Program-made: the position numbers and the translations under genes
Notes under the pieces: model-generated
The model's database searches: none
What the model was told of the DNA's origin: nothing
The model's input: only the letters and a program-made list of their open reading frames with translations
Shown here: positions 1 to 64,000 of the stretch, piece by piece
How the letters are laid out: each line of letters begins with the position of its first letter
Position numbering within the stretch: position 1 is the first letter of the stretch
Origin: Xestospongia bergquistia
Lineage: Eukaryota; Porifera; Demospongiae; Haplosclerida; Petrosiidae
Direction: 5' to 3'
DNA length: 64,000 nt
Assembly: GCA_963965975.1 (NCBI GenBank)
Contig: OZ014424.1
Span: 1,612,001 to 1,676,000, forward strand

Positions 1-262
1 TCAGCAAGAAGACCAAAGAGAGGGAATGAAAAAATATTAAACAATACCAAATATTTAAGAAAATATCATTATGTTTAACATGATCATCAAAGTAGCTAGC
101 AGCAAGAATATGAATCATTACAAAATTTTAGCATATATTAAGGTTTCTCAAAGAATTACTTACATGACACCATGAGAAGTAAGTTATTGGATCTTTCTTT
201 TTAAAACTTGATATCTTAATACTTCATTTACTTAAGGAGATTGTAATAAGTTCATAAAACAA
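1..262 (-). pseudogene. SLC15/POT-like transporter remnant (5' end), truncated by window edge
   Basis: The minus strand matches the first part of the transporter copy at 61719-63234 (its region about 63017-63280). The equivalent of the start codon reads ATA instead of ATG, a run of A's near position 29-37 shifts the frame, and extra bases interrupt the match near 145-165. It cannot encode protein as it stands. The match begins at base 1, so more of this copy may lie to the left. It is one of five broken transporter copies in the window. Confidence 0.75.
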
Positions 263-280
263 AATAGCAATTTCAATTCG

Positions 281-328
<48 letters not shown>
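281..328. repeat. (ATT)n microsatellite
   Basis: About 16 uninterrupted ATT/TTA units directly next to the transporter remnant. The stretch from 329 to 848 after it holds no gene I can support; it is the 3' flank of the Roco gene. Confidence 0.9.
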
Positions 329-848
329 ATAGTTTGATTTGATATTGAGCACACCTATAACAACCAGTCCTAAGAATATAATCTATATTGACAGCTTGAA
401 AAGTAAATGTATATTAATTACATTAAGTACTTTTGTTGAGATTTATTTAATTACAGCAACTTTTGGAGGACTAGTACCACAACCAAGTCTTCAACTTTAT
501 CATAATTATTCAATGAGTTATATATATTAATCAATATGTTTGCACTGGCTGACGTATGTCTCATTGGTATAGTAGTCATATGTGTTTATAAATAAAATTG
601 GCTGTAGTAATTATAATTAATGTTTATTAGCCTTACAGTTTAAATACACTATCATTGCCATTTATTTGTCTGGTGATTATTCTATCAACTTTATATTTTT
701 CAGAAATATTGACACAATCAGTTAGACAAAATTGTTAACATTGCACTGAGAAAATGTAAGATTGAAAGGACCAACATATAGTTTAAATGTAAGCCATGAA
801 AAAGACTCATAATTATATAGCAAAAATATGAAACTAACAGAAAATATA

Positions 849-3800
849 TCAAATTGCTGTTGTAGACTTGATATGCTGAACAATATCATTTTCATCCATT
901 TTCTTTAGAGCTTCAATAAGATGTGCTCTAGTAGCTTTTCCACCTTTAAGCCACTTCACTAACATGTCTTTACGAGATGGTCCAGGCTGGAAATAATTGG
1001 CAGCTTTGATTTCTTTTATGACAGCATCTCGAACACCTAGATGAACACCCAATATCTCCCACTCATTAATCTCCTTTACAATCATAACTAAAGCAGACAG
1101 GTGTTGCTCATCTAATAGAAAGAAATTATATTTTTAATATTAGAATAAACTACAACTAACTCAGTGGTCCATCTGGTATTGTTGAGCTAATTGGAATAAC
1201 ATCTAATTCTCCATCCACTGTAGTACACAAAAATGAATAAAAAAGGAAGTTCATTTTATTATATGCATTCATTAGAAGTAAAATGATAATGTAAATATTA
1301 TGTACAAACATAGTGGAAAACCATAAGTAACATTATGAAATTGTAATCCTATGTTAGACAATATAACTTTGTGCTACCTTACATTGTGAATTATTTGGCT
1401 CAAGTGAAAATCTCATAGGACTGGTATCTAGAAATGACACGTCAATGACAAAGACAATTTAAAATGTATATGTTATACCATTATTGTTATATGGACACTC
1501 ACCAATAAGCCAACAGGTTTGTCTTTCATTAGTTAACTGAATTGTAGGAAGCTTCTTCTCAACACTACATCTAACAGCTGGAGGATCTTCATCTAATGAC
1601 AGAATAACTGGATGTAACTTGTGATTACCCAATTGGTGTTGTTGTTGACAGGGTACTGTGACTTCAGCATTGAGTGTCCCTTTAGCATAGTCCAGTACAG
1701 CTTCGCAAGTTGAAATGGCTTGACAAATAACTTGACGAAGTTTGAAACAATTTTTTGTGAGTCCATTGTAATAGACCTCTATCCAGTAGAATTGATCAAC
1801 TAATAGTACTGAACCAAACAGATCTTCTGAATAAAGCAATACAGCATAACGAAGCTGTCTATAAGTGGGTGAGCAACTAATAAAAAATTTGGGACTTCTC
1901 TTTCTGCTAATAAGAGCTACAACACAGGCAGGAAATACACCCTAAAGAATAAATTCAATGTACATAAATAATATTAAATAATCAAGAAATTTTACCTGAG
2001 GTACTACACTGCCTTCAAATGCAATTATCATGGGATCACATGTTGTTGTAAACATAGCTATGTCTTCTTTTGTAGGCTGACAGGGAGGCAACACAACTGG
2101 AATAAAATAACGTTTTAGAGTGTCAGTTGTAGTAAGAGGTGCTATAATACAAAGGTAACGAAGCAATTCTAGAAAGTTCATTCTAGTAAACAGTGATGAA
2201 ATGAATGGAAGGCAAAGCTTATCAAGTAAAGTTACATCAAAAACTCCATCTTCACGAAGTACACGTTGAGTTTCAGGCTCCAAAGATTGATCATTTGGTA
2301 ATATCTCCTCCAATAAGTCCACAAATGAGAATTGTATTAGAGTTGTGAGCATATCTAGAAGATATTGTGGATCAGTAAATATAACATTGGGAAGGACTTC
2401 ATGAAAATATAGGAACAAAGTCATAGAATTAAGGTTGGTTACACACTGTATGACATCATCTTTTGTCATAGCAAAATTAGTTCCTATCTTACAGCAACGC
2501 TCTAAAGATATCATTCCATGATTTTGCTGTGATGCCTCTTCAGTTATTCTCATTTCAAAAAAATACCAACGTACTGGTATGGGGATGGTAAAATGACTAT
2601 CCTTTCGATGAGACATGATTCGCTGACGGAGTAAGGATGATACCTCCTCACGATTTCGACGACATAGATTATTAACAGGAATTATCAGTTCTGTATCATT
2701 ATAAAATATAAGGTGATCTCTAAACTCACTAAGAACAGAAAGAAGCTGTTCATTCTTAGTAGCTAAAGATTCTAAAGTGTTAAAAAGCCAATTTTTCCAC
2801 CCATTAAGTTCATCAAAATAAGTTCCTATGATGGCAAATAAGGGTTTGCTGCCAAGTGATATACTTTTGGAAGCAACTACAGAACGCACAAAATATTCTA
2901 TAAGCTGCAAATTGGTCATCTGTAATTCTTTAGGTTGATTGAGCACCTTTTCATTAATTGAATAAACAAACTTTGGCTTATCAGAAAGTCGTTCTGTTAG
3001 TTTTGTGCAAATTAAATAGACTGTATTTCCATGAAGAAATGCTCGTGATATATCAGCAAACTGTGGTTGACCACCACTATCGATTACATGGATCCATGTG
3101 GCCTTATGGAGCTGTTCTGTTTTCTTTCGTTTTGCAAGAAGATCAATGATTTCTTTAGAATGAGCATCATCACTGACATTGGGCTCAAAGTATATTTCTT
3201 CTTGTGATGCACTAAGAGGTTCCTCATCACTAGTGACAGATGCAGAACCATCATGATGTGAAAAGTTAAGTGAAGCATTGGGACAATCAACTTCTTCAAT
3301 TGCTGTAGAGCTGCTTTCTGATGAAACATCCACCTCTGATTTTGGTATGTCATTTTCCGATACAAAGTCAGGCAGTACATCATTTATTGAGTTGCCAGAC
3401 ACTGCAGCAGAAACATCAACAACATTTTCCTCTTCCAGAGACTTTGAAGTGGATACACTACTAGTCTTGGTTGATTTTGATGGCATACTCTTATCAACAG
3501 TTTTCTTTGGAGGGAGAGTCCCCTCATCATCTGATTTCGTTTCTAGAGCATGAATAGCATCAGATAACATTTTGTACAAGTCATGACTGGTAATTCTCTC
3601 CCAAATTTTCTCTTCATTTCGTCCAACAACTCTCTCAGTAGCACGAATTGGCCTAGTTGCTAATGCTGTGCTATTATGACCTTTTGGTGCTGGCCAGTTA
3701 AATAAGAGTGACTTTAAAGCTGTTTTACCAACACAAGGTGGTCCCATAAGGATCAGTCTTATATTAGTGATATAGACATTACCCTCATGGAGACCTTGTT

Positions 3801-6800
3801 TAAAAACACGACGTAGTTCTACAGGAAGGAAAAGAGCCCTTGATGCTAATACAAATATAATTTGTAGAGTGTAGAAAAGATAGTGGTATAGCTAATGATA
3901 TCAGTAGTAGGTTATAGTTGGTGGCCTTTTTGTTGAAAGCATAATATTTACATGCATAATTATGATTAATCAAAAAGAATTCAGTAATTTTTGCATATTA
4001 TATATGTGCATATGTCTCATTAAAGAAGAAGCAAAACCATTACACATGTAGAGGTATATATAGACACCTTTCTAATCCTTAGTGAACATACTTTTATCAG
4101 TTAGAAACTGCACAATATCTTGGTGACCTTTTTTTTCAGCAATATCAAAAGGTGTATAACCATTCTGTATACAAGGAAATAATCATTACAATGTATGCAA
4201 TTAAGTGAAGTTATACACATTGATGTGAAAGTAAGCAAACATGTCTGCTCAAATTCATTATGTTCAGCAACCAAATAAAATACAAACATGTCCTGTGGCT
4301 TAAAACAATTATCTTTGAGATTTTACTAAGCAGAAAAGTTTTCTAGTTCTGTATACACATTTCAGTTTGTCTAATTAATTTATCATATACTATAGTTGTA
4401 TAAGGTAACAGAATCTTGTGCATGGGTGTTGTGAATTTTCTTTGTGATATATTCAAAGATGGTCCATTCTTGAGGTCATGTAACAAATTAGCCATTAAAA
4501 ATGATCTCTTTTCTATTTAATACCCATTGTTGTTTCAAGAATATATTTAAGATATGATACTAACTTTATCTTTAACATCAAGATCAGCGTGACATTCTTC
4601 AGTCAGTAAAGTCACCATTTGTACTTGGCCTCTCTTTGCAGCCAAATGAAGTGCTGTTTGTTGATACTAATTAGGAAGAGATAGATATCATAACATCTGT
4701 ACACAAAAATAAAATTAATATTATATAAATAAATGGTATATATATATTTTATATTGATAGGGCACTAGAGTTTTGATAATGATAAGAGTCAAGAGTTGTC
4801 TGAAGTTTGGCTCTATTAAGAAGCACTTTCTAGTCTGGAATATTAGAAAATTAATCAGCCTTTCTTATTACTCCTCACTGTATATGTAATTAATTTAAAA
4901 TTCCACAAAGGAGCCTAAGAATTAAATGATTTAATTAACACTGTTAGAAGATGCTCAAGAAATCATTTTATTAGTATGCCTGTCCACAGCTAATGGTTTA
5001 GTCATATTCATGTACCAACTTCCATTGTTCCAAAAGCTAAGATTTTTATATTTAAAGTGAAATGAAATAGTATCTTGTAATTTGCTCTCTACATAAGTGA
5101 AATATCAACTTACTATATTATGTAGACACCAGTTTGCTCCTTTCTTAAGTAGAAGAGTTGCCACAGAGCAGTGTCCTTTCATAGATGATAACATAAATGG
5201 TGTATTACCAAACTAGAGTATAAAGAGCCAATCCTCAAATATGTGATATATACGTGTGTGTAATTCTGTTGCTTAGATGTTGTCTTTTGTTTGTAATGCG
5301 TTACACGACAAATCGAGGCCCCAGATCAATTATTATGATTACATTATGTATAATAACGTTTTTGTCATTCACTTGTGTTAATAAAACTGTCTTATATCTG
5401 CAAAATACTCTATTGCAACGTAAGCAACAAATAAGTGAACAAATTGTCAGTTTCCATGTATACATCTGTAAATATGTAAGAGTGACTATAATATAATTCA
5501 AATTGGAAAAGACATTCATGTTTGGATGTAACATTTTAAATTTTGAAGAACATTTCATACCTTGGTAGAAGCATCAATATTTGCACCATAACTAGTCAAA
5601 AGCTCCACAATATCAGCATGCCCATTACAGGAAGCAAAATGCAGTGCAGTCCAATCACTCTGTAATAAAAACATCAATTTTAAGACATAATAGGTAAGTA
5701 TAAAAATGATGGTGTTTAAAGATATTTAGATTATGTAAAAGTTATGATTCATTCAAGTTGGTTTGCAGACTGTTACTTGATAACTCAGTTTAACTATTAT
5801 ATCACATCCCAACATGTTAATCATGATTCTACAAGCAAATAAATTAGGGATGATGAAGAAATTTTAAACAAGCCCAAATCAGTAACAGCACTCTGAACAT
5901 TCATGTTACAGTAACCACAAAATCAAGATGGATTGATGTTAAAGTTAGGAATTTTGTTTAACACAAAATGGAATATTCGAATATAAATATAGCATTGATT
6001 TTGTACTATGTGACCTCCATGTAGGAATGTTAATACTGCATTCCTATTATGGTTTTAGTTTCAGGTATTTTACCACCATTCCTTCTTTTTAAATTATTTT
6101 TAGAAATTATTTACTTGTTTGGTTTGTTTTTTATAAAATAATTTTAGGTAATAGAAGACAAGTCATTTGAAGAGTTATTTGAGTCTAACATGCAAGATGC
6201 TGGACAGTTAATTGATAGTATTACTGTCATCAAGTGTATGGAATTAAATATTTATGTGTGTGGGTGTTTGTTCGAGAAAAATCTACATGTAATCAAGCCA
6301 AAAATGGCTAGATTCAGCTCTTAATGTAGTGTGAGCATACCTTTTTTGATTGATAGAAGGCAAACCAAACCCAACCTTCTTAAGAAATGAAAAAATCTCA
6401 GTTCGACCTCACTTAGAATAATATCATGGATGAATAAAAGTAAGGCAGATGGTATTTGTCCAGAAGGATGTCTATACTTTGTTGCATATTATGATGCTGA
6501 CACCATACCTTTCTTTTCATGGGTATAAAGTTGATGGTGTGGTACCTCAGTTTCCAATTTGGAAGAACAATACACACAGAAAATGAGAAGAACTCATTGT
6601 CTACATGGCAACTGTAATAACAATTTATAACCACTGTGTAAACATTGTGGTAGTGCAATAAATTCCACTCATTCCAATGAGGAGTTTGCTTCTAGACCCT
6701 CCTCCATCTGTAAGATTATAAAAAAGGAGGAGGAGCTAACTATCTACACTAGACTCCCACATGAGAGCTATACCTGGTATTTTAATCAATCATGTGGAGT

Positions 6801-8856
6801 TGCATGCTCCTTCCTTCTTCTTGCTTTATCTCATTATGTGTTCTTGAATAGACTTATCAACCTCATTTTAAGTAATCTGATACTACTAACATGGTAGTGG
6901 TGTATTCATGTATATAGGTAGGTAGTCAAAATTGAATTTTACATGACGCTTTGTTCACTTATAAAGGTATTATTCACTAGTGTACTCTATGTTGGTAAAT
7001 TACATAAACAAGGAACTCACTTTATTTAGTGCTCTAAAGTCTGCTCCTTTTTCTAGTAGAATTTTAGCTACAGAGTAGTGTCCATTCATGCATGATAACA
7101 TTAATGGTGTTTTACCAAACTAGAGGGTGAATGATATTAACAATTTCAATAGAGAAAACTACATGTACGTAAAACTGCCTCTGGCTATCATTGACATATT
7201 TACTCTATTTTTGTTTGTCCATGTCTATTAATGACATCTCTAGATATATTTGTTCCATACTTATTTCAATATGATAATGTCACAGAAATACACTGAATTT
7301 CAAAGACTGAAGAGCTGACAGAAGATATGAAGAGACTACAGAAAGCTCAAGCTTGACGACTCACACTGATAACATGGCTCAGGATGCCAGGCAGTCCTAA
7401 AATCATTTTCACATGATATATCTTTTTATATAACAGTATGCATATTTTCGTATTGTTTTATTTTATTGTTGTGTGTGACAATTTAAAGCTACAAATAAAA
7501 TTTAACACTGATTTCAACCTGCTCATGACAAACAATGAATTTTAAGTAAGCTTCACTAAGCATATGTGATATAGTATAAATAGAAAATTACTTATTAGCA
7601 TGATAACAGAAATGGAAAGAAAACAGATCCTTAAACAGAGTTTCAAAGTGTTTCAGTAGAATAAAATTATGTTAAATGTCCTAACCCAAAGCTGTAATAA
7701 AGTTTACACAATTTATTATGCATTCATCAAAATTAATTATATGAAATGGATTCTAATATCTTCTGCATATTTAAAACTATGATCTTAATCATGAAAGTTA
7801 ATTAAAGCCACTAGTACTAGTCATTCCCAATTCAAAATGCTTATGATTGTTCGCTATGTGGATTCGCATTTGCTTGACATGGATTTATTTTATTTATTGC
7901 TTCAAAAGTCACATATAACAATAGAATAAAATGATGTAAAGTATGTGCATCACTTTGATACAAACATACATGGTCTGATTAGCTTGACCTTATATTAATG
8001 TTGTTTGATGCAGAATATCATGATGTTGATGACTTATTAAGTCAATTTGTTAATGACAATCAATTAAGAAGCCCTGTGTGCAAGTATAGCTGATTAATTG
8101 AAACTTGTAAGCTGCATATCTATGTAATGTTTGTTGCCTGGTTTCCTACTTTATCCTAATCTAATTGAACATTAGGTTATAAAAAGATTGACTTACAAAA
8201 GCTGTAGCATTAATGAATGCCCCTTTTTGAAGAGCATCTTGAACATTTGATACTATTCCATTTTGAGCAGATACAATAAGATAGTCATTCTATAAGGAAA
8301 CAAAACTGTGAACTAATATTGAGAAAGAGACCTGAATGTCTGGGTAAGAAAGTGTTGACAATATTCAAATTAAAAATTCACCAAACAAATAAACGATTAA
8401 TGACAAATGTTTAATAGTCAATATGAATATCTTGATCAGTCCTTTAAATAATAAAAAAATAAAATTAAGAGCTCTATTTATAATGCTAACGTGTAAACTA
8501 ATATTGTCTCCTTGTAGAGTAAAGAATGTCTAAAATGATATGCAATGTCACAATATTTCGGTTGTAAACAAGACTTGGTAGAAGGTATATATATGTTTAC
8601 ATTTATTGCTAGATAATATTGATACTGATTTTGTGAATAGTTACACAAAGCTTGGGGGAAACTTAAACAAATTCAGAAGAAGTTCACCTTTTCACCTATA
8701 CAGCCACACCTACAATCATTCCTATTGTATACGTACACGTATATACCAAACATTTGTGGGGGTTTCTTTATAGTCAAGTTAATTAATCAAGTAGGCAATT
8801 ACACAAACTATTGAAAGAATTAAAGTACATTTACTTACTAGTTTCTCTTTTTCCAT
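849..8856 (-). CDS. Ankyrin-Roc-COR-Death protein (DAPK/Roco-like), 11 exons, about 1,063 aa
   Basis: Exons on the minus strand: 8856-8839, 8289-8197, 7119-7021, 5659-5561, 5212-5114, 4666-4565, 4164-4092, 3845-1996, 1941-1503, 1217-1161, 1111-849; all junctions are GT-AG and in phase, total 3,192 nt. It starts MEKEKL. Exons 2-7 each hold one ankyrin repeat (aa 7-195), with phase-0 cassettes of 93-102 nt for exons 2-6. The big exon has a Roc GTPase with P-loop GPPCVGKT (about aa 229), G3 DSGGQ (about 448) and a THxD-like G4, GTYFDE (about 534). A COR-type region (IPVRWYFFE to YFIPVVLPP, about 570-810) follows, and a Death domain (about 980-1055) ends the protein. Roughly 200 Ser/Glu-rich residues separate the P-loop from G3, which is unusual. 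DAPK1 has the same order but carries an N-terminal kinase, which is absent here. Likely a cytosolic signalling or cell-death scaffold. The domain calls are firm; the function is inferred. Confidence 0.88.
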
Positions 8857-9949
8857 CTTTAATTGCCACACCTCTTAAAATAAAAATTAATTAATAGATT
8901 ACATTAATAGTAATTTGACCTTTCGTCTAGCAACTTTATCAAAACTATATCAACTTTATCAAGACTGTGAAGAAGAAATTTAAGTGTGATTTCTTTCAAG
9001 TGAGCTCTTATAGAAGGTGTTCAGTTAAGTCTTACCCCCAGACGGATATAAAGTAACTATATCAAAAAAATAATATTCTATCATTAGCTAGTTCTGACTT
9101 TCTGCTCTTTCAAGGGCTACAAATCCATCTAAGATGATAGAAAGTAATAACAAGGCCACTACACTTGAATAGCGGAGCTATTTTTTGTTGTTATAAAAAT
9201 TGATTCTACAATTCCACAATTGCACAATCAAATAATGTCAGAGAATAGAGCAATGTGTTTGGTTAATGATGCATAGAAATAGCACTTCCTCATAGAGTGT
9301 ATAAGTGTAGGCGACAAGTTATATATATGTGTGTGTGCTGTATTTCAATAAATACTTGCCTTGGGAGCCTTGCATAACTGAATACCTGACTCGTATTAAG
9401 TCTGGACCTGGCATGTAAGGCCTGCTCTGGGGTATGGATTGAATTATGCTCGAACTTTAGAATATGCCACAGTTTCCTGTGTACTGGCTACTGTATCATT
9501 TTAATGTAATATTGTATGTGATGTGACTTTGAAGATAACAAATAAAATATGAAGCTTCTAGCCTAGGTTCGTACTCTCTCTGCTAGCCATTCCTACAGAG
9601 TCAAGTTGATCTGTAGCAGTTTTCCCATTTACAATGCAATGTTTTTCTATTATTCCTTTGAAAATTAGTTATATTGTCTTTAAAATTGTTTCTAAAGGAA
9701 TCCATGAAATGTGGCTGAAGTAAATGAGCTGGATAAAACTTCTTTAAATGCAACTATTGTCCAGAAAACAAATTGCAAACAGTGTAACATTTGCTTGTCA
9801 GATTAAGTGTGGCTCTAAATAATTAATATTCACTATAGCTACAATGGATAATACTATACACTCTACAATTGTAGCTTGATTTGATTATAATAGCTATAGA
9901 AATGACAATATTTCTATATAGTTTATAGGACACTCTACCGGAGATCATC
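8857..9949. promoter_or_regulatory. Divergent intergenic region between the Roco gene and the RNF213-like gene
   Basis: This 1.1-kb gap separates two start codons that point away from each other (8856 minus, 9950 plus), so promoters of both genes must lie here unless an upstream non-coding exon exists. I see no convincing TATA box, initiator or open reading frame. A short TG-rich run is present near 9326-9340. Confidence 0.5.
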
Positions 9950-12900
9950 ATGTCTGGTGAGACCACCCAGCAAGAGCTGGTGTGGATGTCTCCTGAGGAA
10001 TATGAGAGTTCAGTTGGAGGTCAAGAAGATATTCAACTTGAAGATGCAAATCATACCAAGTTACCCAGATTAGGCCTACCAGCTATCCTAATTGAAAATG
10101 GTACATTCTAATTGTTTATTTCACATAATAATATTGGTCATTTAATGTCTAACATTATAATCTCTGTTATTAGGTATTCAGTTGAAACATAAAGGGGAAG
10201 CTCTGCCGTTTACTTTCTTCACTTACTGCCCTGGTCCTATGATTGATAACCCCATTAGAGTGGACTGGAAAATACTCTCTCAAAAGGCTATAGTTGGCCA
10301 CCACATTCACTGCTATCAGCTTGAACCTCGACAGAACTTACCTTTGATAATTAATCAGTGTAATATTGAGTATACACGAGCTTTGATTCTTATTACACCT
10401 GATGAATCCTTCCTTCTCTCTCGTGACTTTCAGTGGGAGGGAATGATTGCACCTCCATTTCCAGTTTGTGTCATAAATCAAGAACAAGGCCAGAAGTTAT
10501 TGGAAATTATTTGTCAAAATGAAATTGGAGATGTGATGGCTCGTGTAATTAGCTCTAGTGTCACTCAAGAGGAAGCTATGAGAGGAAAATCACCTTCACC
10601 AGAAAAGTTATCACTAACTTTAGAACAGGCAAAGGGTATGACACATAGTATACTTATTTAAACTTGTGTTGTGGTGCTTTTAGAGCAACTATGATCTCAT
10701 AGTGCTTTGTATGGTCATGTTTCTGCACCTTTAATTTCTAATTTGTCAACTATGAAACTATATACTATACTTATTGCACCTACAAAACTTAATGTTATCT
10801 TATGTTTAGGTAAGCAAAGGCGAGTTCCGCAATTGTTACATTATCCCAAGCATTATCTTGAGAAGAAATTAATAGAAATTATGACCTCGCCAACAACTGG
10901 TCCTTTTTGTGTCTCAGAAAATCGGGACCTTTTCCAGCAAGTCATGGAGGAGTTTTATAATTATGAATGTGCTGTAAGTCGAGAGCACTTTGCTATAGAT
11001 TGTCTAGTATCATGACAATGGTTATGTTGATCTAACTTTGTAAATGGCTAGTTTTTCTGAGTTCTCATTTTACAGATAGATGATGTAAGTCTTTTATTAC
11101 TTTTGAATGTAGAGAAAGCTTGAACAGCAGGAAAGTATTAAAGCATGAACCTATTTTTTAAATCCATGGCACACTGTGCATGCCAGGTAGACCTATAATT
11201 GTTTTAAACCATGTTATATATGTGTATATAATATTATTAATAATTATTATTAATTTATTTAATTATTAGTTAATTAATTTATTATTATTAATTATATAAT
11301 CTATTATTGTATTTCTTTTTACTCTGTAGGCTAAAACCAAACCACACAGTTCTTCAGCTAATAGACGAGTGTTTCAGAAATTGATAAAGTTTATTGATCA
11401 AGATGGTGTGTTCAAAAAAGATGCTCCTTTCTATGTCCTCTTAGTATACAGAGTTTTCAGGTAATTGGATCTGTATTTAATAATTATATTATATTATGTT
11501 GCTAGATATCAACAAGTTTATCTCTGTGAAGAACATAACCAATTTATTCACAAGTGTATTATGAAATTTGAAGAGATGATTGCAAACAAGATTCTTGTAC
11601 CAGTTATGAAATTCATTGACAAGTAACTACATTTTACTGTGAGACTACGTCAATAACTTTCTCCTCTAGTGGTGACTTTCTAATACAGTATAATGACGAC
11701 TCTGCTGATACTAGTGTTTTCCATTTATTGGATAGAGCTTGTATTGTTCTCATGAAAGAATCTGTGAAAATGAAGTCACGAGTACACCAAGGAGCACCTC
11801 CTCATCAATCTCTATTTTGCAAGATGATGTGGTGTAAGTAGTTAAGTTGTATACAATATTCCAAGGCAGTCCTTTAATTATTTTGGGTCATGTATTTATG
11901 TATACATGTAAATCCATTTAATATTTTCTGTAGCATGTGATTATGAAACAACAAATAAAGTTGTACTACATATTTACACTGCTTACACACATTGCCAACC
12001 TTGAAAACATTTTTTTTATCTGCTGTATTAGTCATAAATAATTGTTCTTTGATGCTTGAGTATGCTTCGATGCTTGAGTGTACCTTTAACTTCTATATTT
12101 CATCAGTAGTTGTTTGAGTGTCTGCTGCTTTTAATAACCCTTTATCATTAACAGTAATAGGAAAACCTTTCTACAATTATAGTCCTTTTTTGTATGCCCT
12201 CTGATTTCAATTTTGTGATTACAATAACAACAATTGGTTGTTGTCACTAGGCAACTAACAGGAAAAGGGCTTAGATCTGGTATATAGCACATTATATTTT
12301 TATAAAAACACATGTCAGCTTCCTTCTACAACAACTATATATCTACTTCATGATGTTAATAGCTTACCATCCTTTTAGTAACTGTGAGTCTAAAGTTCAA
12401 ATCTGTTTGTGGTGCTCAAGATGGTACCAAGACTTGGTATGACCATCTGACAAAGGTAAGATAACAACGACAGCTACTGTGAACACTACTTTGTTGTAGG
12501 AACCAGGAAATCATTATTTAGATAATCAATCTGTTGAGGAATTTGTCTCTGCTCTTAATCTTGGTCAAGAGCTCAAACTTCCGGTTGAAGCAGTTTTTGG
12601 TATTGAAGAGATGAGTTCATTGTTAGCATCTGGAGAAATTGTCCGCCCCTTCTGCCAGTTAAGGTAAGATTGTACAGTTTGTATCTTTAATTTCATGTTT
12701 ATGTTCCAGTAATTTCTTGAAGAAGGTGGAGCCAAATCTTCATGTAGCTGAAGACTTTTTAAAGCATATTATTGTTCGTCTTAGAGAACCATATCGTGTT
12801 TGTTTAGAGCCTGCAACAAAGAAACTGGAGCATATCAGTACCTATGGCAACCTCCTTGGAGCTATACAAGAGGTGACTAAGAAAACCAAGTTGTCATTAA

Positions 12901-13484
12901 TAAATTGTGTTGTTTCTATATAGGGTTTAACATTTTTAGACACTGTTCATGACGTGTGGTTGGCTAAGAACTGGCAACATCCTTCCTTTGATGCTGAGAT
13001 GCTGAAGTGGGTGCTACTTCTTTTGGGTGCTGTTGATGTGACTACTGATAAGACTCCGTCCTATTTGAAGGAGTTTATTTCTCAAGTGAATCATTTTGTT
13101 TGTTCACAGTACCATAAGGAGATTACACAACAGGTACATGTACATACTATAAGTAAGTTTAATTGTTTTGTTTAGGTTATTGCTGAAGTGAAGAAAAACT
13201 TCAACCATCTGAGTATCCTCAAATTTTCAAGATTGTTCAAGTCATTTTATATCTGGCCATTGGAGGTGAACTTTTTAACTGTTAACTCTGCCACTTTTAC
13301 TTACTAATAACATATCATTGGACATAATATTGGTTGTGGAAGTATTTTGCATATTCTGTTATGGTATGTATTTTCATTGACAGGTTGCTAAAGAATATTT
13401 GTTTAATTTCGGTCAGAAAATACCAGCTAGAGCCAATGTTAATGATAAACTAATTGTTGAGTTCATCACAGAGATTGTAGAAAG
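9950..13484 (+). other. RNF213-like gene: N-terminal segment, exons 1-12, with a PA-like stretch in exon 2
   Basis: Exons: 9950-10100, 10174-10635, 10810-10973, 11330-11460, 11506-11622, 11670-11833, 12379-12455, 12500-12663, 12710-12872, 12924-13133, 13176-13265, 13384-13484. The ATG follows an in-frame-plausible context and gives MSGETTQQELVW. Exon 2 contains an alternating hydrophobic pattern ending FPVCVINQEQGQKLLEII. This resembles the last strand-helix of protease-associated (PA) domains, but only that end is convincing, so I treat it as a suggestion. The remainder is helical and not assignable by eye; by position it corresponds to the N-arm and linker of RNF213. Introns 6 (11834-12378) and 12 (13485-13880) hold nothing recognisable. 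Confidence 0.7.
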
Positions 13485-14143
13485 GTTAGTATATATACCA
13501 ATTGAGGAATGGGTTGTTAATGTCTTTAGCAATATGACAAAATCTTATGTTGTACCTTTATGTACAGATAGAATAGCATAGAAAAGTGTTAGGAAATTAT
13601 GAAGGAACTACAAAATTAATAGATGGGAACAAGTACTGTCTTTAGACACAGATGCTAACCTTTTGTGATAGGATTCCTCCACATCTTGATTCCACATCTA
13701 TCTTGTTTGCATTTCTGTTAATCCATCTTGTAGTCTTGATAAGTCTCATTTAGTACTAATTTTGTCTTTGAAGCTATTAAATGATTTGAATACTAAAGTT
13801 GGCTGCTAAATTAATTAGCTTGAATTAGTAATTAATTATGAGGCAGCATTTTTTGACGTGTTCTTATGTTTTGCATATAGATTTGCTGGAGCTGAGAACC
13901 ATAACTTTATATTTGAGTTCTTCACTTATATGGGTGAGCATTATTTGGGAGAGAGACGACCAAAAGAATTTGTTTTTCACCTACTGAGCATGAACATTCC
14001 TGGATTGTTTGCTATAGAGCCTAGTAGAAATAAACATATTGCTCAAAGTGTGCCTGTTTGTTTCAAAATAATGCTGAGAGACTATATTCAGAGAAACAGA
14101 CTCACAAACTCAGTCGTTGGTCATGTCACTGCTATATGGGTGA

Positions 14144-14195
<52 letters not shown>

Positions 14196-17100
14196 GTATA
14201 TTACTGATATGTTGTTTGTTTGTTGAATTGAGTGTTTTTATATCTATCCTTTTAGAAATCTATTTCTGAGATGAGTGAATTCCAGTTGTTAGTCTTGTCT
14301 GTCTTGGAAAAGGTAATGTACTATTCAGTAGTGACTAGTGATTATAGTAATCCTTCTCTTTAGGAGTTGATCCCAGAGTCACGTAATCTTCAAGCTCCTA
14401 TTAAGGACTCCATCAAACCTATTTTAGATGACACCATTAGTTTATTAAGCTATGATGCTAGCTGGTTGGAAGAAGTTACTGCTCACCACAAGTTTGCATT
14501 TGGTGTTGTATCTGTGTGCTGTAACTTGATTCCTGTTGCTAAGAGACTGGACTGGACTTTGTCTTACAACCAAGTTGTTGAGAAATTAGGGTCTATATAT
14601 TCTTGCTATTGCAAAGCTAAAGGTCATTATATTTTCTATTGTGTGATGTATTGTACATGGAATATGTCTTGATATTTTACAACAGTAAGAGTCATAGTTA
14701 CTACAGCTACTCTCTTTATCTTTAGGTTTAGCTGGTGAAGACTGCTGGCTACGGACTGTCCCTGATGACATCTTAGCATGTTCTTGTGATGACATACTGA
14801 CCTATTTCAAATGGATTGTTGACATACAGCAAATATTAGCTGACTGGAAAAGAGAGTTCTCTGAGAAGACCCTTAATTATGACAGTATTCAGCATTATAA
14901 TCATATCTATAGCAACCTTGATAACATAGGAGCAGCTCTTTGTGCTCCATTTCTTGTTGCTGATCCCGAAGTTGCTGAAGGAGGACATTCTGAGTATTTA
15001 AAACTATTTGAAAGACTCAACTGTCATTTGATTAAATATATTTCTGGCCACCCTGAGGCTTCATGGTAAGTGTATACAATATTAACAATGATGTCATTTC
15101 AGGATTTTTTCCCACAGGCTCCTTTTGCCTAGCTTACTAACAGAGTATGGGATTGAAATCCCAGAGAAAATTGCTGTTCCTCTTTCACAACAAGTTGTGT
15201 TTCCTGGAGAGAAGACTGATGGTTATTTAGCTGTCACATTCAGTGAAATGTCTCCCTCATTTACTGGAGCTTTTTGTCCAGGTCATGATGTTTCATTGAA
15301 AATTGCAAGTACTGTCACTCTTTGCCAACTATTCAAACTTGTGCATGACTTAGACGAGCTTCTATCTCCTATCCAAGAGAACTTGGATCTTCTTATATAT
15401 TTTTTTCTTCACAAGAGTGCTATATTTGATACTTACCTTCAATATCAGTTAAGAAAGCACAGTGGTCAAAGCCAGGAATCTCCTCCATCAATGCAAGCTG
15501 CTGTCTCTTGTGTTCATACAATGTCTGGTTCCTTCTTAAACAGCAGTTGTGAACTGTTCAAAGGTTTAAGTATGAATATTTTAGCAAAAGCTCTCGAGGA
15601 AACAAAAGAACTAGTTGTCAAACTTGTTGAGGGTACTGCTCAGTATTGTGATGTTACAGCTGGTGGTAACTTACTACTTGAGAAGATGGATATTGTTGTT
15701 GAGTTTAAAGTACTTGTTGATTATGCCCAATACTTGAATCACATAAGTGATGTCACTCTTTGTCAACTGTTCAATCTTCTGAATGACTTATATGAGCTTT
15801 TATCTCCTATACAAGAGAATTTGTTGAGTATGAACATTCCTGCATTGTTTGCTATAGAGTCTAGTAAAAATAACCATGCTGCTCAAGTTCCTCTATATCT
15901 TAAAACAATGCTGAGAGAGTATATTCAGAGAAAAAGAATTGCTAACTCAGTCATTGATTATTTCACAGCTAAATGGGTAAGTATACATATACTAGACTTG
16001 TACATTGTTATATTTTGAACTGCTAATCCTTTTAGAAATCTATTTCTGAAATGAGTGAATTCCAATTGTTAGTCTTATCTATCTTGGAAAAGGTAATGCA
16101 CTGTTCTGTAGTGATTATATTGATCTTTCTCTTTAGGAGTTGATCTCAGAGCCCTGTATTCAAACTCCTATTAAGGACTCCATCAAACCTATTTTAGATG
16201 AGACAATAAATTTGTTAAGTTATGATGCTAGTTGGTTGGAAGAACTTAATCCTCATCAGAAATTTGCATTTCATTTTGTATCTATGTGCTGTTCCTCAAT
16301 TCCTTTGACTAAGAGACTGGACTGGATGTTGTCTTATAGTCAAGTTGTTGAGAAATTAGGATCTATTTTCTTATCGTATTGCAAAGACAATGGTCATTAT
16401 TTTTGTTGCATGAGAATTATATCATGGCACCTTTAAATGTGCATGATTGATGCTTGATATAGTGTGTATATGTAAACAATGTACTGCACACATATATGTA
16501 GTAAAACTGTAACATTTCCGGTATTATTTTTATTTTAGATTTAACAAATGAAGATTGTTGGCTGCAGGCTATTCCTGATGATGTTATAGCATGTTCTTGT
16601 GAGGACATGGAAGTCTACTTTCAGTGGATTGTTGACGTACAGAAAATATTAGCTGACTGGAAAAGAGAGTTTTCTGAGAAGACCCTTAACTATGACAGTA
16701 TTCAGCATTATTATCACTACTATATCAACCTTTATATCATAGGAGGAGCTCTTTGTACCCCATTTCTTGTTGCTGATCCTGATGTTGCTGAAGGAGGGCA
16801 CTCTGAGTATTTGAAACTATTTGAAAGACTCAACTGTCATTTGATTAAATACATTTCTGGCCAGCCTGAGGCTTCATGGTAAGTGCATGGTACAACTTTT
16901 CAGGAAGTATTTTTTCTCTTTTTATAGGCTTTTTTTGCCCAATTTGCTAATGGAGTATGGGATTGAAATTCCTGAGAAAATTGCTGTGCCTCTTTTGCAG
17001 CAACTTGTTTTTCCTGTAGAGAATATCGAGGGTTATTCAACAGTCACTGTGAGTGATATTCCTTCCTCACTTACCGGAGTGTTTTGTCCAAATCATGATG

Positions 17101-19355
17101 TTTCATTGAAACTCGCAAGTAATGTCACTCTTTGTCAACTGTCCAAATTAGTGGATTACCTAGATGACCTTCTTTCTCCTATCCAAGAGAACTTAGATCT
17201 TTTTATCTATTTTTTTCTTCACAAGAGTGCTATATTTCATACTTACTTTCAATATCAGTTAAGAAAGCACAATGGTCAAATTGAAGAATATCCTCTTTCA
17301 ATACAAGCTACTGTCTCTCGTGTTCGTATAATGTCTTGTGTCTTCTTAGATAATATGGGAAGAAACAGTGAACCATTCAAAGGTATATCATGGAAATGTT
17401 TAGCTGAAGCTCTTAAGGAAACAAAAGGACTACTTTTCAAACTTGTTGAGGGTACTGCTCAGTGTAGTGATGTTACAGCTGGTGGTAACTTACCACTTGA
17501 GAAGATGGATCTTGATATTGAGTTTAAAGTACTTGCTGATTACATTGAGTACTTACATAGTGGTAATAAAAACTATACTGGTCTGCATGATATTCAATGT
17601 ATGCTTGAGCTGTTCCAATGTATTCTGAATGTATATAGTGTGTGTGAACAGTACCACATGAAGGGATGTCTACAAGATGCTCGTCTACAAGAGATCAAAG
17701 CAATAGCTGATGATTTGCAGCAAGTGACTTGCCATGACCAACTTACACCAAAAGAGGCTATTGAAAAGGTTGAAAAAATATTACCAGCTCTTTTTTTGAA
17801 GAAGCAAGTGCTTAGTTACAATTGTCAATGTATGAAACTGTTTTCAGCAGTTGCTGATAGTGCTATTTTTTATCAGTTCATCAAAGACAAACAATTCTAT
17901 GGTGATGCAGGCCAGGAGGTGTTCCTACAGCAGTATGAATTTATAACAGCTCAGCTTCAACACGAGGACTATAATGAAGTGGTCTTGAATCACCTTCTTA
18001 TAGCATTTAAAGTTATTAGCCCATTCCTGGATGATGAACAGGATTTTGAAAGTCTTATGTCACAGGTAAATGAGTTGAGTATCACCACTGGTTGCCAGGA
18101 ACTACAGACTGTGAATAAAAACATCCATTTGGTACGACTATGGTTTTCTAGAGCTGAAAAGGATACTCTGGAGATGGTACCTGCTGAACTTGAGGCTATC
18201 TTGGGTAGTGGAGAATATCAGTTTATTTTTGGTAATACTTCTGATGGTGTCAAGGCTCAATTGTTCTTGAAGTATCAACCACCATCTGTTCTTCAGGCTA
18301 TTACTCCTATACGACCTTCACAGCCGCAAACTGACGTGTTACCAGATGAACGTTTGACAAGTCATCGTGATTCCTTTGATAATCCATCACGAGCTGCTCA
18401 TTTTCCTGGTGTTCATCGAGATAGCACTTCATCACCTCCTCCACCTCTTCGCATTCAGCGGTGGAATAGTGACCAAATTCGAGATTTTGAACAGCGCATT
18501 GGTTTCTTAGATCCAGAGCAAGATTTGAGTCTAAATATTAACAAATTCCTCATGTTCAACCAAAATGCCTACAAACTTCTTGAGCTTTATCAACGTCTTA
18601 GAGACCTTGGTCATCCTTTCTACACAGAATTAGAACCACAAAGAAAACTGACTAAACAAGACCAACCAAAGGTATATAGTAATATTTACTGGTGTCATGC
18701 TTGTTATCCATCAAAAGTGATTCTTGTTGATTATAATTGCCATTTGTGTCTGTTTCAGGAAGCTGCTGTTCCTTTTAGAGTATTACCATGCTCACTTAGT
18801 GAAAATGATGTCAAACAAAAGGTATTTATTAATTCATGCACGGATAATTCTATATATCTAAAAACATAATTGTGTGTTTACTGTTTTTCCTACACTATCT
18901 TCTTGACTAATTTTTGCTTTTTTGTCGCATTGTTAAGGTGGAAGAGGCAGAGGAAGAACTTAAAATATGGAGTCTGGATGTTGCTGATTTACATAAACAA
19001 TATGAGACGTTGCTGTTCTTCAGTATCCCTAAATTACGTCATGTTCATAAGAAATTAGTTGATGGTCATATGGATAATATAGTAGCAGAAATTAGCTTCT
19101 TGTTCAAAAACAATATTATTGTCAGAGAGAAGCTAAAGGCGACTGTTAAGGTAAAAAAGAAACTGTCATAACATTTATTCCTTACTATTGTCAGCATGCA
19201 AAAGTATGAGGACTTAAAATGTTACTACAAAAGACTTTTACATGTTTGATTTCACATTTGTGACACACCCATTATATATTTAAAGAATTGTAGGAATTTT
19301 AAAATTTAATGTTTTTATTCTAAGTATGTACATGTAGAATCTACCAACACACATG

Positions 19356-19393
<38 letters not shown>

Positions 19394-22300
19394 TAGTTAA
19401 TTCTTCCTCAAATTAAGGTACAGGTTGAGTCATGTTCTGCTCCAATGATAGTAGTTGGTTCATTTTTACACCAACTCTTTGTTGATCATGATTTGTCTCG
19501 CTTTGCTTTACAACCTCGCCATCCTTATCGCCAACTGCAGCGTACACTGTCTTCTCGATCTTCTACTGTGCTTCACTCTTGCCATGGACTTTCTCGTGTC
19601 CAGTTAATGTCTTTACTTATTAACTGTTATAATGGAGTCCCTGGTTCATTCCAACTCATTAGATGCAAACCTTCCACTTCAGAAGATGAACTGATGCTAT
19701 TTTTGAATAGGGCTGTTCAGTATTCTTTCCAGTATATGGTGGTGGGTGTGGAGCTGTTATCATATCAGTTACAAGAGGTTAGTAATAACATCTGGTACTG
19801 TTGGTACAAATACTTCAGGAATCAGATTGTTATTTTATTTTAATGAAATTTCTCTTTATTAGTTATTGCTGCAGTTTCAATTTAATGTTCGTCCTGCTGT
19901 GTTAACTAATGGAGGAGAGGGAGCTACCCTGCACTTTATTGAAACAGGTCCAACTATCTTGAGAGAAATACCTTTGATTATGGTGAAAGATCACAAGGTT
20001 AGATATTGCAATTGATATGCATAAAATAAAAAAGGAAGTACAGGTTACATATCTGGTTTATTTATTCCATATTTGAAAGTTGATTGTTGTTGAAGAACTG
20101 AGTAAACTTTCAAATATGGTAAAAAATATCATTTTTGGAAGTATAAGAATCATTTTGAACTTTTGTCTTAGACTTCACCATCTCCTAAAATAATCTTACA
20201 TGTCCTATCTCATAGGATGGTTTAGCATTAAATTATGAACGAGCTAAGAAGATATGTCGTCAAGGACTAATGGCTTTTGAAGATTTCCAATGCATTACTC
20301 TTGTTTATGGACACGCTGGTGAGTTAGTGATTAGAATTTATGTGCATATATGATTTACACTAGGTGATGGCAAATCTCATCTAATAAAGTCTCGTCTGCG
20401 CAATCAACTGTCTCATATGGTGCTTCATATTCCAATCAATGAAGCTTTCACTCCATTGTCTGCTATCAAGAAACTACAGAACTTACCTATGGATACTAGA
20501 GGCTGTTGTATATACTTTAACTTCACTGTTTTACCTCCCTCAGTGAGTACTGTTTTTGTTTGTATTGATATGAGCTCCTCCTTCTCTTTAGAGTGCTAAA
20601 AGCCACCAAAAAGAAAAGAAGCTTTATGACAAACTGATGGAAGTGGTGAACTGGTTTTTCTTTGATCTTTTAATTCTTGGTTATGTTGAAGACCCAACTA
20701 GTGGTGAATCCTTTAGGTTACCTGGAGGTCTATCATTGGGAATCTTTATTGAAGTAAGACAAAGCACTGCATGGTAAGAATATATGTCCGAGGTTTATAA
20801 TGAATTATTTAACTTATTATATTTTTTTGATCACATCAAAAAGGCACTGTTGAACTATATTTTAAGTTATTGACTTTACTATATGAAACTTCATATAGCA
20901 CAAGTCAACAATTAAGTACTGGTCAACAAACTCTATAATAAAATTGAAGAATAACAAATTAATAAACTACATAGCTGACAATTTCCATCTTTATCAATCT
21001 AGTATCAACTATTATCTCATAAACAAAAAAAAAGAGGACGACAGATTGACAGGCATATTGTTTCATTTAGAACTGACATTGTTAGATTTTGATGCCTTTT
21101 TTTGATTTTTTTTAACTATGAGTCTAGTTAGTACTTTGATGCACACATGCAAAACAATAACAGTTAAAGCACTTTATACTTATCTTACATGGTCATATGT
21201 AAGTGCTTTAACTAGTTATAGATAAATCAGTTAGTGATTCCACCAATCAGGAAATAAGTAGACATAACTCTTGTAGTAGTAATATTATATGTTAGTGCTC
21301 TTCATTTTCTGAGTCTCATTAAAACAAGGATTTTGCCTTTTCCATTTTATACTTCATTTTCAAGGATGGTCTAATCTTGGTTTCCAAATGTAGTGCCCTT
21401 GTCAAAGATTGCAAGTTGATTAAATAGGATGTTTTATCTTAGAATGGGTGACAAAGGTCTAAAAGTCAATAAATGTAGCATTAGGTCTTTAAGGGATAAA
21501 TATATTAAAAACAGCGTAAATCTTTATCACACCATCATACTGGCAGTAACTGTGTTGCTGGCAAATGGTACACTTGACAAAATAATTAACATTGATAAAT
21601 GTCTTTTCTAACTATTTTCAGCTTGGTTAAGTCTCTACTTCAAGACTACTTAATTATATTACTAGTTACATAATAATGTTAAATTTCACAAGAAAAACTC
21701 ACAAAAAACATGGTAAAAAAACAAAGAAAAAATTTGAAAATCATTTTAATTTTTAAATATTCCATTGAATAGAGCTCAAAGAGCTAAACAGATACCTATT
21801 TGCATATATTTACAGCTATAACAATCAAGATTTTTACAATTTAAAACACTGTTTTATAGGTTCCTTCAGGTGGTTTTGATATGAGTCCATCTGAAAGTTT
21901 AACAATTTTCTTAGAGAATGTTCCTGCATTAGGTCTTGTTGCAAACAAAGAGTATGTAGAGCCAAGACGTCCTTATGTTGTTGATAATGATGTCGAATTG
22001 ATTTGTAAATATTTGAAAGCTTATGAGATTGGTTGCAAGAAAGGCATCGATAAACTCTACAAAGGAGGTAAGTTAATACGATTGTTGTTCAATAAATGGA
22101 AAATGTTATGGTTTATAGCCATAGACTTATTTTTGTTCTTTAGGTTTTCGTAAAGGCAAAGAGACTCCAATGATTAAGTTTAGTAAGGGTCCAGTCCTAG
22201 AAGTTGAGGAATGCCATTATCTTTTGGACAAATACACTCCAGCTCACATGAAGTGCAATAAGACAACCCAGAAATTGTTTGTCAAGTAAGTATTTGTATC

Positions 22301-25300
22301 ATTAAATAAATGGATGAATGGATTGACTACATATCTTATAGATGCATGGATAAGGAAATAATTTATAAGACTAATAAGAACTACAATGTTATCATAAAGT
22401 GATGTATTTGTAAATATGTGTAATTATGTATGGAAAAAATATAAATGAACTATTCCTTAGTTACATGAAACGTTGTTGTTATTTCCTGGATAATCTTCCT
22501 GACTATAAATACAACACTGGAGGAAGTCAAAAAATCCCAAATATTGAGGGCAAGAAAGTGGCTAATAATGCATACCAGCTTGGTTTTACATTAATGAGTG
22601 GATTTTTAAAGGAAGTTGAACGTTTTTGTAATCCTGATTTTCAAGCAGACTGGTCTAAGAATCTTCATCTGCAGGTATTGTGAGATATACAGAGTATACT
22701 TATCCAATAATTATTGTCATCTGTAGTTAATTTATGGTACAGTGGATGGTCAAACTAGTATTAGTCTCACTTCTCCAAGTGAAACTCTTCCAAAAGCTAG
22801 AGTAATTGGCATTCCCTCACAATCTCACTCATTGATGTAAGTTTCAATTGACATTTTCATGCTTTTCATGACAATTTCATGTATGCTTGTACTTTTTATA
22901 TATTTTCTGGTTTCTGCAGTAACAATTATTAAACATGTGCATTCATAATGATAATTAATTAAGACCTCTAATTACTATGTAAGGTCAATAATAGATATTG
23001 AATCATTGTTGCGCAGTCTTGATCTTTATATGATCAAAATATCTCACTAAACTAAACACCAAAAGGGACCAAGTTTTAAAACTACCCAAATTATTGTATT
23101 GAAAACTGACTTAATTACCATGAAAGAGTCAGTTGATATATTTTATCAAGTCTCTTGGGAACATTGAGCAAACCAATTAGGAGCATCTCTTCCTCAAATT
23201 GTCATATCTGCAAAGAGAATACTACTCAGAAATTTTTATGATGTTTAATTACCAATTTTGTTGTTTGATAATAATTGGCCTAATAAATTCAATAAAATCA
23301 TTTACAGACATAATTGTAAGGTCAGACCATTATGAAGAATGTAAACACAGTATAGTAGATCAGCTACAACTTCATACACTATTATAAAAGACAAGCATTG
23401 CAAGATCTTGCTTCAGTGATGTACTGTATACATAGCTATTTATTTTTCTGCCAAATTGACAACAAACCATTCCAGCCATCCCTACACTACTTATGTATTT
23501 GAATGCAGTTTTTACTGAACCTCTATTAGCTGTTATTTCTATTTACTTTTTTAAAATTTATATCAACAGTGTGTGTTTTTGAAAAATAATTAATGTAGAA
23601 GAGTAAAGTTAACATTCCATAACAATTTTTTAGGGAGATGCACTCTAGAGAACAGTTAGATGACTATTTATCTCGTGCTCTCACTGTACCATTGGATGAT
23701 AATGGACGTTTAAGAATCATTGATGAATCAACCTATGTTCTCACTCTTGACTACACACTAAAGATGTTGAATATTCATGAGCGCTGTGAGTGTGGTATGC
23801 CCATTATAGTAGAGGGAGAGACTGGTGTTGGAAAAACTGCACTAATAGAAGTTCTCTCAAAACTTTGGAACTATGCCCATTTGACTGTCTGGCATAAAAC
23901 TTGTGATAATATTCTGAAGTTCATGCAAAGGAAGATCAATGGTTAGTGAATGTGTCATAGTGTATTAAACAACCTAAACAAGCAAAAACGTTTTTTGAAC
24001 ATCCATCACATCTAAAGAGGCAACAAAAAACAATTTAACTAAAACCAAAGCAGGAATGACAGGAGGAATATTTTGTGAATTTCATGGACACAGCCTTTTG
24101 CCAAAAAAATTGTCAAATACCTGTTTAACAGGCATGGTATGTGTATAGCTATGTAGATCGAAAAAAATTTGCAATGCTTCTATAATTATGGTGATAAACA
24201 AGCATTATGCTATCGATTAGTGGCTACCATTTGCCATGTTCATATTGCCATTTCTACTTTGGTCTCGCTTGAGTTGTTTTACCCTTTATCCCTAAATGTG
24301 ATGATTTTTTAGAAATTTTTTTGTACTTGCAGTCATTCTGAATTGCTTACAATCACTAAACATTCCTACACTATGATATAGTAGTATAGAATGAATTAAT
24401 AATCCTTGCATAAATAAGTCATTTTCAGATATATGCAAAAGCTCTAAATAAAGGACATGAGGCTAACATGCCACCCTTGGTTTAATAATGTTCTTGTCCC
24501 TAGCCCCACATTTACCAATGCCAAAATTCAGACATTCTGCTCAACCTTAAAATATGGCAACCTGGAATTTAGAATAGAAATCCTAGAGCCACAGCAACCA
24601 TAACTCAGTTTAAATGTGGTTGATTATATTAGTAAAATCTTTAGGCTTCTTTCTTTTCAGGCTATTAATTTTTAGCAGTATCATGAATCATCAACAGATG
24701 ATAAGGCTACCCAGATTTCCTTAGAAAGTGTACCTTGTGATTATAAATCAATTGCATACTTAGTTATGCTATTCACAAAAGTTATTATATGTGCTAATTA
24801 TATAATGAATTTGTTAAGTTTCTTTACTCATAAAATGAGTGCAATAGAAAGGTACCTTCTATGTTTTAAAAATAGAAATTGGTTGCCCAGAATTGCAATT
24901 CTGTAGTGGAAAAAATGCCATTGCATTATATATTTAATATATATGATTAAAATATGATGCTTTTAAATAAGTGTTAAAGTTTAGCTTAGTTTACCTTAAT
25001 ATTATCAAGTTTTTTCAAAGTTTATAAGACTTGCTATTTGTTATAAAATATTGTTAAAGGAGATCTGGGAACTAGTTAAACAGCCAAATTTGACTTAGAA
25101 ATGAGAACTTCTAATTATTTGAAAGGACCTTTGCTGTGTTTCTCTCTCCAGATCTGACAGTCGATATTTCCTTCCCATTGTCATCCATTTGACTTAGCAT
25201 TGCTGCAATTCTTCTATTTGAGCCTTCCAACTGTAGGATCATTTGCTTGCTATGATTAGGAGGACTTTGTAGCACTGACTCCGAGCATAATACTTCCTTC

Positions 25301-28300
25301 AGCTTATTAATGATCTTTCACACTTGTTTGTCTATAAATAATATTCAACACCATCTTCTTAGTTAAATCAGACAGTGGGATAAAAACACTTGCAAGTTTG
25401 CAACGATAATATACTACCTAGTAGGTACTGGATTATACTTCATTGCTTGTACTTTGGTTAGTTGCAACTATCCTCCACCAGTTATGACATCTCTTTTCTC
25501 TTTCTTGACTTATAATATAGTTGTCTATCCTCATTGCCACCTCTTTTGATTGAAGATAGCTTTCTCTCTCATATCCACAATTGCAAATTTTATTTGCTCT
25601 TGTACTCCATTTCTGCTAATGTTTCTGCACCTTCTTTAGCTCCATCTGTCCACTTACTAAACAGATCAGTGATGTGGAAACTTAGAGAAAAGATATTACA
25701 GTAACTGTTAACTACAGTGTAGCATATAAAATTCAAAGTGCATTAATTTTCAGTGTTTACTCTGGCATTGCATGAAAAATATATGCCAATAACATGTTAC
25801 TGCAATGTGTATGAAATTGGCATGATCTATAATTTTAGGTAAATTGCATTACGTGATCAAAGATTGTGATGTAAACATAAATCTTAAGTGTGACAATTCA
25901 TTTTACATTAAATTAAATACCATTTTGAAGTAAATTTTCAATACTTTTAACTAATGGGCTACATAGTATTCTGCACAGCAAGTATTAAACTAGTGTATGC
26001 ATAATTTAGGGATGCACCCTAGTTATTTAGGATGTAATTATGTGTTTCTTTTCCCTAAATTAGATATATTGGAACAGTCCCCTAGCCATGAAGCTGCTTG
26101 TCTTGAAGTTATTAGTAACCTCTCTTTAGGGGAAGGGTTCACTGAAGTAGATCTTCAAATGATCACTGAGTTACCAGACTCATGCAGTCCATCAGTTCAA
26201 TTTCACTCGATTATCTTAAAGAAGATATTAAAACTCAAAGATGATCCTGTACTTGCTTTACTAGAGCAGCCAGAAACTGAGTCTAAGAAAAGTTTTAATT
26301 TCTTGTTTCGTGCAGCAGAATATCACGATAATGCCAAGGTTTGTATTTCTGATGATAGCACAAAAATTAAGCATGAATTCTGCCTAAACCTATCACTATA
26401 GTGTGATAATATGTGTTAAGATTATATTTAGACTGGAAACCTTGTTGAGAGAATGTTCAATAGCCCTCGCAATGACACTTTAGTTTTATTGTCGTACTAT
26501 CTCTGTGTAGAAAGTGGTCTAAAATAAATCCATGTGTTGTTTTTCCATATATATTTATTTCTATGACATGATGTCATCAGGTAGGCAAAAGTACTGTTTA
26601 TGTAGGGATGACACATAGTTCTTTCTTCTTCTTTGATTTAATCCACAATAACTATAGATGGCTTTTAGAGCTTTTTTACATAGGATTTTCAAGTTATGCT
26701 CTTTTGAAAGTTATATCAAATGCTTTAATGAATGAAATTAATGATTTTACAAAGCTTGATAGTAACTTCTTCTGGAAATACCATTTTATTTCCATTAAAT
26801 TAATTTAAAACTTTGCAATTTTCTTTGTGAGAAAATAAATAATAGAGAAGTCATTAAAATACCAGTTTTCTTTTCTATCATGAAGCTTTTTATAAGTTAA
26901 CTCATTTTGACTGCCTTCTTGAGTAACGATTCAATTTTTTCATTAAGGAAATCAGATTAGTTTTGTCATCTATCATTAAACGCATATACTTATAGTACTT
27001 ATGTCAGTTAAATTAGATATTTGTAGCTTAATTGCATATCCATTTATAAATTATGCTTTCTGATACATATGTTTATCATATATCATACACTTTTATTCCA
27101 TTTGAATATTACATATACACATACACACATAAAATTATACATAATTATATATTGTGTACTGTACACATTCATTATCAGTCTTATTGCCTAAATAGTCTGG
27201 CAGACTATGTATATACATACATATACATTCACATGATTATAATATTTTATATATTTTATTGACATGTAAACCCTAGCTAATCAATTACTTTAAGTATAAA
27301 TAACACAAAAAAGTAAATGAAAATTTCTAAAATAATGTAAAAACAACTCAAACAAATATAAGTAAGAGTAGCAATATGGATAAGCCTACATAGTGACTAC
27401 ACCACAAATAATTTAACACAATATTTGTATTTGAAAGCTGCATAGTTAATGCCATGTTGTGAAAACACTTACATGATGACTTAACAGCTCTCTACTTTTA
27501 GGATACTGTTTGTCTAAAAATTTGGCTACGACTGTTACAACAAATAGGTATTATGTCATTGGCATTGTGACTATTTGTAGGCAGGTCTATACTGTCACTC
27601 TTACTTAAAAATGTTTTATCCTCATCCTGACTTTTAATGATATTTTAGATTTTTTATTTACTTGTACATATTACTATTTGCTAGCAGTGACATATGCTTT
27701 TGCAGAAACATTCAGAAACAGTTTAAATGTCTTTTACCTCAAAATAGAAAGCATTATGTACAATACAAACAGCTCCATTAATACTAGCTTTTGAGCTACA
27801 AATTTGCAGCCATATTGCATTGGTAATTCAACTCATAATCAAAATTTTAGAAACCATCAGTCAACTCTATTTGAGCAGAGTATACTATTCTAGTGATCAC
27901 AATAGCAATGTCTTTCATTCCTTTCTAGACAACAGCTGAGCTGTTATATGCAGTATTGACTGCTAAAGTTAAGAATACTTTCCATAAATTAAATGTTCAT
28001 GCTGGTAAGAGATGATTTTCCTGTTTGAATATGTTAGTATTTTTTAATCTTCTAGCTCTTAAACCTTCTGATGTGATGGCTTTCTTTAAGGATATTTCTG
28101 ATCAGGCTTATAAAATCCTACACGCTTACAACAAGTGTGAAGATGCTAGCAGCAAGATGAAGGTCCCTTCTGTAACAGTATTTTTGGATGATATCAATAC
28201 TGCATCATGTTTGGGTCTCTTTAAGGAAATCATTGTAGACAAGACTATTGATGGCACTGTAAGTATTGTATTATATTTGTAGCTTTCCCTAAGGATGATT

Positions 28301-31300
28301 AATAGTGTGACTTTGCTCTTTATTTCTTGTAGGCTCTACCACCTAATGTCTTCATTATTGGTGCTTGTAACTCGCATCGTGGTGATAGCTTAGCTGCCTT
28401 GGCAGCTGATGAATCTTGGATTCGTAGCAACTATTATGTACGAGTGCTCCATCCAACACTAAACATGTTGAAATGGGATTATGGCTCTTTAGATGAATAT
28501 CAAGAAAGAGACTATATCAATGCTAAGCTTTGTCTCATGCATCAAGAAATGCAGAATGTAGAATTAGCTAATCTAGCAGAATTAATTGTTTGCAGTCAGA
28601 ATATGATGCGAGCTTTTGCCTATAAACAGCTTCGTTCTCTTGGTGTGGATGAGATAAATGCTGTAAAATGTTCAAAGAGCTCTGTAAGTCAAAGAGACAT
28701 TCAACGTGTCTTTACTTTCTATGAATGGCTTATGAAAGTATATGTTAAATGCCAACCTTATGGAGCTAGTGAAGACTATCATCAGGTAGCCATAATGGTT
28801 TCTCTAGCCCTTGTTTATTATTTGCGATTGGATGATAACTATAGAGCACATTACATTGAGGCTATGCATAAATCAGCTCATTTAACTGGTGGGCTGCCCT
28901 TCACTGATATCCTTCAGAGGGAGGTTGATTGGTACATTAGTGAGATGGATATTCCTCCTGGTATTGCAAAAACTGAAGCCCTTAAGGAGAACATATTCAG
29001 CATTATAGTATGCACTATGACACATACACCACTCATTATTGTTGGCCCACCTGGATGTTCCAAGACCCTCTCATTCAACCTTGTGACTGCCAATCTTCGA
29101 GGGCAAGAATCCAAAATGAAGCTTTTCCGAGATACTGAGATATTCTATTCATTGGATCTACATTTTTACCAGTGTACACGTCATACAACTCCTAATGAAA
29201 TTCAAACTGTATTTTCTAGGTCAATTAACCGGCAACATACTTATACACGAGCTGCATTACCAATCTGTTGTGTTGTTTTAATAGATATAATTTGTCCTTC
29301 TTCTGAGAACTTACAGTCACTGAACTTCTTGCATTACTATCTTGACAGACGTGAAGTCTCTTTTGTAGCTATCTCAAATCATATGCTTGATGCTGCTAAA
29401 ACTAACAGAGCTGTTTCTCTATTTCGATCTGAGCCTTCTTTGAATGAGTTACGTACACTTGCTAAAGGTTGTCTTTGTGACACTCCTGATGATCCACCTC
29501 CTGAAATAAAGAAGGATGTTGAGTTAATTGTTAAGTTTTGTCTGTTGTATCACAAGTTCATGGAGCATTCAGATTTTCGACGATTTTTTGGTCTAAGGGA
29601 CTTTATTCATTTTATTAATTATCTCAAACGACAACGTGGTGTAAAGGGCATCACAGAGAGACTGGTAATGCAGGCTTTAGAGAGAAATTTTAATGGTCAC
29701 AAACTGTTTGACACCATTTGTAAGGAATTCTTGAGTGTGGTAAGTTATTGCTTCACCAAAGTTAATATAATTGTTTTCTCTTTCTTAGATGGATCCTACT
29801 AATCAACGACGACACAGTATTCTTGAAGTTCTTCATGATAGTCTTAAAGATCAACCTCAACTGCACTCTGGAGAGAATGAAGTTCGGTACAAACTCATAA
29901 TTGACTCAAGTGAAGACAATTCTCTACTACATTTGCTGTTTGCATTTGGTATTCTTAAAGAGAGAGATACAAGGACTTATGTGTGCAGTGACTTTCCTGG
30001 AGATTCTCATCAACAAATGGTACTTTAGTTACTTTAGTAGCTTGAATGCATGGTTAAGAATATCCTAATTTTGGTAAATATATTAGCATATGGTGTTTCT
30101 CAAAATAAATTAGTTGTTGATGCTCAGGAAGATTAAATAATATACCTTTTTCAATTTCTTTGAGTCATATAGTAAGGAAATAGATGTATAAGAATAGTAG
30201 TAGGCCAAGTTAACTCGTGTCATTTCAGTGCTCTCAAAATAGTTTGGTTCATGCAAGCAAAATGATGGTTTTACCCCTACATAATATTTGTAGATAACAA
30301 CAAAATCACTATATTTTACATTCAGGATATCTATTTCTTATTATTCTTTTTGTTTGCTGTTTTGTTTAGATGATGCTATTGTAGTTCACACTTGTTGAAA
30401 TGCAACGTTTTGTTCATTTAAAACAGTATTTATTAATTGTACTCTGTAGAGTAATGATGTTTTTTCTCTTGTCAACAGATCAACACAATAGCTGCAATAT
30501 GTCACTCAGCTGCTGCAGGGCATACTGTTATTATGAGCCAAACAGATGAACTTCTTGAAAGTTTCTATGACCTCTTTAACCAACAATTCCATCGCATTGA
30601 TGACCCAAAAACTGGTCCTCGATTCTATGCTAATGTTGCTATCGGTGCTCATCATAAACCTTGTCATATACATCCTGCATTCCAATGTATTGTTGTGGTC
30701 AAACAATCTCAGATTGATGACATTCCTCATGCTTTCCTGAATCGATTTGAGAAATACAGTCTAACTCACAGAACCTTATTGGATGCTGTCCTAAATAAAC
30801 AACCAGCATATTTAAAGTCTGTTATACAAAGGGCGTATGAAAAGGTAAGTGGTATGTAAGCAGACATGTATGCAGTTAACTCTGCTATTGCCAATATGAC
30901 TTTTAATTTCATATCAATAAAAACTTTTGACTGTGTATTTTTAAAATTATCTAATTTTTCCCTGTAGGCTTCTGAATTTATTGAGCATGTTGGTGGACCT
31001 GCAAATCTGTACGGTCTTCATGATGACACTTTAGACTCGCTTGTACTCAGTTTGTTACCTCCAGTTGGCTTCCAAGACTTTATAAAAATTGACAAACCTG
31101 AGAAACCAGAGACCATTCCTCAAGGAATACATCCTGATGTGTTTTTGTTGAAAAAACTACTTCAAGCCTTGAGAAAAAGATCTGGATTTAGACTGCCTCG
31201 TGTAAGTTAACTTTAAGCTTTAGTGACATCTAGTTTGACACCATTGACTACCACATATACATACCAGAATTTTCTTTCAGAACTTTATAAGAAAGAAAGA

Positions 31301-34300
31301 TAAAGGCTACAAACAAAGACAGCCTTTAACTATTAGTTGATTAAGTATAGGCTAAGTAATGTTTTTCTTAGCTTTGCTTATTGATGCTCCTTGGTATGTA
31401 GTGGTAATTGCTATGTCAAGAATTACTATTAAGATCTATGTATCATTTAAGAAACCAAGTAAAATAGCATTGTAGATGAGCAAGTTGGTCTGTAAAGATT
31501 AACAACATAAGTGCAACATCTGTTCAGCTATATTTGTTTATTATTGTTATTTTTTCATCTTATTTAGTTCACTCATGAAGAATTAGCTGGTGATGCTGAA
31601 TATATTATGGAACTAGTTTCTCGTGACTCTCAATTTGCTGGTCAACTGTCTGCCTTAACTCATGAGGATGTTCTTCAAGCTGTTCCTGAAGCATTACAAG
31701 GACTATATCACACAAACAAAGGAAGCCGGACTGACCTCTCCATTAATGCTTGCATGGTTATATCTGGTATGTATTATTATTACAATAGGACACGTGTGAT
31801 CATTGCTATTTGAATACATCATAATATTCACAACATTCTATATGCCCTATAGTATTTTTGCAGTGGTTGATACGTCACTTATGTAAGAGATTAATGCAGT
31901 TGATGACTACTGAGGCACTTACTACTGTCTATCAATCTTTGCCACATTCATATACTGAGACTTATCTTAAGCATCAGAGTCATTTCAATTTGCAGGCTCT
32001 GGTTGAAAGGCAGTTACAAGTAATGGAACTTGATGATCGGATTGACAGGTAGATGACTAAAGCACTAATGTAATGTAGTATTGTTGTTGTCTTATAGATC
32101 CACTACTGGAACAGCAAATCGTCTTCTTCTCTTTACACGATCTTCTGCCCTCATCCATCAACTCCCAGCTAGTTATCCTGTTACAGGTTCTTCCTCTCAG
32201 CTGTCATGTGATTACGATGATCTTATACGTAACTTAGTCTATTACTACACAGAAGATGTGTGTGTCTGTAAACTTTCCAGTATCACCTCACAAGCTAACA
32301 TGGCAGAAGTCCTTAACTCTTTTTGGCTGTCCAAGAAACAGCGCATTATCTTGTTAGTAGCTAATATGAAGGAGACGTCTCGTGAAATGATTAGTCATTT
32401 GAGATTGATGATTGAGGAAAATGACACTGGAGAGAAGCTAAAGCTGTTTGTCTTACTTCTTCACTTTCCTCCATCAATGTTTACTACTCCCTGCTATCTC
32501 ACTCTCTTCAGTAATACATGGGATCATCATTACTTAGATATAATTGGTCAAAATACCACTGGTCAAGTGATGGACATCTGTGAGTGGCTCTCTCTTTGGT
32601 GTAGTTATCTATCCCCACAACACAGCCCTCAACAGCAAATCTCTATGCATCTTTCCACTCTTCTCCTGGAATCAATACCAACCATATCCTCACGAGTCTT
32701 CTTTGGTAAAGTAGAAGGTGCTTCGTTCAATTGCTACATGGATGTACCACGTCGTAACAAAGCACTCCAGCAGTTATTTGAAACTGGAGTTGGTGAGATT
32801 CTTTGTGAGAAATTTCTCAAGTATTGGGAGCCAAGAGTCATGTTGGAATACTTGGAAAAAGCAGCAATGTTAACAACTAAAGTCCAGACTAATGCTCTTA
32901 GTATAACAGACTCTCTGCAGACCATTTTACGGGACACATTTTTTGATTACATTGTCTACATGATTGCTAAAATGAATGAAGATATGAACATTGATATTCT
33001 CATGGATCCTAATTGTTCTCAAGTGACACGTGATCTTTTCTTTTCTCTGTTACATGTCTATCCCATGCCTAAACTTTCCCAGTTGAAGGCTCTCAGTAGT
33101 TTTGAACACAGCATCTCTAGTCTAGAGTCCTCTCAGCATGCTCCTTATATACCTGGGTTCCCATTTTATCGAATGGTATCTATAGCTATGGAAAAAATTA
33201 TTGATCAAGCAAGGAAGGAGATCAATCAGCATTTGGATACCCTCCGGGAGTTTCCTGATCCTGTGTTGTCCATATCTCAGATGAGTATTACATCATTACC
33301 AAAAGTTATTGAAGATAAAGGTTATCTCGTTGTTAGTATGCAGCAAGCAATAGAACGGACCATTAAGCAGATTCTTGAGGTAAGAACCTAATCCATATCA
33401 TAATGGTGTTCTCTAATGTTGATTCTGTGACTAAGTTATCTGGATTTGGTGTATGAATTTATAGGAACCAGTGTTTAGAAATCCTTTGAGTTAGACATGT
33501 ATGTTCATACATTTACTTGCTCCTTTGTCTTTCCTTATAGTCAACACAGCAGACACCACTTAAAGTTGCACTTCAAGCTATGATTGATAATCCTGACCTC
33601 ATGAAGAAATACAGTGAAGCTTTTATACATCAAAAGTTGCGTCTTGGGGCTAGTTCAGCTGGTATCAGTTTTTGTATTCTTCGTCTGACCTTTACCCAGC
33701 TCCATCCTAACAAAGAGCTCCTTACATGTTTAATTCTACTCCACGTCTGCATGCACATTTATCAGTTGGATTTATCTCGTTTGGTCCAAGTACTTCATTA
33801 TTTGGATACCTACCTTGACATGGCTGCTGTTGTTTCTGATGACCCATTTGCTGAAGCACATCCTTCACCAGCTGCATCTTTCCTGAGTGCTGTCCAGGAG
33901 AGTGGTGATCTATTAGGTCAACCAGGTGACCTTGGCAAGTATGTATTGAGAATTTTGTTTAGTGCTCTTGCTGGATCAGTGTTGGATCAAAACCCTGAGG
34001 ATAGTGTCACTCAAGAGAATATTTTCTTGTGGTGTGTAGTCTACAGAGATGTGGTAAGTGTTGTTGATATTCTATACTGATGTTTCATTTTATCCCCAGT
34101 CCTTCTTATGATTATGGAGAGCTTTTTTTTTCTATTTAGATGTCAATGTCTGCTGTCAAGGATTATTTGTACAAGAATCTCACACAGATATCAGAAACCC
34201 AGCACAATATTATGCAAGCAGCATTCTTAGTGGTCCAAAGTAGCTATGGTTATAATGAGGTTGAGGCTCTCAGTACTGCTAGAAAAGTGTTCAGTATTCT

Positions 34301-37300
34301 GTTTAGTATTTACCTCTCTGAGAACATGGAGGTATTTGTTAGATATAAATTTGATATACCGTAAGGGTATAAATTTTCGTGGGGGATTTAATTTTGCTGT
34401 ATTCGTGGGTTGTTGTTTTATCACGAAATTTAACTTTTACTCCACCCACGCATAATCATGCAAAGGGATTCATGTCGGTCACTTTTTTCTCTTTTACATT
34501 GTCTGAAGTACTTCTCCGTCAACTGCCTTCCAGATTTTCTTGTATATATGGTACCTTCTCATCATAGATTTATAGGAATAGGTAGCCATATTTCGCGAAA
34601 ATCACGCTTGTGATCACAACACGTGCCTGATACCACACCCAATATTAATACTTCACACCCACTAAACACGAAAATTAATACCCACGAAATTTAAATAATA
34701 AAGCAAAATTTAAAAAACACGGAAATTTAAACCCTCGAAAATTTGTACCCTTACGGTATTTGGCAGACAAGTGTCAATTGGCACTTGACAATGATATATT
34801 TGCTCATTTTTCTCCCTTAGATGAAGCAAGAGTTTTCCCCAAGACTCCAAAATGTTGTCAGCATTATAGTTCAAGAATTGGTTGGCTCCAGTGTTGATGT
34901 TGCATTACAACATCATAACACTCAACTGAGACACATTCTAGAAGGTCTCTTTTCTCACTATTTTTCAATCCATCGCCCCACACCCAATGCACAAGATTGT
35001 CAGTGCTTCTTGGAACTTGTCAATAAGAACACCCATTGGAATGTTGATTATTTGTTTGTTCAAGTTAGAGTTCTACGAGTGTCTGAAACTCTTGAGACTG
35101 AGTCTCCACGTCCACAGGTCTCATCTCCTGATGAGGAACATGAAAGCCGTGGATGTATTCCTATGTCAGTATATAAATACTATTTGACTTTGTTGCTTGA
35201 TAAAGCTGATGTCAGCAATATAGGCATGACATCATTGGCCTTATACAAACCTTGGGTAAGCTGGTTATAAACAATTCTTTGGAATATTCTGAGTTAATAT
35301 GGTTATAAGTGAGTCTATACCTATTACCTTGTTTTCTTAGGTTCGTGATTTGGTTGGTAAAGTTTTAGTTACTGGTCAACATTCTACTACTGCTGGACCT
35401 TATATTCCTACCTTTTATCAAGAATGTACTGGTGTTAAGTGCCCTGCTACAGTTAAGGTTAGTATAATATAAGTGAATGTCAGGACTTATGATACCCATG
35501 CTTTAGAACAAGTTGATGCAGCAACCACTGGCTCACTTGTACTTTGTGACAGTACTCCATCATCTCATGAGTCATGATTTTAACCTTACTAGTCTTGTGA
35601 GAGTGGCAAATGCTATCTCTGAAGTAAACTACTACAATGGATTATATTACATGATCACTTTATAAACCTTAATTTTTAGAACCTTGAAGAAGCTGCTACT
35701 TTACTCCAAGACAAGGTTTTACATAACATTGAAAGACAAGCTGTTGTTCAAGCTGTTATTCAACAGCTAGCCAAAAGTCTAAATCCTTCTGACCCCAGTA
35801 GTATTAGTGCAGTAAGTATAATATTATCATCAACTACTGTAGTAATTCATATAATGATTGTTTTGTTTAATAGATTGCCACAATCATCGCTGACATCAAT
35901 TATCTTCTTGACAATGAGAGTATGGGAGGTGGAGATGCTGGTGGCCATGGTCTAGCATTGTCTCTCCACCTTTTAAAGGACCTGCATAGCTTCAAAAAAT
36001 TTACCAAATTGCTGGGACCTAATTCATTTTGTAAAGATTTCAACTGTTTGGTTCGGCTGAGTACTGCCATTGAGCTCCCTGAAGAAGAGTACTTGTTCCC
36101 TTTCTTGGTATATGTGGGTAAAGGAAACCTACTAAGGGATCTTTATGAACGTGTTGGGCGTGCTATGCATACTGTACATACAAGTAGAGGTCGCAAAACA
36201 ACACCATTAACCTCTTTAGCTCAAGAATGGTCAGTAGCTTCTACTTGCACAATGTTGGAAATTATATATTTTTATCCAATCAGGTCACAAGGTCAGGTGA
36301 CTATCTCTCTACCTGATGGTCATGAGGTTCATGGAGAGAGATCTAGTATTTTTAGAATGGTACTCTGGCTTAATGTGTATTACAAATTTTATTGTCAAAA
36401 GGTATAAAACTGTCTCTATTCATTTACTACTCTATTATAATGTTTACATCTATTAAGAAATCTTCACCAGTTCTTGTGGACATGCTCAAGGACCAGTTGC
36501 TGTATGCAGTACAACCTGCTCCACTCAATAAACTGATTTCTTGTTTCTTGGACCCTTCCAAAATGATAAGAGAAGCTAGTCTTGACAGCAATTCTCCCAC
36601 TTACGATGATCCTATATTTACTTTGTTTAATCCAGAGAGCAAGGATGATGGTAAGAGGATTGATGGACAGGGAGATTAATAAGTGGATTGATGGATAGAC
36701 AGACAACTGGAGAGATGAATGCATCATGTACTTGAGATAAATGGATAGTATATGTCATATGATATTGTATAGATTGGCACATGTTGTATAAACTTGTATA
36801 CATTAACATCAAATTGGTAACTGATCTTGTTATGTTGTAGATCCTTCTGATGCTGCTCTTCGTCATGCACTAGCTAATATGATAGCTGTAGTAGTTGTAG
36901 CTCCACCTACTAGTACTCATTTGTGGTTCCATATGTTTGCAGCAGACCAACTTGCTCATACACACATGGCTGGATTTATGGTAAGATTTAACATTTAAAG
37001 AACAGTTCTTATACCTACACTGCTACCACACCGCAGTTTCTATCTATTATTATACCATCTGTTCGGTAATCATTTCATTACACTATTACAGCACAAACTT
37101 AGCATAATACACTCAATTTGTATTGGTTAAGGTTACAATTAAAGTTTGTATCCGTAAAAGCTGATAACCTTAACTGATACTTAGTAAGAATTAGTAAATT
37201 TGATCATTGTTAGAGCTATACAAAACTAAACTATCCTTGTATAACTGGTATTATTTTTCTTTGATAGTTGGAGACACCAGTTGGTCAAGATGATATCTAT

Positions 37301-40300
37301 TATGATACTGGAGTTCAACTAACTGATAACGGTTTCTATGGACAACAGAGTTACCTAAAACATGCTACCCGTGGTACTTTGAGTCTCCAGTCGCTTTATC
37401 TTCTTCTTTGGGCTAATGCTGGAGCATTCTGTGTTGGTCTTCTTACTGATACTGAGAGTGAGAGTAAAATGTGTGGTTCAGTCTTCCCAGAGTATTTCTC
37501 TGTTCGTCAATTCTGTATGAAACAACTGAAGACATTATGGGGTCACTTGTCAACTAGTTTGGGTATCTCTGTTGAAGAGAGGTCATTTTTGGTATCCAGA
37601 ACAATGTGGAATTTGCTTAAGGTTAGAGTTATCATAGTTATCTCAGTGAATGGGCCATATTAATTCTTCCTTTGTGCTTACATTTGTCTCTTAGTTTGCC
37701 TGTGGAAAGTCCAAGATGTTAGCTGGTAAATTTTCTACTATTGCTTCACTAAACAACTATGAAACTACATGGTATAATTCTATTTTCATGCCAGTATGGA
37801 ACATCCTTAAAAAAGAATATGCAACTTATGCTAACTTGTATAACCATGACATCTTCAGAAACATCAAGTTAGTAATGTATTTAACAAAATTGTTTTTAAT
37901 CTGTAATTATAATAATGTTACAATGCAAAATTACTAACAACAGCTAATAAAGTAAAGTAAGACTTGTGATTGTGCACAATCAGAAGCTTGTTTGTAAGAA
38001 TAGTACAGTTGAAATAATATTGATTTCTTTGTTTTATTTCAGAACACTTGAGGCTTGTTATCCTTGTTTCACAACAGAGAGTGCTCTCTTACAAGCTCTT
38101 CTCTCTAATACTAATATTGGTGACTGTATTGCTAGTAGTGAACACCTATTAGCTCAACTAGCATTATTTCGACATCAACTTGAGTTGGGTGGACTGTTGT
38201 TGACTGATTTGGTAGAGCTATATCAATGGTTTCATCAAGAACTTGCTTATGTAATCACTCGAAGTGATGCTGAAACCATTTACATATCTCGTGCAGTGCA
38301 GGTCCTGGCTAAGAGTTATTCACCTGAGGAAGGAGAGAGGTTACATAACTTGTACAAGAGAGTAAGAGGTACTTTTGTTTTAGTGTTAGTGAAATACAAC
38401 AGTAGTTGTTGTGACTTTGTAGCCATAGTTTTATATGTAATAATTTGTTTCATGAATTCATTGTATATTAATTTGTTTGCTAGATTCTTACAACCAATAC
38501 CGAGAGTTGACTGGTCTGAATGTATCTCCTCTTGAAGACACTACTCCTCTTCTTCATGTCCTATCTTGCAGTACAGATAGTGATGGTAGCCCTGACCTCC
38601 TTTACAATATCATCAGTGACATTGTAAGCTATTTGGAGGAGTCTTCTAATTTTACTTATTTATTTCATTTAAAGGTCACAACACACAACAACTTCCTTAT
38701 GAAAGCTGAGAGTGTAATTCGCTCTGATCCTGACTCTCCTTTGGCTCGCTACCTACCTAAAGAATTACCACGTGTTCATCCCACAGAATTCACTGCTCAG
38801 AACTGCATTATAGAACAATCTCAAAGGTTAACATAAATGACAAATGTTTACTCCAGGAACCTGTGGACTTGTGTCTAATCCTATTATTAGGAGTTTCATT
38901 TACATTTAGTTCTTCTCTTTCTGTAGCCTCCATGGAATGACTGTGTTTAATCTTCTCATTAACAGTCGTTCAGCTCTTCCTTCACCATTGTATGATGTAA
39001 CTGGATGTCACACTTCACTTCCTTGTTGGCTGCCTAGTCTTATTAACCTTCAGCTACTCCAGGAAGACATCTTCTCAGCTCATGTTGCTGGGAAGCCATT
39101 GATTGGGCCACCACAGAGTCTAAGAACACACTTTGCATTCAGAGATGCTCATCATCACGCCAAAGACAAGTAAGAAAAAACACATGCTTTATGACATTTT
39201 ATTGTGATATGTTTTTTCAGCTTATCTGCTATTGAGGCTGACTTGGAAACAATATCCAGTAAACTCCTTGATGAATTCAAGGTATTCCTCCTTGTTTTAT
39301 GCTCATATACATGTATCTTGTTGTTTCAGTGTCCAATGAATGAACATACTATTAAACTTTTGGAGCAACATTTTCATAGTGCTGCCTATCATACTATTAT
39401 GGAAGTTCTTTGTGGCTTAAGAGGTGTAGCTGGACACTTAATAAAGGTAGATAATTACTATACTTGTACATTATATTGATATTATCTTTGTTCTCAGAAT
39501 CTGATGGGTATTAGTCAAAGTGAACTGATAGATTTAAATGCAATTACAATTGCTGAGTTCTTATCATCTGTCTTTGAAACTCATGAGCATTTGAAGAGTG
39601 TCACTGGTAGCAAGAATAGTGTTTTACACGAGATTGGCATTTCCAGGTTACCATCATGTAGTATTGAATTGTATAAAGAGAGCATTTGTTTTTGAGTTTT
39701 TACATCATTTGTCAATAATTGTTAATGTGTTTGTTTCTTTCTCCTTGTAGCCTAACTCCTAATCAATTCATAGCTCTAGAGAACATCTCTCTCACTCACC
39801 TACATGATGCCTTAAGATGGTTTGTTACCTGGGTCAGTCAAGGATGGTATGAGTTCTGCTCTTTGCCTTATTCAATGAAAATCAGGTTGAGTGCACCAGA
39901 TATGGAGGCACTCTATGCGTTACCAGATCATTACACAGGTAATATAGAAGCTATTGTCATATTGGAATACTGCTTCATTATATATTAACAGAGCCTCATA
40001 GTCAATTGTTGAGAGAACTGAAGGCATTGGTTATGGTACTGAGTCATTTTGAATCAACTTCTACTATCACATCTATGGCTCTTAAAGACAGTCAGGTAAG
40101 GAAGAATGCAATAGTAGATCCTGTTATTCCTTTGTCTTTCTCTCTCTAGCTTTCTATTGTTGAGTTTCTATCTCGTCTTGGTGAATGTACTGAACAAGAA
40201 GACTTGATGCAACTTGTTCCCGAAACAATTCTTATTGAAAACTATGTTGCATTCCGTGTTGTTCTTAAACAGTCAGTCTTAGTACTAACAATTGAACTTA

Positions 40301-41275
40301 ATTATTTTTTTGTGTACATGTAGGTTAATTTCTCGTCTTCAAAAGCAGTTATCAAGTGGAAGCCTCTCTCTGCATCCACACAAGAAATGCTGGGAAGACT
40401 TTGTCGATGATCTTTGGAAGAACAACCTCTCTCATTTCCGTAATGGAAATTATTCGTATGCTGTTGTCTCTACTGCTGATCAAAGGAGGCGTGACTATTC
40501 ATTACGTAACATTGATCAGAATGATGAAGACTTACTTAATGATTTAATGACTGCAGGTGTATCTGAGAGTGAACTTCTCCCTGATACTGATAACGAAGAA
40601 TCAAGTTCTCAATCACCATCTCTCTCCTCTCGATTTTCACATCCAGTGGGTCCACATCCCTTGCCCAATGTTGATGTAGAAGATGTTGAAAATTCTTTTG
40701 CTACTAGCTTCTCCTCACCTAAACGTAAGAATCATTTCACTCCTCTGTTGACTTTAATATTTTACATTATTTGAAAACTTTTAATAGGTAAAGGTTTATG
40801 TGTATTTTTATTTCTAGGAGAGGCCAGAACTAAAAAACTGGCAGAGTCTTTCACATGTAAACAAGTGTGTGAGTTTCTTCAGTCAATTGATCTTCAGGAA
40901 TATGTCCCTCAGTTTGAGGATTATGATATCAGAGGAGACATTCTCCTCACTGCTGGTCAAGGTAAAGGGCTTGAGGATCTTGGAGTAGTTAACCCACTTC
41001 ATCGTCTCAAAATATGTGTCCTGTTTCGCCGCCAACTAGAGGGTATGAGTAAGATTGCTAAGCGCTATCCTGTAGAAGAAGTAGTCCGTTTCTTGCACTC
41101 TATGAAGATGAGTGAGCATGTTGAAAAATTTGAGGAGCATAAAATTGATGGTGAACTTTTGTTGGCAGCATCTGATGATGCGCTTGAAGTCTTGGGTGTT
41201 GTGAAACAAATCCAACGTATTGCTATCTCAACTCACTTCAAAAACTACATCAGTCCTCGTTTTACAACCCTCTAA
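9950..41275 (+). CDS. RNF213/mysterin-like giant AAA+ protein with C-terminal tandem SAM domains, about 66 exons, about 6,061 aa
   Basis: The ATG at 9950 opens exon 1 (9950-10100); exon 66 ends with TAA at 41275. Every intervening exon joins through GT-AG in a consistent phase, total 18,186 nt. The family call rests on collinear RNF213 landmarks: a YVLTLDYTLKMLNIHERCE lead-in to the AAA3 P-loop GETGVGKT (about aa 2753), the AAA4 P-loop GPPGCSKT (about 3216) with sensor VAISNHMLD, and the INRLEK-like LNRFEKY block after AAA4. Human RNF213 (5,207 aa) is a ubiquitin ligase that coats bacteria and acts on lipid droplets. No RING or RZ finger can be found here, and two SAM domains form the C-terminus, so ligase activity is doubtful. 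The sub-regions are annotated separately. The one weak junction is exon 41/42 (31756/31864), where I chose a GTTATA donor because the stronger GTATGT donor ten bases on breaks the frame. Confidence 0.88.
13983..15822 (+). repeat. Intragenic tandem duplication, unit 1
   Basis: This unit aligns with 15823-17558 at an offset of about 1.77-1.84 kb, including exon boundaries and splice phases (exons 14, 15, 16 against 18, 19, 20 have lengths 57/57, 259/256 and 340/340 nt). The introns differ in length; the largest difference is an (AT)n expansion in intron 13. The last 80 bases or so (15742-15822) are not in the parental order: they repeat 15307-15387, so the junction is chimeric. Confidence 0.85.
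14145..14198. repeat. (AT)n then (TATG)n microsatellite in intron 13
   Basis: About 38 bases of alternating TA followed by four TATG units, starting six bases inside the intron. The equivalent intron of the second duplicated unit (15977-16035) is only 59 nt and lacks it, so the expansion followed the duplication. Confidence 0.9.
15823..17558 (+). repeat. Intragenic tandem duplication, unit 2
   Basis: Second copy of the exon block. It starts within exon 17 at the TTGAGTATGAACATTCC equivalent of unit 1 position 13983 and runs into exon 21 to about the sequence encoding DYIEYLHSG. The reading frame is open throughout and splice sites are kept, so both copies are probably translated. Confidence 0.85.
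19359..19391 (+). repeat. (CT)n tract serving as polypyrimidine tract of the exon 24 acceptor
   Basis: About 16 CT units run directly into TTGTAG, the acceptor of exon 24 at 19397. The microsatellite therefore provides the pyrimidine tract for splicing. Confidence 0.85.
20216..22836 (+). other. RNF213-like gene: AAA2-equivalent module, exons 26-32
   Basis: Exons: 20216-20318, 20364-20542, 20592-20753, 21860-22067, 22144-22285, 22461-22674, 22727-22836. A Walker A motif is split by intron 26: GHAGDGKSH (about aa 2352-2360). It is followed by CCIYFNFTVLPPS and the WFFFDLLILGYVEDPTSGE block, which resembles the RNF213 AAA2 region. In human RNF213 the AAA2 unit binds ATP without evident hydrolysis. 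Its position before AAA3 and the retained lysine fit that role here. Intron 28 (20754-21859, 1.1 kb) contains only AT-rich sequence that I cannot assign. Confidence 0.7.
23634..28470 (+). other. RNF213-like gene: AAA3-equivalent module, exons 33-36 and start of 37
   Basis: Exons: 23634-23941, 26064-26338, 27929-28004, 28056-28258, and the beginning of 28333-29739. Walker A is GETGVGKT; Walker B reads VTVFLDDIN (about aa 2953), where the usual DE pair is DD. Sensor 1 is IIGACNSHR, matching the ACNPYR-like motif of the family. The two longest introns of the gene lie here: 23942-26063 (2.1 kb) and 26339-27928 (1.6 kb). Both are AT-rich with no gene I can support. Confidence 0.8.
28860..30844 (+). 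other. RNF213-like gene: AAA4-equivalent module, rest of exon 37, exons 38-39
   Basis: Exon 37 (28333-29739), exon 38 (29789-30019) and exon 39 (30479-30844). Walker A is GPPGCSKT at 29044-29067. The family-typical QCTRHTTPNEI block follows at about 29173. The Walker B position reads VVLIDIICPSS (29272-29304), where RNF213 has LDEVGLAE, so the catalytic acidic residue is replaced by isoleucine. Sensor 1 is VAISNHMLDAAKTNRAV. Exon 39 contains IVVVKQSQIDDIPHAFLNRF, the conserved block that follows AAA4 in RNF213. Confidence 0.82.
30968..40724 (+). other. RNF213-like gene: post-AAA shell region, exons 40-65, no RING or RZ finger seen
   Basis: Exons: 30968-31201, 31568-31756, 31864-32048, 32098-33379, 33541-34053, 34140-34331, 34821-35255, 35341-35457, 35507-35623, 35680-35811, 35874-36401, 36458-36650, 36841-36980, 37268-37621, 37695-37867, 38043-38368, 38484-38623, 38675-38826, 38927-39169, 39221-39281, 39330-39446, 39498-39646, 39751-39938, 39992-40095, 40150-40271, 40324-40724. 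The stretch with LMQLMTTEALTTVY and the later LRHALANMIAVVVVAPP match the order of the E3-shell and C-terminal helices of RNF213. I searched the translated exons for cysteine/histidine spacings of a RING and of the RZ finger and found none. Exon 65 ends in an acidic, Ser-rich linker. Confidence 0.75.
34357..34758. mobile_element. Foldback/MITE-like element in intron 45 (402 bp)
   Basis: The ends are inverted repeats: TACCGTAAGGGTATAAATTT at 34357 and its near complement ending ...CCCTTACGGTA at 34758. Imperfect inverted complementarity continues inward (AAATTTTCGTGGG-type motifs on both arms). No coding capacity. The target duplication is at most 2 bp (AT or TA, ambiguous). It makes up most of the 489-nt intron. 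Confidence 0.75.
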
Positions 41276-41857
41276 CAATATCTGCTTTGTCTTATAACTA
41301 GGTGTCAATTAAACAAACATGTTGTCTTGTTAATTATGAACATAGTATTGTACTACTTGCTAGTACATGAGTATAATTAAAGTAATGTACAATTGTATCT
41401 ACTATTTCTGTGCAATGAAGCTGATGTTTTGTCATATTTTCTTTGTATTTGTATGGTTGAAATAACTTTTCAATAATCATAAAGTTGGGAAAGCCATAAC
41501 AAAGTATGTGCTTGTAATATGAACATACCCGATAGCAATTTTGGAAGCATAATTATTTTGTCATGCCACCTGTTGAATTAGTAGTTTGTTGTGAATAATG
41601 GGAGTGGCTTACTACAGACTGTCTTACTTGGTGTTTAGGGTGGTGTCTGTTAACAACATACAAATAAGCCATAACAGCGACAGTATGACTCCCACAACTA
41701 TGGAACATTATAACACAAATTACATATCATTAAGTACACATGTACTACTAGCAATATAGCCACACCCAATTTGATAAGACTGTATTTCAATAATGTAATG
41801 GATGATGAAATTATAAAGTTAGAGCTGGTGATAAAGTATTATTCTTAATTTAACTAT
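39892..41857 (+). repeat. 3'-end tandem duplication, unit 1 (parental)
   Basis: This segment begins in exon 62 (TGCACCAGATATGG) and covers introns 62-65, exons 63-66, the stop and about 580 bp of 3' flank. It is repeated directly downstream at an offset of 1,966 bp with near-identical sequence, introns included. Confidence 0.9.
40818..41275 (+). other. RNF213-like gene: terminal exon 66 encoding two SAM domains
   Basis: SAM 1 runs from FTCKQVCEFLQSIDLQEY to LKICVLFRRQLEG, and SAM 2 from YPVEEVVRFLHSMKMSEHV to STHFKNYI. Both show the core W/F-L...Y...F...I.G..LL......L..LG pattern and the closing helix. They are separated by only a few residues, as in tandem SAM proteins that polymerise or dimerise. 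SAM domains are not part of vertebrate RNF213. Confidence 0.85.
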
Positions 41858-42594
41858 TGCACCAGATATGGAGGCACTCTATGCGTTACCAGATCATTAC
41901 ACAGGTAATATAGAAGCTATTGTCATATTGGAATACTGCTTCATTATATATTAACAGAGCCTCATAGTCAATTGTTGAAAGAACTGAAGGCATTGGTTAT
42001 GGTACTGAGTCATTTTGAATCAACTTCTACTATCACATCTATGGCTCTTAAAGACAGTCAGGTAAGGAAGAATGCAATAGTAGATCCTGTTATTCCTTTG
42101 TCTTTCTCTCTCTAGCTTTCTATTGTTGAGTTTCTATCTCGTCTTGGTGAATGTACTGAACAAGAAGACTTGATGCAACTTGTTCCCGAAACAATTCTTA
42201 TTGAAAACTATGTTGCATTCCGTGTTGTTCTTAAACAGTCAGTCTTAGTACTTACAATTGAACTTTATTATTATTTTTATTGTGTACATGTAGGTTAATT
42301 TCTCGTCTTCAAAAGCAGTTATCAAGTGGGAGCCTCTCTCTGCATCCACCCAAGAAATGCTGGGAAGACTTTGTCGATGATCTTTGGAAGAACAACCTCT
42401 CTCATTTCCGTAATGGAAATTATTCGTATGCTGTTGTCTCTACTGCTGATCAAAGGAGGCGTGACTATTCATTACATAACATTGATCGGAATGATGAAGA
42501 CTTACTCAATGATTTAATGACTGCAGGTGTATCTGAGAGTGAACTTCTCCCTGATACTGATAACGAAGAATCAAGTTCTCAATCACCTTGCTAA
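41858..42594 (+). pseudogene. Duplicated terminal exons of the RNF213-like gene, SAM exons deleted
   Basis: Copies of exon 62 (3' part, 41858-41904), 63 (41958-42061), 64 (42116-42237) and 65 (42294-42594) retain open frames and all splice sites. At 42587 the match jumps from exon 65 (40617) to 3' flank sequence (about 41356), deleting about 738 bp that held both SAM domains. The new reading ends ...SSSQSPC and stops at 42594. Without an upstream start it is probably a pseudogene fragment, but exon 62 could splice to 41958 to give a SAM-less isoform. Confidence 0.8.
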
Positions 42595-43930
42595 TACATG
42601 ATATAATTAAAGTAATATACTTTTATATCCACTATTATTGAAGCTGAATATTTCAGTGAAAAAGCTTATCATAGTTTGTATTTTCTCTGTGTCTGTAAAA
42701 TTTTGGCTGAAATGACTAATATAATGAAATCATAACCAAGTATATGTAATGGACACATCCAATTTTATGGACTACAAATCATAACTGCTTAATGTCACCA
42801 TGAAATGGATGACGAAATAACTACATGTATGTAGTCAGAGCTAATGTACAAATAAATTAGTAATATATGTACTTTACCACAAGTGTCTACTTTAAATTCT
42901 TTATAATTATTTCAATTTTATTTCAACTGAAGTATTACAGGTTGGTGTAACTGTTAAGACATCTTTAAATTTATTCCTAGATTTTATAGCATTATTAAAT
43001 GTTGACTACATCCTTCAAGTAATTTGTAATTCTAATATCAATCAATAAATAATCTGTGGGGTTTTCATTACATAACTACTTAAGTGTTTACGCATAATAA
43101 AATAGAGATTTCTGCAATCACAATTTAAATTCTTGCAGTTAATGACTTATGTTATTGATCCACTAATTAAGCTATGTTGCATTATTTAATATCAATTTTT
43201 TCCATGGCTGTATATATAGAGATGATATTACACTTCTGCAAATATATTCCCAGTATGCTTAAAGAAAATTAGTCTAGGATTGTTTTATTGTGCTGAAGTG
43301 ATATAGTGATAGATAGACTTCATAATTATTTCTTTTGATTTATTCAATATAATAATTACAATGAAACTTGCAGTCTGTTAGTTTTCTTAATCAAATTTTG
43401 TCAGAAGGGACTGTCTCTGCAAGACGATATAGATACACAGTGTTGGTAGATATAAGGTATTTGGTCAGGCATGATGGTGTTGACTATATCTATGACAACT
43501 AATTCAGTATCTTGATAGTTTATATTACACATGGATTATGTAGATTTATATATATATATATATATATATATAAGATTGAGACGAGGACACCGTGACTGAG
43601 AATTGAACCTGAGGTCAACTAGATTTTAAGCCATCATTGGTTACTTGCTCAAGTTACACTGACTGATATTCAATGAGACTGTTAACATTACTGCATGAGA
43701 AAAGCAGACACTATTATACTTATCCTTATAATAGAGCAATAATAACAACATACATAATAATAGAACTAGACAATTAAATGAGCAATGAAGAAATACTAAA
43801 ACAACATGATAGATGCATTGCACTCTTCGAGTATATGGATGCACGGAGCCTGGTACATATAACTGTCTTGAACACATCAGTATTAACATCAAATTGTATG
43901 CTACATGTTATTAGTTTTAGTTAACAATAA
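42595..43930. other. Intergenic: end of the duplication, then AT-rich DNA
   Basis: Up to about 42870 the sequence is a diverged copy of the 3' flank at 41356-41857. Beyond that I see no gene, only an (AT)n run at 43547-43572. Confidence 0.6.
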
Positions 43931-44105
43931 ATTCAGTTTCGGCTAGTGGATTCATCTGATAGTCCCATTTTCTTCCTGTATTCAACTTCCTGTTCAATAT
44001 ATCTCTCCTCAATTATCAAATGTATGTTGACTTCATTCTCTCTCACTTGTAACTTGTAATATTTATATAGCTAACACTAGGAGCACTATCATTATGATAA
44101 GAGAG
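43930..44105 (-). pseudogene. SLC15/POT-like transporter remnant (3' end)
   Basis: The minus strand matches 61720-61895, the C-terminal tail of the transporter copy at the right of the window (reading EVEYRKKMGLSDES-like near the stop). About ten bases of the better copy are missing, and no upstream transporter sequence remains. It is a decayed fragment upstream of the first ankyrin gene. Confidence 0.75.
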
Positions 44106-44155
44106 ACTACACTTATTGGCTTTGTTTCTTTTAAATATATTTACATTTTATTTAG

Positions 44156-44281
44156 AAATTATTATTGTTCACTTCTGATGGTGAGATTTTAGTAATGAGA
44201 CAATCAATAGAGAGTATTGAGGAGACTTATCCATCAGGAACTACACTGTATTTAGAATATGAAAATAATTATGATTATTAG
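44156..44281 (+). pseudogene. Orphan terminal exon, 41 codons plus stop
   Basis: A clean acceptor (TTTATTTAG) precedes an open frame beginning KLLLFTSDGEILVMRQS and closing EYENNYDY-stop. A second copy at 51525 shares the acceptor and the first part. No upstream exons are visible in the window, so this is either the last exon of a lost gene or of one with distant exons. I do not recognise the product. Confidence 0.45.
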
Positions 44282-44617
44282 AACAATAAAATATTATCAA
44301 ATCAATTGTTTATTATTTGTTTCATAAAATTATCAGTGATAAACTAACTTATCAAGATATTATAAATTTTGTGTATTGCTCCATATTGAATTCAGTTTGC
44401 ATTCTGCTGGATGTAACAAAATGATTACTATAAATAGCAGCATGTAATCATGTGTTACTATGTTTAGACTAGTGCTCAGTGGCCATTGATCCTGGTTACA
44501 ACCAGAAGTTATCCTATTTATGGTTGGTCACTCTCTTTACAATTAACTGAGCTTAATATATAATCCATTAAATCATAAAATATTATAATTATAATTCACC
44601 ATAGTTTGTCAAAATAT

Positions 44618-44663
44618 GTGACCTGATTTGCAAAAGAGTTCACTGTTAAAACACCTTAAAACA

Positions 44664-44707
<44 letters not shown>

Positions 44708-44831
44708 TACAGTTACCATGAATAGTTGTGCATATATATATATAAACTCTGTATGTATACAAAACTGTTTTTTGAGATGTTTCAACAGTGAACACTTCAC
44801 AAAAGTGGTCCCTTGTTGCTAATCAGGTCAC
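44618..44831. mobile_element. Foldback/MITE-like element upstream of ankyrin gene 1
   Basis: The ends are inverted: GTGACCTGATTTGCAA at the left and TTGCTAATCAGGTCAC at the right. Complementarity extends through TTCACTGTT...AAACAGTTTT and includes a central (AT)n run (44669-44700). It is related to 51972-52167 upstream of gene 2. The homologous flanks at 50395-50420 and 56430-56450 lack the element. Confidence 0.7.
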
Positions 44832-44899
44832 AATTATTGATAGCATCAATGTAAGGTCATTTTAAAGTTATGTGGTAATATTAAATAGCTTCTTTTAAA

Positions 44900-45114
44900 G
44901 CCTGCATTCACTAACTATGAATGATATTAACCTCTAACTCACGTGATAGCATAATAATATTCAATATTTCTACTGTTAATAATCAAAAAATCATGTGACT
45001 GTCAATCTAAAAATAGAAAAGACCTTAAATAGTAAAATAATGACAGATTTATTTTTAGATACTAGTTTCCATCAAAACAAGAAAAGTGACAACTCTCCAA
45101 CTTCAGTATAAACA
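44900..45114 (+). promoter_or_regulatory. Conserved 5' flank of ankyrin gene 1
   Basis: About 200 bp immediately before the ATG are shared with the flanks of genes 2 and 3, well beyond what neutral intergenic DNA shows here. The flank contains TCACGTGA (44939-44946) and TCATGTGA (44991-44998), and a TATTTTTAG-ATACTAG sequence that may be the acceptor of a 5' UTR intron. Confidence 0.5.
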
Positions 45115-48100
45115 ATGTCTGACAAAGAAAATGGAGAAAATATTTCTATATTTGCTGAGTCAAGTATTGAAGGTTTGCTTATACTGTAATATTATATCTA
45201 TAACATTACTACATAACAGGTACTACAGAAACTACTGCAAAACAAGTTGAGAAAGTATTGAAGGATGTACTAAAAATCCATTTTGCTCGTTTGAGTGACC
45301 AATTGAAACCATGTTTGTCCCAAGTTGTTGCAGAAATGTATTCTAATGATCTAATTACTAAATCAGTCAGAGATTCTCCAACTGTTATCAATGTAGTCAA
45401 TGAATTTGAAAGGGGAATGGAGTTTTTAAATGAAGATGTCTTAAAGTTGCAGAAACATTGTCAACTTTTCTTACAATGTCTCTCCGTTGAAGGTGGTCCA
45501 ATGACATTAGCTGCTAAAAAGTTATGTCAAGAATGGAAGAAAGAAGTCAATAAACAATGCAATGTGAATCTAGATCTTGAATTAGACGTAACACAAGGTC
45601 AGTACTTACAAATTACACATACACTTACTTATATGGTGGTACAGGTACTCTTAAAGAAACAAACTGGTATCAATCAGGATTATCTACAACTGAACCTACT
45701 ATTTCTAGAGGTAATTAAATTGTCAAAACTATATATAAGCATTATTAATTATTGTAATTCTTTTATGAATTAAGGTAACAGAGACAAAATGACCACAACA
45801 GATTTAGAAGTCAAAAATGGAGGCAACCAAATTACAAAATCAGATTGTCAAATAAAAGCACAAAGACACCACCCAACCTCTAATCCATCCACTCAACTTC
45901 AAGAAATAACAGTCATACCAGATGATCCAGTAGCCAAAAACATAAAGGAACTTTACAATGAATTTGTAAAATTAGTTAACAATATCAAGAGTGCCTTGGA
46001 CAAGCTAATTGAAAATGGAACACTTAGGATAATAGAAATATCAGCTTATCTTGGAGAATATTTCAGAGTGAGAGGATTAACAGATGTTACAGACATACAT
46101 AAACTGTTTGAAGGCCTATGGGCTCTATACAGCTACCTTGATATTGAGGTATTAGAAGTTATTGTGGAAAATGAAGATTTTCAAATTGAAGAAAAGCTAC
46201 AGAAGGATATGAAGACATATAAAGAACATCTTGAAGAGTTTAAAGAATCAACAACACTAAGTGAATTCAAGAAAGCAGTTGAAGAAGCATTCATACCAAA
46301 TCCACAAGTCACATCAACTACACGTGAAGTTGTCATTAAGCTAAATCGTCACTGGGGAAAGAAAACATTGGAGAACTTCAAAACACTTGTTAACTACATG
46401 TTCCATCAAAGAATGACCCATATACGTGTGGAAGAAGGATCAATATGTGTAACTCTAATTGTACCTCAATCAGTAGTAGAATACATCTTGAAAATCACCC
46501 TTCTAAAAAAAGAGTTTGCATCTGTCGTTGGTATGTTTGAATTGACTGTTGATGGTAAACCAATTCTAGAAGAAGAAGAAAATGAATATTTTCATTTTGA
46601 CCAAGCATTGCAAGAGGTTTCAAAACTTAACAATAATGATGCTGTTCAATATCTGCTTGATTTAATTGATAATATCGATTATCAAAATGGAAATGGCAGA
46701 ACAGCACTTATGATGGCTATTGAAGATGGACATGAACAAGTTGTACAGACACTAGTATCAGCTGGAGCTAATGTTGACATACAAGATAATGAAGGCTGGA
46801 CAGCACTTATGATAGCATGTGAACACAATTATCTTGGAATAGTCAATACTCTTTTCCGGGCAGGTGCTAATCCAAATTTTAAGATATCAGATGATACTAA
46901 TCCACTAATGATTGCAAGTTATTATGGCTATTATGATATTGTTGAAGTATTACTACAGCAACAAACTGAAATTAACTATCAAAGAGGAAATGGAGTGACT
47001 GCTCTAATGCTAGCTAGTCATAATGGTCATACCCAGGTTGTTGAAATATTACTAAAAGAGCACGCAGATGTTAACATTAAAGATAATGAAGGTCAGACTG
47101 CCCTGATGATAGCTAGTCAAAATGGTCATACATACATTGTTGAACTACTACTAAAAGAGCATGCAGATGTTAACATTGAAGATAATGATGGTTGGACTGC
47201 CCTGATGACAGCTAGTCAAAATGGTCATACCCATGTCATTGAACAACTAATCAAAGAACATGCAGACATTAACATTCAGAGCAAGGAAGGTGTGACTGCC
47301 CTAATGAAAGCTAGTCAAAACGGTCATATTGAGGTCATTCAACAACTACTCAAAGAGGATGTAGATGTTAATATTCAGACCAAAAATGGATTTACTGCCC
47401 TAATGTTAGCTAGTAAAAATGGTCATACACAAGTCGTTGAACTACTCCTAAAAGAGCATGCAGATGTTAACATTAAAGATAATGAAGGTTGGACTGCTCT
47501 AATGCTAGCTAGTCATAATGGTAATACACAGGTCATTGAACTACTCCTAAAAGAGCATGCAGATGTTAACATTGAAGAAAATGAAGGTGGGACTGCCCTG
47601 ATCATAGCTAGTCAAAATGGTCATACCCATGTCATTGAACAACTAATCAAAGAACATGCAGACATTAACATTCAGAGCAAGAAAGGTGTGACTGCCCTAA
47701 TGAAAGCTAGTGAAAATGGTCATATTGAGGTTGTTCAACAACTACTCAAAGAAGATGCAGATGTTAATATTCAAACCAAAAATGGATTGACCGCCCTAAT
47801 GTTAGCTAGTAAAAATGGTCACACACAGGTTGTTGAAGTATTAACTAAAGAACTTGTAGACATTGATGTGCAAAAAAAAGATGGAAGTACAGCCTTAATG
47901 TTAGCTTGTTATAATGGACATGTTAATGTAGCTGAGTGTTTACTACAATCATTTGCAGATCCTCATATATTAGCATATGATGGATCAACAGCATTTTCAT
48001 TAGCGGCTTATAGTGGTAATAGAGACCTTGTTAATATGCTCTTAGATAAAGCTGAACCCACTACTGATGAGATTGAAAAAGCAGTAGTAACATCATCTTA

Positions 48101-48731
48101 TGGTGGTCACCCTACTCTCATTACCTTCCTCTCAAACAAACTTCCACACCTCACGAATGATCAGAGAGAACTACTAGACTCATGTGTTAAAGGAGATTTA
48201 GCCACAGTTGTAATGAAGACATTAGATAGTCCCGATACTCCCCTGGTACTTGGTCTTACTCCACTCATGGTAGCTTCATCATGTGGACATGTTGATATAG
48301 TGGATGCTCTTATACAAGCTGGAGCTGATGTCAATAAACAAGAAAGTCATCAGAGGTTCACTTCTTTGTTCTTTGCAGTGAGAGGTAGTAAATCTGCTTT
48401 AATAGTAGAGACACTCTTAATGTATGGTGCCAGACCTAATGATATTGCTATTACAAAAACTCCATTGGATATAGCTACTGGCATTTGTGAAACATTTGAA
48501 ATGGATGCCATTAGTAAGCTATTAATCAAATATGGAGGTCAGACAACATTACAATTACATGGAAGAAACAAATCAGAGCCAAAGTCATCACTAGCATCTG
48601 ATGAACTACTAACCACACCTACATCACAAACACTTGAAGATACAAGTTATATTATTAAGAAAGAAAGAAATCAATCAGAATATCCCATTTTACATCCTTT
48701 ATTACTTAAATCCTCAGCCTTCATTGTTTAA
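45115..48731 (+). CDS. Ankyrin array protein 1 (helical N-domain, unknown middle domain, about 18 ankyrin repeats), 1,152 aa
   Basis: Exons 45115-45172, 45220-45597, 45645-45710, 45775-48731, with introns of 47, 47 and 64 nt; total 3,459 nt, in frame. It starts MSDKENGEN. Residues 20-145 form an all-helical domain (LITKSVRDSPTV, FLQCLSVEGGPM) that looks death-fold-like, but I cannot assign it to CARD, DED or DD. Residues about 217-433 form a domain I do not recognise, with HWGKKTLENFKTLVNYMF and SICVTLIVPQSVVEYIL. Ankyrin repeats cover about 438-1096: 13 near-identical 33-residue units, then more divergent ones. The tail contains RNQSEYPILHPLLLKS. There is no signal peptide or membrane segment, so it is probably cytosolic. 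Leaving intron 2 unspliced would stop translation before the ankyrin part. First of three paralogues. Confidence 0.85.
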
Positions 48732-48963
48732 TGACATCAATGCGAAACAAGACAACAAGAATGAAGTTAAGAAGAATGTGCATATTAAGTTTTATTAGTT
48801 ATTACAAACAATTATTAGTTATTATATAATGTGTAATTATTCATGTTCTAGTAAAAGAAAGTTTACATTCTTTATTAATTTATTTATCTAAAAATACCCA
48901 GTACTCACAAATTTAGTAATATCAATAAAAAATAGTAGAGAACTGCGTAAAAGTGAAACCATT

Positions 48964-49080
48964 CCTAATGTTATTGCTGTCAATAATAAAACTCCAATGA
49001 ATATAGCAACTGGTAAACAAGAAAGTGTTATTGAATTATTAATTAAATATGGAGGTCTGACAAAATCACAATTACAATGA
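48964..49080 (+). pseudogene. Ankyrin-gene remnant (C-terminal fragment)
   Basis: A 38-codon open stretch (KTPMNIATGKQESVIELLIK) matches the last ankyrin repeat of genes 1-3 and ends in TGA; the following bases resemble their 3' UTR. No upstream part survives. A frameshifted sister fragment lies at 55915-56033, so the remnant was duplicated with the gene. Confidence 0.7.
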
Positions 49081-49345
49081 ACAAAATAGTCTGCTTCTTC
49101 AGAAGTCAAGTCATCATTACTGACAACAGATGAACTAACTAGTATAAAAAATACATACATTCAGTGCTACTATCAAGAGGGTGTCAAAACAAAAGAGACA
49201 GAAAATACCAAGGATCAAGTCCGTAATTAGTTCATTTACTCCTACTAACACATTTGCAGATATCAATGTAAAACATGATGAGAAAGAAAAGAAAGAATTA
49301 AATACTACTAATTTTTAATTGACTATTTATAGAATAGCAAACAGT

Positions 49346-49353
49346 GTGATGAC
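49346..49353. repeat. Target-site duplication, left (GTGATGAC)
   Basis: Identical to 50254-50261 on the other side of the hAT element. The undisturbed site, with a single GTGATGAC, is seen at about 56297 in the paralogous flank of gene 2. Confidence 0.9.
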
Positions 49354-50253
49354 CATAGGCGTATTTAGACCCGGCACGGGCTTTGCCCAGGTAAACTTGG
49401 CCAGACCAAAATTAATTATATTTTTTCAAAAATAAATTTATTGCTTTTATTTACACAAAAAAGATTAACCACTAACACATGCCATGTATGACTTCACAGT
49501 TAGCAATTAGCACCTGTTCTATGACTGTGATCTGAGTCAGACTGAGTGCCAATATGAAAAGACTATTATAGACTTGGGCCTCTAGTAATAGTAGCAGTAG
49601 TGGTGTAGGCTGGTCCATCAAAAAAATCATACAATGTTCCAGAGAGTGAGGAAGATGACAGTGGAAATGACAGCAATGAAGAAATTGACAGAGAAATTAG
49701 AGGATTAAATGATCAAAATGGTTAGCTGTAAATTTAATAACAAAGTATTTTGAAATTATTCTTTCTACTTTTCTTGTACTCTGCAGACACAGATGGTGAT
49801 GGTGTTGATCTACAGATTCATAGGGTTTAGGTAATGATATACCAACAATACCAGAAGTTAACGTACATGTACATGTTGGTGATGTAGCATCAAGCTCAAG
49901 CCAAGAGTAGATGGTCCTGCAGACATAGCTAAAGATAAATCCGAAAAGCCTACTCAACCAGTCGGCATTGATTTTCCACTTTCTGTTTTAGTCGATTATT
50001 TAAACCTGATGGTACCAAGCAACAGTTTCCATGGCTTGAATATTCAAAAAGCTTGGATGCTGCTTTTTGTTTCCCATGTAGGTTTTCTAGTATAGCAATC
50101 CAGATGATGCATTCACTCAGAACGGGTTCAGGGACAGGAAACGTACTTTGTTTTTTGTTGAGTAAAAGTTTAAAATTGTTAATAACTATTAATAACTACT
50201 AATTAATAATGATGAATAATTAATGAGCCCTAGTAGACCTAGATACGCCTATG
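49354..50253 (+). mobile_element. Internally deleted hAT transposon, 900 bp, with TTF-type zinc-finger remnant
   Basis: Terminal inverted repeats begin CATAGGCGTAT on both ends, and perfect 8-bp target duplications GTGATGAC flank the element, as expected for the hAT superfamily. Inside, an acidic coding remnant (ESEEDDSGNDSNEE, about 49640-49700) is followed by a stretch around 49990-50150. That stretch reads, across frame breaks, like the TTF zinc-finger of ZMYM1-type hAT transposases (FPWLEYSKSLDAAFCFPCRF). The catalytic domain is missing, so the copy is non-autonomous. Confidence 0.88.
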
Positions 50254-50261
50254 GTGATGAC
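50254..50261. repeat. Target-site duplication, right (GTGATGAC)
   Basis: Right-hand copy of the 8-bp host sequence flanking the hAT element. Confidence 0.9.
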
Positions 50262-50432
50262 ATATAACTCCAGTACTGGTTACATGCAAAAACTGCCCTA
50301 TTTATGGTTAGTCACTCTTATGCAATCTGAACAAGTCATAATGTATCATCTTATCCATTGTTTATAAGATATTATAATTATATTAACATATTTGGTCAAA
50401 ATATGCATTCACTAACTTTAAATGATATTAAG

Positions 50433-51110
50433 TTATATCTCACATGTTTGATATTGTAAGGTGTAGTGTCTAGCTGTATCTATTATGACACTAGATACAG
50501 TTACTCCCGATACAACATAAGACACAATGATAACCTGTTGGATAAAATGTTGTACAATTTGTGCAGTAACAAACACTACAGGTACAGTCAGTAGATGCCA
50601 ATGAATAATAGCACTTAGCTCATCTGCTGAAGATCCCACTGATTGATCAATATTGAATTGGACAATATTAGAACCAACACTAGAATAACCAATTACTAGA
50701 AAGATGTAACCAGCACTCAATAGTGCTATAAAAACTGGGAGGAAGTCAAAAGATGTCTTCACAATAACAGCCAAGCCAATAAGTATCCATGATGCAAATA
50801 CAAAATACACACCAGTAATGATAGTCTTATATCTACCTGTCTGTATCAGCAAGTAGACCAAAGAGAGGAAATGATAAAAATATTAAACAATACCCAATAT
50901 TTAAGAAAATATCATTATGTTTAACATGACTGTCAAAGTAGCTTGCAGCAAAATTTACAATCATTACAAAACTAGCATATATTAATGCTTCACAGAATAT
51001 AAGTAACATGACACCACGAGAAGTAAGGCATTAGATCTTTCTCTTAAAACTTGACATCTTCTTAATATTTCATCTACTAAAGGAGATTGTATAAATTTCA
51101 TAAAGATAAC
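50433..51110 (-). pseudogene. SLC15/POT-like transporter pseudogene (5' half)
   Basis: It is highly similar to 62600-63280 on the minus strand. Codon 9 is changed from CAA to TAA, and two bases are lost where the other copy encodes ADVKTGRY, so the frame is broken twice. The downstream half is absent. The central membrane segments (FVFASWILIGLAVIV, FIALLSAGYIFLVIG) remain readable, which points to recent inactivation. Confidence 0.85.
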
Positions 51111-51225
51111 ATAGCCCACATGATTTTTTCAAATCACAAACTTGTTTTAACAAAGCTTAGCAAAATGGTTGCAAATGAAGATACCAATTTCAATTTGTTA
51201 TAATACAACTGTTTACTCTAAAACA

Positions 51226-51229
<4 letters not shown>

Positions 51230-51272
<43 letters not shown>
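51230..51272. repeat. (AT)n microsatellite
   Basis: About 21 uninterrupted AT units between the transporter pseudogene and the orphan exon copy. A shorter (AT)n run occupies the matching place at 63420-63441 next to the other transporter copy. Confidence 0.9.
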
Positions 51273-51276
<4 letters not shown>

Positions 51277-51524
51277 CAAAACTGTCTATTAAATATATAC
51301 TAGAGTATTGAAGACGTAATCCATGACAGGCAGTCCTAAGATTATTGACAGTTAGCATATTGACTATAATTTGATTATGTAGAAGTGTTGGACTCAGTAC
51401 ATGCACAAGATTATAGAACACAAAGTAAAATAGACAAAGAGTCTCACAATTAAGCCACAGTATATCTATTATACTTATATTATAATTCTTTGTTTCTTTT
51501 AAATATATTTATATTTTATTTTAG

Positions 51525-51608
51525 AAATTATTATTGTTCACTTCTGATGGTGAGATTTTAGTAATGAGACAATCAATAGAGAGTATTGAGGAGACTTATC
51601 CATCATAA
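51525..51608 (+). pseudogene. Second copy of the orphan terminal exon, truncated by a stop
   Basis: It keeps the acceptor (TTTATTTTAG) and the frame KLLLFTSDGEILVMRQS, but reads TAA where the copy at 44156 has a glycine codon. It sits at the same relative position upstream of ankyrin gene 2 as the other copy does upstream of gene 1. Confidence 0.5.
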
Positions 51609-51971
51609 ACTACATTGTATTTAGAATATGAAAATAATTATGATTATTAGAACAATAACAGATTATCAAATCAATTGTTTATTATTTGTTTCATAAAATT
51701 ATCAGTGATAAACTAACTTATCAAGATATTATAAATTTTGTGTATTGCTCCATATTGAATTCAGTTTGCATCCTGCTGGATTTAACCACATGATTACTAT
51801 AAATAGTAACAATAATCATGTGTTACTATGTTTAGACTAGTGATCAATGGTCATGGGATGATGTAATCCTGGTTACAGCCAGAAACTACCCTATTTATTG
51901 TTTGTCACAATAAATAGGGTATTAAATCATAAAATATTATAATTATGATTTAGCATACTCGGTCAAAATAT

Positions 51972-52167
51972 ATGACCTGCTTTTTAACACCTCAAAAACA
52001 GTTTTGTATATATACATACAGTTACCATGAATGGCTGTATATATATATATAACAACTTTGTATGTATACAAAACTGTATTTTTGAGATGCTTTAACTGTG
52101 GACCCTTTTCACAAAATCGATTACAAGTGTTTTTTCAGAAGTGGTCCCTTGTTGCTAATCAGGTCAC
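51972..52167. mobile_element. Foldback/MITE-like element upstream of ankyrin gene 2
   Basis: The ends are ATGACCTG and CAGGTCAC, flanked by ATAT on both sides. The paralogous empty site at about 50402-50422 reads TCAAAATATGCATTCAC, exactly what remains when the element and one ATAT are removed. Related to 44618-44831, with a shared arm containing AAACAGTTTT/AAAACTGT. Confidence 0.75.
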
Positions 52168-52171
52168 ATAT

Positions 52172-52407
52172 GCATTCACTAACTATGAATGATATTAACC
52201 TCACGTGATAGTATAATAATATTCAATGTTACTACTGTTAATAATCAAAAATTCATGTGACTGTCAATCTAAAAATAAAAAATACCTTAAATGGTAAAAT
52301 TATGACTGATAACCTCATTCACACTGGAAATATATTTTTAGATACTAGTTTCCATAGAAATAAGAAAAGTGAAAACAAAGAACTTCTTTGCATCTTCAGT
52401 ATAAACA
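52172..52407 (+). promoter_or_regulatory. Conserved 5' flank of ankyrin gene 2
   Basis: Collinear with 44900-45114 and 56440-56666. It contains TCACGTGA at 52201-52208 and TCATGTGA at 52253-52260. Confidence 0.5.
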
Positions 52408-55400
52408 ATGTCTGACAAGGAAAATAGAGAAAATACCTATACATCTGCTGAGTCAAGTATTGAAGGTTTGTTTACATTATACAATAATGGTAATATTATC
52501 GTAATAACAGGTACCACAGAACTTACTGTAAAACAAGTTAAGAAACTCTTGAAGGATATACTTTTAAGTCATTTTGCTGGTTTAAGTGATCAGTTGAGAC
52601 TATGTCTTCGTCAAGTTACTACAAAAATGTATTCCTGTGCACTAATAAGTAAATCAGTCAGAGATTCTCCAACAGTTTACAGTGTGATTGATGAATTTGA
52701 AAATGGAATGCAATATAAGGATGATGTCTTAAAGTTACAAGAACATTGTCAACTTTTCTTACAATGTCTCACCAGTGAAGGTGGTCCAATGAAATTAGCT
52801 GCTAAAAAGTTATGTCGAGATTGGATGGAAGAAGTCAATAAACAATGCAATGTAAATCTAGATCTTGAATTAGATGTAACACAAGGTCAGTACATAAAAA
52901 TTACACATACACTTACTTATATGGTGGTACAGGTACTCTTGAAGAAACGAACTGGTATCAATCAGGACTATCTACAGCAGAACCTAATATTTCTAGAGGT
53001 AAATTAAATTGTTAAAACTATAAGCATTATTATTTATTGTAATCCTTTTATGAATTAAGGTAGCAGAGACAAAATGACCACAACAGATTTAGAAGTCAAA
53101 AATGGAGGCAATCAAATTACAAAATCAGATTGTCAAATAAAAGCACAAAGACACCACCCAACCTCTAATCCATCTACTCAACTTCAAGAAATAACAGTCA
53201 TACCAGATGATCCAGTAGCTAAAAACTTAAAGGAACTTTACAATGAATTTGTAAAATTAGTTAATAATATCAAGAATGCCTTGGACAAGCTAATTGAAAA
53301 TGGAACACTTAGAATAATAGAAATATCAGATTATCTTGGAGAATATTTCAGAGTAAGAGGATTAACAGATGCTACAGACATACGAACACTGTTTGAAGGT
53401 CTATGGGCTCTATACAGCTACCTTGATATTGAGGTATTAGAAGTTATCGTGGAAAATGAAGATTTTCAAATTGAAGAAAAGCTGGAGAAGGATATGAAGA
53501 CATATAAAGAACATCTTGAAGAGTTTAAAGAATCAACAACACTAACTGAATTCAAGAAAGCAGTTGAAGAAGCATTCATACCAAATCCAGAAGTCACATC
53601 AACTACACGTGAAGTTGTCATCAAGATAAATCGTTACTGGGGAAAGAAAACATTGGAGAACTTCAAAACACTTATTAACCACATGTTCCATCAAAGAATG
53701 ACCCATATACATGTGGAAGAAGGATGCATATGTATAACTCTAATTGTACCTCAATCAGTAGTAGAATATGTCTTAAAAATTGCCCCTATAAAAAAAGAAT
53801 TCGCATCAGTCATTGGTATGTTTGAATTGACTGTTGATGGTAAACTAATTCTACAAGAAAAAGAAAATGAACATTTTCATTTTGACCAAGCATTGCAAGA
53901 GGCTTCAAAACTTGGCAATAATGATGCTGTTCAATATCTGCTTGATTTAATTGATAATATTGATTATAAAAATGGAAATGGCAGATCAGCACTTATGATG
54001 GCTATTGAAGGTGGACATGAACAAGTTGTACAGACACTAGTATCAGCTGGAGCTAATGTTGACATTCAAGATAATGAAGGCTGGACAGCACTTATGATAA
54101 CATGTAAACACAATTATCTTGGAGTAGTCAATACTCTCATCCAGGCAGGTGCTAACTCAAATTTAAAGATATCAGATGATACTAATCCACTAATGATAGC
54201 AAGTTATTATGGCTATTATGATATTGTTGAAGTATTACTACAGCAACAAACTGAAATTAACTATCAAAGAGGAAATGGAGTGACTGCTCTAATGCTAGCT
54301 AGTCATAATGGTCATACCCAGGTTGTTGAACTATTACTAAAAGAGCATGCAGATGTTAACATTAAAAATGATAAAGATTGGACTGCTCTAATGCTAGCTA
54401 GTCATAATGGTCATACCCAGGTTGTTGAACAACTACTAAAAGAGCATGCAGATATTAACATTCAGAACAAGGAAGGCTTGACTGCCTTAATGAAAGCTAG
54501 TCAAAATGGTCGTACTCAGGTTGTCAAACAACTACTCAAAGACAATGCAGATATTAATATTCAGAACAATAAAAGAGCAACTGCCCTAATGCTAGCTAGT
54601 CAAAATGGTCATACAGCGATTGTTGAACAACTACTCAAAGAGCATGCAGATGTTAATATTCAGAACAATAATGGATGGACTGCCCTAATGATAGCTAGTC
54701 AAAATGGTCATACTCAAGTTGTTGAACAACTACTCAAAGAACATGCAGATGTTAATATTCAAAACAAAAATGGGTCAACAGCCCTAATGGTAGCTAGTCA
54801 AAATGGTCGTACACAGGTTGTTGAACAATTAACTAAAGAACTAGTGGACATTGATGTGCAAAAAAAAGATGGAAGTACAGCCTTAATGTTAGCTTGTTAT
54901 AATGGACATGTTGAAGTAGCTGAGTATTTACTACAATCATTTGCAGATCCTCATATAACAGCACACAATGGAACAACAGCATTTTCATTAGCAGCTTATA
55001 GTGGTAACAGAGACCTTGTTAATATGCTCTTAGATAAAGCTGAACCCACTACTGATGAGATTGAAAAGGCAGTAGTACTATCATGTTTAGGTGGTCACCC
55101 TACTCTAATTACCTTCCTCTTAAACAAACTTCCACACCTCACTAATGATCAGAGAGAACTACTAGACTCATGTGTTAAAGGAGAATTAGCTACAGTCATT
55201 ACGAAAACATCAGATAAGCCAGATACTCCATTGTTGTTTGGTCTTACTCCACTCATGGTAGCTTCATCATGTGGACATGTTGATATAGTGGATGCTCAAA
55301 TACAAGCTGGAGCTGATGTCAATAAAGAAGAAAGTCATTTTGGATTCACCCCTTTGTTCTTTGCAGTAAGAGGTAGTAAATCTGTTTTAATAGTGGAGAC

Positions 55401-55563
55401 ACTCTTAATGTATGGTGCTAGTCCTAACAATATTGCTATTACGAATGAAACTCCATTGGATATGGCTATTGGTATTAGCACAACGTTTGAAGTGGATGCC
55501 ATTATCAAGCTATTAATCAAATATGGAAGTCAGAAAACATTACAATTACATGGAAGAAACTAA
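52408..55563 (+). CDS. Ankyrin array protein 2, 1,000 aa, lacks the C-terminal tail
   Basis: Exons 52408-52465, 52511-52885, 52933-52998, 53060-55563 give 3,003 nt in frame. Intron 1 is 45 nt, a multiple of three with no stop, so its retention would add 15 residues. The layout matches gene 1: helical N-domain, spliced linker, the unnamed middle domain (HWGKKT is YWGKKT here) and ankyrin repeats. The uniform repeat core has 10 units instead of 13. The frame ends at LQLHGRN because an AAA codon of the paralogues is TAA here; the downstream tail sequence is still recognisable but decayed. Product probably soluble and intracellular; partners unknown. Confidence 0.83.
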
Positions 55564-55914
55564 TCAGAGCGAGAGTCATCTGATTAATTACAAACTACAC
55601 CAACACCATCACAAGCAACAACATCACACTATCAAAGGAAAGAGAAATTTATCAGAATATGTCATTACTTAAATCCTCAGCATTCATAATTTAATGATAT
55701 CAGTGTGAAACAAGACAACAAGAATGAAGATAAAATAGTGCATATTAAGTTTTATTAGTTATTACAGACTATCGTTAATTATTAAATACTACATGTGTAA
55801 TTATTCATGTGCTAGTAAAAGAGAATTTACATTCTTTATTAATTTATTTATCTAAACATCCACAAATTTAGTAATACCAATAAAAATAGTAGAGAACTGT
55901 GTAAATGTGAAACC

Positions 55915-56033
55915 ATTCTTAATGTTATTGCTACCACTAATAAAACTCCAATGAATATAGCAACTGATAAACAAGAAAGTGTTATTGAATTATTAATTAA
56001 ATATGGAGGTCTCATAAATCACAATTACAATGA
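55915..56033 (+). pseudogene. Ankyrin-gene remnant, frameshifted
   Basis: Sister of the fragment at 48964-49080 (NKTPMNIATDKQESVIELL), with bases lost after the GG of the YGG motif so that the last codons are out of frame. The 3' flank to about 56270 is shared with 49080-49320. Confidence 0.7.
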
Positions 56034-56439
56034 ACAAAATAGTCTTCTTCTTCAGAACTCAAGTCATCACTACTGACAACAGATAAACTAACTAGTATAA
56101 AAAATGAACATTCAGTGCTACTATCAAGATGGAGACAAAGCAAAAGAAACAGAAAATACCAAGGATCAAGTCCATAATTAGTTCATTTACTCCTACTAAC
56201 ACATTTGCAGATATCAATGTAAAACAAGACAAAAAAGAAATCAAAGAATTAAATACTATTAATTTTAATTAACTATGTATAGAAAATAGTTAACAGTGTG
56301 ATGACATATAACTCCAATACTGATTACATCCAGAAACTGCCCTATTTATTGTTAGTCACTCTTATGCCATCTTAACAGGTCACAATGTATCATCTTATCA
56401 ATTATTTATAAGATATTATAATTATATTAACATATTTGG

Positions 56440-56666
56440 TCATTCACTAACTATGGATGATATTAACTTACATCTCACATGTTGGTATAACAATATTCAA
56501 TGATTTCACAGTCATTAATCAAACATCATGTGATTGTTGCTCTAAAAATAGAAAATACCTTAAATAGTAAAATTATGAATAATAACCTTATTCATAATTC
56601 ATTTTTAGTAACTAGTTTCCATAGAAAAAAAGTGACAACAAAGAACTTGTACCTTCAGTATAAACA
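56440..56666 (+). promoter_or_regulatory. Conserved 5' flank of ankyrin gene 3
   Basis: Collinear with the flanks of genes 1 and 2 but without a foldback element. TCATGTGA is kept at 56526-56533; the TCACGTGA of the other two reads TCACATGT here. Confidence 0.5.
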
Positions 56667-59600
56667 ATGTCTGACAAGGAAAATGGAGAAAATCCTCCTA
56701 CATTTGCTGAGTCAAATATTGAAGGTTTGTTGCATTATATAATAATAATGTTATTATTATCAAAATAACAGGTACCGCAGGAACTACTTTAAACCAAGTT
56801 AAGAAAATTTTGAAGGCTGTACTTTTAAGTCATTTTGCTGATTTAAGTGATGAGTTAAGACAATGTCTACATCAAGTGACTACAAAAATGTATTCCTGTG
56901 GACTGATAAGTAAATCAGTCAGAGATTCTCCAACAGTTAACAGTGCAATTGATGAATTTGAAAATGGAATGCAATATAAGGATGATGTTTCAAAGTTGCA
57001 GGAACATTGTCGACTCTTCTTACAATGTCTCTCCATTGAAGGTGGTCCAATGAAATTAGCTGCTCAAGAGTTATGTAAGGACTGGACAGAACAAGTTAAT
57101 ACAAAATGCAGTGTATCACTAGACCTCTTATGTGATGACATTGTGCATGAATCAAACCAAGGTCAGTATTAAACACAAACATGTATATTTACTTAATATG
57201 ATGATACAGGTACAGGTACTCCTCAAGTAACAAACATACAATTGAGATCATCTCCAACAGATACAGATATCACTGAAGGTAAATTAGTTGTTAATATGTA
57301 CAACACTTTCAAATATAATTTTATCAACCAAGGTAACATTGACCAAATATTGACAACAAAGGTTGAAGACAGACTTAAGGAAACAGCCCCTCAAGCACAA
57401 ATACATCACCCAACCTCTAATCCATCCTCTCAACTTATGAAGATAGTAGTCATTCCAGATGAGCCAATAGCCAAAAAATTAGCAATTCTATATAATGAAT
57501 TTGTAGACTTAGTTGCAAGTCTTAAGAGTACCCTGCGTAAGGCAGTCAATAATGGAACACTTGAAATTATTGACATTACTGATTACGTTAGTGAATATTT
57601 AAGAGTAAAAGGATGGACTAATGCTAAAGATATTAGTGAACTGTTTGAATACATTTGGCCTTATTACAGCTACATTGACTGCGGGGTATTAGAAGCCATC
57701 ATCAATAGTAAACGCTTTAAACTTGATAAACAGTTACAAAAAGACATGAGTAGCTACAAACAACACCTTGAAGAGTTTAAAGAATCAACAACACTAACTG
57801 AATTCAAGAAAGCAGTTGAAAAAGCATTTATACCAAATCCACAAGTCACATCAACTACACGTGAAGTTGTCATCAAGCTAAATCTTCACTGGGGAAAGAA
57901 AACATTGGAGAACTTCAAAACACTTGTTAACTACATGTTCCATCAAAGAATGACCCATATACGTGTGGAAGAAGGATCAATATGTGTAACTCTACTTGTA
58001 CCTCAATCAGTAGTAGAATATGTCTTGAAAATCACCCTTCTAAAAAAAGAGTTTGCATCTGTCATTGGTATGTTTGAATTGACTGTTGATGGTCAACCAA
58101 TTCTAGAAGAAGAAGAAGAAAATGATCGTTTTCATTTTGACCAAGCATTGCAAGAAGCTTCAAAACTTGGCAATAATGATGCTGTTCAATACCTGCTTGA
58201 TTTAATTGATAATATCAATTATCAAAATGGAAATGGCACAACAGCACTTATATTAGCTAGTAAATGTGGACATGAACAAGTTGTGCAGACACTATTATTA
58301 GCTGGAGCTGATGTTGAAATACAAGATAATGAAGGCTGGACAGCACTTATGATAGCATGTGAACACAATTATCTTGGAATAGTCAATACTCTTATCCAGG
58401 CAGGTGTTAACCCAAATTTAAAGATATCAGATGACATTAATCCGCTAATGATAGCAAGTTATTATGGCTATTATGATATTGTTGAAGTATTACTACAGCA
58501 ACAAACTGAAATTAACTATCAAAGAGGAAATGGAATGACTGCTCTAATGCTAGCTAGTCATAATGGTCATACCCAGGTTGTTGAACTATTACTAAAAGAG
58601 CACGCAGATGTTAACATTAAAAATGATAAAGATTGGACTGCTCTAATGCTAGCTAGTCATAATGGTCATACCCAGGTTGTTGAACAACTACTTAAAGAGC
58701 ATGCAGATATTAACATTAAAGATAATGAAGATTGGACTGCTTTAATGCTAGCTAGTCAAAATGGTCATACACAGGTTGTTGAAATACTCCTAAAAGAGCA
58801 TGCAGATGTTGACATTAAAGATAATGATGGTTGGACTGCTCTAATGCTAGCTAGTCATAATGGTCATACACAGGTCGTTGAACTACTACTAAAAGAGCAT
58901 GCAGATGTTAACATTGAAAATAATAAAGGTTGGACTGCTCTAATGCTAGCTAGTAAAAATGGTAATACACAGGTCGCTGAACTACTTCTAAAAGAGCATG
59001 CAGATGTTGACATTAAAGATAATGATGGTTGGACTGCTCTAATGCTAGCTAGTCATAATGGTCATAAACAGGTCGTTGAACTACTACTAAAAGAGCATGC
59101 AGATGTTAACATTGAAAATAATAAAGGTTGGACTGCCCTGATGACAGCTAGTCAAAATGGTCATATCCATGTCGTTGAACAACTAATCAAAGAACATGCA
59201 TACATTAACATTCAGAGCAAGGAAGGTGTAACTGCCCTAATGAAAGCTAGTCAGAATGGTCATACTGAGGTCGTTCAACAACTATTCAAAAAGGATGCAG
59301 ATGTTAATATTCAGACCAAAAATGGATTGACTGCTCTTATGTTAGCTAGTAAAAATGGTCACACACAGGTCATTGAACTACTACTGAAAGAGAATGCAGA
59401 TGTTAATATTAAAGATAATGAAGGTTGGACTGCTTTAATGCTAGCTAGTTATAATGGTCATACTGAGGTCATTCAACAACTATTCAAAGAGGATGTAGAT
59501 GTTAATATTCAGACCAAAAATGGATTGACTGCCCTAATGGTAGCTAGTAGAAATGGTCACACACAGGTTGTTGAACTACTAACTAAACAACTTATAGACA

Positions 59601-60469
59601 TTGATGTGCAGAAAAAAAATGGAAAAACAGCCTTAATGTTAGCTTGTCATTATGGACACGTTGAAGTAGCTGAGTGTTTACTACAATCATTTGCAGATCC
59701 TCATATAATAGCATATGATAGATCAACAGCATTTTCATTAGCGGCTTATAATGGTAACAGAGACCTTGTTAATATGCTGTTAGATAAAGCTGAACCCACT
59801 ACTGATGAGATTGAAAAAGCAATAGTAACATCATGTTATGGTGGTCATCCTAATATTATTACGTTTCTCTTCAATAAGCTTACACACCTCACTAATGAAC
59901 AAAGAGAACTACTAGACTCATGTGTTAAAGGAGATTTAGGTGCAGCTATAATTAAGATATTAGGTAGTCCAGATACTCCACTGGTATTTGGTCTTACTCC
60001 ACTCATGGTAACTTCATCATGTGGACATGTTGATATAGTGGATGCTCTCATACAAGCTGGAGCTGATGTCAATAAACAAGAAAGTCATCAGGGGTTCACT
60101 CCTTTGTTTTTTGCAGTAAGAGGTAGTAAATCTGCTTTAATAGTAGAGACACTCTTAATGTATGGTGCCAGACCTAACGATATTGGTATTACAAATGAAA
60201 CTCCATTGGATATAACTACTGGCATTTGTGAGACATTTGAAATGGATGCCATTAGCAAGCTATTAATCAAATATGGAGGTCAAACAACATTACAATTACA
60301 TGGAAGAAACAAATCAGAACCAAAGTCATCACTAGCATCTGATGAACTACAAACCACACCCACATCATCACAAACAACAACATCAGTTGAAGATACAAGT
60401 TACATTATCAAGAGAAAGAGAAATCAATCAGAATATCCCATTTTACACCCTTTATTACTTAAATCCTAA
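56667..60469 (+). CDS. Ankyrin array protein 3, 1,235 aa (1,217 if a third intron is spliced)
   Basis: Exons 56667-56724, 56772-57161, 57210-60469. By homology with genes 1 and 2, 57279-57332 may also be an intron; it is 54 nt with no stop, so both forms stay in frame. It starts MSDKENGENPP. The middle domain's first half (KIVVIPDEPIAKKLAILYNE) is clearly diverged from genes 1 and 2, while from HLEEFKESTTL onward the three are almost the same. The ankyrin core is the longest at 15 uniform units, including a tandem pair of a two-repeat block (KDNDGW unit plus ENNKGW unit, 58807-59128). The basic tail KRKRNQSEYPILHPLLLKS is intact. Confidence 0.83.
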
Positions 60470-60599
60470 GCCTTCATTATTTAATGATATCAATGTGAAA
60501 CAAGACAACAAGAATGAAGTTAAGAGGAATGTGCATATTAAGATATTATAATTATATTTAACATATTTGGTCAAAATATGTATTCACTAACTTTTAATA

Positions 60600-60975
60600 A
60601 TATTAACCTATATCTAACATGCTTGACAGGATTGATATTGTGAGGTGTAGTATCTAACCAGTATTTGGAGAAAAAGTTACTTACTATGACACTAGATACA
60701 GTTACTTCTGATACAACATAAGACATAATGATAAACTGTTCTATTAAACATTGGACAATTAGTGCAGTAATATACATTACAGGTACAGTCAGTAGGTGCC
60801 AATAAATAATAGCACTTATTTCATCTGGTGAAGATTCCACTAATTGATCAATTGGACAATATTAGAACCAACACTAGAATAACCAATTACTAGAAAGATT
60901 TAACCAGCACTAAATAGTGCTATAAAAACTGAGAACAAGTTTAAAGATGTCTTCACAATAACAGCCAAGCCACTA
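60600..60975 (-). pseudogene. SLC15/POT-like transporter remnant (middle segment)
   Basis: Matches 62615-62970 on the minus strand. Seven bases are missing near 60850, and a TAC codon of the other copy is TAA near 60900. This fragment keeps the intact junction ACACCTCACAATATCAATCC, which shows what the 61719-63234 copy has lost. Confidence 0.8.
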
Positions 60976-61061
60976 TACTTACTCAAAATTCATTGATACT
61001 GTTAACAGGACTTAACACATTGTATATCCTCACAATACAGTAACAATAATAACATTGTAAG

Positions 61062-61660
61062 TTGATGGAACTGGACAGACATGTTATAAATCTCATTCAA
61101 AAAATAACAGAGTCAGATATAACATGGATCATTCATGTTTATGTTTTGTTACATAAACTTACCAACTCAGAGGTTTGTAAAAGATATCATCTTCAGTTCT
61201 ATAGTCCTCAGATAATATCTTTTACTATAAAGTCCTGTGGAACAATTTGAGCCCGAGGCCAACATGCATAATTTATCATTTTACACTTAGGATTTGGGAT
61301 CAGTGCTAATCTCAGATTGTCCTATTGGGCTTCAATATTTTGTAAACTTTAACATTAGCATCCAATTTATGTGAACCATGATAAATAGATATAACATACG
61401 CACACACATGTATGTATATGCATGAAATATTAGAATTTTGCCTATAAATGATTCTAAAAATTAACTGCTTAATGTACACATGATGACTCATCAGTAAACA
61501 AAATAAATAAAATTAAGAATCACTTTCACAAGACATAATGGCAACATTTAATGAAACACATACTCTACACTTTTAACAAGTTAATTAACTGATTTAGTAG
61601 TATAAATTAACTGTCCTACATAAATTAATTGTATATATAACTGTTTTCAACACATCAGTA
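61062..61660. repeat. Transporter 3'-flank duplication, copy 1
   Basis: Blocks such as CACATGATGACTCATCAGTA and AGTAGTATAAATTAACTGTC recur in the same order at 63550-64000, about 2.4 kb further on. No gene seen in it. Confidence 0.65.
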
Positions 61661-61718
61661 TTAACATAAATTTTGTATGTTACATGTTATTAGTTTCAGT
61701 TAACAGTATATATTTAGT

Positions 61719-63234
61719 TCAGTCTGTGGACTCATCTGATAGTCCCATTTCCTTCCTGTATTCAACTTCCTGTTCAAAATATCTCTCATAATGTTCCTCA
61801 GCTATCAAATGTATATTCACTTCATTCTCTCTCACTCGGAACTTGTAATGTTTAGCTAATACCAGGAACATTATCATTATGATAAGAAAAACCACACCCT
61901 TAAGTACATAATAGTAGAGATTTTGACAGATTATATCACTTTCACATTTAAAAGAATACTTTCCACTGATGTTAATAGCATAACCCAGTGCATATGAAGC
62001 AAACCACAACCCAATCATAAGACCTCTCATTTCAAGTGGAGACTGAGCTATTGTGAATTCCAAAGATGTTGGAGCAATCAAAGCTAATGAAAGTCCTATC
62101 AAAATTTGAGGAATGACAGTAGCTTTGTATGAGTTTGTATCCAAAGGAAAATGTTCTTTACAAGCTATCATAATAATATAGTAAAGCAGAGTGAATAAAG
62201 AAAACAACATTCCTATACCAATTCTCTTAAGCATACTAGGAATGTATCTATAGAAACATGGATATATGATCCACTGATAGAGCAGAATGTAGACTAAATA
62301 CACAATAAGGCTTAGCAATTTGGTGAATACAAGCCAAGAGATAAACTGAACTTTATTATTCTCTGAATGAGGTATTTCTTGTCTTATTTCCCAAACACAA
62401 CTCACACCAACTATACAAATCAATAATGGTGACAACCGAAAAAATGTCTTGACATTCTCTACCTGCTCTTCCAAGAAAGGTCCACCATATTTATCCTTAC
62501 CTAAGTCTAATCTTGAAGGGTAGTCCTCCTCCCAGTAGGTTAAGGCACTGCGATTTCTAGGATACTTGTTTTTCCTAGCATAGTTAAGTACATTAGCAAT
62601 CAGTTTGACAGGATTGAGGTGTAGTATCTAGCCAGTGTTTGTAGAGAAAGTTACTTATTATGACACTAGATACAGCTACTCCTGATACAACATAAGACAC
62701 AATGATAACCTGTTGGATAAAATGTTGTACAATTTGTGCAGTAATATACACTACAGGTACAGTCAGTAGATGCCAATGAATAATAGCACTTAGTTCATCT
62801 GCTGAAGATCCCACTGATTGATCAATATTGAATTGGACAATATTAGAACCAACACTAGAATAACCAATTACTAGAAAGATGTAACCAGCACTCAATAGTG
62901 CTATAAAAACTGGGAGGAAGTCAAAAGATGTCTTCACAATAACAGCCAAGCCAATAAGTATCCATGATGCAAATACAAAATACACACCAGTAATGATAGT
63001 CTTATATCTACCTGTCTTTACATCAGCAAGTAGACCAAAGAGAGGGAATGATAAAAATATTAAACAATACCCAATATTTAAGAAAATATCATGATGTTTA
63101 ACATGACTGTCAAAGTAGTTTGCAGCAAAATTTACAATCATTACAAAGTTAGCATATATTAATGCTTCACAGAATATAAGTAGTATGACACCTCGAGAAG
63201 TAATACATTGGATCTTTCTCTTAAAACTTGACAT
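61719..63234 (-). pseudogene. SLC15/POT-like (MFS) transporter, single exon, one 8-nt frameshift
   Basis: Two open frames read on the minus strand: 63234-62593 (MSSFKRKIQC...) and, in another frame, from about 62614 to 61719. They meet at 62614-62615, where the sister fragment at 60600-60975 has eight more bases (CAATATCA). With those, the gene would be 1,524 nt, 507 codons, without an intron. Hydrophobic segments suggest about eleven to twelve membrane spans. The motif NRSALTYWEEDYPSRLDLGK in the central loop is typical of sponge/invertebrate proton-oligopeptide transporter-like proteins. It is the best-preserved of five copies here. It is either freshly inactivated or carries an assembly error; a two-fragment product is possible but unlikely. 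Confidence 0.75.
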
Positions 63235-63419
63235 CTTCTTAATACTTTATCTACTAAAGGATATTGTATAAAGTTCATAAAAATAACATGGCAATGTGTA
63301 CTTTTCAAATTCCAAAACTTCTTTTAACAAAGCTTAGCAAAATGCCTAGAAATGAAGATGTCAATTTCAATTTGGAATTCTTATTATAATACAACTGTTT
63401 ACTCCAAAACTGAAACATA

Positions 63420-63441
63420 ATTATATATATATATATATAAT
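63420..63441. repeat. (AT)n microsatellite
   Basis: Short AT run upstream of the transporter copy, at the place corresponding to 51230-51272. Confidence 0.85.
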
Positions 63442-63549
63442 TCTAATCTGTCTATTAAAATATATACTAGAATATTGAAACATAATTCATGACAGGAAGT
63501 CCTGTGACTACTGACAGTTAGTATATGGACTATAATTTGATTACATAGA

Positions 63550-64000
63550 AGTGTTGGACTCAGTATATCCTCACAATACAGAAACAATAATAATGTTTAG
63601 AGTTTGGTATCTGTGCTATAATCTCGTATTTTCAAATTGGACTTTCATGTTTTACAAATTTCTTCATTGGTATCCAGTCTATGTGAACCATGTTAGATAG
63701 ATATACACTACACACACACACACACACACATATAGTCACATACATACACATATATACATGCATGTGTATATATATACATTGGGATTACTATGCATGAAGT
63801 ATTATCATCTTATCTATAAATAGTTATTAAAATAACTGCTTAATGCACACATGATGACTCATCAGTAAACAATATAAAAGAAATTATGAGTCAATTTTAT
63901 AAGACATAATAGTAAACTATAATAAAGCAAACATTCTCCAATTTTGTAAAGATAATTGATTTATCTTAGTAGTATAAATTAACTGTCTTACATAAATCAA
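63550..64000. repeat. Transporter 3'-flank duplication, copy 2, with (CA)n tract
   Basis: Same block order as 61062-61660, including CACATGATGACTCATCAGTA near 63848. A (CA)n run lies at 63708-63730. In copy 1 this sequence is followed by a transporter gene on the minus strand, so another copy may begin just past the window end. Confidence 0.65.

Follow-up and report, generated by a model that had tools for sequence, protein, structure and literature searches.

Can the giant AAA motor of RNF213 act without conjugating ubiquitin? This question is raised by a locus of the sponge Xestospongia bergquistia, located in a 64,000-nucleotide stretch of contig OZ014424.1 (referred to here as the window), for which the first-pass annotation had proposed a full-length, in-frame gene of about 6,061 aa with the AAA core order of RNF213. 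A splice-aware model comes close to this proposal, as positions 9950-41275 are occupied by a single intact gene of 68 exons that encodes 6,028 aa after correction, with no stop or frameshift across the exons. The gene finder was trained on the window's open frames and run over 9800-41400, with starts allowed only within the first 600 bases, and the outer limits of the model therefore follow the earlier finding. The initial model joined 67 exons in a single chain, 9950..41272, that reads through 5,957 aa with no internal stops; guided by a paralog, one exon was lengthened and one inserted (37268-37621, 37695-37867), gaining 71 aa, while a 13-aa exon seen in the model of the paralog was left out. 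The start codon is uncertain, as the paralog model begins 12 aa farther upstream. An over-split model of 277 exons, obtained with the first gene-finder settings, was discarded. Nearly all exons (67 of 68) match paralog DNA, 57 keep both splice dinucleotides in the paralog, and a separate prediction on the paralog, run with the same trained parameters, recovers 58 of the 68 as identical exons.

The proposed AAA core order is confirmed by a match to mouse RNF213 (PDB 6tax, E 6.3e-55) over two query stretches, 31-78 and 267-1007, indicating that the protein contains a dynein-like AAA core homologous to that of RNF213. The AAA1-AAA2 part had no match at E 0.01 in the PDB search, and Pfam found no CBM20 in the parts scanned for it, the first 479 aa and exon 22. 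The features of the locus are as follows.

9950..41275, plus strand: the whole RNF213-like gene, a giant of about 6,028 aa in 68 coding exons (gene model and paralog comparison)
15440..17249, plus strand: internal duplication that adds about 510 codons to the N-terminal half (alignment gap against the 93%-identical paralog; coordinates counted by hand)
20364..20542, plus strand: exon with a further P-loop, GHAGDGKS, labelled AAA2 by eye from its position relative to the canonical copy
23634..23941, plus strand: exon with the AAA3 Walker A, GETGVGKT (motif reading and PDB match)
28056..28258, plus strand: exon with the AAA3 Walker B, FLDDIN in the window copy
28333..29739, plus strand: AAA4 exon, Walker A GPPGCSKT retained, Walker B VVLIDIICPSSEN, where the sister reads VVFMDEAGLPEES
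31864..36229, plus strand: region equivalent to the E3 scaffold, approximate, without a RING and with a gap at the RZ site (profile alignment, Pfam, pattern scans)
36841..39646, plus strand: region equivalent to the C-terminal domain, approximate, with stretches well conserved among paralogs
40324..40724, plus strand: penultimate exon, conserved W..FVDDLW block and acidic serine-rich linker
40818..41275, plus strand: last exon, SAM1 40853-41017, SAM2 41069-41221, stop 41273-41275
41860..42587, plus strand: incomplete tandem duplicate of 39894-40617 that has no SAM, 3' of the stop codon and outside the gene (ends counted by hand)

The window protein resembles vertebrate RNF213 (mysterin; PDB 6tax, 8s24) in the order and sequence of its AAA core. 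Probable weak remnants of both the E3 scaffold and the C-terminal domain appear as collinear local profile matches with E 1.7e-5 (HH probability 78%) and 1.6e-4 (51%); the best match in the reversed control has E 0.5. The window protein differs from RNF213 in lacking the RING, the RZ finger and both Walker B glutamates, and in carrying terminal SAM domains. The absence of a cysteine/histidine pattern for either finger had been claimed from the first, with the possibility that one resides in an overlooked exon, and this absence holds. A Pfam search for RING and RZ found only SAM above the cut-off in 2,296 aa taken from the post-AAA half as first modelled, before the later 71 aa, and the same search recovered the RZ finger of a canonical copy at 3.8e-20. 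Scanning all three forward frames of 9950-41275 with a RING pattern and with C..GH gave zero matches, whereas the C7 copy of the same genome was positive for RING and RZ in this control. With the loosest RZ pattern, two matches that look like chance appeared across this span; the AAA3 exon holds the first, and the second adjoins a stop.

It is very unlikely that ubiquitin ligase activity is retained through a zinc finger that has diverged beyond recognition. The case for such a finger is that Pfam alone is weak for RNF213-type RINGs, as the C7 RING gets just 11.8 bits from PF13639, and that the genome-wide RZ search, with nine matches and none in the window, is not exhaustive, since it missed the intron-split RZ finger of C7. 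The genome-wide RING searches with PF13920 and PF13639 (150 of 269 and 150 of 378 candidates scored) failed to recover the C7 RING and therefore count neither way. Against this, neither the window gene nor any of four paralog tails shows the RING pattern in a forward frame, C..GH is missing from the window gene and has one chance-like match in a C2 tail, and the profile alignment, at low confidence, places a gap in the window protein at the RZ finger of the canonical copy. Loss of the RING alone would mean little, because, according to PMC11549300, RING deletion left ubiquitylation of two bacteria unaffected and reduced that of the T. gondii vacuole only in part, while RZ mutants failed on all three targets.

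The other claim, of two C-terminal SAM domains, a type of module that commonly links proteins to each other, is borne out by the last exon, which matches PF00536 (2.3e-23) and PF07647 (1.2e-20) over two stretches; the SAM score of 82.7 bits compares with a curated cut-off of 23. By sequence, the nearest solved SAMs are those of liprin-beta-1 (3e-11), C. elegans tir-1 (1e-5), SARM1 (0.001), Shank3 (0.005) and DGK-delta (0.017). A single-sequence AlphaFold model of the SAM exon reached a mean pLDDT of 32.6 and was set aside.

As the fusion is known here from genomic sequence, the SAM exon might be a separate short downstream gene joined on by gene modelling. This is scarcely credible in view of the paralogs, as the genome, counting the window gene, has 25 related AAA4 loci, and 17 of the 18 examined, the window included, have a SAM tail in the same place, seven tandem and ten single. 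Outside the C2 cluster, 13 of 14 loci have a same-strand SAM match whose start lies 10.0-12.6 kb downstream of where the AAA4 exon starts, and all 13 tails were also read as sequence; the count takes in four of the 11 C2 copies, all four with tandem SAMs. The only one of the 18 without SAM, C14:1550943, is a truncated copy with an altered AAA4 exon and kinase frames downstream. Two partial 3' ends with SAM and no AAA4 match (C12:1641733 and C12:1788080) were excluded from the 18, C12:1688742 was counted despite one in-frame stop within its AAA4 exon, and the AAA4 match of C2:9839611 is partial only. The C12 and C4 copies bear a comparable W..FV.DLW block in the exon before SAM, and the predictions on the sister copy and on copy B connect the SAM exon to the gene body.

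Identity is at least 42% for the SAM copies, compared with 30-38% to other relatives, and it is this identity, together with the common SAM tail, on which the grouping of the SAM copies as a clade is based. The AAA4 tree supports the C12/C4 and C2 groups at 1.0 and deeper joins at 0.22-0.70; with its single canonical outgroup, it offers no test of the monophyly of the SAM copies. The finger-bearing relatives in the same genome (C7:7366201-7375200 and C12:934501-954500) share the AAA core and differ in carrying fingers, RING and RZ in the C7 copy and RZ without RING in the two C12 copies examined; there, the genome-wide search found no SAM_1 match. The genome also has wnt matches at three places, which mark it as an animal's; the number would fit a demosponge, as Amphimedon has three Wnt genes.

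The window copy departs from its family in the motor. Walker A is intact in both AAA3 and AAA4, but the Walker B glutamate is changed to D in AAA3 and to I in AAA4, both being intact in the sister at C14:3424840, which is 93% identical. AAA3 Walker B is FLDEIN or FLDEVN in 9/9 other readable copies (ten C12/C4 copies were not read), the AAA4 glutamate is present in 18 of 19 other aligned copies, and both are kept in all eight other copies read for both modules, the truncated C14:1550943 aside. With both glutamates lost, the window copy is a bad representative of the family motor; it would most likely bind ATP without normal turnover, and is probably hydrolysis-poor or decaying.

There is an appreciable, if lesser, chance that the window copy is an early pseudogene of the sister, in which case the glutamate losses reflect decay and not design. 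Besides these losses, the roughly 510 duplicated codons and the adjoining partial 3' duplicate are consistent with this notion, as is a surplus of amino-acid change in the motor: in AAA3-AAA4, nonsynonymous to synonymous changes are 33:15 on the window branch and 11:20 on that of the sister, a sign of relaxed constraint (Fisher p 0.005, without correction, for one partition out of three that overlap). This excess is absent from the window branch outside AAA3-AAA4 (22:17 vs 15:4, p 0.15), which argues against decay, as do the 68 uninterrupted exons and a SAM exon that is 97% identical to the sister's, with no synonymous and four nonsynonymous changes in 152 codons. Ka/Ks between the two copies is 0.37 over 5,437 codons.

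As the SAM-tailed RNF213-type motor without RING or RZ is real and common to a family of paralogs, a machine unlike a ubiquitin ligase, as the first-pass annotation had suggested, is the best reading. The locus would belong to a derived subfamily of RNF213 in which the ubiquitin-transfer module is missing, a terminal SAM module is present and coats or scaffolds form free of ubiquitin, a reading we hold with about even confidence. By analogy with RNF213, the target recognized may be a microbe inside the cell, the vacuole around it or some other membrane. The ATPase ring would then open or load, and SAM-SAM contacts would build a coat or scaffold, taking over the role of ubiquitin-driven recruitment, so that the target could be marked or walled off with no ubiquitin conjugated. 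According to PMC11549300, coat formation and ubiquitylation by RNF213 are separated by mutants in mammalian cells: when the RZ finger is mutated, coats still form on T. gondii vacuoles and are lost on two bacteria. In the same source, coats fail to form unless both active AAA modules have their Walker motifs, and human E2488A and E2845A mutants form none. Given the loss of the glutamates in the window copy, this argues against coat formation by that copy on its own through the known route; it may be a passive partner of the sister, whose SAM exon is nearly the same, or a copy starting to decay.

One-to-one binding of a partner is also common among SAM domains, which frequently heterodimerize, so assembly does not follow from the SAM fold. 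The tail could instead be a recruitment adaptor that pairs with one SAM partner, such as a kinase, a separate E3 or a signaling scaffold, with the motor serving ubiquitin or signaling in trans. We consider this unlikely. In its favor, the genome has 70 SAM_1 matches, partly the family's own, that are possible partners, and 10 of the 17 tails read have a single SAM. Self-stacking is fitted at least equally well by the opposite charges on two faces of one SAM, an acidic front and a basic last helix, found in 15 of 16 family SAMs (charge difference 6-17; 1 in the sixteenth; the sister's SAM left out, fronts and helices split by alignment) and absent from the second SAM of copy B. Six other SAMs of the genome have charge differences of 4-12, a thin control in which one unrelated SAM reaches 12 and the six include two near-identical pairs. 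Further against an adaptor, the tandem resembles that of tir-1 and SARM1; the SARM1 octamer is built by its SAMs, which are placed between ARM and TIR domains. SARM1 is a homo-octamer (PMC7688312).

SARM1/tir-1 and liprin-beta-1, the nearest solved tandem SAM arrangements by sequence, are not known to contain an AAA motor. SAMD9 and SAMD9L, large NTPases of innate immunity, also have a SAM domain, but at the N-terminus, and their NTPase is a different one. No description of an RNF213-SAM fusion was found among the matches listed in searches of the open-access literature, most subscription papers and preprints lying outside this scope. It is conceivable, if doubtful, that a whole animal lineage converted RNF213 from a ubiquitin ligase to a ubiquitin-free assembly machine, keeping the motor, losing the fingers and gaining a self-stacking SAM tail, and then expanded it to about 25 genes, with certain members, the window copy among them, becoming ATP-locked partners that tune the assembly of active ones. 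The genome appears to have split the coat motor from ubiquitylation naturally, with RING plus RZ, RZ only, and neither finger plus SAM as coexisting states. This coexistence makes a role of the RNF213 motor without ubiquitin directly testable, and the SAM-tailed family is a natural test of whether RNF213 can act by assembling on its targets without ubiquitin.

The RNF213-like giant gene at 9950..41275 (+ strand) was rebuilt without the first-pass exons, in a search limited to 9800-41400, with a compact Viterbi gene finder whose training set was the open frames of the window. The first model was a single + strand chain of 67 exons, spanning 9950 to 41272 and free of stops. A 93%-identical paralog, the sister (C14:3424840; C1, C2, C4, C7, C12 and C14 are places in the same genome), was predicted with the same parameters as a stop-free gene of 68 exons and 5,569 aa (C14:3412001-3438394), and comparison of the two revealed one missed and one shortened exon in the window model. 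After correction the gene comprises 68 exons that encode 6,028 aa, in agreement with the 6,061 aa of the first-pass annotation; sister DNA matches 67 of the 68 exons, and 58 of the 68 recur as the same exon in the sister's own model. Other features of the window are:

1942-3891, - strand: 649-aa frame, Roc/Ras-like match below threshold
41860-42587: partial tandem duplicate, past the stop codon of the gene and without SAM, of the exons that directly precede the SAM exon (99 aa aligned, 96% identical as protein)
45774-48728, 53059-55560 and 57197-60466: three large ankyrin-repeat frames in series (45774-60466), downstream of the gene
61722-62627, - strand: match to a POT-family (PTR2) transporter, 7e-9

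Against the PDB, a 1,597-aa joined stretch of the gene hits RNF213 of mouse and human, most strongly 6tax (E 6.3e-55, two stretches); by Pfam alone the AAA hits are weak and below cut-off. Its motor modules are numbered as in the RNF213 structure papers. The two C-terminal SAM domains that had been proposed are recovered by Pfam in the last exon. The proposed lack of RING and RZ fingers holds in these searches: in the 2,296 aa that follow the AAA core nothing but SAM exceeds the Pfam cut-off, and the same search finds the RZ of a finger-bearing (canonical) C12 relative at 3.8e-20. Scanned for patterns in all three forward frames, 9950-41275 yields no RING pattern and no C..GH, and the loosest RZ pattern gives two hits, one inside the AAA3 exon and the other adjoining a stop. 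Four tails of SAM-ending copies likewise contain no RING pattern; a C..GH turns up once in a stretch from C2, and a loose RZ match once in copy B, a further SAM-ending family copy. The control scans are positive for RING and RZ in the C7 copy and for RZ in the C12 copy. A genome-wide RZ search returns 9 hits, none in the window; it is not exhaustive, since the RZ of the C7 copy, which an intron divides, escaped it.

By sequence the gene is a member of a family and no isolated oddity. The AAA4 exon as a genome query gives 51 matches, with 25 loci at 42% identity or more:

C14: the window gene and three more
C12: nine
C4: one
C2: eleven, one of them partial

Thirteen of the 14 non-C2 loci are followed on their own strand by a SAM hit, at a start-to-start distance of 10.0-12.6 kb; these ends read as tandem SAM in the window gene, in the sister and, with a weak second domain, in copy B, and as single SAM in ten. 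The fourteenth (C14:1550943) is cut short, with an altered Walker B and kinase frames after it. By eye on the gene model, frames for coiled-coil protein kinases and one Hsp70-like frame come after the truncated RNF213-like copy at C14:1540001-1549600. Tandem SAM is found by tblastn in all four copies examined of the 11 in the C2 cluster, one of which scores 55 bits by Pfam in two stretches, and overall 17 of the 18 loci examined carry a SAM tail. The AAA4 tree has a single outgroup, which places monophyly of the SAM copies beyond its reach. A dense SAM-hit cluster on both strands at C1:8475885-8685891 has no RNF213-like AAA4 match.

The finger-bearing relatives differ among themselves. The C7 copy has an RZ finger (Pfam 1.8e-12) and, by pattern, a RING (CQDC...CDNNHMFCKAC...CHIC; Pfam 11.8 bits, below cut-off). 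The copy at C12:934501-954500 has an RZ, with 54 aa between flanking matches to human RNF213 instead of 117 and no RING found in the DNA between them; a second (2.44 Mb; C12:2442800-2446000) has an RZ hit and no RING within the 3.2 kb read. These two, out of six RZ-bearing C12 loci the ones checked for RING, are natural RING-less RNF213 as judged by the stretch that holds the RING in the human protein. Since C7 has both fingers, C12 RZ without RING, and the SAM copies neither, three states appear from these searches to coexist in the genome. Two further RZ fingers, at C14:4382528 and C14:4399891, belong to open frames 1,879 and 1,869 aa long with no AAA4 match nearby, and may be ZNFX1-like.

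For the part that follows the AAA core, a profile built from 6 SAM-clade sequences was compared with one from 3 finger-bearing copies. The two agree in the C-terminal domain stretch (E 1.7e-5, probability 78%) and, collinearly, in the shell stretch (E 1.6e-4, probability 51%); a reversed query reaches E 0.5 at best. These two matches point to a weak though collinear homology to the E3 scaffold. The canonical RZ aligns to a gap in the SAM copies, with low alignment confidence.

The window copy is the member least fit to represent the whole family. Its AAA4 Walker B reads VVLIDIICPSSEN versus VVFMDEAGLPEES in the sister, replacing a glutamate present in 18 of 19 other aligned copies, and its AAA3 Walker B reads FLDDIN versus FLDE in all nine other readable copies (10 C12/C4 copies are unreadable there); Walker A is retained in both modules. 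In the order of the alignment the two positions are equivalent to E2488 and E2845 of the human protein, and alanine at either abolishes coat formation (PMC11549300). Ka/Ks between window copy and sister is 0.37 (5,437 codons). Polarised by copy B, AAA3-AAA4 changes number 33 nonsynonymous/15 synonymous on the window branch versus 11/20 on that of the sister (uncorrected Fisher p 0.005), and 22/17 versus 15/4 outside it (p 0.15). The window copy may be a passive partner or a decaying copy. Synonymous divergence from the sister falls from 0.26 in AAA1-AAA3 to 0.03 in the C-terminal domain, and the SAM exon shows none; the 3' part may have undergone gene conversion.

The solved SAM chains closest to those of the window are liprin-beta-1 (3.2e-11) and C. 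elegans tir-1 (1.4e-5), followed by SARM1, Shank3, Shank2 and DGK-delta (0.001-0.02). An acidic front and basic last helix occur in 15 of 16 family SAMs (charge difference 6-17); the difference is 4-12 in six non-family SAMs of the genome, among which two pairs are near-identical. The charge pattern is compatible with head-to-tail stacking and is no proof of it.

Expansion of the RNF213 family is in itself already known, as it is reported in symbiotic bivalves (PMC9993606); among the open-access matches listed, no description of an RNF213-SAM fusion was found. On pathogens, RNF213 is described as forming dense coats by cooperative growth that requires the ATPase, and its coat on T. gondii vacuoles as independent of the RZ finger (PMC11549300). 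The SAM-tailed family, which lacks RING and RZ and has ATPase motifs in nearly all copies read, would fit, by analogy, a machine that assembles on its target without ubiquitin.
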